Positions 1-64,000 of a stretch of DNA of 64,000 bases are shown here, piece after piece. Origin of the DNA: Hemileia vastatrix (taxonomy: Eukaryota > Basidiomycota > Pucciniomycetes > Pucciniales > Zaghouaniaceae); contig JASXTE010000011.1 of assembly GCA_030280995.1 (NCBI GenBank), forward strand, positions 6,059,501 through 6,123,500. The letters are read 5' to 3'. Numbering within the stretch: the first letter of the stretch is position 1; each line of letters starts with the position of its first letter. A program made the translations under genes and the position numbers. The notes below the pieces were generated by a model, which was not told the DNA's origin, made no database searches, and was given only the letters and a program-made list of their open reading frames with translations.

Positions 1-1036
1 AACCAATCTACTTGAATCTGATTGATAAAAATAATGAAACTCTAAAATAATTAACGCTTATTGAGATTTAAAGAAAGTGGCTGTTGATAAAGAAATACTG
101 ATAACAACAATTAAGGTGTACCAGTGAAAGATCTTTAAAGATTGACTTTTATGTTTTTATAATAATTTGAATTTTTATGAGACAGCAATAATCAAGTCCC
201 AGCGACGAAGACCTTTCTAAAGATACCCTGTATGAAGTGTTATTTAAACTGTTGAATTGTATTTCTAAGATGTTATGTAAAAATAATAATGTTATAAGGG
301 TATTACAAGTTATTTTAATTTGTTGAGTAATAAAAAATGAGACTGTGGTGGTTAAAGATTAAGCTGTATGATGTGTCCCCCCTCTCAATTTCGAGTTTGA
401 GAAGCGCTTAAGTATTCCTAGTCACGTGCCTAAGTTTTCCCCTCCAGAGCTCTTCCAGAGTCAATCCGGAGCCCGTACGGAGCCGGAACGGAGTCCGTAC
501 GGAGTCAAAGCAGAGTCCGTATGGAGTCCGTACGGAGTCAAAACAGAGTCCGTCCGGACTTCTGGACTCAATTTAGAACCTTAAAACTATAATAAAAAAT
601 CTAGAAAAATTACACATAATAGAGCTACTTCCCCTTTACATACCAAACTAATTTTTGTAGTCTGCGCAGCTCTAATTACCCCGTGAAAATTTATCAAAGT
701 TAAGTAATTTTTGAAAACGTAAATATTTCTATAAAACTTTAAAATTCATTTAAAAATATAAGAAAAATAGTAAAAAATTCTGGGAAAATTTCCCAAGGTT
801 CTTGAGTGACTCGACTTAATACTTATAAATTTTTCAGACCGTAAAAATAAGTTTTCTCCGTAAAATAAATTGTTTTCGTGTAGGCATTCGCTCGTGACCA
901 ATTTCTTCATATTTAAAACTCAAATTAATTAAATAAAACCCTTTTATAAATAAAAAAAAATAATAACGCCAATCTTGCACGCCGTAATAACTCCATTTAC
1001 ATATTTAGGTGCCGTACTAAACTTTAGGCTACCACA
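1..1036 (-). repeat. E1 3' LTR, partial
   Basis: This is nearly identical to 11191-12237. About 123 bp of the LTR lie beyond the left edge. On the element strand it begins TGTGGTAGCC at 1036. It holds eight 11-bp tandem units (consensus GGAGTCCGTAC) at 468-555, one fewer than the 5' LTR. Confidence 0.95.
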
Positions 1037-1046
1037 TCCTCCCTCC
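1037..1046 (-). promoter_or_regulatory. E1 polypurine tract
   Basis: The element strand reads GGAGGGAGGA directly before the TGTGGTA start of the 3' LTR, the expected plus-strand priming site of an LTR element. E2 has GGAGGTAGGA at the same place (59840-59849). Confidence 0.85.
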
Positions 1047-1159
1047 AATCGAGAATGTCCCCATTCTTAAAACTTTGCATAAGTGGTCGAACACAATATT
1101 CATCTTTAACCTTCAACCACCATCTTCTTTAATCAACTATAAAATTCATCTTCATCAAT

Positions 1160-1852
1160 ATGTCTTCCAAAGAACTTGTCGCTCCATGTGAACTCTGCGC
1201 TCGATACCAGGTACCTTGTTTAATGTCCAACCCTAATCTTCCTGGCAGAACAGCTTGCGACTTATGCCGTGTGAAAAAAGTCAAATGCAACCGGCCAATA
1301 GTTCCTTCTAAAACAAACGTATATTTAGGACCAGCAGCTCTCCCTGATCCCTCAACTTCTAAAAAGCGATCCAAAATTCCTGTCTTCTTAAAACGAATAA
1401 GATCAAAAACAGCTTCAAAAGTTCAATCTTCATCAACGGATCCCGGCCTAATTTTGCCTTCACAAGATCCTAATCCTATAACGCCAGTACCCCCAACTAA
1501 CTTTGCTGAGACTATGTTTCCTGGCTCTAAATGTAAGACCCTATTTATCTTACTAAAAAAAACTTTTAATCAAAATTGACTAAACCTATGACTTAATAAC
1601 ATATTTGAACTTCTAGCTGTCGAAATAACCAACACTGATGATGTTGGTAGAGTGAAGACAGACTATATCAATCATTACCCAAATTTTCATCGCTATCTTT
1701 TTCTTGACTTTACTAATGAGTTGAAACGAAAAATGCTGGCCTATTTTCAAGAAACTCCAGCTAATAACCATGAAGACCTCATGAAAAGAAGAATTTTAAT
1801 GCAAAGCTTTGATAATGATGTTGAACAATTTCAAAGAAATTATCTTTTCTAA
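1160..1852 (+). CDS. Antisense gene A of E1: small Zn2Cys6-like protein (two exons)
   Basis: Two exons, 1160-1532 and 1617-1852, join across an 84-nt phase-1 intron (GTAAGA...TTCTAG) to give about 202 aa. Residues about 10-40 show C-x2-C-x6-C-x12-C-x2-C-x6-C, and the second half (ACDLCRVKKVKC) resembles the basic half of fungal Zn2Cys6 clusters. A Ser/Pro-rich linker follows. The C-terminal 75 residues are helix-prone and include AYFQETP, matched in gene B (AYFQRYP). The gene starts 124 bp inside the 3' LTR and points toward pol. No Gag, Pol or Env feature is visible. A DNA-binding accessory role is inference; the cysteine spacing and the splice are seen directly. Confidence 0.8.
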
Positions 1853-2437
1853 CAGTATAACTTAATAAAATTTTGTTTTTGCTTGGTCTTCTTAAACTTT
1901 CAACATAAATGATGTTTTCTTTCTTCTCTGGCTTGATATAACATAAAATAAAATAAATCTTGTGATGATTCCACTACTGAGAGCAAGGTTTGAATCCCTT
2001 CAGACTCCCATATACCAGTCTTCCTTCTTGTCACAGCATTGAGAGAGTGGATCTTCCTATGAGCCGAATACTCCTGATTCCAACCTCATAGGGCCCCCCA
2101 CTGAGCCGAATTCTATGATTCCAATCTCGCCATAAGGTCCTCCAAGCTTCACACCAAAAAAAAATGGCCTAACTATGAGGCACTAAAAAAAATCATTCCC
2201 TAAAATCCAACTACCATCCTAACTTCTGATTCCTTCATCACAATTTTCAAACTTTGCTATACAGCAAACCCATAAAATACTTTTGCCAGGCTTCCAATAA
2301 TAATTTTAACTTTAGACCATGTTAAAGCGCCACAAATTCCACCTAATTAACCATTATGCTTTCCTTAGCATCATCACCACCTAAAATTTTAACCTCCTAA
2401 AGCTTATCAGCACCCAATTCCAGAAATAATTGAATAA
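1853..2437. other. Spacer between antisense genes A and B
   Basis: No convincing coding frame. It contains a short duplicated phrase (CTGAGCCGAAT...CTATGATTCCAA type) near 2057-2130. It probably holds the terminator of gene A and the distal promoter of gene B. Confidence 0.5.
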
Positions 2438-2905
2438 CCAGTTTAGAGTCTTAGTGGACAGTGATAAATTAAAAGATTGAATTGAGTTATCCAAACAAGA
2501 TTGACATTCCAGTTTAAAGTCTTGGTGGACCAAACATATAATCGATTGCCAGTTTATGGTCTTGGTGGACCAAAGATCGTTTAAGTGCATAAATATCTTG
2601 ATATATTCCTAAGTAAGGCCTAGGCTTGACCAAAGATTGAATAAATTTGATAATCCAGTTTAATGTCATAGTGGACCAAACATTTGATCGACAAGTAATC
2701 CAGTATAAGGCCATAGTGGTCCAACGAATGTTGAATTATCCTGCAGATATTAATTTTCCAGTTTAAAGTCATAGTGGACTAAAGAATGAATGAACTACCA
2801 GTTTAAAGTCATGGTGGACCAAACATTTAATCGATAAGAAATCCAGTTTAAGGTCATGGTGGACCCAGCACATGATAATAGTCCAGTTTAAGGTCTTGGT
2901 GGACC
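2438..2905 (+). repeat. Cluster of nine CAGTTTA hairpin motifs upstream of gene B
   Basis: Nine copies of a 23-nt motif start at 2438, 2509, 2549, 2655, 2700, 2758, 2798, 2843 and 2883. Each reads CCAGTTTA (one CCAGTATA), then a short inverted repeat around a 6-nt loop such as TTGGTG. Arms vary together: TGGTC/GACCA at 2549, AGTC/GACT at 2758, AGGTC/GACCT at 2883. The cluster lies within 570 bp upstream of the gene B start and has the same orientation relative to gene B as the E2 cluster (58694-59100). Regulation of gene B is inferred from position. Confidence 0.85.
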
Positions 2906-3004
2906 TAACAACTTCTCTATCCTTGAACCCAGATTTTGCCACCAGCTTTCTTCATCCTAGTTTCAAGTTTTCTTCTTCAAAAAAAAAAAATATCTCCTAA
3001 CAAG

Positions 3005-4018
3005 ATGAAACCTTCTGACTTCATTGCTTCAGCTGATCAATCTTGCAAATACTGTGCCTTCACCCATAGGGAATGTATCTTCTCTTTTAACTGGCAAAAG
3101 CACACTTATAACAGGGCCTGTTTATCCTGCTATGAGAAGAAAAGAAAATGTTCTGGCTTGAACTGTGGTTCTTTCCCCATCACTGCTACTAGCTTCGCCA
3201 CCTTCTGCAAACCTCTTCCTTCTTCTTCACCTTCTACTCCACCCCCTATTCCATCAACCTCTAAAGATCCCATACCTTTTTCTCCATCAGCCTATTTAAA
3301 CCTTTCTCCATCACCTAATCCTCTGGGTCCTTCTCTCCAATCTAGACTTGCTGCTAGTTCCCCAAGAACTCTTGCTACTCCCAGGGCCATGCTTCAGCCT
3401 TCTAACAATTCTTCTCCTTCTTCCAACATCTTGAAGCACAAAAGGTCCTATAATAGCCAGCAGTCTTCATCTTCTCTTGTTTCATCCAAAAGGCCCAGAA
3501 CATCTACTTCAAACACCAAATCCAACACCAGTCCTCCTCATCTATCAAAAATAAAAAATCCTTTCCTAAACATAAAAAATCCCACTCCATTACCAAGTAA
3601 GCCATTTATCTATGATCATGATAGTGTTGACACAGGTTAGTTGTCTCTTTTTATTTTCTTAATCTTCAGGTTTTAATTTGCTGATATTTTAATTTGATAA
3701 GCGTCCACCGGTTCTCCAATTTCATATTCTGCTTATGAACTACCAGAACCTAATCCAAGCTTCCCTAGAGTTCCAATTCACCTAGTGTCTGAAAAGCTTT
3801 TTGCCAATTTTAATAACCTTATCGCTTATTTCCAACGATACCCGCCCTCTGATAGATCAGAATCTTGGATGAGAGAGCAACTGTTAAGAGACCTTTTCAA
3901 AATAGCCAACTGGCTTCAACACTATCGTGACCGTGAAATAAGATTTGAATCCCAGGAAATCAATCAAGGTCCTTCTAAATTTTCTAATTTCGATTCTTCA
4001 AAAGATAACAACCCTTGA
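3005..4018 (+). CDS. Antisense gene B of E1: Zn2Cys6-like protein, paralogue of gene A (two exons)
   Basis: Exons 3005-3635 and 3702-4018 flank a 66-nt phase-1 intron (GTTAGT...ATAAG), giving about 315 aa. The ATG at 3005 is preferred to the in-frame ATG at 2936, which would add a hydrophobic leader followed by an A-run translation. Near the N-terminus the cysteines follow C-x2-C-x6-C-x14-C-x2-C-x6-C, with YEKKRKC as the basic part. A long Ser/Pro-rich low-complexity linker follows. The C-terminal 80 residues carry AYFQRYP and a helix-rich segment alignable with gene A. The shared order of domains and intron phase argue for tandem duplication. Transcription factor-like function is inferred only. 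Confidence 0.8.
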
Positions 4019-4084
4019 TGGTGTTCTTCCTGGTATGTAGCTTTCTTGAATAATGTTTGAAAAAAAATAAAATATAAACATCTA

Positions 4085-4290
4085 AACTACCTAAAACTAA
4101 AATACCTTTTATTTATTTTATTTTATTTTATTTTTATTTTTTATTTTTATTTTTTTATTTTTTTTTTTTTATTTTTATTTAGTTTTTTTTTTTTTTTTTT
4201 TTTTTTATTTTTATTTTTATTTTTATTTTTTATTTATTTTAGTTATTTTATTATTATTTTTTATTTATTATTTTTTTTTTTTTACCATTT
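4085..4290. repeat. (TTTTA)n low-complexity tract
   Basis: An irregular run of T with periodic A lies just downstream of gene B. On the element strand it reads AAAAT-type repeats. Similar tracts lie between pol and the antisense gene in E2 (56391-56914) and E3 (about 29160-29310). Confidence 0.9.
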
Positions 4291-4464
4291 AAAATAAAAG
4301 ATTTTTAAAAAGATAGTTTTGAAATAAAAGTTAAAATTTAATTTTTAAAGAAAGATAAACGAATGTGAAAAGAAGGATAAAAAAGTAATAAAAAAAAAAT
4401 TTCAAAATAAAATTTTAAAAGATGCCCCCCGGCCATTTGATGAGCCGTACCCTCGACATCATAC

Positions 4465-4490
4465 CCACATCCAAGTGCAACTTGATGTGG
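4465..4490. other. Conserved hairpin 1 in E1 3' region
   Basis: CCACATCCAAG, a 5-nt loop, then CTTGATGTGG. The same hairpin in the opposite orientation occurs in E2 at 56206-56231, with a weaker copy at 56011-56035, so it is conserved in orientation relative to the element. Confidence 0.75.
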
Positions 4491-4565
4491 TTACACAATT
4501 TTGAGAAATTGAAAAGAAAAGAAAATAAATGAAAGTTTTTTAAAAGATAATTTTTATAATGATGA

Positions 4566-4616
4566 TCACTGGGTGGGCTCCCTCCAATTTATAAAATGAT
4601 TAGAGACCACCAGTGA
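4566..4616. other. Conserved hairpin 2 in E1 3' region
   Basis: TCACTGG...CCAGTGA arms continue inward as a GGTGGGCTC / GAGACCACC-like stem around an AT-rich loop. E2 has the reverse-complementary sequence at 55822-55873 with nearly the same stem and loop length. Both lie between pol and the AAAAT tract. Confidence 0.75.
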
Positions 4617-4749
4617 GCATCACCTTTACAATAATTCATAATATATATTAAAGAAAAGAAATCACAATCTAACATAAAAAAAATCAAAAACAAAATAAAA
4701 TAAAAAAAATCTTGAATCCGGCGTTGAGAGCAGTGTCTCTTGATTTGTT

Positions 4750-4772
4750 CCAGTTTATAGTCTTAGTGGACT
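4750..4772 (+). repeat. Isolated CAGTTTA hairpin motif
   Basis: CCAGTTTATAGTC TTAGTG GACT shows the same motif as the cluster at 2438-2905. Downstream, about 4850-4930, is a stretch with GGGGGTAATTGATGGGCTGG on the element strand that recurs in E2 near 53410, 55650 and 58910. Confidence 0.75.
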
Positions 4773-5096
4773 TCCTAAAATTAAAAGACAAAGCCAGGAT
4801 TCAACTAGATACAGGGAAAATTTTGGAAACGAACATTATGGGGTGATTGTGTATAGAGCAGCCAGCCCATCAATTACCCCCACACTTGCCAATATTAAAT
4901 TAAGAAGGTTCCCCTGTGAACACTTCTTCCAATAAATTTTAAAATTTTTCCAACACTATCTTCACCCATATTTTAAGAATTTTTAATTTTTGAAAATTTC
5001 AAAGAAGGTCTTTTTAAATTTTGTTAAGTTTCATCACAGTTTCATCGCCCATATGCAGTGTAATGATAGTAAAGTATTTTTGATAAAAATAAGAAG

Positions 5097-5314
5097 ATAG
5101 TTTATACTTGTTGCGGAGGTATAAATTTAATAAAAGTCATTAAAATTGTAGTTTATCCTCATTTCGGAGTTCGTCCATATAATTTCATAAATGTCATAGT
5201 TTATCCTCATTGCGGAGGAATCCGTAAAATTTCATCAATATCATAGTTTATCCTCATTGCGGAGGAATCCATAAAGTTTCATTGATATCATAGTTTATCC
5301 TCATTGCGGAGGAA
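5097..5314 (+). repeat. Tandem 46-47-bp repeat carrying TCCTC/GAGGA hairpins at the pol 3' end
   Basis: Five units start near 5097, 5148, 5196, 5243 and 5290. Three read TAGTTTA TCCTC ATTGCG GAGGA. The last overlaps the pol stop, where it encodes the RNEDKL C-terminus. E2 keeps the same motif at its pol end (53266-53286). Confidence 0.9.
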
Positions 5315-8300
5315 GACTTCGGCACTCCTGGTGCCTCTAGGATAGAACCGTTTCACTTGATCGGCCGCTACCCTCTTCTTCAATACTACTCCATCCAACT
5401 CTTCTAGCACATATGAACCGCCGGAAACTTGCTCCTTGATTTTATACGGTCCATTCCACCTATCTGCAAACATTTTTCCCCACTGACTTTCCAAACTCCT
5501 ATTATACACCAGGACCATATCACCTGGGTTCAAAGGTTTCCTTAATCGATGTGCCAACCGCTCATCCCAATATCTAACTGATTGATTTCGGATCTTCATC
5601 ATCCGTGAATATGCCTTTTCTAAATATTCTTCTTTCTTTTCTAGCTGCATCATTCTTGCACACAATAATTCTTCAGTAGTTTTGACCGTGTCCCAGTCAA
5701 CTCCAAGATATGATTCAGCTTCTAAATCAACCGGTAAAACTGCTTTCTGTCCAAAAACAAGTTCATAAGGTGAAAATCCGGTCGTCCTTTTGGCAGTGAT
5801 TCGATCAGCAAATAAAACTAAAGGTAAATAGTGCCTCCACTTTTCAGCACTTGTCCCACACATTTTAACTAAAGCATCCTTAATAACTTGATGCCCTCTT
5901 TCAACCATGCCTTCAGCTTCAGGATAATATGGGGTTGCTACCCTAACCTTTGATCCAACTTTCAATACGGCCTCTTTAATCTCTGTCCCAAATTCAGGAC
6001 CTCCATCTACCGTAACCAACTTCATCACCCCATACCTATATACCCAATTATTCAAAAAAAATTCTGCCACATTTTTGGCAGTTAAATTAATAAGAGGCGC
6101 TGCCTCTACCCAACCAGATAAATCATCTCTGGCCACAATTAAATATTTATACCGTCCCTCTTTTATATGAACGGCATCTAAACTAACTCTCCCAAAGAGC
6201 GTATGTTCACCGGTCACGCGTCCAGGTTCTTTTGGCCTTAAATAACTTTGTCTTTGACATTCTTCGCATGACTGAACCCACTGTTTAACAGCCATCTTCA
6301 TGCCAGGCCACCAAAATCGATCAGAAATTCTTCTAAATGTTTCTCCAACTCCTCTATGCCCGAGATCTTCATGCAGTGATTTCAAAACTAATTCTTGCCC
6401 CTTCTGTTGAGTTATAACTACTTGAGGATTTGGATACCTCCTCCTCATTAAACATCGACCAGATAGGTAAAACGTAGATGACTTCCTCTTGATAGCCACC
6501 CATTCATCGTCTTCACAATCTTCTGGCCTCTCTAAAGTCAACAAATATTTGACTAACAAAAAATAAAAACCAGTCTGACCCCAGACTTCATCTTGAAAAT
6601 CGATTAATATAACATCAATAGGGACTTCTCTATCACCAATATCACCTGCACATGAATGAGCCAATAATCGTTGACCCCTAAATAAATTTTTAATCGAGCT
6701 ATGTCGACGTTTTTCTTCTGAACCTTTGGATCCTTCGAAAACCGTAGTTGAAAATACCTCTTTCTCTTTATCCACCTTTTTATTTAAATTCTCTAATTCT
6801 CCAACATATACACCATTCCTTAATTTACTACTATCCCACACTACCAATCCATTTTCCTCTACATACACCACATCTTCTTCTACCTCCTCTCTGCCGAATT
6901 TATCTACACCTTTTCCAACACCTTTATTAACATAAAAACTATTTTCCAGTTTATCCTCTTGGTGGAGGTCAACTTCACCATAATCTAAACACAATAGTCC
7001 TGCCAGTTTAACCTCATGGGGGAGGTATGGAAAGTCTTCAGCTCCTTTAGTGCTGGCTTTGATAATAGGTATATCTTCATCGAACTCTTCTGAGTCTGAA
7101 TCTTCTTCAGTGGGTGGTCTCCTTGATAAACCATCTGGCATAGTAAAAGTTTTGCCAGGCTTATGAACTAAATCAAACGAAAAATGTTGAATAAAAGCTA
7201 CCCATCTCGTCATGGGTGCGTTCGGTAAACTTGGGGAATTAATCATCTGGATTAACGATTTTGCATCCACTTGCAACTCAAAATGTTGCCCCCACAAAAT
7301 ATGCTGAAGTTTCTTCAGTATTTTTGCCACACCACATAATTCCAATTTCGGTTGAGAATATCTTGATTCGACCTCAGTAAATACTACCGATTCATACCTA
7401 ACTGGCCTGATGTAACCAGCTTTATCCATCTGAGACAAAACCGCCCCAGCTGCAACCTGACTTGAATCAACTGCTAAATAAATTCTGCCAGCTTCTTTTC
7501 CATAATCCAACTTGTGCAGGACTAAATCCTTCCCCACAACCTCCTTCAACTTCACAAACGCCTTCTCACACTCTTCATCCCACTCCCAGTCTGCATCCTT
7601 TCTCGTTAACCGTCTCAATGGAGCTGCCAATGAAGAAAAGTCCTTAATAAACATTCTAACATATACACAAACGCCTAAAAACCCTCTAACTTCGGTCGTA
7701 TTCTTGGTTCTTGGCCAGGACTGAATTTTGTTAACTTTCTTCTTGGACATAATCCTACCCTCTCTACATACCACATGGCCTAATATTTCTAAGGCTGGCA
7801 CACAACAGGAAAATTTTGAACCTGAAATAGTTAAACCAGCCTCTTCAATTCGAAACAAGATTCTTTCTAAAGTAATTGCAAACTCCCAAATGAATTTGCG
7901 TATCCCGGGATTCTCTTCCAACACCTGGTTATCATAGTCGGTTGTTGGTCCCTTAATTCCTCCATCATCTATAAAGATTCCAGCATATTGTGGAATTTCA
8001 TCTTGAAGGATCCAAGCCATCTGAGCTTGATAAACTGCAACCGAATTTGTTGCTCCTTGAGGTAATCTTGTTAACTGTAAACGTCCAAGTGGTGTATCGA
8101 ATGTAGTGAGAGGCCTTGAGTCCGGATGTAACTCTCTCTCATCATATCCACCCATAATATCTCCCAAACCATAGCACACTCTCCCTGCAAACGCTTCAAC
8201 AAACTCCTCAGCACTAGGTGGTATCCCAGCATCCTTTATTGTAACCCTATTTAATTCCCTAAGATCATGAACAACTCTAAGCTTGCCATTCGGTTTCTTG

Positions 8301-9628
8301 ATACATAATACAGGACTAGAATAACTTGACGTTGATTGCTCATACAGTCCAGTGCGTATCCGTTCTCTGACAACTTCAATATAGGCTTCTTTTAATGCAG
8401 CCGGAATAGGAATCGGTTTCTGCTGCCACGGTTCATGACATACCACAGGAATCTTGTAAGGCTCCCCATAGGAATGCTTCAACACACCCCTCTCCTCTCC
8501 TTCAAAAGCAATGGCCTTCTCTCGCTTGACCATCACATCCAACAACAACTTCTTCTCTTCTCCAGACAACCAACCATCAGGTCCAAAATTAACAACACCC
8601 AGTCTCTCAAAAGTGATTCTTGACGTCTCAGAAAATTCAGGCGGATTCTTTACCAAGGGACTTTCATAAGGATCTCTTGATAACCTTGGTCTTCTCAAGG
8701 GTGGATTTAATTCAGCAGGTAGCGGTTCATTAATAGGTCGAACTTTATTTGCTACTTTCTTATATTTGGCTGCGTCCACATCTAAATTAACTTGAGGTAA
8801 AACATCGCCATTAAAACTCTCATCAAATGAATCTTCTTCATCGCCAGAATCAGAATAAGAAAAATTAGAAAAATATTTTATTTCATTTTTAAATTTTACC
8901 CTTTTCTCCTTTCCCTCGTCTAATTTATAAACAGATTTTCCAACACCTTTTCTTCCCTTATCCAACAGTAAATCACCCGTAAAGAAAGTTGGCAGTTTAA
9001 CCTCTTGCTGGAGAACCGGAATTGAATTTTCACAAAAATTATTTTTTTGTGTTTTAATTATACCGAGATTTTTTATTTGATTTTGATGAGATTTTCGCAG
9101 TTTACCCTCTTGCTGGAGGTCCGAAATAGAAGGTGATAATTGCAGTTTAACCTCTTGCTGGAGGTCCGTAATAGAAGGAGATAATTGCAGTTTAACCTCT
9201 TGCTGGAGGTCTGGAATAACCTTTTCACATAAATTATTTTTTTGTGTTTTAATTATACCAAGATTTTTAATCGGATTTTGATGAGTTAATTGCAGTTTAC
9301 CCTCGTGCTGGAGGTCCATATACATACCCTTCCAATTTTTATCCAACCTAATTTGGCCCATTTTGCCTTTTTCACCGTTTTTAAATTTAATAGAAAAACC
9401 GGGTAAATCCAATAAACATATAGAAAAGTCCAAAAAGTATTTGCACTCCAAAGTAATATTAACAGAAAATAATTGAGAATCCACTTGAATTATCTCCAAG
9501 TGAGCTGACCTATTGCAATCCGGGATCTCATCCTGAGGAGAGATTACAACATTAGAGCGATCAGCCCCTGCTACCCCAAAAAATGAGGGCAACCATAATA
9601 ATTTGAATCCTGAATAAATTGAAGACAT
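5288..9628 (-). CDS. E1 Pol: reverse transcriptase, RNase H and integrase (1446 aa, intact frame)
   Basis: The protein copies element RNA and integrates the cDNA. Domains in order: a unique N-terminus with five copies of a LQQEVKLQ-type repeat (about 104-213); reverse transcriptase (about 420-615) with LPQGATNS and active-site FIDD at about 552-555; RNase H (about 710-835); an acidic linker; integrase with HHCC finger (H1086, H1091, C1121, C1124) and D1151, D1208, E1243, a DD35E spacing; then a GPY-like C-terminus. No aspartic protease DSG/DTG motif and no chromodomain are visible. The frame has no stops, unlike E2. It follows gag after 56 nt in a different frame. Orthology to the E2 pol fragments is clear along the length. 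Confidence 0.95.
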   Translation of the reverse strand: MSSIYSGFKLLWLPSFFGVAGADRSNVVISPQDEIPDCNRSAHLEIIQVDSQLFSVNITLECKYFLDFSICLLDLPGFSIKFKNGEKGKMGQIRLDKNWKGMYMDLQHEGKLQLTHQNPIKNLGIIKTQKNNLCEKVIPDLQQEVKLQLSPSITDLQQEVKLQLSPSISDLQQEGKLRKSHQNQIKNLGIIKTQKNNFCENSIPVLQQEVKLPTFFTGDLLLDKGRKGVGKSVYKLDEGKEKRVKFKNEIKYFSNFSYSDSGDEEDSFDESFNGDVLPQVNLDVDAAKYKKVANKVRPINEPLPAELNPPLRRPRLSRDPYESPLVKNPPEFSETSRITFERLGVVNFGPDGWLSGEEKKLLLDVMVKREKAIAFEGEERGVLKHSYGEPYKIPVVCHEPWQQKPIPIPAALKEAYIEVVRERIRTGLYEQSTSSYSSPVLCIKKPNGKLRVVHDLRELNRVTIKDAGIPPSAEEFVEAFAGRVCYGLGDIMGGYDERELHPDSRPLTTFDTPLGRLQLTRLPQGATNSVAVYQAQMAWILQDEIPQYAGIFIDDGGIKGPTTDYDNQVLEENPGIRKFIWEFAITLERILFRIEEAGLTISGSKFSCCVPALEILGHVVCREGRIMSKKKVNKIQSWPRTKNTTEVRGFLGVCVYVRMFIKDFSSLAAPLRRLTRKDADWEWDEECEKAFVKLKEVVGKDLVLHKLDYGKEAGRIYLAVDSSQVAAGAVLSQMDKAGYIRPVRYESVVFTEVESRYSQPKLELCGVAKILKKLQHILWGQHFELQVDAKSLIQMINSPSLPNAPMTRWVAFIQHFSFDLVHKPGKTFTMPDGLSRRPPTEEDSDSEEFDEDIPIIKASTKGAEDFPYLPHEVKLAGLLCLDYGEVDLHQEDKLENSFYVNKGVGKGVDKFGREEVEEDVVYVEENGLVVWDSSKLRNGVYVGELENLNKKVDKEKEVFSTTVFEGSKGSEEKRRHSSIKNLFRGQRLLAHSCAGDIGDREVPIDVILIDFQDEVWGQTGFYFLLVKYLLTLERPEDCEDDEWVAIKRKSSTFYLSGRCLMRRRYPNPQVVITQQKGQELVLKSLHEDLGHRGVGETFRRISDRFWWPGMKMAVKQWVQSCEECQRQSYLRPKEPGRVTGEHTLFGRVSLDAVHIKEGRYKYLIVARDDLSGWVEAAPLINLTAKNVAEFFLNNWVYRYGVMKLVTVDGGPEFGTEIKEAVLKVGSKVRVATPYYPEAEGMVERGHQVIKDALVKMCGTSAEKWRHYLPLVLFADRITAKRTTGFSPYELVFGQKAVLPVDLEAESYLGVDWDTVKTTEELLCARMMQLEKKEEYLEKAYSRMMKIRNQSVRYWDERLAHRLRKPLNPGDMVLVYNRSLESQWGKMFADRWNGPYKIKEQVSGGSYVLEELDGVVLKKRVAADQVKRFYPRGTRSAEVFLRNEDKL
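8992..9316. repeat. Five CAGTTTA hairpin motifs inside the pol N-terminus
   Basis: Copies begin at 8992, 9097, 9142, 9187 and 9292. The plus strand reads CAGTTTAACCTC TTGCTG GAGGT; read in the pol sense this encodes DLQQEVKLQ-like peptides. Two copies sit in near-identical 45-bp tandem units (9134-9220). Two further motifs lie between RNase H and integrase (6946-6970 and 7003-7027). Confidence 0.9.
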
Positions 9629-9658
9629 AACAATAAAAAAAAATTTCAGCCGAGTTTA

Positions 9659-9684
9659 GGTAGTTTATCCTCATTTCGGAGGAA
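9659..9684 (+). repeat. CAGTTTA-family hairpin between gag and pol
   Basis: TAGTTTA TCCTC ATTTCG GAGGA lies directly after the gag stop codon and before the pol ATG, so the gag-pol transcript carries the complementary hairpin at this junction. A role in translational coupling is possible but unproven. Confidence 0.75.
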
Positions 9685-10890
9685 TTAAATTCTTGATATC
9701 CCCTGGAGATAATCCATAATTTTGCCCCAAGGGCTTATCCACCAATTCCATAAAACCCAAAAACAAACCCCCATAATTTGTCCTACCATTGGACATAAAA
9801 AATAAACAGCCCTTTTCCAAAACATGAGTGCATCAAATTTATGCACTCTATTATCAAATGCCACTACACTCTTTATTAGTGCAGGGAAAATTATATCCTC
9901 CATAAAAATCTCTTCCTGAGATTGAAACAAATCCACCATACATATACCAGATTCATAAACCATATCCACATCTGAATTGCAGACAGTCTCCGCTTTTGAA
10001 GACAAAACCTGAGGTAAATATTCCTCTAAATCAAATTCCAAATTATCCAAAACAAAATTATCCCCAACATCCAAATTTTCTTCATCAGTGACAATAATAT
10101 CTTCATCTTCAGAAACCTCTTCTTTCCTAACAGAAGAGTCAACAAAAATAATATCTTCAGGCTGGACAAAATCTTCAGGAATAGCTGAATCCGAAATTTC
10201 ATCAGTAACTAGTTCTTTTACACCATACTCTTCTATCTCTTGAGCGACCTCAGTGTCTTCTCCAGAGTCCAAATCAACAGAATTATGAGTATCCAGATGT
10301 TCTAAAATAGCCTTCTTTAGCACCTCCATACCAGGAATCCTAGTTTCTCCATCTGGAAGATCCTTCATTAAATTTGCTTTAATAAGCACCATCAAAACAT
10401 CTTTCTTAACCTTTTCCCCCATAGCATCCCAAAAAACATACTTTGATGCATTATCATGAAATAAAATTTCATACTCCAACAAATAATCCAGAACCACCTG
10501 AAATTCAACCATAAACTGATGATACTGATGCAGAGATGTTACACCACCTTTTGATTCCCATTTCCTAGCTATATCCTTTAGATCCTCCAATGAATAAACT
10601 TTTGGCCACCTTTTTTCCATTTCCATCTTGAGCTTTCTCCAATCTTGATCTTTATAACCATCCATAGAAATAACCTCCTTTTCCACCTCTCTGTCCAAAA
10701 TAAAGAACCTAATCTGCTTCACCATATCCAAAGGTAAAGCACCATCAATCGCAGCTGCAGTTTCATACCTATTTAAAAATCCTTCTAAATCATCTCCAGA
10801 AAACTTGGGCCCAACCCAAGATACAATCCTTACTGATGCCCTAACAGGTACACCAGCAGCCAACACAGCAGTTCCACTAGTAGAAGACAT
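9685..10890 (-). CDS. E1 Gag (about 401 aa), without zinc knuckle or protease
   Basis: The N-terminal 200 residues match E2 Gag (shared FLNRYE/FLENYE, LDMVKQI, DREVEKEV and GYKDQDWRK-type blocks), identifying a capsid-like structural protein. The start at 10890 (MSSTSG) is preferred to an in-frame ATG at 10917 that adds a hydrophobic leader. The middle is very acidic. E2 continues into a CCHC knuckle and a DSG protease, but neither can be seen here; instead the protein ends in a Trp-rich hydrophobic stretch that could be membrane-active or a by-product of an internal deletion. It lies between the primer site and pol. Packaging or maturation would need another protease source. Confidence 0.8.
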   Translation of the reverse strand: MSSTSGTAVLAAGVPVRASVRIVSWVGPKFSGDDLEGFLNRYETAAAIDGALPLDMVKQIRFFILDREVEKEVISMDGYKDQDWRKLKMEMEKRWPKVYSLEDLKDIARKWESKGGVTSLHQYHQFMVEFQVVLDYLLEYEILFHDNASKYVFWDAMGEKVKKDVLMVLIKANLMKDLPDGETRIPGMEVLKKAILEHLDTHNSVDLDSGEDTEVAQEIEEYGVKELVTDEISDSAIPEDFVQPEDIIFVDSSVRKEEVSEDEDIIVTDEENLDVGDNFVLDNLEFDLEEYLPQVLSSKAETVCNSDVDMVYESGICMVDLFQSQEEIFMEDIIFPALIKSVVAFDNRVHKFDALMFWKRAVYFLCPMVGQIMGVCFWVLWNWWISPWGKIMDYLQGISRI

Positions 10891-10925
10891 CCCAAAACAT
10901 AAGAAAAGTGTTAACAACCGTTAAA

Positions 10926-11001
10926 ATAACAAGCCTCTTGCAGGCCAATAACAAAAATCCAATTAGAGTTCCAGAAAATAAGCCTCTTGCAGGCTAATAA
11001 C
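10926..11001. repeat. Duplicated 27-bp leader motif in E1
   Basis: Two copies of AATAAGCCTCTTGCAGGCTA-type sequence, at 10926-10952 and 10975-11001, lie in the gag leader. Each contains a small GCCT/AGGC inverted repeat. A packaging-signal role is conceivable but untested. Confidence 0.6.
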
Positions 11002-11045
11002 GTTCTTGATCCAAGTAAGTCTTTAAAGAAAGCTAGAGAAATCGA

Positions 11046-11063
11046 ACCCCACGTTCGGCGCCA
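11046..11063 (-). promoter_or_regulatory. E1 primer-binding site
   Basis: The element strand reads TGGCGCCGAACGTGGGGT four bases after the LTR end. TGG matches the CCA end of a tRNA, and the complementary strand continues as a T-arm-like TCGAACCCC. E2 has TGGTGCCCAAGTTGGGGT at the same spacing (46734). Confidence 0.85.
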
Positions 11064-11067
11064 ACTA

Positions 11068-12237
11068 TGGTAAGGTAAACTCTTACAGTTGCCTTGCTGT
11101 AAGCAGAATCCGGAGGAGATATGTGGATTTAGCTGAAAACCCCGTCCTTCCAATAAAAATAACAAAATGGGAATTCTAAATCACTAAGCTAACCAATCTA
11201 CTTGAATCTGATTGATAAAAATAATGAAACTCTAAAATAATTAACGCTTATTGAGATTTAAAGAAAGTGGCTGTTGATAAAGAAATACTGATAACAACAA
11301 TTAAGGTGTACCAGTGAAAGATCTTTAAAGATTGACTTTTATGTTTTTATAATAATTTGAATTTTTATGAGACAGCAATAATCAAGTCCCAGCGACGAAG
11401 ACCTTTCTAAAGATACCCTGTATGAAGTGTTATTTAAACTGTTGAATTGTATTTCTAAGATGTTATGTAAAAATAATAATGTTATAAGGGTATTACAAGT
11501 TATTTTAATTTGTTGAGTAATAAAAAATGAGACTGTGGTGGTTAAAGATTAAGCTGTATGATGTGTCCCCCCTCTCAATTTCGAGTTTGAGAAGCGCTTA
11601 AGTATTCCTAGTCACGTGCCTAAGTTTTCCCCTCCAGAGCTCTTCCAGAGTCAATCCGGAGCCCGTACGGAGTCCGTACGGAGTCCGTACGGAGTCCGTA
11701 CGGAGTCCGTACGGAGTCAAAGCGGAGTCCGTACGGAGTCGAAACGGAGTCCGTCCGGACTTCCGGACTCAATTTAGAACCTTAAAACTATAATAAAAAA
11801 TCTAGAAAAATTACACATAATAGAGCTACTTCCCCTTTACATACCAAACTAATTTTCGTAGTCTGCGCAGCTCTAATTACCCCGTGAAAATTCATCAAAG
11901 TTAAGTAATTTTTGAAAACGTAAATATTTCTATAAAACTTTAAAATTCATTTAAAAATATAAGAAAAATAGTAAAAAATTCTGGGAAAATTTCCCAAGGT
12001 TCTTGAGTGACTCGACTTAATACTTATAAATTTTTCAGACCGTAAAAATAAGTTTTCTCCGTAAAATAAATTGTTTTCGTGTAGGCATTCGCTCGTGACC
12101 AATTTCTTCATATTTAAAACTCAAATTAATTAAATAAAACCCTTTTATAAATAAAAAAAAATAATAACGCCAATCTTGCACGCCGTAATAACTCCATTTA
12201 CATATTTAGGTGCCGTACTAAACTTTAGGCTACCACA
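11068..12237 (-). repeat. E1 5' LTR (1170 bp)
   Basis: Complete LTR, TGTGGTA...TACCA. It holds nine 11-bp units (GGAGTCCGTAC family) at 11658-11756. The outer end abuts the interrupted gag of another Ty3 copy at 12238. The promoter and polyadenylation signals should lie here but no TATA box could be fixed with confidence. Confidence 0.95.
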
Positions 12238-12740
12238 CCGGCTAGGAATGAGGAAGCATAAACAAACTTCAATTGGTCGTTATTGAAGGTTCTAGGGTCA
12301 TTATGGAACAGGAGCTTTCAGGTTTGGAAGAAGGGCCGCAATCTGTTGGGATGTTCTCCATCAAATTTATCAGGAGATTTCATAGAAGGAGTTTTGAATT
12401 TAGATCCCTCTGAAGACGTTGAATTTGAAAGGGTCTTCATGAAAAGTCTCATGAAATCTTCCAGAGAATTAGATGTTCCAGGTTCCAAAGGTTGACCAGA
12501 AGGGTGAGTAGCAGGGGCGGATGGTGCCTCATGCATTGTATCCTCTTCTTCTTCTTCATCACTAGAGTCATCAAAATCATGTGGGATGTCTTCTACAGAT
12601 TGGACTGAATGTTGCCGTTCCATTAGGTCGAGTGGCTCCAAGGAGTGAGTGCTGGAAACAGGCCGTGTGGCTGTTGGCCTGCCTCTGGCGCAAGCTCTAG
12701 TAGTAGCGCCCGTAGGAGGAGTGCGTTGGACAGGTGCCAT
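12238..12740 (-). pseudogene. Gag N-terminus of E3-type element, disrupted by E1
   Basis: From ATG at 12740 the translation (MAPVQRTPPTGATT...) closely matches the E3 gag start at 24393, including SPDKFDGE and the acidic DDSSDEEEEED run. A frameshift near 12318 and the E1 insertion end it. Only about the first 165 residues remain. Confidence 0.9.
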
Positions 12741-12818
12741 TTTAAGAATTTAGAGAAAAACACCTGAAAAGGGACGTAGTAGTGCAAAGAATGAGAACTA
12801 TGGAGAATTAAATTATAC

Positions 12819-13626
12819 TGTCACCGGACGACCTACGCACAAGGTCGAGGGTGTTCCTGGAAGTGAGATGGAGAAAGAGTTTAGAAACTTTGTTGAGACA
12901 CAGAGGAGATGTTTGAGGAAGTGATTCAAAGATGACTCAAAGGAAGAACTACTGTTTCAAGATATGTTCAAGGAGAATTCTAATATAATTTAAAGGTAAT
13001 GTTAAAATTCTTAAAATCTCACAAAGGGTTGGAAACTCAATAATCAAAGATTTAGGATTTAAAAGTGATTACTTAGAAAATAAGGAAAGATACAATAATA
13101 ATGATTTAACCTAAAGCTTTAGCACTATTAACTATATATACGTTTTATAATTTAATTTTAAGGAATGTCAAACCAAAAACTCAACCCCTTTTATATCCTT
13201 TACTCCTCCTCGCATTGACCTCATACCCATCCACTATTCCACACACCACAGACCATTAAAAATACATCCATTACACCTGGACCCTCCTCACTAACATCCG
13301 TTAACCCTTTAATCCTCCACTATCCATTCCGTCCATGCTCACTACACCTTTTAATAATTCACAGACATTTAATAAACCTTTTAGTGCACCATTAAATTGA
13401 CTATTGCACTGTGCGTCGCTTATTGAGGAAAAGACTGAGACACACTATTGAGAGATTGACTAATTTAGATTTAGAGTTTAGACTAGCGCGGTTGAATAGT
13501 GAGTACACAAAGGAAAGTTGAAGTTGCTATGTAGAATTGCTTTCTGCGCTTTGAGTATGGATTTAGACTTCTATTTTATTGATTTAATGAGCTACTTTTG
13601 CCTCAAGTGTCACATGGTGCATGAAA
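12819..13626 (-). repeat. E3-family LTR (808 bp)
   Basis: Matches the E3 LTRs (23517-24316 and 30952-31751) along its length. The inner end is TGACA at 12819-12823 on the reverse strand. The outer TGTCA has become TTTCA at 13622-13626. Confidence 0.9.
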
Positions 13627-14070
13627 TATATATATGTTTATATTTATATATAAGGTACAATTGATATCAAAATAATGTATCATTTTCATCATTTGAAGCA
13701 GAAATAGTATATAATATATATAAGCTATATTATATATTGATATGAAAAAAATTGATATTTATGATCAAAATATATAATATAATTCTTATGTTTATAATAT
13801 ATTTTCATGTATAGATATGATATTTCATAGATAATAAAATTTCTTTATGTATAGATATATATAATGATAATTAATGTGATGATATAGGATGTATAATGAT
13901 GATATTTGTTTATTTATATAACATAATTTGTATATATAATATGTGTGGATATAATATTGCATTATTTTGTATAAACGAGTATTTATTGTCTTGGGAGAAG
14001 CCCACCATATATATGGGAAATGATGATATGACTGATTCTCTGATTTGTGTATTTTTCTTTGTAGCTTTAA
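13627..14070. other. AT-rich flank, no gene seen
   Basis: Strongly AT-rich with TATA-type simple sequence. It lies between the truncated LTR and the Helitron relic; the Helitron 5' terminus may be here but no TC start could be fixed. Confidence 0.6.
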
Positions 14071-16074
14071 TCATGGGTCCATCTCACACTATGAGGGGTA
14101 GACCCTGTGTACATTCAGGTTTGAAAACCATAAGTCAAGGGATAAGTGAAATAGATCCGCCCAATAGCCATGGTCAACTGCCTTTTGCATCCAATTCCCC
14201 TGTTCCAGAAAGGCCATCCATTAACTCTGCTTTCTCATCACAACCTTCTTCATTGCCACTTGGAAGAAGGTCTCTAACCCCCTAATATCCTCAGCCTCAC
14301 TCTTTTTAAAAATGTGATGTAATTTTTAGTTATTGTGGGGCAGCTCATTGGTTGGAGGAGAAACTTGTGGCATTACCCATAAGGCAACCAAGGTTTTCTA
14401 CTTGCTGCAGTGAAGGAAAATTTATCATACCTATCACACTTGAACCACCAACAGAGTTAAAGCACTATTTAAAGGATTTGAACCATGGTTGAATAATACT
14501 TCTTTTCCACATGTGTATCCAATAACTAATTTTATCTCTTTTACCTGTATATTTTCTAACTTTCAAATGAAAATTATTTCTGCAGATGGCAATCACTTCT
14601 GGAAGAGCATTGGAAATTATAATAATGCCTTGGCAGTGACTTCTCTTGGTACGAAAAGTTATCATTCAACCTGGGGACCAAAGGGTGTCTTTACTTTCTG
14701 AATATCTGGTGAACTGCTTCACTATATTGGCTCTCTCTTACCACCAATAGATGGTGCTGCAAAATTTGCACAAATTTATGTTACTCAGCATGATACTCTA
14801 CAGCAGGCCCTACAATGAGTAGAAAATGTGCATGGAAATGTTCTCCTCCCTGTAGTTATGTCTTTTCAAGAAATTTAAAAACCCTACTTCCAATGAAGTA
14901 GGTTTGATCATGCATGGAAGTGGTGAGAAATTTCAAGGCTTTAGGCATATCATTCTGGTGCAAAGAGATGGCCCCCTTCAAAGGATATCTGAATTAAATC
15001 CCAGCTATTCCCCATTTCCATTTCTACTTCTTTTCCCTTATGGTGAGTTTTGCTGGCAATTAGGGATTTTCTTCACAGAAAGGCATCAGTTTGATGGTGC
15101 TACAAATGATGGCGAGGAACCAGGTGTGTTTTTTAAATATATTTGTTTTTAATGTAGTCCTTTTCAGTTAATTTATATAAATTTTATATTTATTTTTACT
15201 TCTCAATTTGCATGTACCTCTATATGAAGTTGTGCATGGTAGTGGAGGATCAAAAAATATCTCTCAAATGCAATATTTTGCATATAGAGCACACTATTGT
15301 CCAAATGGGTTTCCTCTGCTGCACTTCTATTCCTCATTATTTCATGAGTATATGGTTGATTGTTATACTTAAATGTAACAAAACAGACTGCACTACCTCT
15401 CTGAAAATCAGGATAAACTCAATGAAGACCTTTATTGTGGTGTGGAAGATTCTATCAATAATGGGACCAATCTCAATCAAGTTGGAAAGCAAATTATTCT
15501 GCCTTCATATTTTGTAGGGAGACCACTTAACATGGATCAGCTATATTATGATTCTATGGAAATTGTACAGAAATTAGGAAAGCTGGATCTTTTTATCACA
15601 ATCACTTGAAATAAAAACTGGAAGGATATGAAAGATATGCTTCTTGAAGGTCAAATTTCTCAGGATAGGCCAGACTTTCTTTCTGGGGTTTCAGACTGAA
15701 ACTTGATGCCTTTATGAAAGAATTTCTAAAAGGGGAGCTGTACAGGAGTTGAGAACCAAGGAAAAGGGGGTTTTTAGGTACTTTTTTAGCACATGTGTAT
15801 TTCATTGAGTTTCAGAAGAGAGGACTACAACATGCACATATACTGTTATGCTTGGATTCAGGGGACAACATTTACTAAATTATTTCAGCAGAGTTACCTG
15901 ACCCTGAGAAAGATCTTGTATTTTTTCAAAAAATAACAAACTGTATTCTCCATGGACCCTGTGGCTCTGTCAACCCATGTGCTTCATGTATGAAAGATGT
16001 GAAATGTTCTAAAAGATAACCTAGAAAATATAATGACACAACACAGATGGATGAAGATGTACATCCTTTATATT
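14070..16074 (+). pseudogene. Helitron Rep N-terminal part (HUH domain), many stops and frameshifts
   Basis: Fragments in several frames are recognisable: a CGAAHWLEE-like block near 14335, a RDGPLQRISELNPSYSPFPFLLLFPYGE-like block at about 14960-15050, GRPLNMDQLYYDSMEIV at about 15510, DLFITIT near 15590, and a GLQHAHILL block (15822-15846) that carries the HAH form of the HUH nickase motif. These fit the Helitron_like_N/Rep family. Several stops and shifts make it non-functional, and the Harbinger element cuts it after HPLY at 16074. Confidence 0.8.
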
Positions 16075-16160
16075 AGGGGGTGTCAGTTCTGGCAAATCGG
16101 CACTTACAAATCCGCACTTAAATTTGACCAAATCCACACTTAAATAAGTGCGGATTTCCA
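16075..16160 (+). repeat. Harbinger left terminal inverted repeat
   Basis: AGGGGGTGTCAGTTCTGGCA followed by repeated AAATCCGCACTTA-type words; the reverse complement closes the element at about 20390-20472. Confidence 0.85.
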
Positions 16161-16382
16161 AAACACACTAGCCCCAATACTGGTGGATTTCAAAATGAAA
16201 TAAGTCACTTATTTCACTCAAATCCGCACTTTCTAAACCAAAAGTGCTGATTTAACCATCAAGTCCCATTTCACTGATTTGTCAGAATCATCCCATTCAT
16301 ACGCAGCACTCCGCAGAATAACACTTCATAACTCAAAACATCGTACATCACTTACATCTTCATATCATATCATATAAGAGTT

Positions 16383-17642
16383 ATGCCTTCCTCACTTTCA
16401 AATCGTGATAAATTACATAAAGCAATGACTTTCATGGCTCTTGAACTGCTCTTGGACTCTGATTCCGATTCTGATCTAGAAGAAGATTTTGTCGTTTTAT
16501 CAAAAATGGCCAGGAAACGTTACCTTCTTCCCAAAAAGCCTCAAGTACTTCATACCCCCAAGTACACCATCCAAACACTTCTTAACCTATCTAAACCCAG
16601 TTTTAGACAGCTGTTCAGGACTTCTCAGGAATGTTTCCTTAAATTGCTTGAGCTTATTCAGGATCATCCCATATTTCACAATAATTCTCAAAAAGAACAA
16701 TGACATCCTTCAATTCAATTGGCCATCACACTATGTTGTTTGGGTTCAAATGGTAATGGAGCCGCTTTGAAACGTTTAGAAAATGTCTTTGATTTAGGGT
16801 ATGGTTCAGTTAACACTTATACCAAATAATGTATCACTGCCATCAACTCCTTGGAATCTCAACTTCTCACCTGGCCAACAAAAGAAGAGCGACTTGAATC
16901 ATCTCAGGTTATGCAAGCAGAGGGCTTCCCAGGATGTATTGGTTTTGTTGATGGTACTACTATTCCTTTGAGCCAGAAACCTTCTCAAGGTGGAAACAAT
17001 TACTTTGACCGTAAAAAGAGGTAGATTATTTCTAACTCCTTTCATTCTCTTTGAAACTAACACAAACAAATATATCTTCTTTATAGATATTCAATTAACG
17101 TTCAGCTTATATGTGACGTAAACAAAAAATTTATATCATTCTTCGCTGGCTATCCTGGCTCATGTCATGACTCCTACCTCTTCCAAAGAATGCAAATTTC
17201 AAATGAACCTGAAAATTTTTTTGATGAAGATCAGTATCTTCTTGCAGATTCTGCTTATGTGAATGGAAAGTATGTACTTCCTGCTTTTCGGGGAGCAGCT
17301 TCAGAAGACATTCAAAATGCCAAATTCAACAATCATTTGGCAAAGTCAAGAGTCCGTATTGAACATTCTATTGGAATCTTGAAAGGCTGTTTTTCTAGTT
17401 TAAGGGAATTAAGAAGTCCTCTTAGAAATAAATCTGAAATGGAGGCGGTGATCAACTGGATTCTGTGTTGCACTATACTTCATAACCTACTTGCTGACCT
17501 CAAAGATCAATGGTTAGAGCTGTATGAAGATGAACAAGTTGATTCACCTCCAACTATATCCAACACTTCTATTTCTCAATCAACTAGTATAAGGGCAAAA
17601 ATTCTTCCAATAACACTCCAACATTTTTCAACGCAATTTTAA
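16383..17642 (+). pseudogene. Harbinger transposase (DDE_4 family), two premature stops
   Basis: Reading from ATG 16383, the frame continues through stops at 16701-16703 and about 16828, then across a 66-nt intron (17021-17086, GTAGAT...TTATAG) into 17087-17642. Catalytic positions are visible: GFVDGTTIPL (first Asp), GSCHDSYLF (second Asp), LLADSAYV, and RIEHSIGILKGCF (Glu). The spacing and order fit PIF-Harbinger DDE nucleases, which cut and rejoin the element ends. The length of about 395 residues is normal for the family. The two stops suggest it is dead but only lightly decayed. Confidence 0.85.
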
Positions 17643-17965
17643 TTTTTTTTTTCTTTCTCTTCAAATTATCAATTTGCATGTGTTATTCACTGAGAATGGT
17701 AAATTTTTTTGCATATTTTTTTGGTTTTTGAATTTGCTGTTAAAGTCTTATTTTTTTTTCTCTCTGTGTTTTCTTTCATCAACTCAACATGAAATCACAT
17801 ATTTTCAGCAAACGCATATTTTTTCAGTCACTCTCTTTTTTTTCTTCACTCATATCCGTTTTCTCCTCTCTTCCTACATCACTCAATCAATTTCACTTAT
17901 ATTTCTTTTTTCTCAACTCATCTCTCCAGGTAAGTCATTTTATTTTTTTTACTTAATTTTTTGCT

Positions 17966-18005
<40 letters not shown>

Positions 18006-19560
18006 GTTTTTTGGTTTTTTTTTTTTTTTTTTTTTTTTGTAAGTGGTTGTTTTTAAATTTATAGGTAAAATTAATCTTTTTTTCTCTCTCTCTCTCTCTT
18101 TATCCCCCCTTGGCCTGGTTATTTTCCCACCTTTACCCTCTCCTTGGAATGGATACATCCCCCTTTTCCCCCCTTTGGCTGCCTTATTCCCCCCTCCTTG
18201 GCTCACTCTAACCTCCCTTTTCTCACTCTTTGGTCTCATCTCTCCCTTTCTCCCCCTTGTTGGTCTCCTCATATCCTCCCCTCATTCCACTCCACCCCCC
18301 ACCAAATCCCCCAAATCCCCTCCAAACCCGCCTCTAACCCCCCCTCCAAACCCCCTCCTATCCCCCTCAAATCACCCCCAAATGCTCCCTCAAATCCTTC
18401 CTACCCCCCCCCTTAAACATCACTTAACAATTCGTTAACAAATCGTTAAGTTAATGAATGATTGCAGCAAATCGTTCATTAACTTAACAATTCACTAATG
18501 AATCGTTAAGTTAACAAATGATTGCAGCGAATCGTTTGAAAATTGGTGTCCTTGGTATTGGTGTGAATTTTAATGTGAAATCCAGAATGAGTGATAATAA
18601 AATTAGAAAATAAAAGATATTTGTGGCTGATATCTTCCCATTTGGAGTCACACCAATTCGGTATTCCAACTTTGGTTGCAAGTTCATGATTTTTTTCAAA
18701 TGCTTTATTACAGTGCTTTTTGAGTCAAAGAGCAAGAAAAGAGTTAAAGGAAGGTAGAGTGTCCCATAAGCAAAAATCTTCATCTTTTTGAGCTTTAGTG
18801 ATATTCTTGAGCAATGAATATATGCCTATATAATTGAAATACCTAGATGATAATCATATAAGAGTTTCAGAATCCTTATCCTCTAAATATGCAATATAAA
18901 AATGTGAAATAAGACAAGTGAAATTTAGAAAAAAGGCTCAACTTCAAAGGTCAAAATCTCAGCAACCACTGAACCTAATTCAAGCCTGTTTGAGGGAAAT
19001 GAAAGATATGCTTTAGTAGAATCTTAAGTTAAAGGACATGTGATTTAAATAAACCTAACCCTAATTTGTTACATAAAAAAATGAAATAAAAATTTAAATT
19101 GGGAAAAAAAAGGCTCAACTTTAACGGTCAATATCTCAGCAACCACTGAATCAAATTCAAAACTGTTTGTGGGAAATGAAAGGTAGCCTTCAGGAGAATC
19201 TTCAGTAAAAAGAACATTAGATTTGAATAAACCTAACCCTAATTCCGAGTCTGATTTTCAAAATTTTACAAAAACTTGAAAAGTGGTAATGAAGATGAGA
19301 TCAAAAGGAGTTTTATAAGTTCACTGTTATCCAGATAAGAGTCATACATATATTTAAGTATGAACTTTTCATAAAAGGAATGAGATATCATATAGGCATG
19401 AAAAAAAGGAGATGAAACTTACCTTGATTGAAAAGTAGGAAAAATAGAGTGAGAAAGATTGATGTTGGAATTGTGGGGAAATTGAATATGGAGTAAGTGA
19501 GATGCATAAAGAATGTGCAATGTATGTGTTTCAATGAAATGGAGCCAAAAAAAAGTGAAA
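17643..19560. other. Harbinger interior: poly-T and C-rich tracts, no gene
   Basis: A long T run (17970-18040) and a CCCC-rich, proline-like translating tract (18110-18415) are followed by AT-rich sequence with two related paragraphs beginning near 18930 and 19110 (AAGGCTCAACTT...CTCAGCAACCACTGAA). Open frames here are compositional. Confidence 0.6.
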
Positions 19561-20100
19561 TAAGGGAATGGGGGGATAATGGCCATGCCAAGGAGGGATG
19601 AAGAGTAGGGTGATGGAGCTAAAAAAGAAAGTAAAGAGGGAGAGAAAAAAAAGGTTAATTATACCATTGAAATCCAAAATAACCACTTACAAAAAAAATA
19701 AAATAAACAGAAAAAAACAAAAAAAATTATAATAGTAATCAAAAAATCAAAAAAAAAGAATAAAGTGACTTACCTGGAGAGATGAGATGACAAAATGAAT
19801 GAAACCAAATTGTTTGAGGGATGTTGGAGGAGAATAGGAAAAGGATATGAGAGATGAATGAAAATAAAAATCACTGACAAAATATGCGATTTCATGTTGA
19901 GCTGGTGAAAGAAAACCAATGAGCCATCCAAAAAAAAAAATTTCACCGTAAATTCCAAAAAAAAAAATGAATATGCAACAAACCAAAATACCAACCCAAG
20001 TGAATGAAGTACACAAAGAGGATATTTGGAGAGTACAAAATGGTATGGGAAAGAAAGGGATGATGTGGCCAACATGTGGTTTTGAAAAAAAAATCACAAA
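17730..20100. repeat. Large internal inverted duplication in the Harbinger element
   Basis: The block about 17740-18170 (ending ...CCAGGTAAGTCA, poly-T, GTAAGTGGTT, TCTCTCTC, CCCCTTGGCC) reappears reverse-complemented at about 19560-19930. The arms are diverged but collinear. Confidence 0.7.
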
Positions 20101-20472
20101 AAAAGTGCTGATTTGAGGTCAGAACTGACACCCATAGAAAAAAGATTAAGAAGTAGAAGAAATAAGTAAAAAAGAATGTAAACATGCCTGGCCAAAATAT
20201 TGAAAATGTCAGGAAGGGGTGTGTGCCAAGGATTGATGGGTAGGTAGCGAGGAAGGTCAGTGTGTCACATGTGACAGGGATCGGGTAAGAAAGGAAGGGA
20301 TGTTTTGTGGCCAAAATGTGGTTGTGAAAAAAAACGGGAAAAAAGTGCTGATTTGAGGTCATAACTGACACCCTTTTTTGAAATAAGTGACTTTTTTGCA
20401 AAATTTAAGTGCTGATTTGGTTTGAAATCTGCACTTAAGTTAAGTGCAGATTTGCCAGAACTGACACCCCCT
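20085..20472 (+). repeat. Harbinger right end with duplicated subterminal block
   Basis: AAAAGTGCTGATTTGAGGTC...CTGACACCC occurs ending near 20134 and again near 20375, before the true terminus CTGACACCCCCT at 20461-20472. This suggests a tandem duplication of about 240 bp that includes terminal sequence. Confidence 0.7.
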
Positions 20473-20475
20473 ATT

Positions 20476-21475
20476 GTAGGAGAAATGATGGCAAAAAATT
20501 ACAAAAATTTTAAGGAAGCTTTCAATACACAAATCAAAATGTGGTGCCTTATAATCATTATCTCTCTAAAATATTTAGTTTTCATATAAATGTGGAAGTG
20601 GCAACTACAATATCTTCAGTCAAGTATCTCTATAAATATGTGTGCAAGGGTTATGATAGTTACTCAATGGTCCTGCAGACTGACAGAATAATAGATGAGC
20701 AAAGGAGTATCTGGATAGTAGGAATTTTTCAGAAGTTTAAGCAAGATGGAAATGGTTTGCTTTTCCACTTCATGGTCATGAACCAGCAGTTAAAAATTTA
20801 CAGCTCCATTTTCCCAATCAACAGACAGTTATATTTAATCTTAGGGGGGAAACGTCAACTGAAGGTACTCTGTAGGAAACAGGAAAACCACCCTAACAGA
20901 GTGGTTTACAGAATTCTCTAATTCCCCAACTGCTGAGGTGGCCCAGGGGGTCAGCTCCTCTGATGCTCCAATCCAGTTTGTTTGGAATGTGTGAGTCCTT
21001 AGGATTTTCTTCTATAATATTACTCCTTCCTAATTCAAAGTTGGTGTGCAGAAGTAGCAAAAAGTGGACAATTCAACAAATAGACAAAACCATTGGGGGT
21101 GTTGCCTTTTGTAGACCAAATGCTCAAGAGAAGTTTTACTTGTGCCTTCTGCTTTACCATGTGGCTGGACCAATAATCTATGAAGCTCTGAGAAATGTGC
21201 ATGGTGTCCAACATCAAACCTTCAAGGCTTCTTTCTTAGCATATGGTCTTTTTAAATATAATTCTGAATACAAGAAATGCTTGGATGAAGCATCATTAAT
21301 GAAGACCGGGAATCAACTCAGAAAAATTTTCACTTCTATTCTAATCTGGAATCATCCTGCTTATCCATTGGGTCTTATTGAATCACACATTTTTGAACTT
21401 GAAGATGACTGCCAAAATATCCTTCATACAAAGTCTCACATTTTTCAGCCTTCCAACCAACAAATCAGAAATTAA
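20476..21475 (+). pseudogene. Helitron Rep C-terminal part, decayed
   Basis: The sequence resumes as RRNDGK directly after the Harbinger. Recognisable Helitron blocks include VVPYNHYLSKIFSFHINVEV and SVKYLYKYVCKGYDS at 20541-20670, then RPNAQEKFYLCLLLYHVAGP and FKASFLAYGLF near 21110-21260. At least two frameshifts interrupt it. Confidence 0.85.
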
Positions 21476-21583
21476 ACTTTGAATTATATTAGCCTCCTGC
21501 TTAATAAACAAGGTTACTCTTTATCTTAATACAGACTTCCTGAGCCAGCACAAACCTTTTATCTATCTACAGGTCAGCTCATC

Positions 21584-23175
21584 TTGGAAGAACAGTCATA
21601 TGACAGGCAGGAGCTTACTGAAAAATGGAGAAATAAGTATCATTTGTCCAATGCAGACCAGAAAAATGCTTTTGATGCAGTTACACAGGTCCATGAATCT
21701 GGAGAGGGTGGTATATTTTTCTTTGATGAACCTGGGGGAACCGGTAAAACATTTTTTGAAAACATGATCCTGGTATGGTTCAGAGGTCACAGAAACATTG
21801 CTCTTGTGGTTTCTTCTTCAGGGATAGCATCTATACTTCTAGAAGGGGAAGGAAAGCTCATTTGAGGCTTAAGATTCCAATTGATATAAATCAAGATTCA
21901 TATTGTCGTATTAAAGCACAGAGTGACCTAGATATAATTTTGAGGATGAAAAAGTTGATCATATGGGATGTATCTCCAGCACAACATTGCCATTTTTCTG
22001 AGGTTGTGGATAGAAGTTTACAGGGTATACTGAAAAACAATCTTTCTTTTGGGGGAATTGTTATGCTTTTTACTGGTAAGCATTTTCAAATAACATCTAA
22101 CTATTAAAACTTCTTTTTTATTAAATAAATGGATAAATATATATTTCCATTTCCATTATCATACATTTTTACTTATTCCAAAATATATTACTTTCTCATA
22201 ACTTTATGTCATTCTTCAGGGGACTTTAGACAATGACTTCCAGTTGTACCAAAAGGATAAAGAGGACAGATATTATCTTCAACTTTAATTCACAGATATA
22301 TCTGGCCAAAATTTAAAAAACTCCACCTGACCATCAACATGAGTCTTTTTCAGACAGGAATGAGTGATGAGTAAGTACAAGATTCTGCCTGTTTTTTGAG
22401 TGGATGAATCAAATAGGGGAAGGAAGAACACCAAATCCAGATTTGTTGGAGATTCCTTCTAAACACTGTGTTTCCAGTGGTCCTGATGGGTTGAAAGAAT
22501 TAGTCACTGTGTTATACCCTGGAATTAATTCTTTGGATAACAGTAATGAAGAGGTATTTAAAAATTAGGTCCATCCTAGCCGCAAAAAATGTGGATACAG
22601 ATGAATTTAACAAATTGGTTCTGAATATTCTATCAGGAAGAATATCAACTTTTTATAGCTCTGATCAAGCTATTTATGATGATAGATTACTAAAAAATTT
22701 ATTTCTAATAGATTACTTAAACACTATCAATTTATCAGGTTTTTCTCTACACTCTTTGTCACCAAAGAAGGGTTTCACCATCATGTTACTTTGTAATATT
22801 GACCCAGCTGCAGATTTATGTAATGGAATAAGGCTGGTGGTTTCACATATTGAAAGAAATGTGATAGAAGCATGTATACTCTCTGGACCATATGAAGGAA
22901 ATTGGGTGTTTATCCCAAGGATCACATTGGAGAGCTCACCCAATTCCAGTATTCCTTTCCCACTGCGCATAATTGAGCTACCTATTAGATTAGCTTATAG
23001 AATGAAAATTAAAAAGGCCCAAGGTCAATATTTAGAAATTGTAGGTCTTAACCTGGAATCACCAGTTTTTGCACATGGTCAGTTATATGTAGCACTTTCA
23101 AGGGCCAATTACAGTGGAAATGTCTATGTACTATTACCTGAGAAAGTTGAAGGAAGGGAAGTAAATTTTGTATAA
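21584..23175 (+). pseudogene. Helitron PIF1-like helicase domain, broken
   Basis: The Walker A block GGTGKTFF follows LSNADQKNAFDAV and precedes ALVVSSSGIAS, all typical of Helitron PIF1 helicases. After frame changes the last 209 codons (22546-23175) are open and contain GFTIMLLCNIDP, LCNGIRLVV, KKAQGQ and GQLYVALSRA, the usual C-terminal motifs. The helicase would unwind the transposing strand. A stop or shift after 21865 and again before 22546 inactivates it. Confidence 0.9.
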
Positions 23176-23309
23176 AAAGAAGAACTAATTAATTTTATTT
23201 AATATTTATTGTGAAAGGGAGGGAGTTTAATAAAAATAATACACTTGTATTGACCTTTAGCCTTGATTCCATCCAAGGCTAAGATCACTCACATCTGGGA
23301 CCAATGTCT

Positions 23310-23516
23310 GGATGTATAATCATGTCAATCATGCATATTCTACACTTTTATAACAAAAATCCTGATATTTGGCCCAGAATTTTAATCATGCCAATTATGC
23401 ATATTCAAGACAGTTATAACAAACATCCAGGCTAAAGGTGTGGATGTGTAATCATGCCAATCATGCATATTCAACACAGTTAAGACAAACATTTTGGCCA
23501 AAGCCCTGGATGTATA
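23310..23516 (+). repeat. Tandem repeat of about 65 bp in Helitron tail, left part
   Basis: Three units contain GGATGTRTAATCATGYCAAT and TATGCATATTCAA, spaced 65-66 bp apart. The array resumes at 31757 on the far side of E3, which shows that E3 inserted within it. Confidence 0.85.
23512..23516 (+). repeat. E3 target-site duplication, left
   Basis: GTATA before the TGTCA start; the same five bases follow the 3' LTR at 31752-31756. The uninterrupted array unit at 23313 reads GTATAATCATG, confirming the empty site. Confidence 0.9.
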
Positions 23517-24316
23517 TGTCATGCGCCACGTGACACTCGAGGCAAAAGTAGCTCATTAAATTAATAATAAGAGGCTCAAATCCATACTCAAAGTTCAGAA
23601 AGAAATTCTCCATAGAAACTGCGACTTTCCTTTGTGTACTCCCTATTCAACTGCGCTAGCCTAAACTCTAAATCTAAATTAGTCAATCTCTCAATAGTGT
23701 GTGTTAGTCTTTTTCTCAATAAGTGACGCACAGCGCAATAGTTAATATAATAGTACATTAAAAGGTTTATGAAATGTCTGTGGGTTATTAAGGGGTAGTG
23801 AGTATGGACGGAATGGTTAGTGAAGGATTAAAGGGTTAACAGATGTTAGTGAGGAGGGTCCAGGTGTAACGGATGTATATTAATGGTCTGTGGTGCGTGG
23901 AATAGTGGATGGGTATGAGGTCAATGCGAGGAGGAGTAAAGGATATAAAAGGGGTTGGGTATTTGGTTCGATACTCTTCAGAATTAAATTATAAAACGTA
24001 TTTATAGTTAATAGTGGTAAAATCTTTTCAGTTAAATCATTATTATTGTATCTTTCTTTAGTTTCTCAATAATAATTTCTAAATCCTAAATCTTTGATTG
24101 TTGAGTTTCCAACCCTTCATGAGATCTTAAGAATTTTAATATTACCTTTCAATTATATTAGAATCCTTCTCAAACATAGCTCGAAGCAGTAGTTCTTCCT
24201 TCAAGTCAACTTCAAATCACTTCCTCAAATCATTCCTCTGCTTCAAAGAAGTCTCTAAGCTCCTCATCTCACTTACAGGAACATCCTCAACCTTGTGCGT
24301 AGGTCGTCCGGTGACA
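23517..24316 (+). repeat. E3 5' LTR (800 bp)
   Basis: Begins TGTCATGCGCCACGTGACAC and ends TGACA. A TATA-like GGATATAAAAGGGG lies at about 23941-23954, a plausible promoter. Confidence 0.9.
23941..23954 (+). promoter_or_regulatory. Probable TATA box in E3 LTR
   Basis: GGATATAAAAGGGG is conserved in the 3' LTR copy near 31376-31389 and, on the reverse strand, as an AAAAGGGGTT-type match near 13180-13200. Confidence 0.6.
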
Positions 24317-24392
24317 GTATAATTTAATTCTCCGTAGTTCTCATTCTTTGCACTACTACGCCCCTTTTCAGGTGTTTCTCTAAATTCTTAAA

Positions 24393-25581
24393 ATGGCACC
24401 TGTTCAACGCACTCCTCCTATGGGCGCTACTACTATAGCTCGCACCAGAGGCAGGCCAACAGACACTTGGCCTGTTTCCTACACTCACTCCTTGGAGCCA
24501 TTCAACCTTAGGGAACGGCAACATTCAGTCCAATCTGTAAAAGACATCCCACAAGATTTTGATGATTCTAGTGATGATGAAGAAGGAGAGGATAAAATGC
24601 ACGAGGCACCATCCGCCCCTGCTAATCACCCTTCTGGTCAACCTTCTGAACCTGGACCATCTAATTCTCTGGAAGATTTCATCAGACTTTTCATGAAAAC
24701 TCTTTCAAATTCAACGTCTTCAGAGGGATCTAAATTCAAAACTCCTTCTATGAAATCTCCTGATAAATTTGATGGAGAAAATCCAGACAGATTGCGGCCC
24801 TTCTTGAAAACCTGCAAGCTCCTGTTCCATAATGACCCTCGAACCTTCAATAACGACTGATCAAAGATTGTTTATGCTTCTTCATTCCTGGCCGGAAAAG
24901 CAGCAAGATGGTTTGAACCTTATCTTCGCATGCTCTCTTTGACCGAAACCCACTTACTTATTAATAACTGGGAAAAGTTCGAAGACCAACTCTTCACGTT
25001 GTTTGGTGACCCTAACAAAACTGACAACGCAGAAATTGAACTTGATTTTCTTTGCATGAGTGATAATGGTAAAGCCTCTGAATATATCTCAAACTTCAGA
25101 GCACTTCAAAATTGAGTAGGTTGGAATGATGCTGCCCTCAAGTATCATTTCAAAAAAAAAGACTTCCTTCAAGGATTCTGGATCAGTTAAATCTTCACGG
25201 TCAGAAGATGACTACTTTAATGGATTTAATGGATCAAACCCTCGAACTCGACGGCTTCTACCAAGGAGGACTTCAACATCGTCGATACGCCAACAAATCT
25301 CAAGGCCTAAATTTTAAATCGGGACCTTCTTCACACACACAGACAACTCAATCCTCCTTGATCCAATCCAAACCCAATAAGGGAAAGGACAAACCTCGAC
25401 CAAAAAGCTCGACCCCAGGCGATATCAGTAAAGTACTGGATCCTAAAGGGGAACTTAAAGAAGCTGAGAGGAAGAGACAATCAGATAATGTGTTATGTAT
25501 GTATTGCGGGGGTAAGAACAAGCTTGAAGATTGTGTGAAATTGAAGGAAAGAGAAGGTACTAGTTCGAAGTCAAAAAACTA
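24393..25581 (+). pseudogene. E3 gag, interrupted by stops
   Basis: Starts MAPVQRTPPMG at 24393. It runs through an acidic, Pro-rich N-terminus and a retrotransposon Gag domain (AARWFEPYL, WEKFEDQLFTLFGDPNK, SEYISNFRAL), with in-frame stops at 24858 and about 25113 and a frameshift near 25150. The end (to 25581) is Lys/Ser-rich with a damaged knuckle, CMYCGGKNKLEDC, lacking the His of CCHC. Confidence 0.9.
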
Positions 25582-25596
25582 GTAGATAGTTTACTT

Positions 25597-26292
25597 GTGT
25601 GCAAAGCAAACTATCTTATCTCTCCCAGTGCACAGAACCTCCATGTCTTAATGACTGGAGTTGCCTTAAATTGCTTGAGATTAATTCTTTTTAAGGAGGA
25701 TATCCCCTTCAGTTGTCTTATAGACTCTGGAGCTTCAATTTCTTTTGTTAGTTTATCTTTTGCCGAGAAGTTACAGCTGACATTTACAGATATCGATTGA
25801 ACTCCAATTTATTTGGTCAAATCTGAGGAACCCAAATATTGGGTCAGTAAGAAAGTTTTATGGGTTTTCAACTTTCCGAACTTTCCCCCCTTAGAGTGGG
25901 AATTATCAGTCTTGGATGCCCCAAGGATGGATGATACCATTCTTGGCCATGACTTTTTAACGCATTGGAATCCTGAAATCGATTGGACACGGGGATTGAT
26001 CACCCCACGTACTAAGTATATTTCTGATTCTTTAATGCAGGTCAATAGGGAGTTAAACAACCCGCCTGACAATTTCCTGCTAGACGACAAATCTCTTCCA
26101 GATTACTTGCAAGCATCTGATCTTTCTTTAAATGAGCAATTGGCTAACCCTTCTAGCTTGATGACTTCACTCAAAGAGGATTTAAATTGCCTCGAAGTAA
26201 TAGAATTATGCTCTCTCAATTTTGGTCTTCCCTCGACAGATTCCCTCAAAGATGATGAGGACAACCAAATCGACGTTGAAGCCATTAAATAA
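25597..26292 (+). pseudogene. E3 aspartic protease region
   Basis: CLIDSGASISFVS carries the DSGA active site, followed by LGHDFL and WNPEIDW, as in chromovirus proteases. A stop at 25798-25800 splits it, and another at 26290-26292 separates it from RT. Confidence 0.85.
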
Positions 26293-27150
26293 ACTCTACC
26301 AGAAATCTATCATGATTTCCTTGATGTTTTCTCAATCCGCAAGGCCAATATATTACCACCTCATCAACCCTACAACCAGCAAATAGAGTTAATAGGTCCA
26401 GTACCTCCGGCAGGTCCTGTCTATTCTTTGTCAAAGGACAAATCTCAAGTCCTTCGAGTCTACATTGCAGAGAATGTAGCCAAAGGTTTCATCAGAGCCA
26501 GTAAATCTCCAACCGGCTCCCCTGTTCTTTTTGTAAAGAAAAAGGACGGTAGTCTTAGGTTGTGTGTTGACTATAGAATGCTCAACACAGTCACTAAGAA
26601 GAATGCATATCCTGTTCCTCGTATGTCATTGCTTCTTACCCTTTTTAATGGTGCTAATTTCTTTTCTAAAATTGATCTTAGAGGCGCTTACATTCTTATT
26701 TGCATTGCGGAATGTCATGAACCACTGACTGCAATGCGCACTAGATTTGGTAGTTTTGAATATTTAGTTATGCCTTTTGGATTGTGTAACACACCATCAA
26801 CTTTTCAAACTTTTGTCAATGACATCTATCAAGATGTTGTTGAACAATTTGTTCTCGTCTATTTAGATGATATTTTAATTTTCTCAAAGACACTAGATGA
26901 ACATATTCATCATGTTTGACAGGTTCTAAATTGACTTCGAGATCACAGTCTCTATGCCAAGCATAATAAATGCAAATTCCACCTAAAATCTATTGATTTT
27001 TTGGGTTTTACGTTATCCACTGATGGTTTAGTCATGGACGACAAAAAAGTCCAAAAAATCCTGGAATGGCCTGAGCCCAAATCTGTTAAATCCCTCCAGG
27101 TGGGCTGAATTCCTGTCTGAACTTCCTTTTTCTATTTCCTATCGCCCAGG
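26293..27150 (+). pseudogene. E3 reverse transcriptase; RNase H mostly deleted
   Basis: RT motifs are clear: GSPVLFVKKKDGSLR, DYRMLN, FSKIDLRGAY, MPFGLCNTPSTFQ and YLDDILIFS. After LGFTLSTDGL and KSVKSLQ (about 27100) the sequence jumps to WAEFLSELPFSISYRPGKN, the end of RNase H, so about 250 residues are missing. A stop at 26917 also breaks the frame. Confidence 0.9.
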
Positions 27151-27163
27151 TAAGAACTGCATT

Positions 27164-27417
27164 CACCACACAATATGGGGGGCGGACTTGCTAGCAAGTC
27201 CGCAACCTTGGACCCAAACTCACCGAACACACATTGAGCTATTGATAAAGGAGCCATACAATCAGGAATGAACACCACTCAGAAGAACAGTTTTAGGTGG
27301 GTGTTCAAGTAGAGTTCAGTATGGGTTCAGTATGAGTTCAGTCTGAGTTCCATCTGAGTTCCATCTGAGTTCAGGTTGAGGACTTGCTAGCAAGTTCACC
27401 CCCTATATTGCGTAGTG
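27164..27417 (-). mobile_element. CACTA-type MITE copy 1 (254 bp, TSD ATT)
   Basis: Ends CACCACACAATAT / ATATTGCGTAGTG, flanked by ATT on both sides (27161-27163 and 27418-27420). The palindrome GACTTGCTAGCAAGTC sits just inside each end (one base changed at the right). It lies in E3 between RNase H and integrase. Copies 2 and 3 (45408 and 55195) are in the opposite orientation. Confidence 0.9.
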
Positions 27418-27420
27418 ATT

Positions 27421-28558
27421 GTCCCATATATCTTGTCATGTTGGGACAAGGTTTACCCACAGTTGGGGGACGCATTTGCTGACAAGAACCCAGCAAATGT
27501 GAAATCAATCTTCAACAAATCAATGTTAACGACTCATCAACTTAATTCAATGACAATTCAATCTTTTCAAAATCCATTATCCAACATCCTCGAAGCTCAG
27601 TCAAAGGACAATTATTGTTTAGGGTTAAAAGACAAAATACTCTTGAAGAAAGGGGCCAAAAGATTTAGTATTGAATCAGGTCTATTACTTTTCAAGGGTA
27701 GAGTAGTCATACCCGACAACAATGAAATAAAATTATGTATTTTCAATAGTTGACATGAATCTCCATTAGCTGTTCATTTTGGGGTTGATAAAACCTACCA
27801 GTTAATAGCAAGCAAGGGATTTCTTCTGGCCAGGTATGACCAGGGAAATCAAGGCCTATATAAAAGCTTGTTACAAATGTAATAGGAATAAGGCTCCCCA
27901 TCACCAGAAGTATGGGTTGCTTCAACCACTTACTATTCCCTCTAAACCTTGGGAATCTTTATTGATGGATTTTATTTCTCAACTTCCTCTCTCTAATAAT
28001 TTTGATGCTATATTAGTAATAGTGGATAGATTTTCAAAAATGTCTATTTTTATTAAAACCACTACTACTGCTACTGCAGATGATTTGTCAAAATTGTTTC
28101 TAGAATATGTATTTTCCAAACACAGCTTACCTAATGATATTATTTTAGATAGAGGCTCATTGTTTGTATCCACATTCTGGACTCAACTGTGTCAAAAACT
28201 CAATATCACGAGGAACCTCTCCACAGCTTATCACCCTGAAACCGATGCTCAAACCAAAAGGGTCAACCAAATCCTCAAACAATATCTTCAAATGTATTTC
28301 AGTTACCAACAAGATGATTGGACCACATGGTTACCATTGGCCAAATTTGCTTATAATAACTCGACTCATTCTTTGACACAACAATCTCCTTTCGAAACTG
28401 TTTATGGAAGACATCCTCGATTCAACTCAATCCATGTAGGAACTAATAATCCTGCGGAACATTATCTTCGAACCATATCACGACTCCAAGAGGAACTTAA
28501 ATCAAATTTGGAATTAGCGGTTCAAAGGTACAAGGAACAGGCCGACAAACATCAATAA
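27421..28558 (+). pseudogene. E3 integrase
   Basis: Includes an HHCC-type finger remnant (HFGVDKT...CYKCNRNKAPHH), the catalytic block MDFISQLP, LDRGSLF in place of the usual SDRGSQF, and YHPETDAQTKRVNQ, where the usual catalytic Glu of the TERVNQ motif is Lys. One frameshift occurs near 27750-27840 and a stop at 28556. The Glu-to-Lys change alone should abolish strand transfer. Confidence 0.9.
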
Positions 28559-29014
28559 ACTGCTCCTTCTTTTAAACCAGGAGACAAAGTATGGCTCAAC
28601 GCACGAAATATTCAAACAACTCGACCATCAAAGAAACTGGCTGAAAAACGCTTGGGGCGGTTTGAAATCGACTCTGAAGTCTCTAAAACTGCATTTCGAC
28701 TCAAGCTACCTCCTAAATGGCAGGCTATTCACCCTGTTTTTCACATATCTCTTCTGTAACTGGCTCGAGAAATATACCCAGGCAAGAACCAACCTCCTCC
28801 GGATCTGGTCGAAGTAGAAGACCATCTAGAGTGGGAAGTAAGCCATATCCTTGATTCAAGAATGCGCAAGGGGAAACTTCAATACCTTGTGGAATGGGAA
28901 GGCTTCCTTGATGACTCAGACAAAACATCCTGGGAACCAGCCATCAATTTTTCTAACACCCCTGAACTCCTAAAATCTTTTCATCTTAAATACCCTTTAA
29001 AACCAAAACCTTAA
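28559..29014 (+). pseudogene. E3 integrase C-terminus and chromodomain
   Basis: FKPGDKVWLNARNIQT and a GPF-like KLAEKRLGRFEI lead to a chromodomain (VEDHLEWEVSHILDSR, LQYLVEWEGF, TSWEPA). Chromodomains direct such elements to modified histone tails. A stop at 28757-28759 interrupts it. The end is KYPLKPKP at 29012. Confidence 0.9.
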
Positions 29015-29936
29015 AACTCTCTTTTATTTTTTTTTCTCTTTTTTATTTCTTTCTTCTCTTATCTTTTCTTCTTTTTAAAATCTAAATCATCTTTACTTCT
29101 AAAAAATTCTTTAATTTTGTTTTCTTCTTTATTCTTTTTCTTTTCAAAATTTTTCAACCTTCTTTAAAATAAATAAAATATAATTTAAAATAAAATAAAA
29201 TGAAATAAAATTCAAATTAAAATAAATAAATAAAATTTCAAGATAAAAATAAATAAAATAAAATAAAATAAAAATAAAATAAACCAAATTAAAATAAATT
29301 AAATTAAAATTAAAATCTTTTTTCTTTAAAAAATTTTTACTTCTTTTTCTTTTTTCTTTTCAAATTTCTATATACTTTCTTTCTCTAAAAATTTTTTTTC
29401 CTCGAACTATCAAAATTTTTCACAAACATTACACAACCATCTTTCTCGAACTTCACTTTAACCTCTAAATCACTCTTTTAAATTCTTCAAAAAAATTACT
29501 TCTTTCCTTCAAAATCCTCTTAAAATTTTTTATTTCTTCTTTTTTTTCAAATAACTAAAATCCTCAAATAAACTTTCATAAATAACAAATTGTTTTTTTC
29601 TTTAAATTTTATTTACAACAAAATTATTTCAATCAACTATTTCTTTTTTCTTTCTTTTTTCTTACTTAATTCTTTCTTTTCGAACTTTAAAATTAAAACT
29701 CCTTCAATCAAATATTCTTTCTTTTTTCTTTCTCTCATTTAAACTTCTTCTTTCAAAATTTTAAAACAAATTCTATTTAAATATTTTTTCTGTCTTTTTT
29801 TTTCTCTCCAAATCTTATAATAAATATATAATAAAATAAAATAAAAAGTTAAAGTTCTAAATAAAACAACAAAATAAAATAACTAAATACAAATTGTTTT
29901 ACTTTTCTTTTCTTTCTCTTTCTTTTCTTTTTCATT
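29015..29936. repeat. T-rich and AAAAT-type low-complexity tract of E3
   Basis: CT/T-rich sequence with an AAATAAAATAAAATAAAAAT tract at about 29160-29310. No gene. It lies between pol and the antisense gene. Confidence 0.85.
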
Positions 29937-30900
29937 TTAAATTTTCTCTTTTATCTTCTCCTGAACCAATCCCTTCATCTTCTCCAAAATTTTCCTTATC
30001 TCCTTTCTACATTTTTCAAAATTCTCCCCCTCTCCTACCGGAATCAGTTCTCCAAGTTCCAGTAGCTCCTCGGCTACGTCAAAGGAAGAGGCATCGATAA
30101 TCTTATTGATTTCGCCGCTCAAGTCTTCAATAAATCTCAACTGTCGAACCTGACGAGGCTTCTTTGACCATACCTGATTGAGGGTTTCTTTGTGTTTCTC
30201 CCTTGAGGTAACCGCCAGTAATCTATCTTTGACTGACACTGCCACTTCCACAGCAGTGGGTTCCACAAGGGTCGCTTCCACATTTAAAGCTTCCTCCATA
30301 GGGACTTCGATGATGACGTCTGAATTCTAAAACAAAATCATCAGTACCTAAATTTCTAAAATATCAGGAAATAGACTTACTTCAAAAATAGGGTCAACCT
30401 CCAAAAATAATTTTGGAGTGACCTCCACCGCCACATCCCTCTCCTCTTTGTCATCTTCAATGACCACCCTTCACTTTTTCGGGGTCCTCCTCGACCAACT
30501 TGTCAACTTCCTCTTCTACTACTTGCTTCTTGCTCGCAGCCCGAGTCACCCAGGTTGCCACATCATCCTCATCCTTCTCCTCACTCTCCCCCACTGATTG
30601 ATCGTCCCCAATTTAGAAGTCCCAAATGTCTTTGACTACTTCCTTCGTCTTAGGGATTACCCAATATTTTGTCTTAGTGAACCGACTCTCGATATCGGCA
30701 TTCTTTGACAAGGTGTCACACGCCACCCTTCTCCATCGGCAAAATTTGCACTTCTGGCAAGGCCCTTGTGTCGCCGTGCTTTCTACGCAAAAATATTCCA
30801 TTGACTCGCAGGCCGTGCAAGTCTTGGAAAACTGTCGTGTAACAATACCCCTATCCGCTTTAGGGTGTGGGGAAATCCGTCATAGAAGGGAAGTTAGTGT
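29937..30900 (-). pseudogene. Antisense Zn2Cys6-like gene of E3 (one stop, one frameshift)
   Basis: On the minus strand a segment ending near 30700 reads C-x2-C-x6-C-x12-C-x2-C-x6-C, spanning CTACESMEYFC and CKFCRWRRVAC, with one extra Cys pair in the spacer. After an in-frame stop (about 30614) the frame remains open in an acidic region, shifts once near 30470, then crosses a clean 54-nt phase-0 intron (30380-30327, GTAAGT...TTTTAG) into a 108-codon exon ending at 29937. The C-terminus is helix-rich and charged but not clearly alignable with genes A/B. The start is lost. Position matches the antisense genes of E1 and E2. Confidence 0.7.
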
Positions 30901-30951
30901 GGGAAGTATGTCTTACACTTAACGGAGCTTGCGTTCTTATACCTGGGCATC

Positions 30952-31751
30952 TGTCACACACCACGTGACACTTGAGGCAAAAGTAGCTCATTAAATCAAT
31001 AATAAGAGACTCAAATCCATACTCGAAGCGCAGAAAGCAATTCTCCATAGCAACTGCAACTTTCCTTTGTGTACTCGCTATTCAACCACGCTAGCCTAAA
31101 CTCTAAATCTAAATGAGTCAATCTCTCAATAGTGTGTGTTAGTCTTTTTCTCAATAAGCGACGCACAGCGCAATAGTTAATATAATAGTACATTAAAAGG
31201 TTTATGAAATGTCTGTGGGTTATTAAGGGGTAGTGAGCATGGACGGAATGGTTAGTGAAGGATTAAAGGGTTAACAGATGTTAGTGAGGAGGGTCCAGGT
31301 GTAACGGATGTATATTAATGGTCTGTGGTGCGTGGAATAGTGGATGGGTATGAGGTCAATGCAAGGAGGAGTAAAGGATATAAAAGGGGTTGGGTTTTTG
31401 GTTTGATACTCTTCAGAATTAAATTATAAAACGTATTTATAGTTAATAGTGGTAAAATCTTTTCAGTTAAATCATTATTATTGTATCTTTCTTTATTTTC
31501 TCAATAATCATTTCTAAATCCTAAATCTTTGATTTTTGAGTTTCCAACCCTTCATGAGATCTTAAGAATTTTAATATTACCTTTCAATTATATTAGAATC
31601 CTTCTCAAACATAGCTTGAAGCAGTAGTTCTTCCTTCGAGTCATCTTCGAATCACTTCCTCGAATCATTCCTCTGCTTCAAAGAAGTCTCTAAGCTCTTC
31701 ATCTCACTTACAGGAACATCCTTGACCTTGTGCGTAGGTCGTCCGGTGACA
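30952..31751 (+). repeat. E3 3' LTR (800 bp)
   Basis: Begins TGTCACACACCACGTGACAC and ends TGACA, followed by the duplication GTATA. It differs from the 5' LTR at a modest number of scattered positions. Confidence 0.9.
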
Positions 31752-31756
31752 GTATA

Positions 31757-31890
31757 ATCATGTCAATCATGATTACTCAACATTATTATGACTAAAATCC
31801 GGGCCAAAGGTAAGGATGTTTAAGGATTTCTACAATATGATGTGCATATCACGCAGGAACACACATCCTGGCCAAAGGTTTGGATGTGTG
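31757..31890 (+). repeat. Continuation of the Helitron tail repeats
   Basis: ATCATGTCAATCATGATTAC and GGGCCAAAGGTAAGGATGT continue the units seen at 23310-23516. Confidence 0.75.
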
Positions 31891-31895
31891 CGAGG

Positions 31896-31928
31896 CTGCT
31901 GACCATCTGCATCACAGATGGGTAGCAG
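31896..31928 (+). terminator. Probable Helitron 3' terminal hairpin
   Basis: CTGCTGACCATCTG, loop CATCA, CAGATGGGTAGCAG forms a 14-bp stem with one mismatch. It stops where homology to another repeat begins (about 31931). The canonical CTRR end is not intact. Confidence 0.5.
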
Positions 31929-31930
31929 GC

Positions 31931-32765
31931 TTCTATGCATTATTTTCAATAATAACCTCAAGAATGGTTCCCAGATTTCACTACCACACTAAAAATAACC
32001 TATTTAGTCAAGGATTTACTTGTGCAAGAGCCTTCAAAGATTCTGCATTCAGTCACTCCACATTTCACATTGTATTTTGGGTTTCTCAATGGTTTTTCAG
32101 GCTATATTGGTCATTTTTAGATGGATATTTCACATATAAATTTGTAATAATTAATACCTTACTTTATAATAATAATTCCCTTAATTAGAAATTATATTTA
32201 GGTCCTTTATTTCCTTATTAAGTCTTTTATTTTAAGAATTATACATATATACTCTCATTTTAGTTATTACTTTATTCTGATGGATAAAACCCTGTTATTT
32301 TTTTATTTTATAATGCAATCTTCTTCTTCTTTTACTATTGGTTGATCCTTGGGTTTATGGGCTTGTGTCACATCTATATTGGGGTGTCATTGATTGTGTA
32401 AAGGATTGGTAATTCAAGGGGAACATTTGGGAGTATCTGGGTATAAAAGGTGGAGGTTTTGGGCTTATATTCTACATTCTTTTACATCACTTTACAAATA
32501 TATAATGAAACCAATATAATAAATATTCATTAGTACTTTTAAAATCTTTTAAATGGTTTTTAAATCATTATTTCTGTTTTTCTGCCAACTGTAAGCTGTA
32601 TACCATTTATAACAAATGAGATTTAATTACTGAGACCATTATATTGAATTATATTTTAATACTCAATTTGATATGGAGAGCTCAATTCATACTCAATCAT
32701 TAAAATCTTCTAGAAAACTGACTAATAAAGCTATTTGCATCTCTGTACTTGAACTCAGCTTGACA
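31931..32765 (+). repeat. LTR-like repeat, copy 1 (5'-truncated)
   Basis: Collinear with 54220-55035, from ATGCATTATTTTCAATAATA to CTCTGTACTTGAACTCAGC. It contains GGTATAAAAGGTGGAGG, a likely TATA region, near 32440. No internal genes were found beside it, so it is probably a solo LTR. The window does not show its family. Confidence 0.65.
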
Positions 32766-33287
32766 AAAGTGGTCAATTTTTTGTAAAACCTCACTGAGAC
32801 TTGAATTTTAATTTTTCCTGATGATATTCCCCATCTTTTGAAATTCTCACTCAGATTTCGTGCACATATGACCACTTCAAGCAGCAGCTTCAAAAGTTCC
32901 ACAGCTCCAAAATCACTCAAGTATGGAGTGTAAGGGAGTGTAAGGGAGCTTAGTATTGTGTATAATCTAGTATTAGCTGCACCCCCATTCAAATCTCAGC
33001 CACTAAAGCTTTAAGTTTAGTTGAATGCTGACAATTTCTGGCTTGAGAATTGAGCATATTATACTAAAAATTTGGAAATTTTTCACTTATTTTTTTGCTT
33101 ATAAATTTCAATTTAGTTATAGTTAGGGAAAAAACATACATAGTAAAACTTGAGAGTCAAAATAACAAGAAATTATAATAATAATACTGGGAGTCATCAA
33201 GATGGTAGTGGTATAGGGAAAGTATGAGCAATGGAAAAAATTAATCTTATATTATGTGGTGAAGACAACTTATTTCTGGGAACTTTA
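32766..33287. other. No gene seen
   Basis: AT-rich sequence between the LTR-like repeat and a Tc1/mariner relic. A minus-strand open frame at 32693-32992 overlaps the repeat and has no recognisable domain. Confidence 0.5.
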
Positions 33288-34663
33288 CAGTGGGGTGACA
33301 AAATTTTCCACCTGCTTTTATTTAATCATATCTTAATAAATACTAACTTTACATGCATGCAAAATAAAACCTCATAACTCAGACAACCATGTAGAAAATA
33401 ATAATTGTAATAATTTTTTTATTTTAAAATGTTTTTATAAAAATAATGAAGCTATGAAAAATGATAACCATTATCTCACCAATGGGTAGAGCCACCATTA
33501 GCATCTACCACAGCCTGCATCTTTAAAGGGATAGATGCAATCAAATTCTCTAATTATTTGCCTGGGAGGTCATCCAAGGCCTGTTGTATAGCCTTGTAAA
33601 TTTCAGGTATGGTTTTTGGTTGATAATAAGTGGAAATTACATCTTTGAGGTGCTTCCAAAAATTCTCAATTGGATTGAGATTGGGTTACTGGACTGGAAA
33701 GTATAGCATCTTGTGTAAGCTTACAGAACTTTGAAAGTTGTTAGAAATTTGAGAAGTATGAATGGGGGTGTTATATTCCATTAGTTTAAGTTGGTTTTTT
33801 CCATTATTTTTTGCAAGCCAGTGGAGTAACTTTGAAAGATATACATTTTAAATAAAGTGTTTTTTTGTTTACTTCTTGGGAGGAAGAAAAACAAAAGGGC
33901 CCTTCACATTGCAATGAAAAGAGCCACATACCATTACATAAGAACTTCCACTCTTGAAAGTGGGTGTGAGAAAATCCTTATCAAACTTTTATTTTTCTTA
34001 AAAAAACACTAATAATTGTTTCCTGCTTACCAATCCCAAAGCTGGACTTATCAGACCACAGGACCAAGTTCCAATCACTCACCATCCAGCTCAAGTGCTC
34101 AAGAGAAAACTTGAAATCTTGAATTTCATTTCTAGAATTGATAAATGGCTTTTTAACAGAAATCCAACTATGGAAGCCAAGTTCCTTTGCAGATTGGGAA
34201 AAGGCTTGTGCAGATATGTTTGAGATAAGTGTGTCATAAATTTCAGTTTTTTTTAACTTTCAGTTTTTTGAGGCTTTGGGATATATCATGCATGTCATTC
34301 TTGGTTTTTTGGTGAGGTCAACCAGAGCAAGAGGAAATTTCCACTGTGCTAGTGACATCATGTTTTTTGATGATATCATGCACAGTGGTCTGAGGAGAAC
34401 CATAATGGTGTGTGATTTGGTAGGGATTGGCACCCCACATTAACATACCAGCTATTTTGGCTTTCTCCTTGGTTTTCAAATTCTGCTTCACAGCTAGAGA
34501 TTGAGGTATATGTGGAGAGGTTGGGCGAAAAAGAGGGTAAGGAGAATAAATCAGTATTACCCTGGTGGTGTGAGTAGCAGTGGTGGTGGCATGGGGAGGA
34601 AAATGAAAAAGGTGATCATGAAGATTGTGCTTGCACCAGGTGGAAACTTTTGCCACCCCACTT
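33288..34663 (-). mobile_element. Tc1/mariner element (1376 bp)
   Basis: Inverted ends CAGTGGGGTGACAAAATTTT and the reverse of AAGTGGGGTGGCAAAAGTTT, both followed by CCACCTG, are flanked by TA (33286-33287 and 34664-34665). It contains a transposase relic on the minus strand. Confidence 0.85.
33480..34656 (-). pseudogene. Tc1/mariner transposase, several breaks
   Basis: The N-terminus (to about 34318) keeps a helix-turn-helix region, TKEKAKIAGMLMWGANPYQI and TTVHDIIKK. Further down the minus strand are WNLVLWSDKSSFGIG (Asp motif; near 34030-34075), a QLKLMEYNTP block, PNLNPIENFWKHLK (Asn/Glu motif) and a terminal MQAVVDANGG near 33490-33520. The order fits a DDE transposase of the Tc1 group. 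Stops and shifts make it inactive. Confidence 0.85.
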
Positions 34664-34869
34664 TATAGTACCCCACAAGAAGTCCTTACAATTTTTTTGC
34701 ATATGCTCTTCTGCCAGCCACCACCTCATACTCACCATCATACTCACATTTTCTTACTGGCTCACATGTTTCTTATAAATCTTATAAAGTAAACCTATCT
34801 CAATTTTCTTTTTGTATTTCAGACTTTTGAAAAAAAGCACTGTTAAAGTGGCCAATATAGACATTTCAC

Positions 34870-35070
34870 AATAAAGTGCTACCAGTAAACTATAGCCCTA
34901 TGGTAAAGACAATCACCAGCAATTTGACCCCCATTTTCTTCAATAACTGCCTCAATTTTTTTAGGCATTGAATAAGCAAGATTAGTGTAAATTCAAATTG
35001 GCATGCCATCCCAGACTGTGTGTAATTCAGTAATCATTTCATCCTTTGTGTGGTGGTGAAAAAACATTGT
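34870..35070 (-). pseudogene. C-terminal scrap of a second Tc1-like transposase
   Basis: The minus strand reads TELHTVWDGMPI, NLAYSMPKKIEAVIEENGG and CLYHRAIVYW, close to the usual end of Tc1 transposases. Only this piece was recognised. Confidence 0.6.
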
Positions 35071-38007
35071 AAACCAAACCATCATCTATGACATTGCATA
35101 TCATCGTTTTCTTTGATTTTTCAGGTTTGAGTAAACTACCATGTTTTTCAATTTTGGCTTGAAATTTGTGTTTTTTAGAGAGTGATATTTCATGCTAAGA
35201 AAACAAATACTCAAAAATCAATACTGAAGCAGGATTTAGAGATGTTAGAAAGGATTGAAGGTAAGTGGTAGAAGGTGGATGAGAAGCCAAGAGTTTGTGT
35301 TCTTTCCAATAAGAAAGTCTTTTGAATATCTTGAATGACATTTCAAACTGAAAAAATATTGTGATGGTGAGTATGAGGTAGTGAGAAGTTGAGAAAGGTG
35401 GTGGTTGGTGGGAGAGTAGTGTGTGCAAAAAAAATTGTGAAGACTTGCAGGGTACGGTACATTGTCAATTTTAAGATATTCAATATGGAATGTATAATGA
35501 ATAAGTAAGATCATAATTAACATGAAATCTAACAAAAAGGTAATATTGAGTTGCGTAAAGGCAATTGAGAAAATGGAAAGTGATACATTAACCAAGAGAT
35601 AAAGAGGAGATGATTTTAAAATTTTTCTCATATGCTACTCGTATGGTAAAAGTATTCAGCTTGGACCTTTGACTCACTTGCAGGTCCTCTCCCTATGGCT
35701 CCTGATGATAATGACACACAAAACATGGGGTAGTTTGAGTCTGTCCACTTTCCAAGACCAGCGGTTAACATACTATCAAGTCCACTTGGTTAAATCCATC
35801 ACAAAAAATCCAAGGTTCTGTTTTGTAATAGGAATCAATGAAGTTAATTTTTTCTTTTTTTACCCCAAGAGGAAATATACAGTCCCAAAACTTGGTTTAT
35901 ACTAGTGAGCTACTAGTGAGTAACTGTTAGTTTTCTTGTATTGATTAGATTATGCATCAATAAAATCGCATAGTAATTCCAGCTATAGATATATATTTAA
36001 AGTAGCAAGCAAGTACTATCCAATATATTTCTATGGAAAATCACAAAACCAAAATATTATCGTAAAATGAGAGAGTTGTTTAAAGTAGTTTTAAATAGCA
36101 CAATAACACTAGAAAAATGAAGGGTTCAAGAGGTCAGTTGTTGAATGATTTATGGAAAATTATGTAACACAAAAAAATTATCCAGAAACAACAAGTCTTA
36201 TTGTGAAAAATTAAACTCTATACATTAAAGCTATAGTTAATTTAAGAAGATAATTTTCATGTTAATCAATTTATTAATATTATTTTTTCTGTTTATCTTC
36301 CCTCAAGAATCTTTTTTATTCACATTCCTCTAACATTCCAGAATATTGGAAAACTTAAATTTTGTTTAATATCTTATCTATGTCTTCACACATGAGACTA
36401 TAAAACCATACTCACACATTGTATAGCCCTTTTAAGTTGCTCAAAGCATGAAAATCCATCAATGGTGCTTTGCTACTCTTCATTATTTCAGGAATCTGCT
36501 TTAAAATTGTTACAGGGTGGTAACCCAAATAATCTACATGTATAAGATATGTTGTGTACTATTAGGTGGATACTTGCTATAATCTAGCTACCAAATCTTA
36601 AATTTTATCCCCAGGAAAGAATGATCATTTTTTCCTGGTGGATTTTTTTTTTTTTTTTTACTTCTGGTTTTGAGGTGAAACACCTCTATTTCAAGAAAAA
36701 AAAGCTTGTGGTTCTCTTTCCTCTTATCCTTTTCAAAAAGCTTCGGAAATCTAACATAAACTCAAAATTTTAGCGAGGAATGTGAGATAAGATAACCACA
36801 AACTTTTTGTTGAAATAGCTGTAAATTGTCATGGACAATAAATTTAAACTACGGGTTCATACAAGTTCTGAAACTTGAATTTTTAATGGGATTATTTTAG
36901 TAATGAAGATACGGCGTGTCGCTGATGGATTTAACCTTCATTTGCAAGACAGTAGTCCTCTTTTTCAACTCTCAGCCCAACGGGGGACTGTGAGCAGCGT
37001 CGTTTTTTTATTTTGGATTTAGAAAAATTGTTTCCGAGGGTCTTAATGTCATTCAATTAATGCATATTTCAGAGGCTTGCATTCAACTTTAGGTGTTAAA
37101 ACCCTTCCTCAAAACCATCTTCGTGATGTTACTAAGAATTGTCCTCTGGATTTGCTTTGCTAATCAATCCACTTTTCCAAACAAAAATTCGGATCACCAG
37201 GTCATCTGAGTTGATTAAATGATACGTAATAAATTATTATTCGACGTTTATTTACCCTTCAATTTTGATATCATTTTCTGAATAATGAGAAAATGTGTTC
37301 TGCCTTGTTTTCTTGATTAGCTGGGCAAGGTTTTGCTTTCATATATGTCCAAGAGTATATATATGCTGTTTCAATGAGGTTGAATTTGTCTATCAATATA
37401 CATTTGTTTTGATGAGATAAGAGCATTTGACTAAATTTATAGGGTTGGTAGTTTTTGTAAGGAAGTAGACTGCAGAAGGAAATTTGATCTAGAGTTCAAT
37501 TGCATATTTCCTTAGCTGGCCTTCAACTTAAACAATAGCATTTCGTATTTTTTAAGCGAATGCTCTGACATGATTTTGGTGAGGGCACAATCCGCACTTT
37601 GCAAATTTTATCTAATACCCATTGCGGACTCCTCGGCCTGAGTAAGAGAATTCGTAAGCATCTTACTATAAATGTATTGCATTTGTCTAGTAATTGTGAC
37701 CTGATAACAACAAAAAAAAAAATTAAAAACTTGCAGGTAAATTACTATTGGCTGTGAGCCAAATATGACAATGAGATTATTTTTCAAAAGCTTTCAAACC
37801 AAAGAGTGGGGCCAAAACCCTTTTCCAATAGTTCCACTTCAATCTTTTTTGTCAACATTAGGGATAAGTGAGTCTGTCCTACAGCACACTAGAAGGAATT
37901 GATCATTTATTCTTAGATCCTAGCTTACTTCCCATACGAAAAAATCACAGGTCGACTTTTACACTTCATTCTACTAAAGCAAGTAGGCCAACAGTTTTTA
38001 TAATTAC
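35071..38007. other. Long interval without a supported gene
   Basis: AT-rich, with short frames lacking domains. A poly-T run lies at about 36645-36660. The final 100 bp should hold the FunK1 promoter; an upstream FunK1 exon ending near AAGTAG (about 37987) cannot be excluded. Confidence 0.5.
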
Positions 38008-39871
38008 ATGAACTGTCAACGTGAAATCACCTCATCCCATCATCTTGTCACTATCTCCACAAGGCTTATTGATAAATTGTTCAGCTCTAGTGATGAAGTA
38101 ATCATTGACGATATCTTTAAAAAGTGTCAAAATAAGGGAGTATATGTTTTGCTAAAAGATCAAGACAGCTCGTCATTTCAAGGACAATGGAGACTTCCAC
38201 GAGACTCTAAAACCTTGTCCACAAAATGGGACTTTCCGTTGGATCCATCAAAGTTTTCTAATCATCCTGAATTTCTGCAAAGTTTACCTAGTAGCCAGTG
38301 CTACCAATTTATTTATATAGCTGAATCAATACGTGCTCTTATACCGCCCTCAAAAACTGCTGAACTTGGCGTTTGGATAGATCATCATGCAAAAGTATTG
38401 ATGGACTCACATCTTCCTGCTAATGAGTCAGGCAAGAGGCCATCCGTCGTTTTTAGTTTACAGCCCCGATCTAATGAAGGAGCCTTAAGTTGGAATCAAT
38501 GTTTTTTGATTGCACTTCTTACGCTGCATCAAAATGAAACTCAGACACAGTTGGCCATATATGATTACGTAGCTCAACAATGGAGTTATCAACCCCATCG
38601 TCGTTTTATTTTGGCAATGACACTTTGTGCATCAAACCTACGGATTTGCATGTTTGATAGATGTGGCCAAGTAGCTTCTCCTCCCATAGACATTAACAAA
38701 TCTCCAAAGATTTTCATCAAGGTTTTAGTGGGAATCTCTCAGCTCGATTATGGTGGTTGGGGATTCGATCTTAGCTACAAACTGGATACAAACTTATCAC
38801 CAAAATCAATTATAGCAGCAGGAACTGAATATCACATTATTCGGAGTGTATTTACTTGTCCTTACTTGGCTTCTCGAGGTACCGTTTGCTATGAAGCACA
38901 AATTCCAGGAAATTTAAAGAAATTTGTCATCAAGGATTCATGGCCGATTGAGGGCGAAAAAATGGAGGAGACTAAGTATCTCATAGCTGCACAAAAATAC
39001 AGAATCGCAGGTGTTCCTCAATATGTTGCTTCAGAAATATTAGTCTTTAAAGGAATGGAGGAGAGTGTCTATGGGGTGATTCGTCGACCTTACGAGATAC
39101 AAGCAAATCATTCTAAACTTCCTCCAAATCGGTTTCATACACGTTTGGTTACTTGCACTCTAGGAAAATCTATAGAGAATTTTGATTCTTTGCCTGAATT
39201 TTTTCAAGCGTTACACGATATTGTGCTAGGTAAGCATATAAGTTTATTTCATTGATTGAGTAATATAATGACAAAATCTAAACTAAATTTTTCGGCTTTA
39301 TTTGCTTTTCTCAGCCCATCGGGAACTAGTAAAAGGGCCTCAGATTTTGCATCGAGATGTTTCTCTGGGGAATATAATGATTTCACTTGACCCTGAAAAA
39401 CAGACCAAAGGACTTTTGATTGACTTTGATCATGCAAAATATTTATCAGAAATTCAGGAGCCAGGCTCATCTTACGTTCCAGTTGGTACTCGACCTTTTA
39501 TTGCCCTAGGAATCATGCTCCGAAACCAAGCAATTAAACATGCTCCGAAACATGATCTAGAATCTTTGCTGTATGTAATTATCTGGATAGCAATCCAATA
39601 CGGGAATTCATCGTATCAAAACTCGATACTGAAGGAATGGGCAAATGCTGACCTTAGATTAGCATGGCAAGCGAAACTCCAGGCAATGACAAATCAATAT
39701 GTTTTTAACTCTTTATTAGAGCAGTTTACACCAACATTCCAACCAGCAAAACAAGTTGTCACAAACCTTTGGTCTATTTTTTTTCTTCTCCGACCTCCAA
39801 GGTTTATTCAAAACGAGGACGATTGGTATTACAATCAAGTTTTGAGTGTTTTGCATAGCGCGACTAATTAA
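38008..39871 (+). CDS. FunK1-type fungal protein kinase (two exons)
   Basis: Exons 38008-39229 and 39315-39871 join over an 85-nt phase-1 intron (GTAAGC...TCTCAG), giving about 592 aa. The N-terminal half has the FunK1 hallmark of QQWSYQPHRRFILAM, FDRCG and GWGFD. Kinase elements follow: VIKDSW (ATP-site Lys), LHRDVSLGNIMI (catalytic loop with HRD and Asn), IDFDHAKY in place of DFG, GTRPFIALGIM, and HDLESLLYVIIWI. The family is expanded in mushroom-forming fungi; substrates are generally unknown. The catalytic residues look complete and no breaks are seen. It converges on DAD1 with 188 bp between stops. A short extra 5' exon is possible. Confidence 0.9.
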
Positions 39872-40059
39872 GTTTTGGAATGACGCGACATTTTTTGGGA
39901 AGTGTCTACCTCACCCACATCTCACACCTTCTCTTTTTATCCAAACCTAGTAATATCTATCACACAATTTACTTTATAGTTTGAAAAATGATATAAGCTT
40001 TTTTGAAGCGACGTGATGTGTATATTTGCGAGAACCAGATTTATATAGTGAGCCAAGGC

Positions 40060-40578
40060 TTATAAATATTTCCCCTCATAATCGCCTCCACCAGGTGCTA
40101 CATCAGGTGGTAATTTTAACCCAGTGGACACGCCATCTGAGACTATAGCAGTGCCAGTCAAAATCTCTTTGGAACCTTCAACATTTGTTTGGTGAGTGGA
40201 TGAGGCTTGAGTCCAATTCCCATGCTCATTCTGAAAATTAGGTGATTGGGAGGGCATTGCCATAGCTCGCTCAAATCTGGTAAGTATCAACAAATGAGAA
40301 ATGTGAAAAGATCAAATTGTTGAAAGATCCTCACTTATTCCATAAATCATACACATTGTGGAACTGTTTCCCAACAAGGTTAACAGCTTCCATATTTCGA
40401 TTTAATGCATTGATATTGCTATATAATCGGCCTAAAGACTAAGCAAGACACGTAACCCCCCACGATGATCAACGCGCCATACAATAATATTTCAGCTGAC
40501 GGAACTCACTTCTGAAACCTCTGCAATTAAACGTAATCTTTCCTTTTCAAAAGCGGAATGATCTGAAGAGCTTGACAT
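40060..40578 (-). CDS. DAD1: DASH complex subunit Dad1 (three exons)
   Basis: Exons (minus) 40578-40510, 40438-40335 and 40276-40060 join over introns of 71 nt (phase 0) and 58 nt (phase 2), giving 129 aa. Residues about 8-56 match Dad1: AFEKERLRLIAEVSE, then NINALNRNMEAVNLVGKQF and YDLWNK. A Gly/Ser-rich tail follows. Dad1 is part of the Dam1/DASH ring that couples kinetochores to spindle microtubules. ATG at 40578 is chosen because it begins the conserved region; the frame stays open upstream but has no ATG there. It is longer than the yeast protein because of its C-terminal tail. This is the clearest housekeeping gene in the window. Confidence 0.88.
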
Positions 40579-41150
40579 AATGAGCAACCCACGGACAAAA
40601 TGGCCTTCAAAATTGCAATTTGACCCGTTTGCGTTTGCCTCTATAAAAGCTTTGGTAAAGTAATGATTCGTCAAAGCTCACAATGTGTAACTGGCAGCCT
40701 AAAATGAAAGGAACGAAAAAAATTTCCAAAAAAAATAAAAAATAAAAAGTGAAATTTTGGCATGTAGTAATTTGTAATAAAAAAAGCATACTCACTAAAT
40801 GTATTCTCGCTGATCACCGAAATATAAGTAGCAATGGCAAAATCTAATACTAAAGCTTCTCTGTTTGTACATGTCATTTTGTTTTTGAATAATGTAATAA
40901 TGAATAAATGCTTGGGAGAAAGAAAATGCAAAACTTTTTAGTTTTTTGAAATTATAAGCACTGAAGTGAAAACTTGTGAAGTGAAAGAGTAACCATACCA
41001 AGAAATACCCAAACATTAGTGAAACATGACCTGCTGCGATAAAAAAAACCTTGAAAGGTTATGATTTAATCTGTTAGAAACCAGCTGAGTTTTTTATGTG
41101 GATGTCTTGGCCATTCAGGAATCCAGGCAATAAAATAGTTGATGCCCTTG
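40579..41150. other. DAD1 upstream region
   Basis: Minus-strand frames here (for example around 40800-40880, ALVLDFAIATYISVI) have splice-like borders, GTGAGT at about 40795, and could be a 5' UTR exon or a decayed gene. No family is recognised. Confidence 0.4.
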
Positions 41151-41179
41151 GTTAATAATGGCTAAGATTCCCATTCACC

Positions 41180-41600
41180 TTTCTCTCCTCCTCCCTGCTT
41201 TCAAATTTTCATTGGACGCTTGAACCGCGCTCGCACAGTGCCGATCTGCCCATTGTATTCCGTTTCAAAGCCTCTGATTCCCTTTTTTGTACTTTGTGTC
41301 AATCCTCTTCTTCTAAGGAGACCCCAGAACATGTGCTCTTGTTCTTTCCAATTCATTCAGGAGCCAGGGTTGACCTAATCCTAGTGGCCAAAAGCACGAT
41401 GTTCCATTTACTGCTTCCGCTCTCCTTTTCTCTTCACCCATTATCTCTCAAGCAACTTCCTTTTTAATTGACACAAGTAGATTCCCTAAGCAGTTGCCCC
41501 TTATTTTTGCACCTTGCCAAATGCTCTCTGACTTCATTTCTTGTTGTCTTTCCCTCTATTTGCCTTTAACTTAATTTGATTTCCTTTTCTTTCAAGCCCC
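41180..41600 (+). pseudogene. Possible LINE reverse-transcriptase C-terminal scrap
   Basis: One frame reads FRFKASDSLFCTLCQSSSSKE followed by TPEHVLLFFP, resembling the C-x2-C...H zinc motif near the end of Tad/I-type LINE polymerases. Stops and frame changes surround it. No RT core or poly-A tail was identified, so the call is tentative. Confidence 0.45.
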
Positions 41601-41814
41601 TTTTGCTACGTGAAGTTGCGTGAAATAAAAAAAACAGTAGAAGTTATTTATTTGTTTCACAAGTGATATTTCCAATCTATCTAGAATGTGGGCCTTTTAA
41701 ATTAGATTTTGCTTATACATCTTACCGAGGACATATCTTGAACTTCACATGTTTTTTAATTCTTTCAATAATAAAAAACATATTTAATATTTTATCAAAA
41801 GTTAATTGTCAAGG

Positions 41815-41911
41815 TGACTGCGCCCGGGCTCGAACCGAGGACCGCATGCGAACATCTGCGAGATGTTACCCGAATGTTAAGCATGTGCTCTACCAACTGA
41901 GCTACGCCGCC
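41815..41911 (-). tRNA. tRNA-Val (AAC) with 24-nt intron
   Basis: The minus strand folds as a cloverleaf: acceptor GGCGGCG/CGCAGTC with one mismatch and one G-U, D-arm GCTC...GAGC, anticodon stem CATGC/GCATG with loop TTAACAC, and T-arm CTCGG-TTCGAGC-CCGGG. The 24-nt intron lies after position 37 and contains a perfect 7-bp hairpin (AACATCT/AGATGTT). A- and B-box promoters are intact, and a TTTT terminator lies at 41800-41797. CCA is not encoded. The acceptor mismatch leaves slight doubt about function. Confidence 0.88.
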
Positions 41912-42638
41912 TTGCGCCGTATAGAAAATAAAAGTTTTACTATATTGATGCAACTTTTTGAATATGCATTTTGGGCTCTATTGATGCAACAATTCAATCA
42001 TGTCGTATCATTTTTTCCTTTATCTTCTAGTTTCTTCTCTTATTTACTTACCCAGGTCAGTGCTTTTATTGTTCAACATCTTTTATTTTACTGTTGTTTC
42101 ACTTACTTTTCTCCTTCCTTTCATTTATCACTCTGCCCTTGTCTCTTTCATTCATAATTTTTCCTTTCATCTATTTCAGAGTTGATTACTAGTCTTTTCT
42201 TTTGCTAATGAATTAATATTCTCAGGTTGCTTTTTTCAACATGTGCTCAGAAACCTATTATTGGATACTCATGTATGTAATTTCATTTTTCCTTAGCATC
42301 TCTTTTTCTATTCTTTACTTTTACTGGGCAACACAATTTTTTTATGTGAATTACATGTAGTTTTTTTTGGAAGCATGGTATATTGTTCTGGAACAATCTT
42401 TGGGAAATAGAAAAAAAAATCAAGAAAGTTATTTAAGTAAGTCTAGATCCCTTCCCCTTTCATTATCATTCCTCTCCATCTTTATATCTGCTCTGTTATT
42501 TATCTTTTCAACAGTTAATATAATTTCTGCATTATTCAGATTCTTTTCTTTTCTCATAAAAGTAGTACGACCCCACAAAAAAAGTCTTTTTTTCACAGCA
42601 CTTAGTTTATATTATCATTTATTATTAAATAAAGTAAA
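41912..42638. other. AT-rich interval, no gene seen
   Basis: Frames on the plus strand are hydrophobic and compositionally driven. No domain recognised. Confidence 0.5.
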
Positions 42639-44610
42639 ATGGACCAATCAGGGTATGACATATCTAACAAACAGTAAATTCTTAATAGTCAGAAACTTAT
42701 CAACCTGCCACTTACTCTCCCCATTGATACTGAACAAATTCTATCTCAAATCTTGGGAGAGCAGACATCAAAGTATGAGGCAGCTTTGGGTCTCCAGGAA
42801 TCTTGATATGAAGCACTTGTAGCCAAGTTGTCCAATGAGTTCAAGTCCTTGAAGACAAATATTTTTCCAAAAGAAGGTGAGGCACCCGACCAATCAAGAA
42901 GCTCATCAAAGATGAAAACTTGCTCTCACAACTCAGCTCAAGCAGATCAAAATGCCTCATCCTCTTCCTCAAAACATCCTAATGTTGAATTGACTCAAAA
43001 ATCTAGGCTCACTCGAGCTGCTTCAGCCCCACCTGAAGCTTCCAACATTGCATCAAGCATAACCTTAAGATTGGTCAATACTGTAAAAGAGAAAGCCCAA
43101 GTTGTCCATTTTTCAACACCAAGACGTCATCCTCAACAGATGATAAGAAGTTATTTTGATCCCAAATTCACATCAACAAAGGTATGGTTCTTTTTCCTCT
43201 ATATTTTAGCTTTATCCATTTTAACATGTATATTTTTTCAAAGAATTCCTTGTTTGTTCATCTAAAACTTCTCTGGGGTCTGTTCAAGCAAGATTCTGTT
43301 CCCATAGCTCCAGACTCACAGGACATTAAACAATTTTATCAGCAATTTTTTAGTGTTTCACAAGTCAAGTTGGTAATCAAAAATTCCTTTTCACCTTCCC
43401 TTATCTCCATTGAAGACATCCAATGCATAAAAGAATCTCAGTGTGGTCAAATCAAAATTGGTAAATTCCTAATTCTCAGCAATAATTTTATTTCCTACAC
43501 TCAGATATTATTGAGTCGTCTTGGTCTAAGGATGAGGCACCCTAATCTTGAAGAAATCTCTTCCTCACTGTACAATGCAAGCTGTTGTATTTCTGCTCTA
43601 ACAACATTTCAGGAGACTTCTGGAAGCAAAGCCTACTCTTTTCTCAATGTCAACATGTCATATATTGCATATATGTCTTTATTAATACAGGCATATGATC
43701 ATTTTGTGCATTACTTAATGCAAAGCAGGTTCAAGAAAGAAACTATGGAAAGCAGGAAAAATCAAAAGGATGCTTATAAGAAAAAATCCAAAAAACCAAA
43801 AACAAGTAAGTTTTTTGTATCTAACTAATTTCTGACATTTCTTTTTTCCCATATATACATGATTCATTAGTTAAGGGATGTGTGTGTGGAGTTTGCCCAT
43901 CATAATAAGTTTTCAAAGCAATAAATTCAAGTTCTGGATGATACTTGTGCCCATAGTGATGATGAGCTAAATGAAGACAAAGGTTTTTATGTCATCAAGA
44001 CATTTTGCTATTGATCAGTTAATGTTGGAAAGTTCATGAAAAATTTAGATGCCTGAATGATGCAAGAGGCAGAGAATGATCCTGCAATTTTCTGCAGAGT
44101 TCTCAGATTTCCAAAACATCCAATTGAATCAACTTTTAAAATGGTACCCAGGAGACTTCCCCTTACTTTTTATCATCCATCATTGTTCAAGAATCTTTCT
44201 CCATCCCAACAAGAATCAATCTCCAATGTTCACAATGTGGCTTTTCTCCCTGATGCCAGTGACTCTCTTTTCCTCAAAGGCAAACCACATCCAGATGAAA
44301 AACTGGATGATAAGGCTCTTACTCAATGCTATTAAAATATTATTACTGAGTCTTATGGTTTGTTGGAGGATGAGTTTGATAATGATAAGGTAAGGGGAAC
44401 TACTCAAGAAGATAAGGATAACAAATAGTATGATTTTGTAGATGGGGATGAGATTAATAGTAGTGAGACACTTTCTAGTAAATCTGAAAATGAAGATTTC
44501 GCAGAGGGTGAAGCAGGTGATTTGTGTATGCATCAAGAAGATGATGGGAGTGATGAATGTAAAGTATAAAATGAAAATGATGTTATGTCTAAGATGGAGG
44601 GAAATCAATG
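42639..44610 (+). pseudogene. Broken hypothetical gene of a fungal repeat-associated family
   Basis: From ATG 42639 a frame runs, with two stops, to a GTATGG donor at 43182; an intron to 43288 restores the frame into QDSVPIAPDSQ and on to a GTAAGT donor at 43805. Later fragments include AHSDDELNED, VIKTFCY, and at 44057-44335 MVPRRLPLTFYHPS, VAFLPDASDSLF and HPDEKLDDKAL, ending in an acidic tail. The pattern resembles an expanded hypothetical family of mushroom genomes, recalled without a database check. It converges with the Tnp2 relic and may have been part of the same element. Function unknown. Confidence 0.55.
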
Positions 44611-44873
44611 ATGACTAGTATTAACTATTTAACTTGTGTGAAAAATACAAATTCTAGTATTTTATGATTGAGAATGTTACAAATTTTATAGCACCAAGTG
44701 TCATCCTCAATTATTTAGATTTTTTATCTTGTATTTAGAATGATACACCTTTAGCAAATGATAAAATTATTTATTTTATTTCAAAAAAAAAGAGGTTCTT
44801 CCTCATGGAAACAAGTAGAATTTGATTTCCAATGATATGTATATTTATTTTCTTCTCTTTAAAATACCAAGCC

Positions 44874-45828
44874 TCAAGTAGATAGATGAAATGGTTTATA
44901 TAATTTCAAAATACTCAATTTCATAAGGCATTTCCTCACAGAAAGGAGTAGATAATATAAGAATACAAAGATGATATAATTTATTGAAGATATCAAGTAT
45001 TGGGGAATGATCATAAGGGGTGAGAGAAATTCTATAAAATGGTATAGAAAAAGAGTTTTTAGGTAGAAGCTGATATGCAGCCACACCTATGATATCACTG
45101 CTTTCCACAAATAAAATTTTATTATAATCAATCCAGTCAACAACAAAATTATAAAGAAACAATAAGTGTCTAAAGTGTGTGCTTTTGACCTTTAGCTTTT
45201 TGGGATATTTATTATCTATTTGTGAAGTTAAGACGGCAGTTCTGATAGCTTTCTTGTGATCTTTATGCCAATAGATATTTTTAACTAGATTATAGTTTGT
45301 CTTAACATCCTGATTTCTCCAAAATATACAATTGTGAGGTTTCATAACTGATATTTTGGTGTGAGAAACATAAATGTCTTAGATAAATTAAACTTTTCTG
45401 AATAATACACTACACAATATAGGGGTTGGACTTGCTAGCAAGTCCCCAACCTGAACTCAGACAGAACTCATACTGAACTCTACTTGAAAACCCACCTAAA
45501 ACTGTTCTTCTGAGTGGTGTTCATCCCTGATTGTATGGCTCCTTTCTCAATAGCTCAATAGGTGCTCAATCTGTGGTGAATTTGGGTCCAAAGTTGCAGA
45601 ATTTCTAGAAAGTCTGCCCCCCATATTGTGTGTTGATACTTCAGATCTTAAAGAAATTGAAAATGCATCTTGATGCACAAAATTTTGATCTCAACAATTA
45701 AAGAACTTATATGATGCTTCATATGCCTCATCTGATAGACAAATCTCATCGAAATGATCTTCTATACCAAGAATTTCTTCATTATATTCCTCTATCAACT
45801 ACCAAAACTAAATCTTATCCTCTAGCAG
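44874..45828 (-). pseudogene. Tnp2/CACTA-like transposase relic, C-terminal part
   Basis: A 149-codon minus-strand frame (45345-44896), containing FVESSDIIGVAAYQLLP, is preceded by broken sequence including IEDHFDEICLSDEAYEASY. It lies where the Tnp2 relic at 60584-61800 would continue if E2 were removed. MITE copy 2 also interrupts it. The family call rests mainly on the other half. Confidence 0.45.
45408..45635 (+). mobile_element. CACTA-type MITE copy 2 (228 bp, TSD ATA)
   Basis: CACTACACAATATAGGGG starts the element and the right end ATATTGTGTGTTG matches in reverse. ATA flanks both sides (45405-45407 and 45636-45638). Internal GAACTCAGACAGAACTCATA-type sequence matches copies 1 and 3. 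Confidence 0.9.
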
Positions 45829-46729
45829 TGTGGTGTCACAAAGCTGGGTAGGCTTTTGGAATGCATATTTGGAGGTATTTGGAATGTAGGGTATAGTTGG
45901 GGTTATAGTGTTGTTTATTGGTGTTTTGTTAGTTTTTAGATGTTTACTTGTGTTTTTGTAGGCTTAAGCTAGGGTCACTTATTATGTCTCAGCTTAATGT
46001 ACTTTCTTTTCTCATCATTTTGGTATGTGTTATGTGTGAGTAGCTTGTTTCTACATGTAGTTACTGTTGTTTTGTTGTTTAGAAGGTGTTTTTGAGTTTT
46101 TTTGGGCATTTAAAGGTGTAAAAGCGGCCGTCCCTATGTCAGGAGGCCTGCCTGCCTGCGCATGTGGAAGCCTCTAGAGGCGTTTTTATGCATGTAGAGA
46201 GGTGGGAGAGTTGGATTTGGCTGGGAAAAAGCCAGGGTGATCTGTGGGTGAGATAGTTAAGCAAGCTTAAGGAAATTCTAGTTTATCATCAACAATCTGG
46301 TATACCTGGAATCTCTGTGCTTCACCCTTTTATGTGTTTGGGGCATCTTTTGGCTGGGATGTGAAAAGTTTAGTTCTTACTTGACCTCAACTCTTGTCAC
46401 TGTTTTCTCTGGTATAGTATTACAAGCTATATCAAGTATTATTTCTGTTCTTGGTGTGGCTTTGCAACATACATCAAGTATCCTTGCTTTCTCTGATGTG
46501 GAAATTGGTCTACATTTCAGCTCTTTTGTCTGGTAGTCTTTCTGGTGACTACTTTCTTGGCTGATCAAGCAGTCAAGTGTGTTGGAAAGGGGTTTTAGCA
46601 AACAAGACTCAATTTAATATAGCAGGTAAATCTCACACTATTTTTAAAAAGGGACAGGGGATCTTCTCTCTGGTTTTTCTCCAACTCCCTTGGTCAAGGC
46701 CTATAGCTAGTACTATAAGATTGTCTACA
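45829..46729 (+). repeat. E2 5' LTR (901 bp)
   Basis: Begins TGTGGTGTCACAAAGCTGGG and ends TCTACA. It is longer than the 3' LTR mainly because of a 133-bp segment between two TTTGGCTGGG repeats (46216 and 46349). It also has about 42-bp tandem units at about 46410-46500 that keep a minus-strand frame open in both LTRs. Confidence 0.9.
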
Positions 46730-46733
46730 TTTC

Positions 46734-46751
46734 TGGTGCCCAAGTTGGGGT
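46734..46751 (+). promoter_or_regulatory. E2 primer-binding site
   Basis: TGGTGCCCAAGTTGGGGT lies four bases after the LTR, at the same spacing and with the same overall pattern as the E1 site. Confidence 0.8.
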
Positions 46752-46849
46752 TGACCTGCTGGTTCTTTGAAGTCTCTGTTGTCTTTGGTTGGCCCTTTTT
46801 GGTACTTTTGGTATTGAGGAATGGTTTCTGGATCCTCTATTCTTATGGT

Positions 46850-49103
46850 GGCTTTCAGTGGGGAGGGAGGTCCTCCTGCTTTGATGGTTTGGGAGTGTGT
46901 TAGGATCAAAACTTGAGATGATACCAAGTTTAATGGTGAAGATGTGAAGTGTTTTCTGGAGAATTATGAGGCTGCTGCTGGAGTGGATGGTGCTTCTTAC
47001 CTGGATATGGTGAAGCAAATTATTTTCTTCATTGGTGATAGGGAAATGGAGAAGGAGGTGGTAGCCATGTCTGGCTACAAGAAGAGGGATTGGAAGTTGC
47101 GCAGGGAGATGGTGTATAGGTGGAGTGTCAGGTTTGCTATGGTGGATCTGAATAAGGTTGTCAGTGAATGGAAATCTTATGGTGGTGTGGGTAGATTGCA
47201 TAGTTACAGGAAGTATCTGCTACAGTTTGACCCTGTGGTGGAATATTTGGTTGAAGTGGAGGAGCTGGCACATGAAAATGCTGCCAAAGATGTTTTTTGG
47301 TCTGCCCTAGCTAGGGATGTCAGGATGGATGTGTTGAAGGAGCTGTCCAGGAAGGGCATGATGAAGACTCTGGCTAATGGGGACCAGAAGTTTCCTACCT
47401 TGGATAGGGTGAAAGAGGCTGTGGAGGCCCATTTAAAGTTATTGGCTGTGGACACCTATCAGGAGGGGTGTGAAAAATATGTTAGCAAATTCAGTGAGGC
47501 TTTGGATGAAGAGGAAGTTAAGATGAAGAAGGAAGAGAAGAAGGTGGTGAAGGTTCCCAAAAAGGAGAGGGACCCAGTTATGGAACAACTTTTGGACTTG
47601 AACAAGCAGTTGCACATCTTTATGTAGGAAACTCAGAAGGTGAATAGAGCCTCCATGCAGCAGGCCAAGCCTTTTGAGAGGAGGGCAGGTGGTAGCAGTG
47701 ATAGTTGGGTGTGCTCCTATTGTAGTAGGAGGGGGCACAGGTCAAATTATTGTTGGGCTCTGAACAGAGATGTGTCAGAGGGAAAGGTAGAGTTTGAGGG
47801 CAGGGTCTTCAAATTCCTTGATGGTTTATGTGTGAAGCCCAGTGAGGGGAAGACTCCTGTTGATTTGTTCAGGAGAAGGGGTGGTCTCAATAAGAGGAGG
47901 CCAAGGTTTGAGGAGATTCCTGATCAGGGGAAGTCTTTTGCTAACAAAGGTTTTGATGTCAAGGAGAAGGGGAAGGAGGTCAATAAGGTCTCTTTTTCTA
48001 CTTATTATGGTGGTTTGGAGTTGTTTTATTGTGAAGAACAGTAAAAGATGGAATTTTTGGCTGGTTTCTATGATGTTGATTCTGGGAGAGTCGGTAGGCC
48101 CAAGAGCACTTCACAGGCTCAGATTAAGCTTAAGGCTCTCAAGGTGGATCCAAAGATGGATTCCAGGAGGAAGGTTAGTAAGGAGGAGATGCACAAGATG
48201 CAGAAGGGAATTGCAGATATTGGCCTACAAAGTTATGGTTCTTATTATCTGAATGGGGATCCAATGCAAATGAATTTGGATTCTAACTCTGAGAAGGATT
48301 TTCCTTTGGCTTCCTTTCCAAATCCCAGTGGGGCCAGGGTCACAAGTGATGGATCAGGTTTGGTTCCTGTGGTAAGGAAACCTGTGGATGGAGGTGCTGG
48401 ACCTCAAGAGGCATCAAGGCCTAAGGTGGTGAAACCAAAAGCACATTTTGAGAGGACATTGGTTGCAGGAAGAGTTGATGTGACAGACTCTGTGTTGGAT
48501 GAAATTAATCAAGGAACTATATCCTTGACTTATGGGGAGTTTTTTGCTATCAGTCCTGGTCTGGCTAAGAGGCAAAAAAAGATTTTGACCAGGAGAAGGG
48601 TCTCTTCTGGGGAGGTGCAGTTTATTTTTGATTCTTCTGAGAAGTTTAAGGAGAATTTGGAGACTAATTTCTCTGCTCCCTTGGGGTTTGTTGATTTCAC
48701 TCTGAATAGCAAGGCCATCAGAGCCTTGGTTGATTCTGGTTCTCAGATCAATCTCATTTCTTTTTCTGAGGCAACTCAATTGGGACTCACAATCAAAACT
48801 GGTATTGGTGGGAACTTGAGAGGAATTGGTGGAAATTTTACTGAATTTTTTGGGACAGAAGAGTTTTTGAAACTTGATGTTGGTGGAGATTCTGGGAAGG
48901 TGCACTTTTATATTGCAAAAGGAACTGTTAGGGAATTTTTGGATGGCCCATTTTTGATGGATTTTTCAGCCAGGATTGGTTATCAACCTGGATTTGGCAT
49001 TTGCTTAGAGTTTACAGGGGAGGATGAAAGGACCTTGCATATGACATTATCTTCACCTGGTGGAGAGGGTTGGGAGACTAGGCCTGGGCTCAGCTCTGTG
49101 TGA
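46850..49103 (+). pseudogene. E2 Gag-protease, with stops
   Basis: Capsid-like Gag (FLENYEAAAGVDGAS, LDMVKQI, DREMEKEVVAMSGYKKRDW) runs to a stop at about 47625. The same frame continues with a perfect knuckle CSYCSRRGHRSNYC (about 47709-47750). After a stop at 48042 it continues to an aspartic protease with ALVDSGSQINLIS (about 48724) and FLMDFSARIG. It ends at 49101. Stops at about 46914, 47625 and 48042 inactivate it. The knuckle and protease are the parts absent from E1. Confidence 0.88.
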
Positions 49104-49254
49104 TGCTTTCCTAATTGTTGTGAGAGAAGAAGGGAATATAGGGCTTCTTCTGGTTTTTTGGAAGGTGGCTCAGGCTCTGATTGAGAGCCTTATTTTTTAG
49201 AGTAGAAGGGGCTGATCACCCAAGTGCTGAAACCTCTTTCCTTTCAGTTGAAAT

Positions 49255-49869
49255 CCCAGGTTGTAGTAGGTCAGCTCATTTGGAGATATTTCAAGTGGAT
49301 TTTCAGCTTTCTTTGTATAATTTTTCTCTTCACTGAAAGTATTCTTCAAGTTTTTTTTCAAGTCTCTTTTAATTTAATTGTTTCATAATTAATTTTATTT
49401 CAAGTTCAAGAGGAAAGATGGGGTTTATGTCTGTGAGATGCAAAATCTTTGGGGTGGTGAGATTGGGGTCTAAAAGTAAGTCCTCTTAATTGTAAACTAC
49501 TAGGGTTATTTCTACACCTTTCAAAAAACATTATCTTGGCCACACATGTGAGAAATTTTGCAACCCTGGTTTCTGTTTTAGGAAAGGTGCCCCATAAAAT
49601 AAAGAAGAAAAAAATTTCAAGATAATTAAAGATAATCAAAAAAAAAATCTAAAGATAAAGAAGAAAGAATATCAAAAAAATTTATTTCAAGATTATTTGG
49701 CTGAAGAGGTGAAGAGTGGTGGAATTGAGATTGGTAGTGAGGAGGAGAATGAGAATGTGGAATGGAAAAGCTTTGGGGAAGTGAGATTGGGGTCTAAAAG
49801 TAAGTCCTCACAATTGTGCGCCACTAGGGTTTATTCTGCACCTTTAAAAACATTACCTCAGCCACACCC
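49255..49869 (+). pseudogene. Remnant of E2 Pol N-terminal segment
   Basis: CSRSAHLEIFQVDFQ near 49263 matches CNRSAHLEIIQVDSQ of E1 Pol. The rest is heavily decayed, with a repeated GAGATTGGGGTCTAAAAGTA phrase near 49460 and 49784 that marks a duplication of about 325 bp. Confidence 0.7.
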
Positions 49870-52800
49870 ATGAGCATTGGGGAAACCCCTGTTTGTTTTT
49901 GTAGGAATACTGAAGAAGCTCCTGTTAAAAATGAAGATCTGGAAGTGGATGCTGCTAAATACAAGAAGGTAGAAGTGAAGGTTAGGCCTGTAAATGAGCC
50001 TATTCCAGTTGGGCTGAAACCAATATTTAAGAGGCCTCCCTTGTCAAGAGATCTTTATGTGATGCCTTTAGTGAAGAATCCACCTTATTTTGTGGAAACT
50101 TCTAGGATTACTGAGGAAAGGTTGGAGGTGGTAAATTTTGGTCCTGATGGGTGGTTATCTGAAGAGGAGAGGAAGTTTTTGTTGAATGTGATGGTTTTGA
50201 GAGAAATGGCAATTGCTTTTGCAGAGGAGGAAGGAGGTGCGTTGGAACATTCTTATCTTTCACTATATTTTATTCCAGTGGTTTGTCATGAGCCTTGGCA
50301 AATCAAACTGATTCCAATTCCTGCTGCTATAAGGGATGATTTTGTGGAGACTGTCAGGGTTGTATGAACAGTCAAATTCAAGTAATTCTAGTCCTGTTTT
50401 CTGTTTCAAGAAGCAAAATGGCAAGCTTAGGGTTTTTAATGATCTCAGGGCCTTGAATAGAGTGAATATCAAGGATGCTGGAATGCCACCAAGTGCAGAG
50501 GGATTTTGTGGAGGCTTTTTCTCAAAGGGTGTGTTATGTCTTGGGAGATATTATGGGTGGTTATGATAAGAGGGAAATCCATGTGAACTATAGACCACTC
50601 ACTACTTTTCAGACTCCTTTGGGAAGGATAAAATTGACCAGGTTACCTCAAGGAGCTACTAATTCTGTTGCTGTTTACCAGGCACAGATGGCTTGGATAT
50701 TGCAAGATGAAGTGCCAACTTATGCTGGTATTTTTATTGATGATGGTTGAATTAAAGGGCCAAAATTTGATTATGGAAATGAAGTATCAAAGGAAAACCC
50801 TGTCATTAGGAGGTTTATGTGGGAGAATGATGTGACACTGGAGAGGACTTTTTTTAGGATAGAGGAGGCTGGTTTGACTTTCTCAGGGTCAAAGTTTTGC
50901 TGTTATGTACCATAATTGGAGATTTTGGGTCATGTAGTGTGTAAGGAGGGTAAGATTATGGAAAAGAAGAAGGTGAATGAAATTCAAGCATGGCCAAGAC
51001 CAGAGAATACCACTGAAGTCAGGGGATTCTTGAGTGTTTGTGTTTATGTGAGGATTTTTATTAAGGACCTCTCTTTGTTGGCTGCTCCTTTAAGAAAGTT
51101 GACCAGGAAGGAAGCTGATTGGGAGTGGGATGATGATTGTGAAGAGGCATTTGTAGAATTGAAGAAGGTTGTAGGGGAGGATATTGTGTTGCATAAGATG
51201 GATTATGGTGTTGGGGATGGTAAGATTCATTTAACTGTGGATTCAAGTTATGTTGCTGATGGTGCTTTTCTGTCTCAGGAGGATAAGGATGGGAAGGTCA
51301 GGCTATTCAGGTATAAATCTGTGGTTTTTAATGAGGTAGAATAAAGGTACTGTCAGCCAAATTTGGAGCTCTGTGGTGTGGCAAAAATCTTGAAGAAGTT
51401 GCAGACTGTTTTGTGGGGGCAGCATTTTGAGCTACAGGTGGATTCTAAATCTTTGGTGCAGATGATCAACACTCCTAGTCTCCCTAATGCTCCTATGACT
51501 AGGTGTGTTGTATTTATCCAGCACTTCTCCTTTGATTTGGTACACAAGCCAGGCAAAACTTTCACAATGCCAGATAGATTTTCAAGAGTACCACCAACAG
51601 ATAAAGATTCTGAATCAGAAGAGTTTTATGAAGATGTTCCTGTGGTTAGGGTCAGCACAAGGGGTGCTGATAATATTTCTTATCTCCATCAAGAAGTTAA
51701 ACTTCACAATCTGGACCTCCACCAAGAGGTTAAACTGGCTGTATCTCATCTTGATTCTGATGATCAGGATGTTTTTGTTCATGAAGAAGGGGCTGTTGTT
51801 TGGGATGGCTCAAATTTAGAAAATGGTGTTTTTGTTGGTTAACTGGACTCTTACAAATTTCAGTGGAAGGAGAAAGATGTGCCAAAATTTAAAGATTGGT
51901 GTCCTGGATGGGCTGCTCAATTAGCTCATGTGCATTCTGGTGATTTTGATGACAGGGTTGTGCCCTTGGATGTTATTTTGTTAGATTTTGAAGATGAGAC
52001 CTGGGGTCAGTTTGAGTTTTTATTTTCTTATGGTGGAATATCTGTTGACCTTGGAGAGGCCAGATAGTTGTGATGATGATACTTGGGTGGAAATCAAGAA
52101 AATGAGTCCTGGATTTTATGTGTCAGCAAGAAGGTTGATGAGGAGGAGACATCCAAATCCTCAGGTTTTGGTGACTCAGAAGAAGGGTCAGAAGTTGGTT
52201 TTGGAGTCTATACATGAAGAGCTTGGTCATAGAGTCTCTGGAGAGACTTATAGAAGAGAGATTTTGGTGGCCTGGTATGAATTTGGCTGTTCAAATTTGG
52301 GTCCAATCTTGTGAAGAATTTCAGAGAAGAAGTCAATTGAAACCAAAAGAGGTTGTCCATGCTACTGGAGAATCAACTGTGTTTGAAAAAGTCAGTCTGG
52401 ATGCTGTCCATATTTAAGAGGGAAGGTATAAATATTTGATTGTTTCCAGGGATGATTTATCTGGTTGGGTTGAGACGGTGCCTCTGGTTAATTTGAATTC
52501 CAATAATGTGGCAGAATTTTTGAAGAAGGAGTGGATTTATAGGTATGTGCTGATGAAATTAGTTACTGTTGATGGAGGACAAGAGTTCAGAGAAGAATTC
52601 AAGGAAGCTGTTACTAGTGTTGGGTCCAAGATCAGAGTGGCTACTCCTTATTATCCTGAAGCTGAAGTCATGGTTGAAAGAGGGCATCAAGTGTTGAAGG
52701 ATGCTTTGGTCAAGATGGGGGGGATAGTGCTGATAAGTAAAGGCATCATTTACCTTTGGTTTTGTTTGCTGACAGAATTAATGTCAAGACGACTAGTGGA

Positions 52801-53277
52801 TTTTCACCTTATGAACTTATTTTTGGTCAGAAGGCAGTTTTACTAGTAGATTTCAAGGCAATTTCTTATTTTGGAATTTATTGTGATGAAGTTTATTCAA
52901 ATGAAGACTTATTATGTGCCAGAATGAAGCACCTTGAAAGAAAGGAGGAATTTCATGAAAAATCCTATGAAGGGATGATGAAGATCAGGAATAAGTCAGA
53001 TATATATTGGGATAAGAGGTTGGAACACAGGCTGAGGAATCTTTTAAAGCCTGGGTGGTTGGTATTGGTGTATAATAAGAGTTTAGAGAGTCAGTGGGGA
53101 AAGATGCTCTCTGACCGGTGGAATGGTCCTTATAAAGTCAGATTTCAACTCTCAGGCAGATTATATCAGTTAGAAGAATTGCATGGGGCAGTCTTGAAGA
53201 AGAGAGTGGCTGCTTACCAGGTGAATAGATGTTATCCCAGAGGCACAAGAAGGGAAGAAGACTAACACCGCAATGAG
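49870..53277 (+). pseudogene. E2 Pol: RT, RNase H and integrase in at least seven frame segments
   Basis: Matches E1 Pol over its length. RT pieces at 49870-50367, 50336-50566 and 50475-50750 include LPQGATNSVAVYQ and FIDDG, then a stop; 50916-51344 and 51363-51842 carry the RT end and RNase H; integrase pieces at 51988-53265 include DAVHI, VDGGQEF and EAEVMVERGHQ, followed by RWNGPYKV. Between RNase H and integrase the motif GGTTAAACTGG (51713-51738) survives as a CAGTTTA hairpin. Many stops confirm that it is inactive. Confidence 0.9.
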
Positions 53278-53286
53278 GATAAACCA
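53266..53286 (-). repeat. CAGTTTA-family motif at the E2 pol end
   Basis: CCGCAATGAGGATAAACCA is the reverse of the TAGTTTATCCTCATTGCGG motif that covers the E1 pol stop (5290-5314). Confidence 0.75.
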
Positions 53287-53589
53287 TGAATCATTCTTTT
53301 TGTTGGGTTTTTTTGTTGCTGATGCTGTGCATCTGTTGTATTAAAAAACCTTTTTTTAGATGATACCCATGGGTGGGGCTTCTAGATTTTATCTTGGCAA
53401 GTGTGTGGGTAACTGATGGGCTAACTGCTCTGTATAACAGTTACCCCAGATTTTCTGTTTCCAACCCCTTCTCTTATTTAGTTAAACCCTAGCATTGGTC
53501 TTCTTTTAACAGGTTTTTAGTCCTCTACAAATTTAAACTGGATTTATATTTGGTCTTTGAGTATCAGCCTGGATATCCCCAGGACTGAG
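53287..53589 (+). other. E2 3' non-coding region, first part
   Basis: Contains TTGGCAAGTGTGTGGGTAAC and ATGGGCTAACTGCTCTGTAT at about 53394-53440. This conserved paragraph recurs at about 55635-55680 and 58885-58945 and, reversed, in E1 at about 4850-4900. No coding frame. Confidence 0.7.
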
Positions 53590-55035
53590 TAAAAAGTACT
53601 TATAAATTCTTTTAAACACATGGAATATACATGGGAACAATAAATTAGAGTAAAAAAACAGTATACATAAGTTAATTTATGATAATATACAAAATATGCC
53701 ATTATAACACCTTATATACATAAAAATATCCACCTTTTATATGTCCTATGTACCTAATACTAAGTTGGAATATGTTAGGGTAACCTTAAGAACCTTAAAT
53801 ATAAGGCTACATAATTTTTTAGTAGACTTAAAGCAGTTGTTTTCATTATTTTATGTGAAAAACAAGAAATGCGCTTTAAATCACTTGAAAGTTGACAATA
53901 TGCACTATAAATTTAATAATATTAAAAATTACCTTTGACAGATAAATTTGTCTTAATTAGAGCTATTGATTTGGCTACTCAAATGCATAAAAATAACACT
54001 TTTCAAATTTGGTGTTTTTTATGCCATAAATGGCTTCTGTGTACTGGCCACATAATGCCTGCATTTTTCCTGTGTGAATAGCTTCATTTTTAGCAAAGTT
54101 GGCTTTTTCACACTATAATTACCCTGGGGAAACATGCTAAAATAGGCAAATGGCGCTTATTTAGTGTCCTAGTTTAATTACAAATGCATTTACCCTCTTT
54201 ATATGCACTAATTTCATTAATAACCTCAATCTTGACACTTTAATTCACTAACACACTTATTTTGGCCTAAATTAGTCAAGGATTTACCCGTGAAAGCTCC
54301 TGCCAAGAACTGCATGTAGTTACCCCACATCTCACGCCCTTTTTTGGGTTTTTAAGTGGTTTCTCAGTCAATTTTGGTTATTTTTGAATGGGGATTTCAC
54401 GTAGTATAATGTCATGATTAGTCCCAAAATTTCTACTGTTAATGTCCTTTATTTTTGAGTAATAATTAGTCTCAATTTTCCCTTTTTAGTCTTTTATTTA
54501 AATGTATAACACGCATATACTCTCTTTTTTGCTTATTCTTTATTTTTGATGGATTATCCCTATTACTACAGGATTTTGGCAAGTTATATCATTATAATTA
54601 TGTTACTGATCACTCTTTATTTTTTTGGGCATGTCTATTAGCTGGAATGAGGCGTCATTAACTGTTTATAGAGCTGGTAAATCAAGGGGTTCATTGTGGA
54701 AGTTATTGTTTATAAAAGGAGGGGGTTTTTGGTCTTGTTTTCTACATTCTTTATCATTACAATTCAAATATATAACCAATACAATTACTATACATATCAA
54801 TAGCACTTTTAAACTCTTTGAATAGTATCTGAATTATAACATATATTTTTATACCAACTATAATATTGTAACCCATTTATAATTAGTGAGATTAAAATTA
54901 CTGAGACCCTTATATTGAGTTAAATTTTAATACTTATTGGATTTTTACTACAGTATTCATATAGGACCATTAAAATCCTCTAGAAAACTTTCCATTCAAG
55001 CTAGTTCACATCTCTGTACTTGACCTCAGCCTGAA
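53590..55035 (+). repeat. LTR-like repeat, copy 2 (probable solo LTR in E2)
   Basis: The part from about 54220 matches 31931-32765. TTTATAAAAGGAGGG at about 54708-54722 is a likely TATA region. The left boundary is uncertain because copy 1 is truncated there. Confidence 0.55.
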
Positions 55036-55194
55036 ATTAAGTGCTAGACTCTTCATTATTATTGGTTTTTGGTTTATTGTGTTGGATGTTTGTTTTATTT
55101 AGAAGGTACGCATGGGGGGGGCTTCTATATTTTTTTTTTGGAAAGTGTGGAGTTAACTTATAGGCTGGCCGCTCTGTAGAAAGGTTAACCCAGA

Positions 55195-55432
55195 AACTAC
55201 ACAATATAGGGGTTGGACTTGCTAGCAAGTCCCCAACCTGAACTCAGACAGAACTCTGATGGAACTCATACTGAACTCTACTTGAAGACTCACAAAAACT
55301 GTTCTGCTGAGTGGTGTTCATCCCTGATTGTATTGTTCCTTTTTCAATAGCTCAATGTGTGTTCAATCTGTGGTGAATTTGAGTCCAAGGCTGAGGACTT
55401 TCTAACAAGTCCGCCCCCCGTATTGCGTGGTG
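55195..55432 (+). mobile_element. CACTA-type MITE copy 3 (238 bp, TSD AGA)
   Basis: Ends AACTACACAATAT / TATTGCGTGGTG, flanked by AGA on both sides (55192-55194 and 55433-55435). GACTTGCTAGCAAGTC is perfect near the left end. Confidence 0.9.
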
Positions 55433-55821
55433 AGAATATATGTTCCAAGTCTTTTGTCTTTCCTAGTTGAAATGTAGTTCTGTTTTTTTTTTGCAATTCA
55501 GGTTTTAGTCCTTTATGACTTTAAAATGGATTTCTGTAGTCTTCAAGTGCTGGTCTTCTCACTGTGGGGATGTTTTGTGTGGGATTTTTGGTTTTTTTAG
55601 AAGGTACCCAGGGGGGACCTCTAGGTTTTATTTTGGCAAGTGTGGGGGTAACTGATGGGCTGGCAGCTCTGTATAACACTTACCCTGGAATGTCTGTTTC
55701 AAGTCCTTGGTTTTATTAAGTTGAATCCTAGTTCTATGATTTTATTCAGGTTCTTAGTCCTCTATGAATTTAAACCAGATTAGACTGGATTCTTGGTTCT
55801 TTATTAATTCTTGGTGGTGGA

Positions 55822-55873
55822 TCACTGGTGGTCTCCCATCATTTTTACTTATTTGAGGGAGCCCACCCAGTGA
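55822..55873 (+). other. Conserved hairpin 2 in E2
   Basis: TCACTGGTGGTCTCCC...GAGGGAGCCCACCCAGTGA, the counterpart of 4566-4616 in E1. Confidence 0.75.
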
Positions 55874-56010
55874 TGTTTTCTTTGGAACTGGATTTTCTTC
55901 TGTGATTTTTTGTGATGGAATGGAATTATAGCGCTCTTACATTATTTTCTTTTTTTTCTTTTATTCTGCTAGTGAGGGTTGTTTATAAAATAAAAAATTA
56001 GTTGGATGTA

Positions 56011-56231
56011 CCACATCAAGGTCACCTGGATTTGGGCAAGCATTGGTGGGGAAAAGCTCATCAATTGGCTGGGAAATGTCAGTTTTCTTTTTATATTATT
56101 ACTTCTCAAGTTTCTTTTATTCATTAATTTTATTGTTTTCATTTTCAATTTTTCTTTATATGTTCAAATTACTTTTCAAATCTTTAACATTTCTTGAAGG
56201 TGTATCCACATCAAGGTGCACTTGGATGTGG
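56011..56231 (+). other. Two copies of conserved hairpin 1 in E2
   Basis: CCACATCAAG-loop-CTGGATTTGG at 56011-56035 and CCACATCAAG-loop-CTTGGATGTGG at 56206-56231. Both are followed by a CAGCTCATCAATTGGC-type phrase, so the unit is duplicated. E1 has one copy at 4465-4490. Confidence 0.75.
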
Positions 56232-56390
56232 GTAAGGTATCAGGGGATCAGCTCATCAATTGGCAGGGGGATACCATTTGTAATTATTATTTATTCTATC
56301 TTATTATTGTTCAATTTTATTTTCTCCATATTTTTTTGATTATTTTTCAAGTTTTTTTTTAGTATGTTAGTAGTTATAGGTAATATCTGT

Positions 56391-56452
56391 CTACAAATAT
56401 AAAAATAAATAAATAAATAAAATAAAATAAAATAAAAAAATAAAAAAATAAA

Positions 56453-56512
<60 letters not shown>

Positions 56513-56914
56513 TAAAAATAAAAATAAAAATAAAAATAAAAATAAAAATAAAAATAAAAATAAAAATAAAAATAAAAATAAAAATAAAAATAAAAATAAA
56601 AATAAAAATAAAAATAAAAATAAAAATAAAAATAAAAATAAAAATAAAAATAAAAATAAAAATAAAAATAAAAATAAAAATAAAAATAAAAATAAAAATA
56701 AAAATAAAAAATAAAAATAAAAATAAAAATAAAAATAAAAATAAAAATAAAAATAAAAATAAAAATAAAAATAAAAATAAAAATAAAAATAAAAATAAAA
56801 ATAAAAATAAAAATAAAAACAAAAATAAAAATAAAAATAAAAATAAAAATAAAAATAAAAATAAAAATAAAAAAAAATAAAAATAAAAATAAAAATAAAA
56901 ATAAAAATAAATTA
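56391..56914. repeat. (AAAAT)n microsatellite, about 520 bp
   Basis: Almost pure AAAAT/AAATA pentanucleotide repeats. It lies downstream of the antisense genes, at the place where E1 has its TTTTA tract. Confidence 0.97.
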
Positions 56915-57129
56915 TTTTTTTTAACTTCTAATTTTTACTTGTTTTTTTTCTTTAATTGTATTTATCTATTTATTAATTTATATTATTTTCTGTTTTTTAT
57001 AATTTATTCTCTGGAGGAAGAAGCTTCTGGAGGTTGGTTTCGGATGTGTTGGTGTTTCTGTCTCTTGTTGGGATTGGAGGATGCATTGTGTTCTTTGTGG
57101 TGTATTCTGCTGGAAATATTGTAGGGGTT

Positions 57130-58498
57130 TTAATAGTCTGGGACTGGTTTGGAAGGTAGTCTTTGGGAGGAAGCAGAAGAGGATGGGATGGAATGTTGGA
57201 AGGTGTGCTTAATTATCCTTGACATCTTCCAGTTGTTTTCCAGAAGTTTCTTTTTCAGGGTGCTTTCAAACTCATTCAATGGTCCATGAAGAACAAAGAC
57301 CTTTAGAATGTTGGAACACATTATGCTTAGGTTCTGTTTCATATCAGCATAATCCAGAGTTTATGTAGTTTCAAGGGGTTGGCCAAATCTAATAGTAGTT
57401 TCAGGAGAAGGGGTGCCATCTAAAAAAGAAGAATTTTGTTCAGAAGTTGTTTTTTGTTGATGAAATTGGATCAAAGATTATGGTACTTACAGATTAGAAG
57501 CTCTTCAAAATTATATGCTGTAGGAATTCTGACTTCTGAAGGTTTGGAAAGAAGTGTGGTGGAAGGATCATCCAGAGATAAATATGAGTTATCTTGGTTT
57601 TCTTCCAGTGGATGCTGAGAAGGTGAGCTACATTAGAACTCTTCCTGGGGCCTAGCTAGAAAAGGGGAATTGTTGTTGTTGTTGTTATTTTTATTGTTAT
57701 CCTGCTCTGTTGGATTGGTTGCTGGTACTGGGGAACTAATGTTGTTGGAGGATGGGGCAGGTGAAAGTGATCTGGGGGCTGAATTCTGTCTTCTGGAGGA
57801 ATTAATTGAAGAGAAGGAACTGTCAGAGGAGTATTTGGCAGGCATAGGGGAGGTGTAGTTTCTTCTCCTGGACGGAGAAGGTGATTTTGGTTGTTGAGAA
57901 GTTTTGGGAGCCCTGATTTGTTCTTGGGGAGCCCTGGTAAGTCTTCTTGAAGTTTGGGAATTTTTGGTGTTACTGGATCTTGAAAATTTTGCTTGCATTT
58001 CTCTGGGAGCACAAGGAGGTTCTTTTGCAGAAGTTTGGGGGTTTTTTTGCAGAATTTTGGTTGTTTTTTTGGTTTTTTTTGGTTGTTTTTAAAGGTGTTG
58101 AGCCTAATTTTTGTTTCCCAGAAAGGCAGGCAGGCTGCCTGGAGGTGGTCTAGCAGCATAGGAGCTGAATTTGAAGCATTTGAAGTGGAATTAAAAGAGA
58201 TAAAAGCAGATTCTTGGGAAGATAGATGTGGCTGTTTTGTGAGAGTTCTGGGGATGGATCTTCTGGATCTTCTAGATCTTCTGGAAGGAACTGAAGACAA
58301 AGATGAAGAAGCAGGACCTAGTTCTAAAGATGTATTTGTGAGATGGTGAAGGGGGAGGTAAAGGATAGTTGAAATCTCTATCACATCTTTTCTTCTTTGA
58401 ATTGAAAGAGTCACAAGCCCTGTTGTACATTTTGGCCTCTGGAGTTGGAAGAGTGAATGTACAGGGTCTGCACATGTGAATGCACTTTTTTCAAGCAT
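57130..58498 (-). pseudogene. Antisense gene B' of E2: degraded Zn2Cys6-like gene
   Basis: On the minus strand an ATG at 58498 begins a region with CRPCTF...NRACDSFNSKKKRC, a zinc cluster that has lost its third and fifth cysteines and shifts frame. A Ser/Pro/Lys-rich linker follows to a GTAAGT donor at 57490; a 71-nt intron ends TTTTTTAG at 57420 and the frame resumes in phase 1, as in genes A and B. After one stop (about 57360), NEFESTLKKKLLENNWKMSRI aligns loosely with the gene B C-terminus. It lies between the AAAAT tract and a CAGTTTA cluster, as gene B does in E1. Confidence 0.75.
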
Positions 58499-58693
58499 AG
58501 TCTTTGGGAGCAGTGAAGCAAGGAAGGGTTGAGGGTTTAACAGCAGGTAATTCAAGGTTTGAAATGATCTGTGGTGGAATAAAAATGATAAAGAGAATTA
58601 GATAAGAAAAGTTTTTTTTCTTTTTTTTATCAGTTATGGGTAGAAGATGAAGTGGAAGTTGAAGCTCAGCAAGTGGAATGTGGCGAATATGCA

Positions 58694-59100
58694 TTAGTCC
58701 ATCAAGACTCTATACTGAAAAATGTATTAGTCTATCAAGACTCTAGACTGAAATATGCATCAGTCCATCAAGACTTTAAACTAAAAAGTCCTTACAGTCC
58801 CCCAAGACTATAAACTGAGGAATGGGTGTTTTTTTGGTATTAGTTTTGAATATTGGAAGAGGGTATCAGCAGGGGGAGCCTCTGAATTTAGCAAAGGCAA
58901 TTTCGGGTGTAATTGATGTGCTGGAAGCTCTATTCACAATTACCCCATAATTTTATTATTTTCTCTGTGTCTTAATGTGATTTATCTCTGGTTCTGAGTT
59001 TATGATTTAGGTTTAGAGTCCCCCAAGATTATAAACTGAGGGTTTTTGAGTCCCCCAAGACTATAAAATGAGGATGGTTCCCCAAGACTTAAAACTGAGG
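58694..59100 (-). repeat. CAGTTTA hairpin cluster of E2, upstream of gene B'
   Basis: At least seven copies (from 58694, 58726, 58761, 58796, 59020, 59049 and 59078). On the gene B' strand they read CAGTTTATAGTC TTGGGG GACT and variants such as AGTC TTGATG GACT. Position and orientation match the E1 cluster at 2438-2905. Confidence 0.85.
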
Positions 59101-59175
59101 ATTTTTTGGTAGCTACATCCTATAGAGGGTGTGGTCATATTTTCTTTTCTAAATCAAACTCAAGCACTAGTGGAA

Positions 59176-59802
59176 TCACAGAAAGGTATCAAGAGAGGTG
59201 GGAAAATGTTCTGAATTGGCCTTGAATTTTCGGATGAGGTTCCTTCATTTATCAATATCTTGTTGGTCCTTGGCAGGAGTTGATTGAAAGTAAGAAAGGA
59301 GGAGTTTTTTCTGTTGTTGGGTGTGATGTTGTAATTTTTCTTTGAAAATAAGTAGTGGATTTGGGGGTGGTGTTTAAATGGTCCCTACATTGTCATCATC
59401 ATCAATGACTGATGGAAGAGAGGCTGAAGAAAATGGTCAGTCTAGTTTGGTATGGAGTGATGGAATATTACATTCTGGTGAATCAGGGTGATGAGAGGAA
59501 AAAGAGGCTGTTGGAGTTACAGGTTTTCTTCTGGATGAATGAAGTTTGTTGATTATTCTTGGAAAGATGATGGAGGGTCTGGATCTTCTGGTAGAAGAGG
59601 ATGAGCCAGGATGAGTGTTTGAAGAAGCTGAAGGGGAAGATGATGAGCCAGGTCTGTGGCATAATTTCTTTCTGGAGTGGCAGGCATTACAAGAAGTCCT
59701 GTAGATGTGAAGAGGTCCAGTCATTGCACAGATGAGATTGTTGTCAATGTAGTATTGGCAAGGGCCCAGGTCAGAGGCAGGTCTAAAGAGGCATTTTAAC
59801 AT
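59176..59802 (-). pseudogene. Antisense gene A' of E2: Zn2Cys6-like gene with three stops
   Basis: The minus-strand frame from 59802 has C-x2-Y-x6-C-x12-C-x2-C-x6-C, so the second cysteine has become Tyr, with SRKKLC as the basic part and a Ser-rich linker. After a stop at 59437 the same frame stays readable through two more stops to LLLSYFQSTPAK near 59290, matching LAYFQETPAN of gene A. It is adjacent to the 3' LTR like gene A. No intron is needed here. Confidence 0.8.
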
Positions 59803-59839
59803 GGCTGTTAGTGGATGAAGAATGTTGAAATTCTTGATT

Positions 59840-59849
59840 GGAGGTAGGA
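59840..59849 (+). promoter_or_regulatory. E2 polypurine tract
   Basis: GGAGGTAGGA directly before the TGTGGT start of the 3' LTR. Confidence 0.8.
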
Positions 59850-60583
59850 TGTGGTTTTCTAAAGCTGGGTAGACCTTTGGAGTGTGTATTTGGAGGTATT
59901 TTGTATGTCAGGTATATTTGGGGTTATGGTGTTGGTTATTGGTGTTTTGTTAGTTTTTAGATGTTAAGTTGTATTTTTGTAGGCTTAAGGTAGGATAACT
60001 TATTATGTCTCAGCTTAATTTCTTTTCTTTTCTCATAATTTTGGTATGTGTTATGTGTAAGTAGCTTGTTTCTATGTGTAGTTACTGTAGTTTTGTTGTT
60101 TAGAGGGTGTTTTTGGACGTTTAAAGGCCTAAAAGCGGCCACCTGCACATGTGGAAGCCTCTAGAGGCTTTTTTACGCATGTAGAGAGGTGAGAGAGCTG
60201 TATTTGGCTGGGTTGTGAAGATTTTAGTTCTTACTTGACCTCAACTCTTGTCACTGTTTTCTCTGGTATAGTCTTGCAAGCTATATCAGGTATTATTTCT
60301 GTCTCTGGTGTGGCTTTGCAACCTACATCAAGTATCCTTGCTTTCTCTGGTGTGGACGTTGGTCTACATTTCAGTTCTTTGGTCTGGTATTCTGTCTGGT
60401 GACTACTTTCTTGGCTGATCAAGCAGTCACGTGTGTTAGAAAGAGATTTTAGCAAACAAGGCTCAATTTACTTTAGCAGGTAAATCTCACACTATTTTTC
60501 AAAAGGGACAGGGGATTTTCTCTCTTGTTTTTCTCTAACTCCTGTGGTCAAGACCTATAGCTATTACTATAGGATTGTCTACA
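59850..60583 (+). repeat. E2 3' LTR (734 bp)
   Basis: Begins TGTGGTTTTCTAAAGCTGGG and ends TCTACA; GCAG follows. It lacks the 133-bp segment found in the 5' LTR. Confidence 0.9.
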
Positions 60584-60589
60584 GCAGCT

Positions 60590-61800
60590 ATTACTCTTAG
60601 CCATTTGAAATTAAAGTTTCATTCAATTTATCTGTTAAATTTTCTGCCCTTTCAGCATATTTTGTTTATCAAGAGAAAAAACATCTATACATATCACTAA
60701 CCAATTTTATTATTTGTATTAATTTTCTGAAAAAATCCAATTAGTTACTTCCCTGGAAACTTGGAAAATCACATCAAAGGTCCCCACATTGTCATTTGTT
60801 TATGTATGTGAGGTGAAAAATGTTGATTTGGTTTTGCCTTGAAACCCGGGAAAAGTTCTTCAAGCAACTCAATATAGCCTTTATAATTTCTCTCAAATTT
60901 TGTGAAATTGTATTCCTAAAAGTATTTTGAACACACAACATAAGTACAGTGAACCAAGTAGCCATAATTTTATAGAAAATTTGAGAAAACTGAATTTAAT
61001 AGAATATTTTCCTGATCTTCAACAAAAAGCTACATAATAACCAGAGGAACCACATATGAAAAAGAGGGTATACCACTGGGAAGAAGTCTGTTTTCCATGC
61101 CTTTCTTTGCCAAGATTTGGAGGAGGACCATGAAAAGCCAGCTTGTAGAGCCAGTTCTTTCATGATCAAGTGAAAATATTCTATGTCTCAACATGAGAGA
61201 AGCTGTACATTACCACCACCATCAATTTAAATATCACCATATTCATCATATTGGTCATCATCATAATAATTATCATCATCATATTCATCATCACTGACAT
61301 TTTTTTAGTGTTTCAATTAGAGCTGGTATTAACTGAAAATCCAGACATGCTTTCAATCATTTTTGTGTGCTTCATTCCTTGAAGTGAGGTTGTATAGTTT
61401 CTTCTTTTAAGTTATGTATTATTTGGAAAAGTTCTGAAACCCAAGCAAAATCATAAATGATGTTGGAGAACACCTTCAAGCCAATTATGCATTACACCCA
61501 AAACAACATTCTGGGTGGCACCCCAGTAATTTAGTAGATTAAGATTAGACCAGAAAACTCCATTCTCCATCAGCAGTTTTTCTCTGCATATATAAAATCT
61601 TTTTTGACTCTTACCACTCCACTTTCTAGAGAAGGTTGGTTTCTTAACTTAAAATTGCGCCAGGAGAAGAAGCAAGTTGCTGAATGGGAAGCTAAACCAG
61701 AAAATTTATTTGTTTCAAGAATATTCCCCAGAAAGCAAAGAAGTTTAAATTTTACTAACACAGGGTAAAATATAAGAGGACTTGTAGGCAAGTCATTTTT
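60590..61800 (-). pseudogene. Tnp2/CACTA-like transposase relic, central part
   Basis: Minus-strand fragments in two frames read LGNILETNKFSGLASHSATCF at about 61680-61740 and LNYWGATQNVVLGVMHNWLEG then VLQHH at about 61455-61530. These resemble the large Tnp2-type transposases of mushroom genomes (from memory of the family). The reading is broken by stops and is cut at 60584 by E2. CACTA-type elements make 3-bp duplications, as the MITEs here do. Confidence 0.65.
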
Positions 61801-62775
61801 TGTCCCTCAGACTACCCCCAGAGTAACTTCAGTAGTAACTCAAGTAGTCTCACAAGGAGTGTAAAAATCACTAAAATCATTTTCAAAATTTATTTTGACA
61901 CAAAGTAAAAAGGACCTTACCAGTATTTGACCTTATTTTGGTGTTCCAGAAAAGGGTAGGACCAATTCCTTGAATCCAATCACTTCCAATCCCTGCTGCC
62001 ACCCTAACTGATTACTCATGTTTTTCTGCTTCATCAATCTTCTAACTCTTTACTCCCATGATCTAAAGTTGAGACTCTCTCCTATTAATCTACATATGCT
62101 CTTATACTTAACTCTGCACTCATGCACTGTGACACCCCTTTCCAAACACAGGCTCCAAAAAAAATACCCAGTTTTAGCTTATCTAAATATTTTAATTTTT
62201 TTAAATTATAAATTTATTGAATTTCAAAGAAATTAATTGGAAATTTAGAATAACATGGATATTTTTAATTTCTTAATTTCTTAATTTTTTATTCATTAAT
62301 TTTTTTAAAAAAAAATGGCAGTTTTAACTACTGTAGATATTTTTACTATCATTTTATTTTATGAATGTTACAGAATCATTATCTGGCTGTTTAAAATTCT
62401 CTATATTTTTTTCTTTACTTTTCTTTTTTATCTTTTTTTCCCTTTAATCAATTTTCATCAGTTGTATCAGCATAATCAATTGGGAGTTTAAAATTTTTAA
62501 AATTTTATTTTTTGTTTTTTGCCTTTTCTAACTAGTTTAGTTATAAGATAATTGATGGAAAACTCAAGCCATGTTTTACATTTAATTTGTTTTTTTATTA
62601 GGTGATGATTTAAAATATGGGAAGAAAGAGAGAATAAAAAACTGATGTCCAAGAAGTAAGACTAGAGAAGCAAGAAGAAGGGAAAGTATAAGGAGGGGGA
62701 GAGCAGGATATATATATAAATATGTATATAATAAGTAAAAAAACAACAAGATGTATTGAGAGCCAGCACCAGTTC
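61801..62775. other. No gene seen
   Basis: AT-rich sequence; a short plus-strand frame at 62018-62236 has no recognisable domain. TATATATAAATATG lies near 62710. Confidence 0.5.
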
Positions 62776-63222
62776 ATGTGCTGAAAAGACGCAGCTTCTT
62801 TTCAGCACATTACCTAGTGTTTGCATGCATGCACCCTTGTGTGAGATGAATCACAAGTTTCTTCACTTATGATCTACTTGACCCAATTCCTTACAGACTC
62901 ACTCTCAAGCTACATGCTGAAAAGAAGCTGCATCTTTTCAGCATGTGACCTGGTGCTGGCTCACAGGCACCCTTGTGTCAGATGGAAAACAAGTGGCTTG
63001 ACTTGTGATCCATTTGACCCATTTCCTGACACCCACATTCTCAGTGTCATGTGCTGAAAAGATGCAGCATCTTTTTAGTATGAGACCTGAAATTGGAGGA
63101 ATGAAGTTATGGTTCAAATGGATCAAAAGTCATAGCAACATTGGATTCATTTCACTCAAGGGTGCAGGGGAGAAATACACTAGGTCACATGCTGGAAAGA
63201 TGCAGCGTCTTTTCTGGCACAC
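62776..63222. repeat. Array of four palindromes of about 30 bp
   Basis: ATGTGCTGAAAAG/CTTTTCAGCACAT (62776-62810), CATGCTGAAAAG/CTTTTCAGCATG (62913-62945), CTGAAAAGATGC/GCATCTTTTTAG (about 63053-63079) and GCTGGAAAGA/TCTTTTCTGGC (about 63191-63218). They are spaced about 137-140 bp apart. The spacer after the third palindrome is the reverse complement of the first two spacers. Confidence 0.8.
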
Positions 63223-63249
63223 ACCCTGTGTCAGTGTATCTAGTATTTA

Positions 63250-64000
63250 AGTATGATATAATAGTATTTATTTATGGTCCTACTACTTATTGATAAATGA
63301 TTTAGTGATTAAACCTCAGGGGAAGACTAATAAAATAGTTATACTCAAATAAAACTCACAATACTTGGATTTAAATGCGTGCTAGTGGTGGAAAATAGAT
63401 GAAAAAAATATAGTTATAGCTTATATAAAGATAATATCAATTTATAATGGCTTTATAATATATATTTGAATAATAATAATTGTGTTATAATGTTTGTTTG
63501 AATTTTAGTAAGTGAATGATGATAAATAACCGTCAAAATCCCTCCTTACTTATACCCAAATCCCCTAGAGTGCACAGACCTTCAATCCAGATGATGTCAC
63601 TGCTATCCCGGGCAATTACAGAACTGTGAGGGCCCATCACCTCCCCATGGCGTCCACTTAAAGCAGATTCAACACCTAGACCTCCAGTAAGGACCCTCCA
63701 TCACAATTAATGATAACACAGACCTATACCATAAATAGAAAATCCAGATAAAAGCGGATACCATAAAGAAACAGGTAAAATAAGTAATCCAAAAGAGATT
63801 TAATGAGACCCAAAGCATATAAAGGAAACAAATGAAGTGCCCAACCCCCCAATAACATCCCCAAGCATCCACATTCACCCAGAAATGACCTCCCAACCCA
63901 CAAATACGTGAATATCCATCTAAGGAAGCAGATTAAGTTGTCCAAACTGAGTGTATGCACCTGATATAGATGTCTATGCTTCTGTAGGCTTTTTGAATCC
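63250..64000. other. No gene seen
   Basis: AT-rich to 63540, then more balanced sequence without a recognised domain. Two overlapping minus-strand frames at 63669-63960 are hydrophobic and aromatic-rich and probably spurious. Confidence 0.5.

What the first reader, a model, noticed from the sequence alone, without database searches (positions are those of the whole stretch)
1160..59802. Antisense Zn2Cys6-like genes between pol and the 3' LTR in three Ty3 elements
E1 (1160-4018), E2 (57130-59802) and E3 (29937-30900) each carry, on the strand opposite to pol and before the 3' LTR, a gene with C-x2-C-x6-C-x12/14-C-x2-C-x6-C. In E1 the polypurine tract at 1037-1046 proves that these genes lie within the element. 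E1/E2 and E3 belong to different Ty3 lineages (no chromodomain versus chromodomain), so either the module is old or it was gained more than once. Some plant Ty3 elements, such as Grande, have antisense accessory genes, but I know of no fungal case with this cysteine cluster. A self-encoded regulator of the element or its host is plausible.
Basis: partly seen in the sequence, partly recalled or inferred. Interest (0 to 1): 0.92.

Follow-up and report, generated by a model that had tools for sequence, protein, structure and literature searches.

The report
Antisense zinc-cluster genes inside fungal retrotransposons
Three families of a fungus's jumping genes each carry, on the opposite strand next to the terminal repeat, genes for a probable DNA-binding protein; in one family sequence evolution shows that the gene is kept working, so these elements probably carry their own regulator, a layout known from plant elements, one other fungal element and a human retrovirus.

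Summary
The observation largely holds and is stronger genome-wide than in the window. E1, E2 and E3 are LTR-flanked Ty3 elements with antisense genes between pol and the 3' LTR. The six-Cys pattern is exact in E1 A, E1 B and E3 but broken in both E2 genes; the window's E2 and E3 genes are decayed. In the window's own 748-Mb assembly each gene searched has at least 126-150 places. In 52 of 52 places read, the family's LTR lies directly 5' of the gene. In the E3 family (17 copies) one intron pattern fits 14 copies, divergence follows codon position, dN/dS is 0.11-0.26 within clades, and in exon 2 only the antisense frame is ever stop-free (6 of 17). The cysteine halves look swapped relative to GAL4, on three weak half-matches. 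Antisense accessory genes are known in plant Ty3 elements and in fungal Boty (brtn), so this is a new variant of a known kind. Best mechanism: antisense expression, from or beside the LTR, of an element-encoded DNA-binding regulator. The gene is well supported in the E3 family; regulation is inferred. The host is probably a rust fungus, not an Agaricomycete.

The parts
1..1036 (-). E1 3' LTR (runs off the window's left end; the full LTR is about 1,175 nt)
   Evidence: 97.4% identical to 11191-12237; other copies align to 11066-12237
1037..1046 (-). E1 polypurine tract GGAGGGAGGA, directly beside the LTR
   Evidence: sequence
1160..1852 (+). E1 antisense gene A: exon 1 1160-1532, intron 1533-1616 (GTAAGA..CTAG), exon 2 1617-1852; 202 aa, Zn2Cys6-like cluster with apparently swapped halves, disordered linker, C-terminal helical hairpin (predicted)
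   Evidence: PF00172 24.0 bits
2438..2904 (+). Nine copies of CCAGTTTAnnGTCnTnGTGGAC between gene A and gene B
   Evidence: 20 matches in the window with up to 3 mismatches, 0.02 expected
3005..4018 (+). E1 antisense gene B: exon 1 3005-3635, intron 3636-3701 (GTTAGT..ATAAG), exon 2 3702-4018; 315 aa, same architecture as A
4840..4900 (+). Conserved spacer block (GGGGTGATTG..CAATTACCCC) on the antisense side of E1; repeated in E2
5288..9628 (-). E1 pol (RT, RNase H, H2C2; rve below cut-off), 1446 aa; no chromodomain matched
11066..12240 (-). E1 5' LTR
11657..11759 (-). 11-bp minisatellite in the E1 5' LTR, unit ACTCCGTACGG in sense; the 3' LTR has it at 458-558
23517..24316 (+). E3 5' LTR (5-bp repeat GTATA flanks the element)
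29937..30900 (-). E3 antisense gene, decayed copy: Cys cluster 30718-30819, intron 30380-30327 (GTAAGT..TACTGAT..TTTTAG), exon 2 30326-29937
30952..31751 (+). E3 3' LTR
45829..46729 (+). E2 5' LTR
57132..58560 (-). E2 antisense gene B, decayed (stops, lost Cys; start uncertain); candidate intron 57490-57420
59176..59802 (-). E2 antisense gene A, decayed (two stops in exon 2, one Cys lost); exon 1 59802-59472, candidate intron 59471-59424 (GTAATA..CTAGACTGAC..TTCTTCAG), exon 2 59423-59176
59853..60583 (+). E2 3' LTR, about 50 nt from gene A's ATG

Best explanation
Each of these Ty3 families encodes, antisense to pol and with its ATG about 50-125 nt inside the 3' LTR edge, one (E3) or two tandem (E1, E2: A and B) small genes with an intron before the C-terminal part. 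The proteins have a Zn2Cys6-like six-cysteine cluster whose halves appear in swapped order, a long linker predicted disordered (A), and a short helical C-terminus (A). SHOWN: position, strand, LTR linkage, multicopy spread, intron signals, and coding selection in the E3 family. INFERRED: transcription starts in or beside the 3' LTR, so the LTR works in both directions (as in HTLV-1); the transcript is spliced; the protein enters the nucleus and binds DNA of its own element (LTR or spacer repeats), tuning sense gag-pol transcription. Feedback repression that limits copy damage is my first guess; activation against host silencing is second.
For: (1) LTR directly 5' of the gene in 30 of 30 E1, 6 of 6 E2 and 18 of 18 E3-family loci read (52 distinct places: L093/L094 re-read L075/L079; L036 is the window's E1), spacing nearly constant. 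(2) pol antisense to gene A in 4 of 4 E1 copies; far LTR at the expected place in 3 of 4. L094 is a complete E3-type element: LTRs 97.9% identical, 5-bp repeat ATTAA, pol on +, both antisense exons open on -. (3) E3-family divergence by codon position: exon 2 .181/.137/.345 (outside the search query), rest of exon 1 .169/.100/.407, intron flat .254/.255/.265; 26 of 36 exon gap runs are multiples of 3, intron gaps are 1, 2 or 4 nt. dN/dS within clades .11/.17 (exon 1) and .23/.26 (exon 2), dN<dS in 28 of 28 pairs in each of the four sets. Exon 2 stop-free in 6 of 17 copies in the antisense frame and 0 of 17 in each of the other five. (4) One pattern (GTAAGT .. TTTAG) finds the intron in 14 of 17 copies; all 14 show an ACTGAT sequence before the acceptor. 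(5) Seven E1-family copies share an 81-nt deletion that removes the acceptor yet joins exon 1 to exon 2 in frame. (6) DNA-binding character: PF00172 24.0 bits for A; phmmer ties residues 29-88 to PPR1 (E 0.0087) and 31-46 to GAL4 (E 0.44); in the second look at Foldseek's matches 8 of 11 rows shown are Zn2Cys6 chains laid on residues 1-53. (7) E1's LTR holds an 11-bp array rich in CGG/CCG.
Confidence: 0.6

Rival explanations
1. The antisense genes encode a nuclear accessory protein that is not a transcription factor: for example a chaperone, a nuclear-import or integration-targeting partner of integrase, or a blocker of host silencing. The Cys cluster is a structural fold.
For: No Zn_clus match in E3; no shared DNA site across the three LTRs; fast protein divergence between E1 and E2 (A about 26-28% over the first exon, vs pol 64-72% in most pieces), as in conflict genes; plant counterparts are discussed in similar terms (PMC7264820).
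Against: The second half of A aligns with the N-terminal half of PPR1/GAL4; E1's LTR has the CGG-rich array.
Confidence: 0.25
2. The antisense RNA, not the protein, is the working product: spliced antisense transcripts pair with element RNA or feed small-RNA silencing; the reading frame is a relic.
For: Antisense transcripts can act through dsRNA (discussed in PMC7264820). The genes lie beyond pol, so any overlap is with the 3' part of the genomic RNA.
Against: dN/dS 0.11-0.26 and mostly frame-keeping indels in the E3 family, and an in-frame intron loss in E1, need a protein.
Confidence: 0.07
3. Captured host zinc-cluster genes that hitchhike without a role in the element.
For: Zn2Cys6 regulators are common in fungi (recalled); the own genome has 13 PF00172 matches at E <= 0.001 (150 of 3,256 candidates scored).
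Against: Fixed place beside the LTR in the copies read, purifying selection over deep divergence in the E3 family, two pol lineages, apparently swapped halves.
Confidence: 0.05
4. The E3 gene and the A/B genes are independent gains of similar-looking cysteine genes (convergence), not one ancient module. (Not exclusive of the best explanation.)
For: hhalign probability 0.7, E 0.086; intron phase 0 in E3, 1 in A, B and E2-A by my reading; C-termini that look unlike.
Against: Same place, strand and Cys spacing, and a single intron before the C-terminal part.
Confidence: 0.45

Closest known systems
Antisense additional ORFs (aORF-3R) of plant Ty3 elements: Grande gene23, RIRE2, Retand (TRP28), PvRetro13
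   Same: [quoted passage not shown] PMC11963269, part 1 of 5 and passages)
   Different: Different kingdom; no PF04195 or SMC family among the Pfam hits of these proteins; a six-Cys cluster and an intron instead
brtn of the fungal Ty3 element Boty / BcGypsy1 (Botrytis cinerea)
   Same: An additional antisense gene in a fungal Ty3 element (title in the reference list of PMC8365987; figure legend and text of PMC7264820)
   Different: Not compared: the 2011 paper is not held and no brtn sequence was available; whether it has a Cys cluster is not known to me
HBZ of HTLV-1
   Same: Antisense gene with nuclear product (PMC11963269) and an antisense promoter inside the 3' LTR (PMC7264820)
   Different: HBZ is a bZIP regulator of a vertebrate retrovirus (recalled); no sequence relation expected, none tested
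Fungal Zn2Cys6 (GAL4-type) binuclear cluster, PF00172
   Different: Halves apparently in swapped order, linker of 12-14 residues, short proteins of about 200-315 aa, no other Pfam domain above cut-off in them

Membership tests
[quoted passage not shown]
   Three window elements; LTR 5' of the gene in 54 of 54 loci read, 52 distinct places
Antisense accessory gene of Ty3 LTR retrotransposons (aORF-3R class) | Opposite strand to gag-pol | tested here: met
   Window E1-E3; 4 of 4 further E1 copies and L093, L094
Antisense accessory gene of Ty3 LTR retrotransposons (aORF-3R class) | Present in most copies of the family | tested here: inconclusive
   126-150 places per gene scored, but copies lacking the gene were not counted
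Antisense accessory gene of Ty3 LTR retrotransposons (aORF-3R class) | Coding sequence conserved by selection | tested here: met
   E3 family only: dN/dS .11-.26; not resolvable for E1; not tested for E2
Zn2Cys6 binuclear cluster (PF00172) | Six Cys with the C-x2-C-x6-C pattern twice | tested here: met
   E1 A, E1 B, E3 exact; both E2 genes broken in the window
Zn2Cys6 binuclear cluster (PF00172) | Match to the whole domain in the normal order above the curated score | tested here: not met
   A 24.0 bits in two stretches, the best being residues 31-45 on profile 1-15; B 8.1, E2-A 8.8 (one letter mistyped), E3 none. Halves alone: second half of A 23.9 and of B 16.4 on 1-15, first half of E2-A 14.9 on 18-36; five of eight halves no match
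Zn2Cys6 binuclear cluster (PF00172) | Binuclear zinc fold | tested here: inconclusive
   [not shown]
Zn2Cys6 binuclear cluster (PF00172) | Zinc and sequence-specific DNA binding | not testable with these tools
   Needs a bench test
Retand TRP28 (PF04195) | TRP28 domain | tested here: not met
   No PF04195 match for A, B, E3-type or E2-A at E up to 10
Boty brtn | Sequence similarity to brtn | not tested
   No brtn sequence available; paper not held

The most novel reading that the evidence does not exclude
A widespread fungal analogue of HBZ: Ty3 elements of a rust-like fungus encode, from bidirectional LTRs, dedicated transcription factors with a circularly permuted Zn2Cys6 fold that read site arrays in their own LTR or spacer (in E1 the 11-bp CGG/CCG array of 3-12 units), and the LTR and its regulator pass between elements as one 3' module while pol is exchanged more freely.
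Probability: 0.25. Interest if true: 0.83.

Novelty: new variant of a known kind. Interest (0 to 1): 0.67.

Why it matters
Antisense accessory genes of LTR elements have no determined role (so the review PMC7264820 puts it for plants). Here one genome offers more than a hundred copies of each gene, with intron signals, codon-level selection in one family, a candidate DNA-binding cluster and, in another family, a candidate site array in its own LTR. That makes the 'self-encoded regulator' idea directly testable. If the swapped-half cluster binds DNA, it would also be a new topological form of the best-known fungal DNA-binding fold.

Tried and rejected
Spliced retrocopies: seven intron-lacking A copies looked like retrocopied antisense mRNA, but alignment shows an 81-nt deletion that keeps the first 20 intron bases and removes the first 17 bases of exon 2, beside LTRs and with the A-B spacer in place, so they do not prove a spliced transcript. 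RNA as sole product: rejected on codon-level selection. CGG sites as a shared target: rejected; only E1 has them. CpG decay as the cause of the gene's high silent divergence: rejected for L094 vs L093 (non-CpG divergence pol .029, antisense exons .075-.092). Relatives elsewhere: none in the protein collection with A (24 candidates) or with the E3 profile (7,991 candidates), while the same collection gave 1,420 relatives of E3-type pol; none in IMG/VR for the E3 gene, but pol gave none there either, so that negative means little. Absence from protein collections is weak, since intron-split genes in repeats are rarely annotated (recalled). B and E2-A were not searched there. Literature: the searches listed no paper that by title or shown abstract describes a zinc-cluster antisense gene in a fungal Ty3 element; only open-licence papers are held and I opened few. 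PMC2864245, PMC12210899, PMC8063080 and PMC3411680 were searched for words only.
Full report
What is in the window. Three LTR-flanked Ty3 elements are present. E1 (LTRs 1-1036 and 11191-12237, 97.4% identical) has pol on the - strand; E2 (45829-60583) and E3 (23517-31751) have pol on +. Between pol and the 3' LTR, on the strand opposite to pol, lie A and B in E1, decayed A and B in E2, and one decayed gene in E3. A motif scan of all six frames found three exact six-Cys patterns, in E1 A, E1 B and E3. E2 keeps the framework but not all cysteines. The E1 purine tract GGAGGGAGGA stands between gene A and the LTR's first bases TGTGG, so A and B are internal.

They are repeat families tied to LTRs. 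The window is part of a 747.6-Mb assembly. Searches there counted 293 matches for A from 150 scored candidates and 252 for B from 126 (exons counted apart, so about 150 and 126 places), 150 of 150 scored for the E3 Zn piece and 150 of 150 for E2-A; all are lower bounds, since thousands of first-look candidates were not scored. In 30 of 30 E1-type, 6 of 6 E2-type and 18 of 18 E3-type loci read (52 distinct places, the window's E1 among them) the family's LTR lies directly upstream of the gene. The gap from LTR edge to ATG is 123 nt in 24 of 30 E1-type loci (the others 125-162) and 50-51 nt in the E2-type loci. In E3-type loci the searched piece starts 149-155 nt from the edge in 15 of 18 (the others 116-129), which puts the ATG roughly 105 nt from it. 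In four E1 copies pol is antisense to gene A in 4 of 4, and the second LTR is at the expected place in 3 of 4; the fourth stretch (L085) matched another internal part of E1. L094 is a full E3-type element with 97.9% identical LTRs, an ATTAA target repeat, pol on + and both antisense exons open on -. In L093 only one LTR was found in the stretch read.

They are coding, and carry introns. For 17 E3-family copies the divergence by codon position is .181/.137/.345 in exon 2 (not part of the search query) and .169/.100/.407 in the later part of exon 1, against a flat .254/.255/.265 in the intron and .162/.139/.141 in the LTR-plus-leader stretch. Of 36 exon gap runs 26 are multiples of three; intron gaps are 1, 2 or 4 nt. 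Within the two clades of eight copies, dN/dS is .11 and .17 in exon 1 and .23 and .26 in exon 2, with dN below dS in 28 of 28 pairs in each of these four sets (pairs share sequences and are not independent); between clades dS saturates. Control frames of exon 2, between clades, give 1.00, 1.71, 1.03 and 1.96, but one sense-strand frame gives .26, as expected where antisense third positions mirror onto sense third positions. That frame is not a gene candidate: exon 2 is stop-free in 6 of 17 copies in the antisense frame and in 0 of 17 in each of the other five. For exon 1 the figures are 16 of 17, with 4 of 17 in one sense frame, but exon 1 was part of the selection. One pattern finds the intron (GTAAGT to TTTAG, 53-57 nt, with an ACTGAT sequence before the acceptor) in 14 of 17 copies; L076 has the donor but another acceptor (TTTCAG), and L070 and L073 did not match the donor pattern. 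E1 A, E1 B, E2 A and E2 B have a candidate intron at the same relative place, phase 1 by my reading; E3's is phase 0. The E1 family is too young for a codon test.0097/.0077/.0115 in A exon 2 over the 26 of 31 sequences that passed the alignment filter, with no gaps there against many in the neighbouring intergenic stretch. Seven E1 copies share an 81-nt deletion that removes the intron's acceptor and fuses both exons in frame (203 codons; one of the seven lists a TGA and one a TAA).

Sites. E1's LTR contains an 11-bp minisatellite, ACTCCGTACGG in sense. Of 33 E1-type LTR stretches examined, 28 passed my filter, with 3-12 units. It gives 9 CGG-N0..11-CCG pairs against 0.81 in dinucleotide shuffles, 0 of 200 shuffles reaching it; the array is one amplified repeat, so this is one event. 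CGG triplets are what GAL4-type proteins read (recalled). E2 has 1 such pair, E3 0, the L094 LTRs 0 and 0, so this is not a general rule. Between A and B both E1 and E2 keep a different repeat, CCAGTTTAnnGTCnTnGTGGAC (20 matches in the window with up to 3 mismatches, 0.02 expected). Which, if any, is a target is open.

A side result. Between L094 and L093 pol is 4.0% diverged, antisense exons 7.5-9.1%, spacer 10.2% and LTR 7.8%. Silent divergence is .06-.09 in pol and .19-.29 in the antisense gene; L094 vs E3 gives .15-.30 and .66-.69 (the latter over the aligned 386 of 549 and 251 of 345 bases). Either the 3' module (LTR plus antisense gene) has a deeper history than pol, as exchange between elements would give, or pol's silent sites are constrained. 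CpG decay does not explain it.

Host. The nearest named relatives of E3-type pol are proteins of the rust Austropuccinia psidii (92 of the 120 rows listed, by my count; the top row is unnamed). The hit tables show 18 contigs of 25 Mb or more (17 with printed length, C579 by hit position), and the window's G+C is 35.8%. A. psidii has a 1-Gb genome with 33.8% G+C dominated by Gypsy elements (PMC8063080, passages). A rust with n = 18 (recalled) fits better than an Agaricomycete. This is inference.

Mechanism. Most likely the 3' LTR, or the first bases beside it, drives antisense transcription; the transcript is spliced; the protein returns to the nucleus and acts on the element's own DNA. HTLV has an antisense promoter inside its 3' LTR, and Grande gene23 a promoter of its own upstream of the gene (PMC7264820). 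The steps from transcript onward are inferred. Since both LTRs are alike, the 5' LTR should also fire outward into host DNA, which RNA-seq could show.

Place among known things. [quoted passage not shown] What looks new here: a zinc-cluster-like protein, the apparent swap of its halves, tandem A/B paralogues in two families, and codon-level evidence of selection with a conserved intron in a fungal family of well over a hundred copies. I file it as a new variant of a known kind. I do not file it as a Zn2Cys6 member in the strict sense, since a whole-domain match in the normal order was tested and not met. On re-reading my calls I lowered the novel reading from 0.27 to 0.25, because the structural alignments do not show the swap, and the interest from 0.68 to 0.67.

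Noticed in passing
window 11657-11759 and 458-558; loci L010-L038, L086, L087: Variable 11-bp minisatellite (3-12 units, ACTCCGTACGG) in the LTR of the E1 family, dense in CGG/CCG triplets.
   Followed up: partly
window 2438-2904, 4750, 58697-59071: Repeat CCAGTTTAnnGTCnTnGTGGAC between the two antisense genes of both E1 and E2, nine copies in E1.
   Followed up: partly
window 4840-4900, 53379-53542, 55599-55729, 58946: Spacer block with GGGGTRATTG..CAATTAC arms (possible hairpin) in E1 and at 58946 in E2; E2 also has stretches similar to E1 4749-4927 at 53379-53542 and 55599-55729, all on the antisense side.
   Followed up: no
loci L009-L015: Subfamily of the E1 element with an 81-nt deletion that replaces the intron of gene A by an in-frame fusion.
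   Followed up: yes
L093, L094, window E3: pol is less diverged than LTR, spacer and antisense gene between the same elements; modular exchange is possible.
   Followed up: partly
window 12238-13633: Inverted fragment 89% identical to the E3 5' LTR and what follows (23510-24895), directly beside E1.
   Followed up: no
window 38008-39255 and 22546-23175: Fungal protein-kinase-like frame (PF17667) and a Pif1 2B-domain frame, perhaps from a helicase-bearing element.
   Followed up: no
G000 contigs C472, C511, C313, C446, C632, C698, C520 (L001-L005, L007, L008): Seven of the eight best ordinary Zn_clus matches lie on contigs of 22-59 kb, some in long uninterrupted frames; possible foreign contigs in the assembly.
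   Followed up: no
window 62779-63089: Tandem repeat of a 136-bp unit, 2.3 copies.
   Followed up: no
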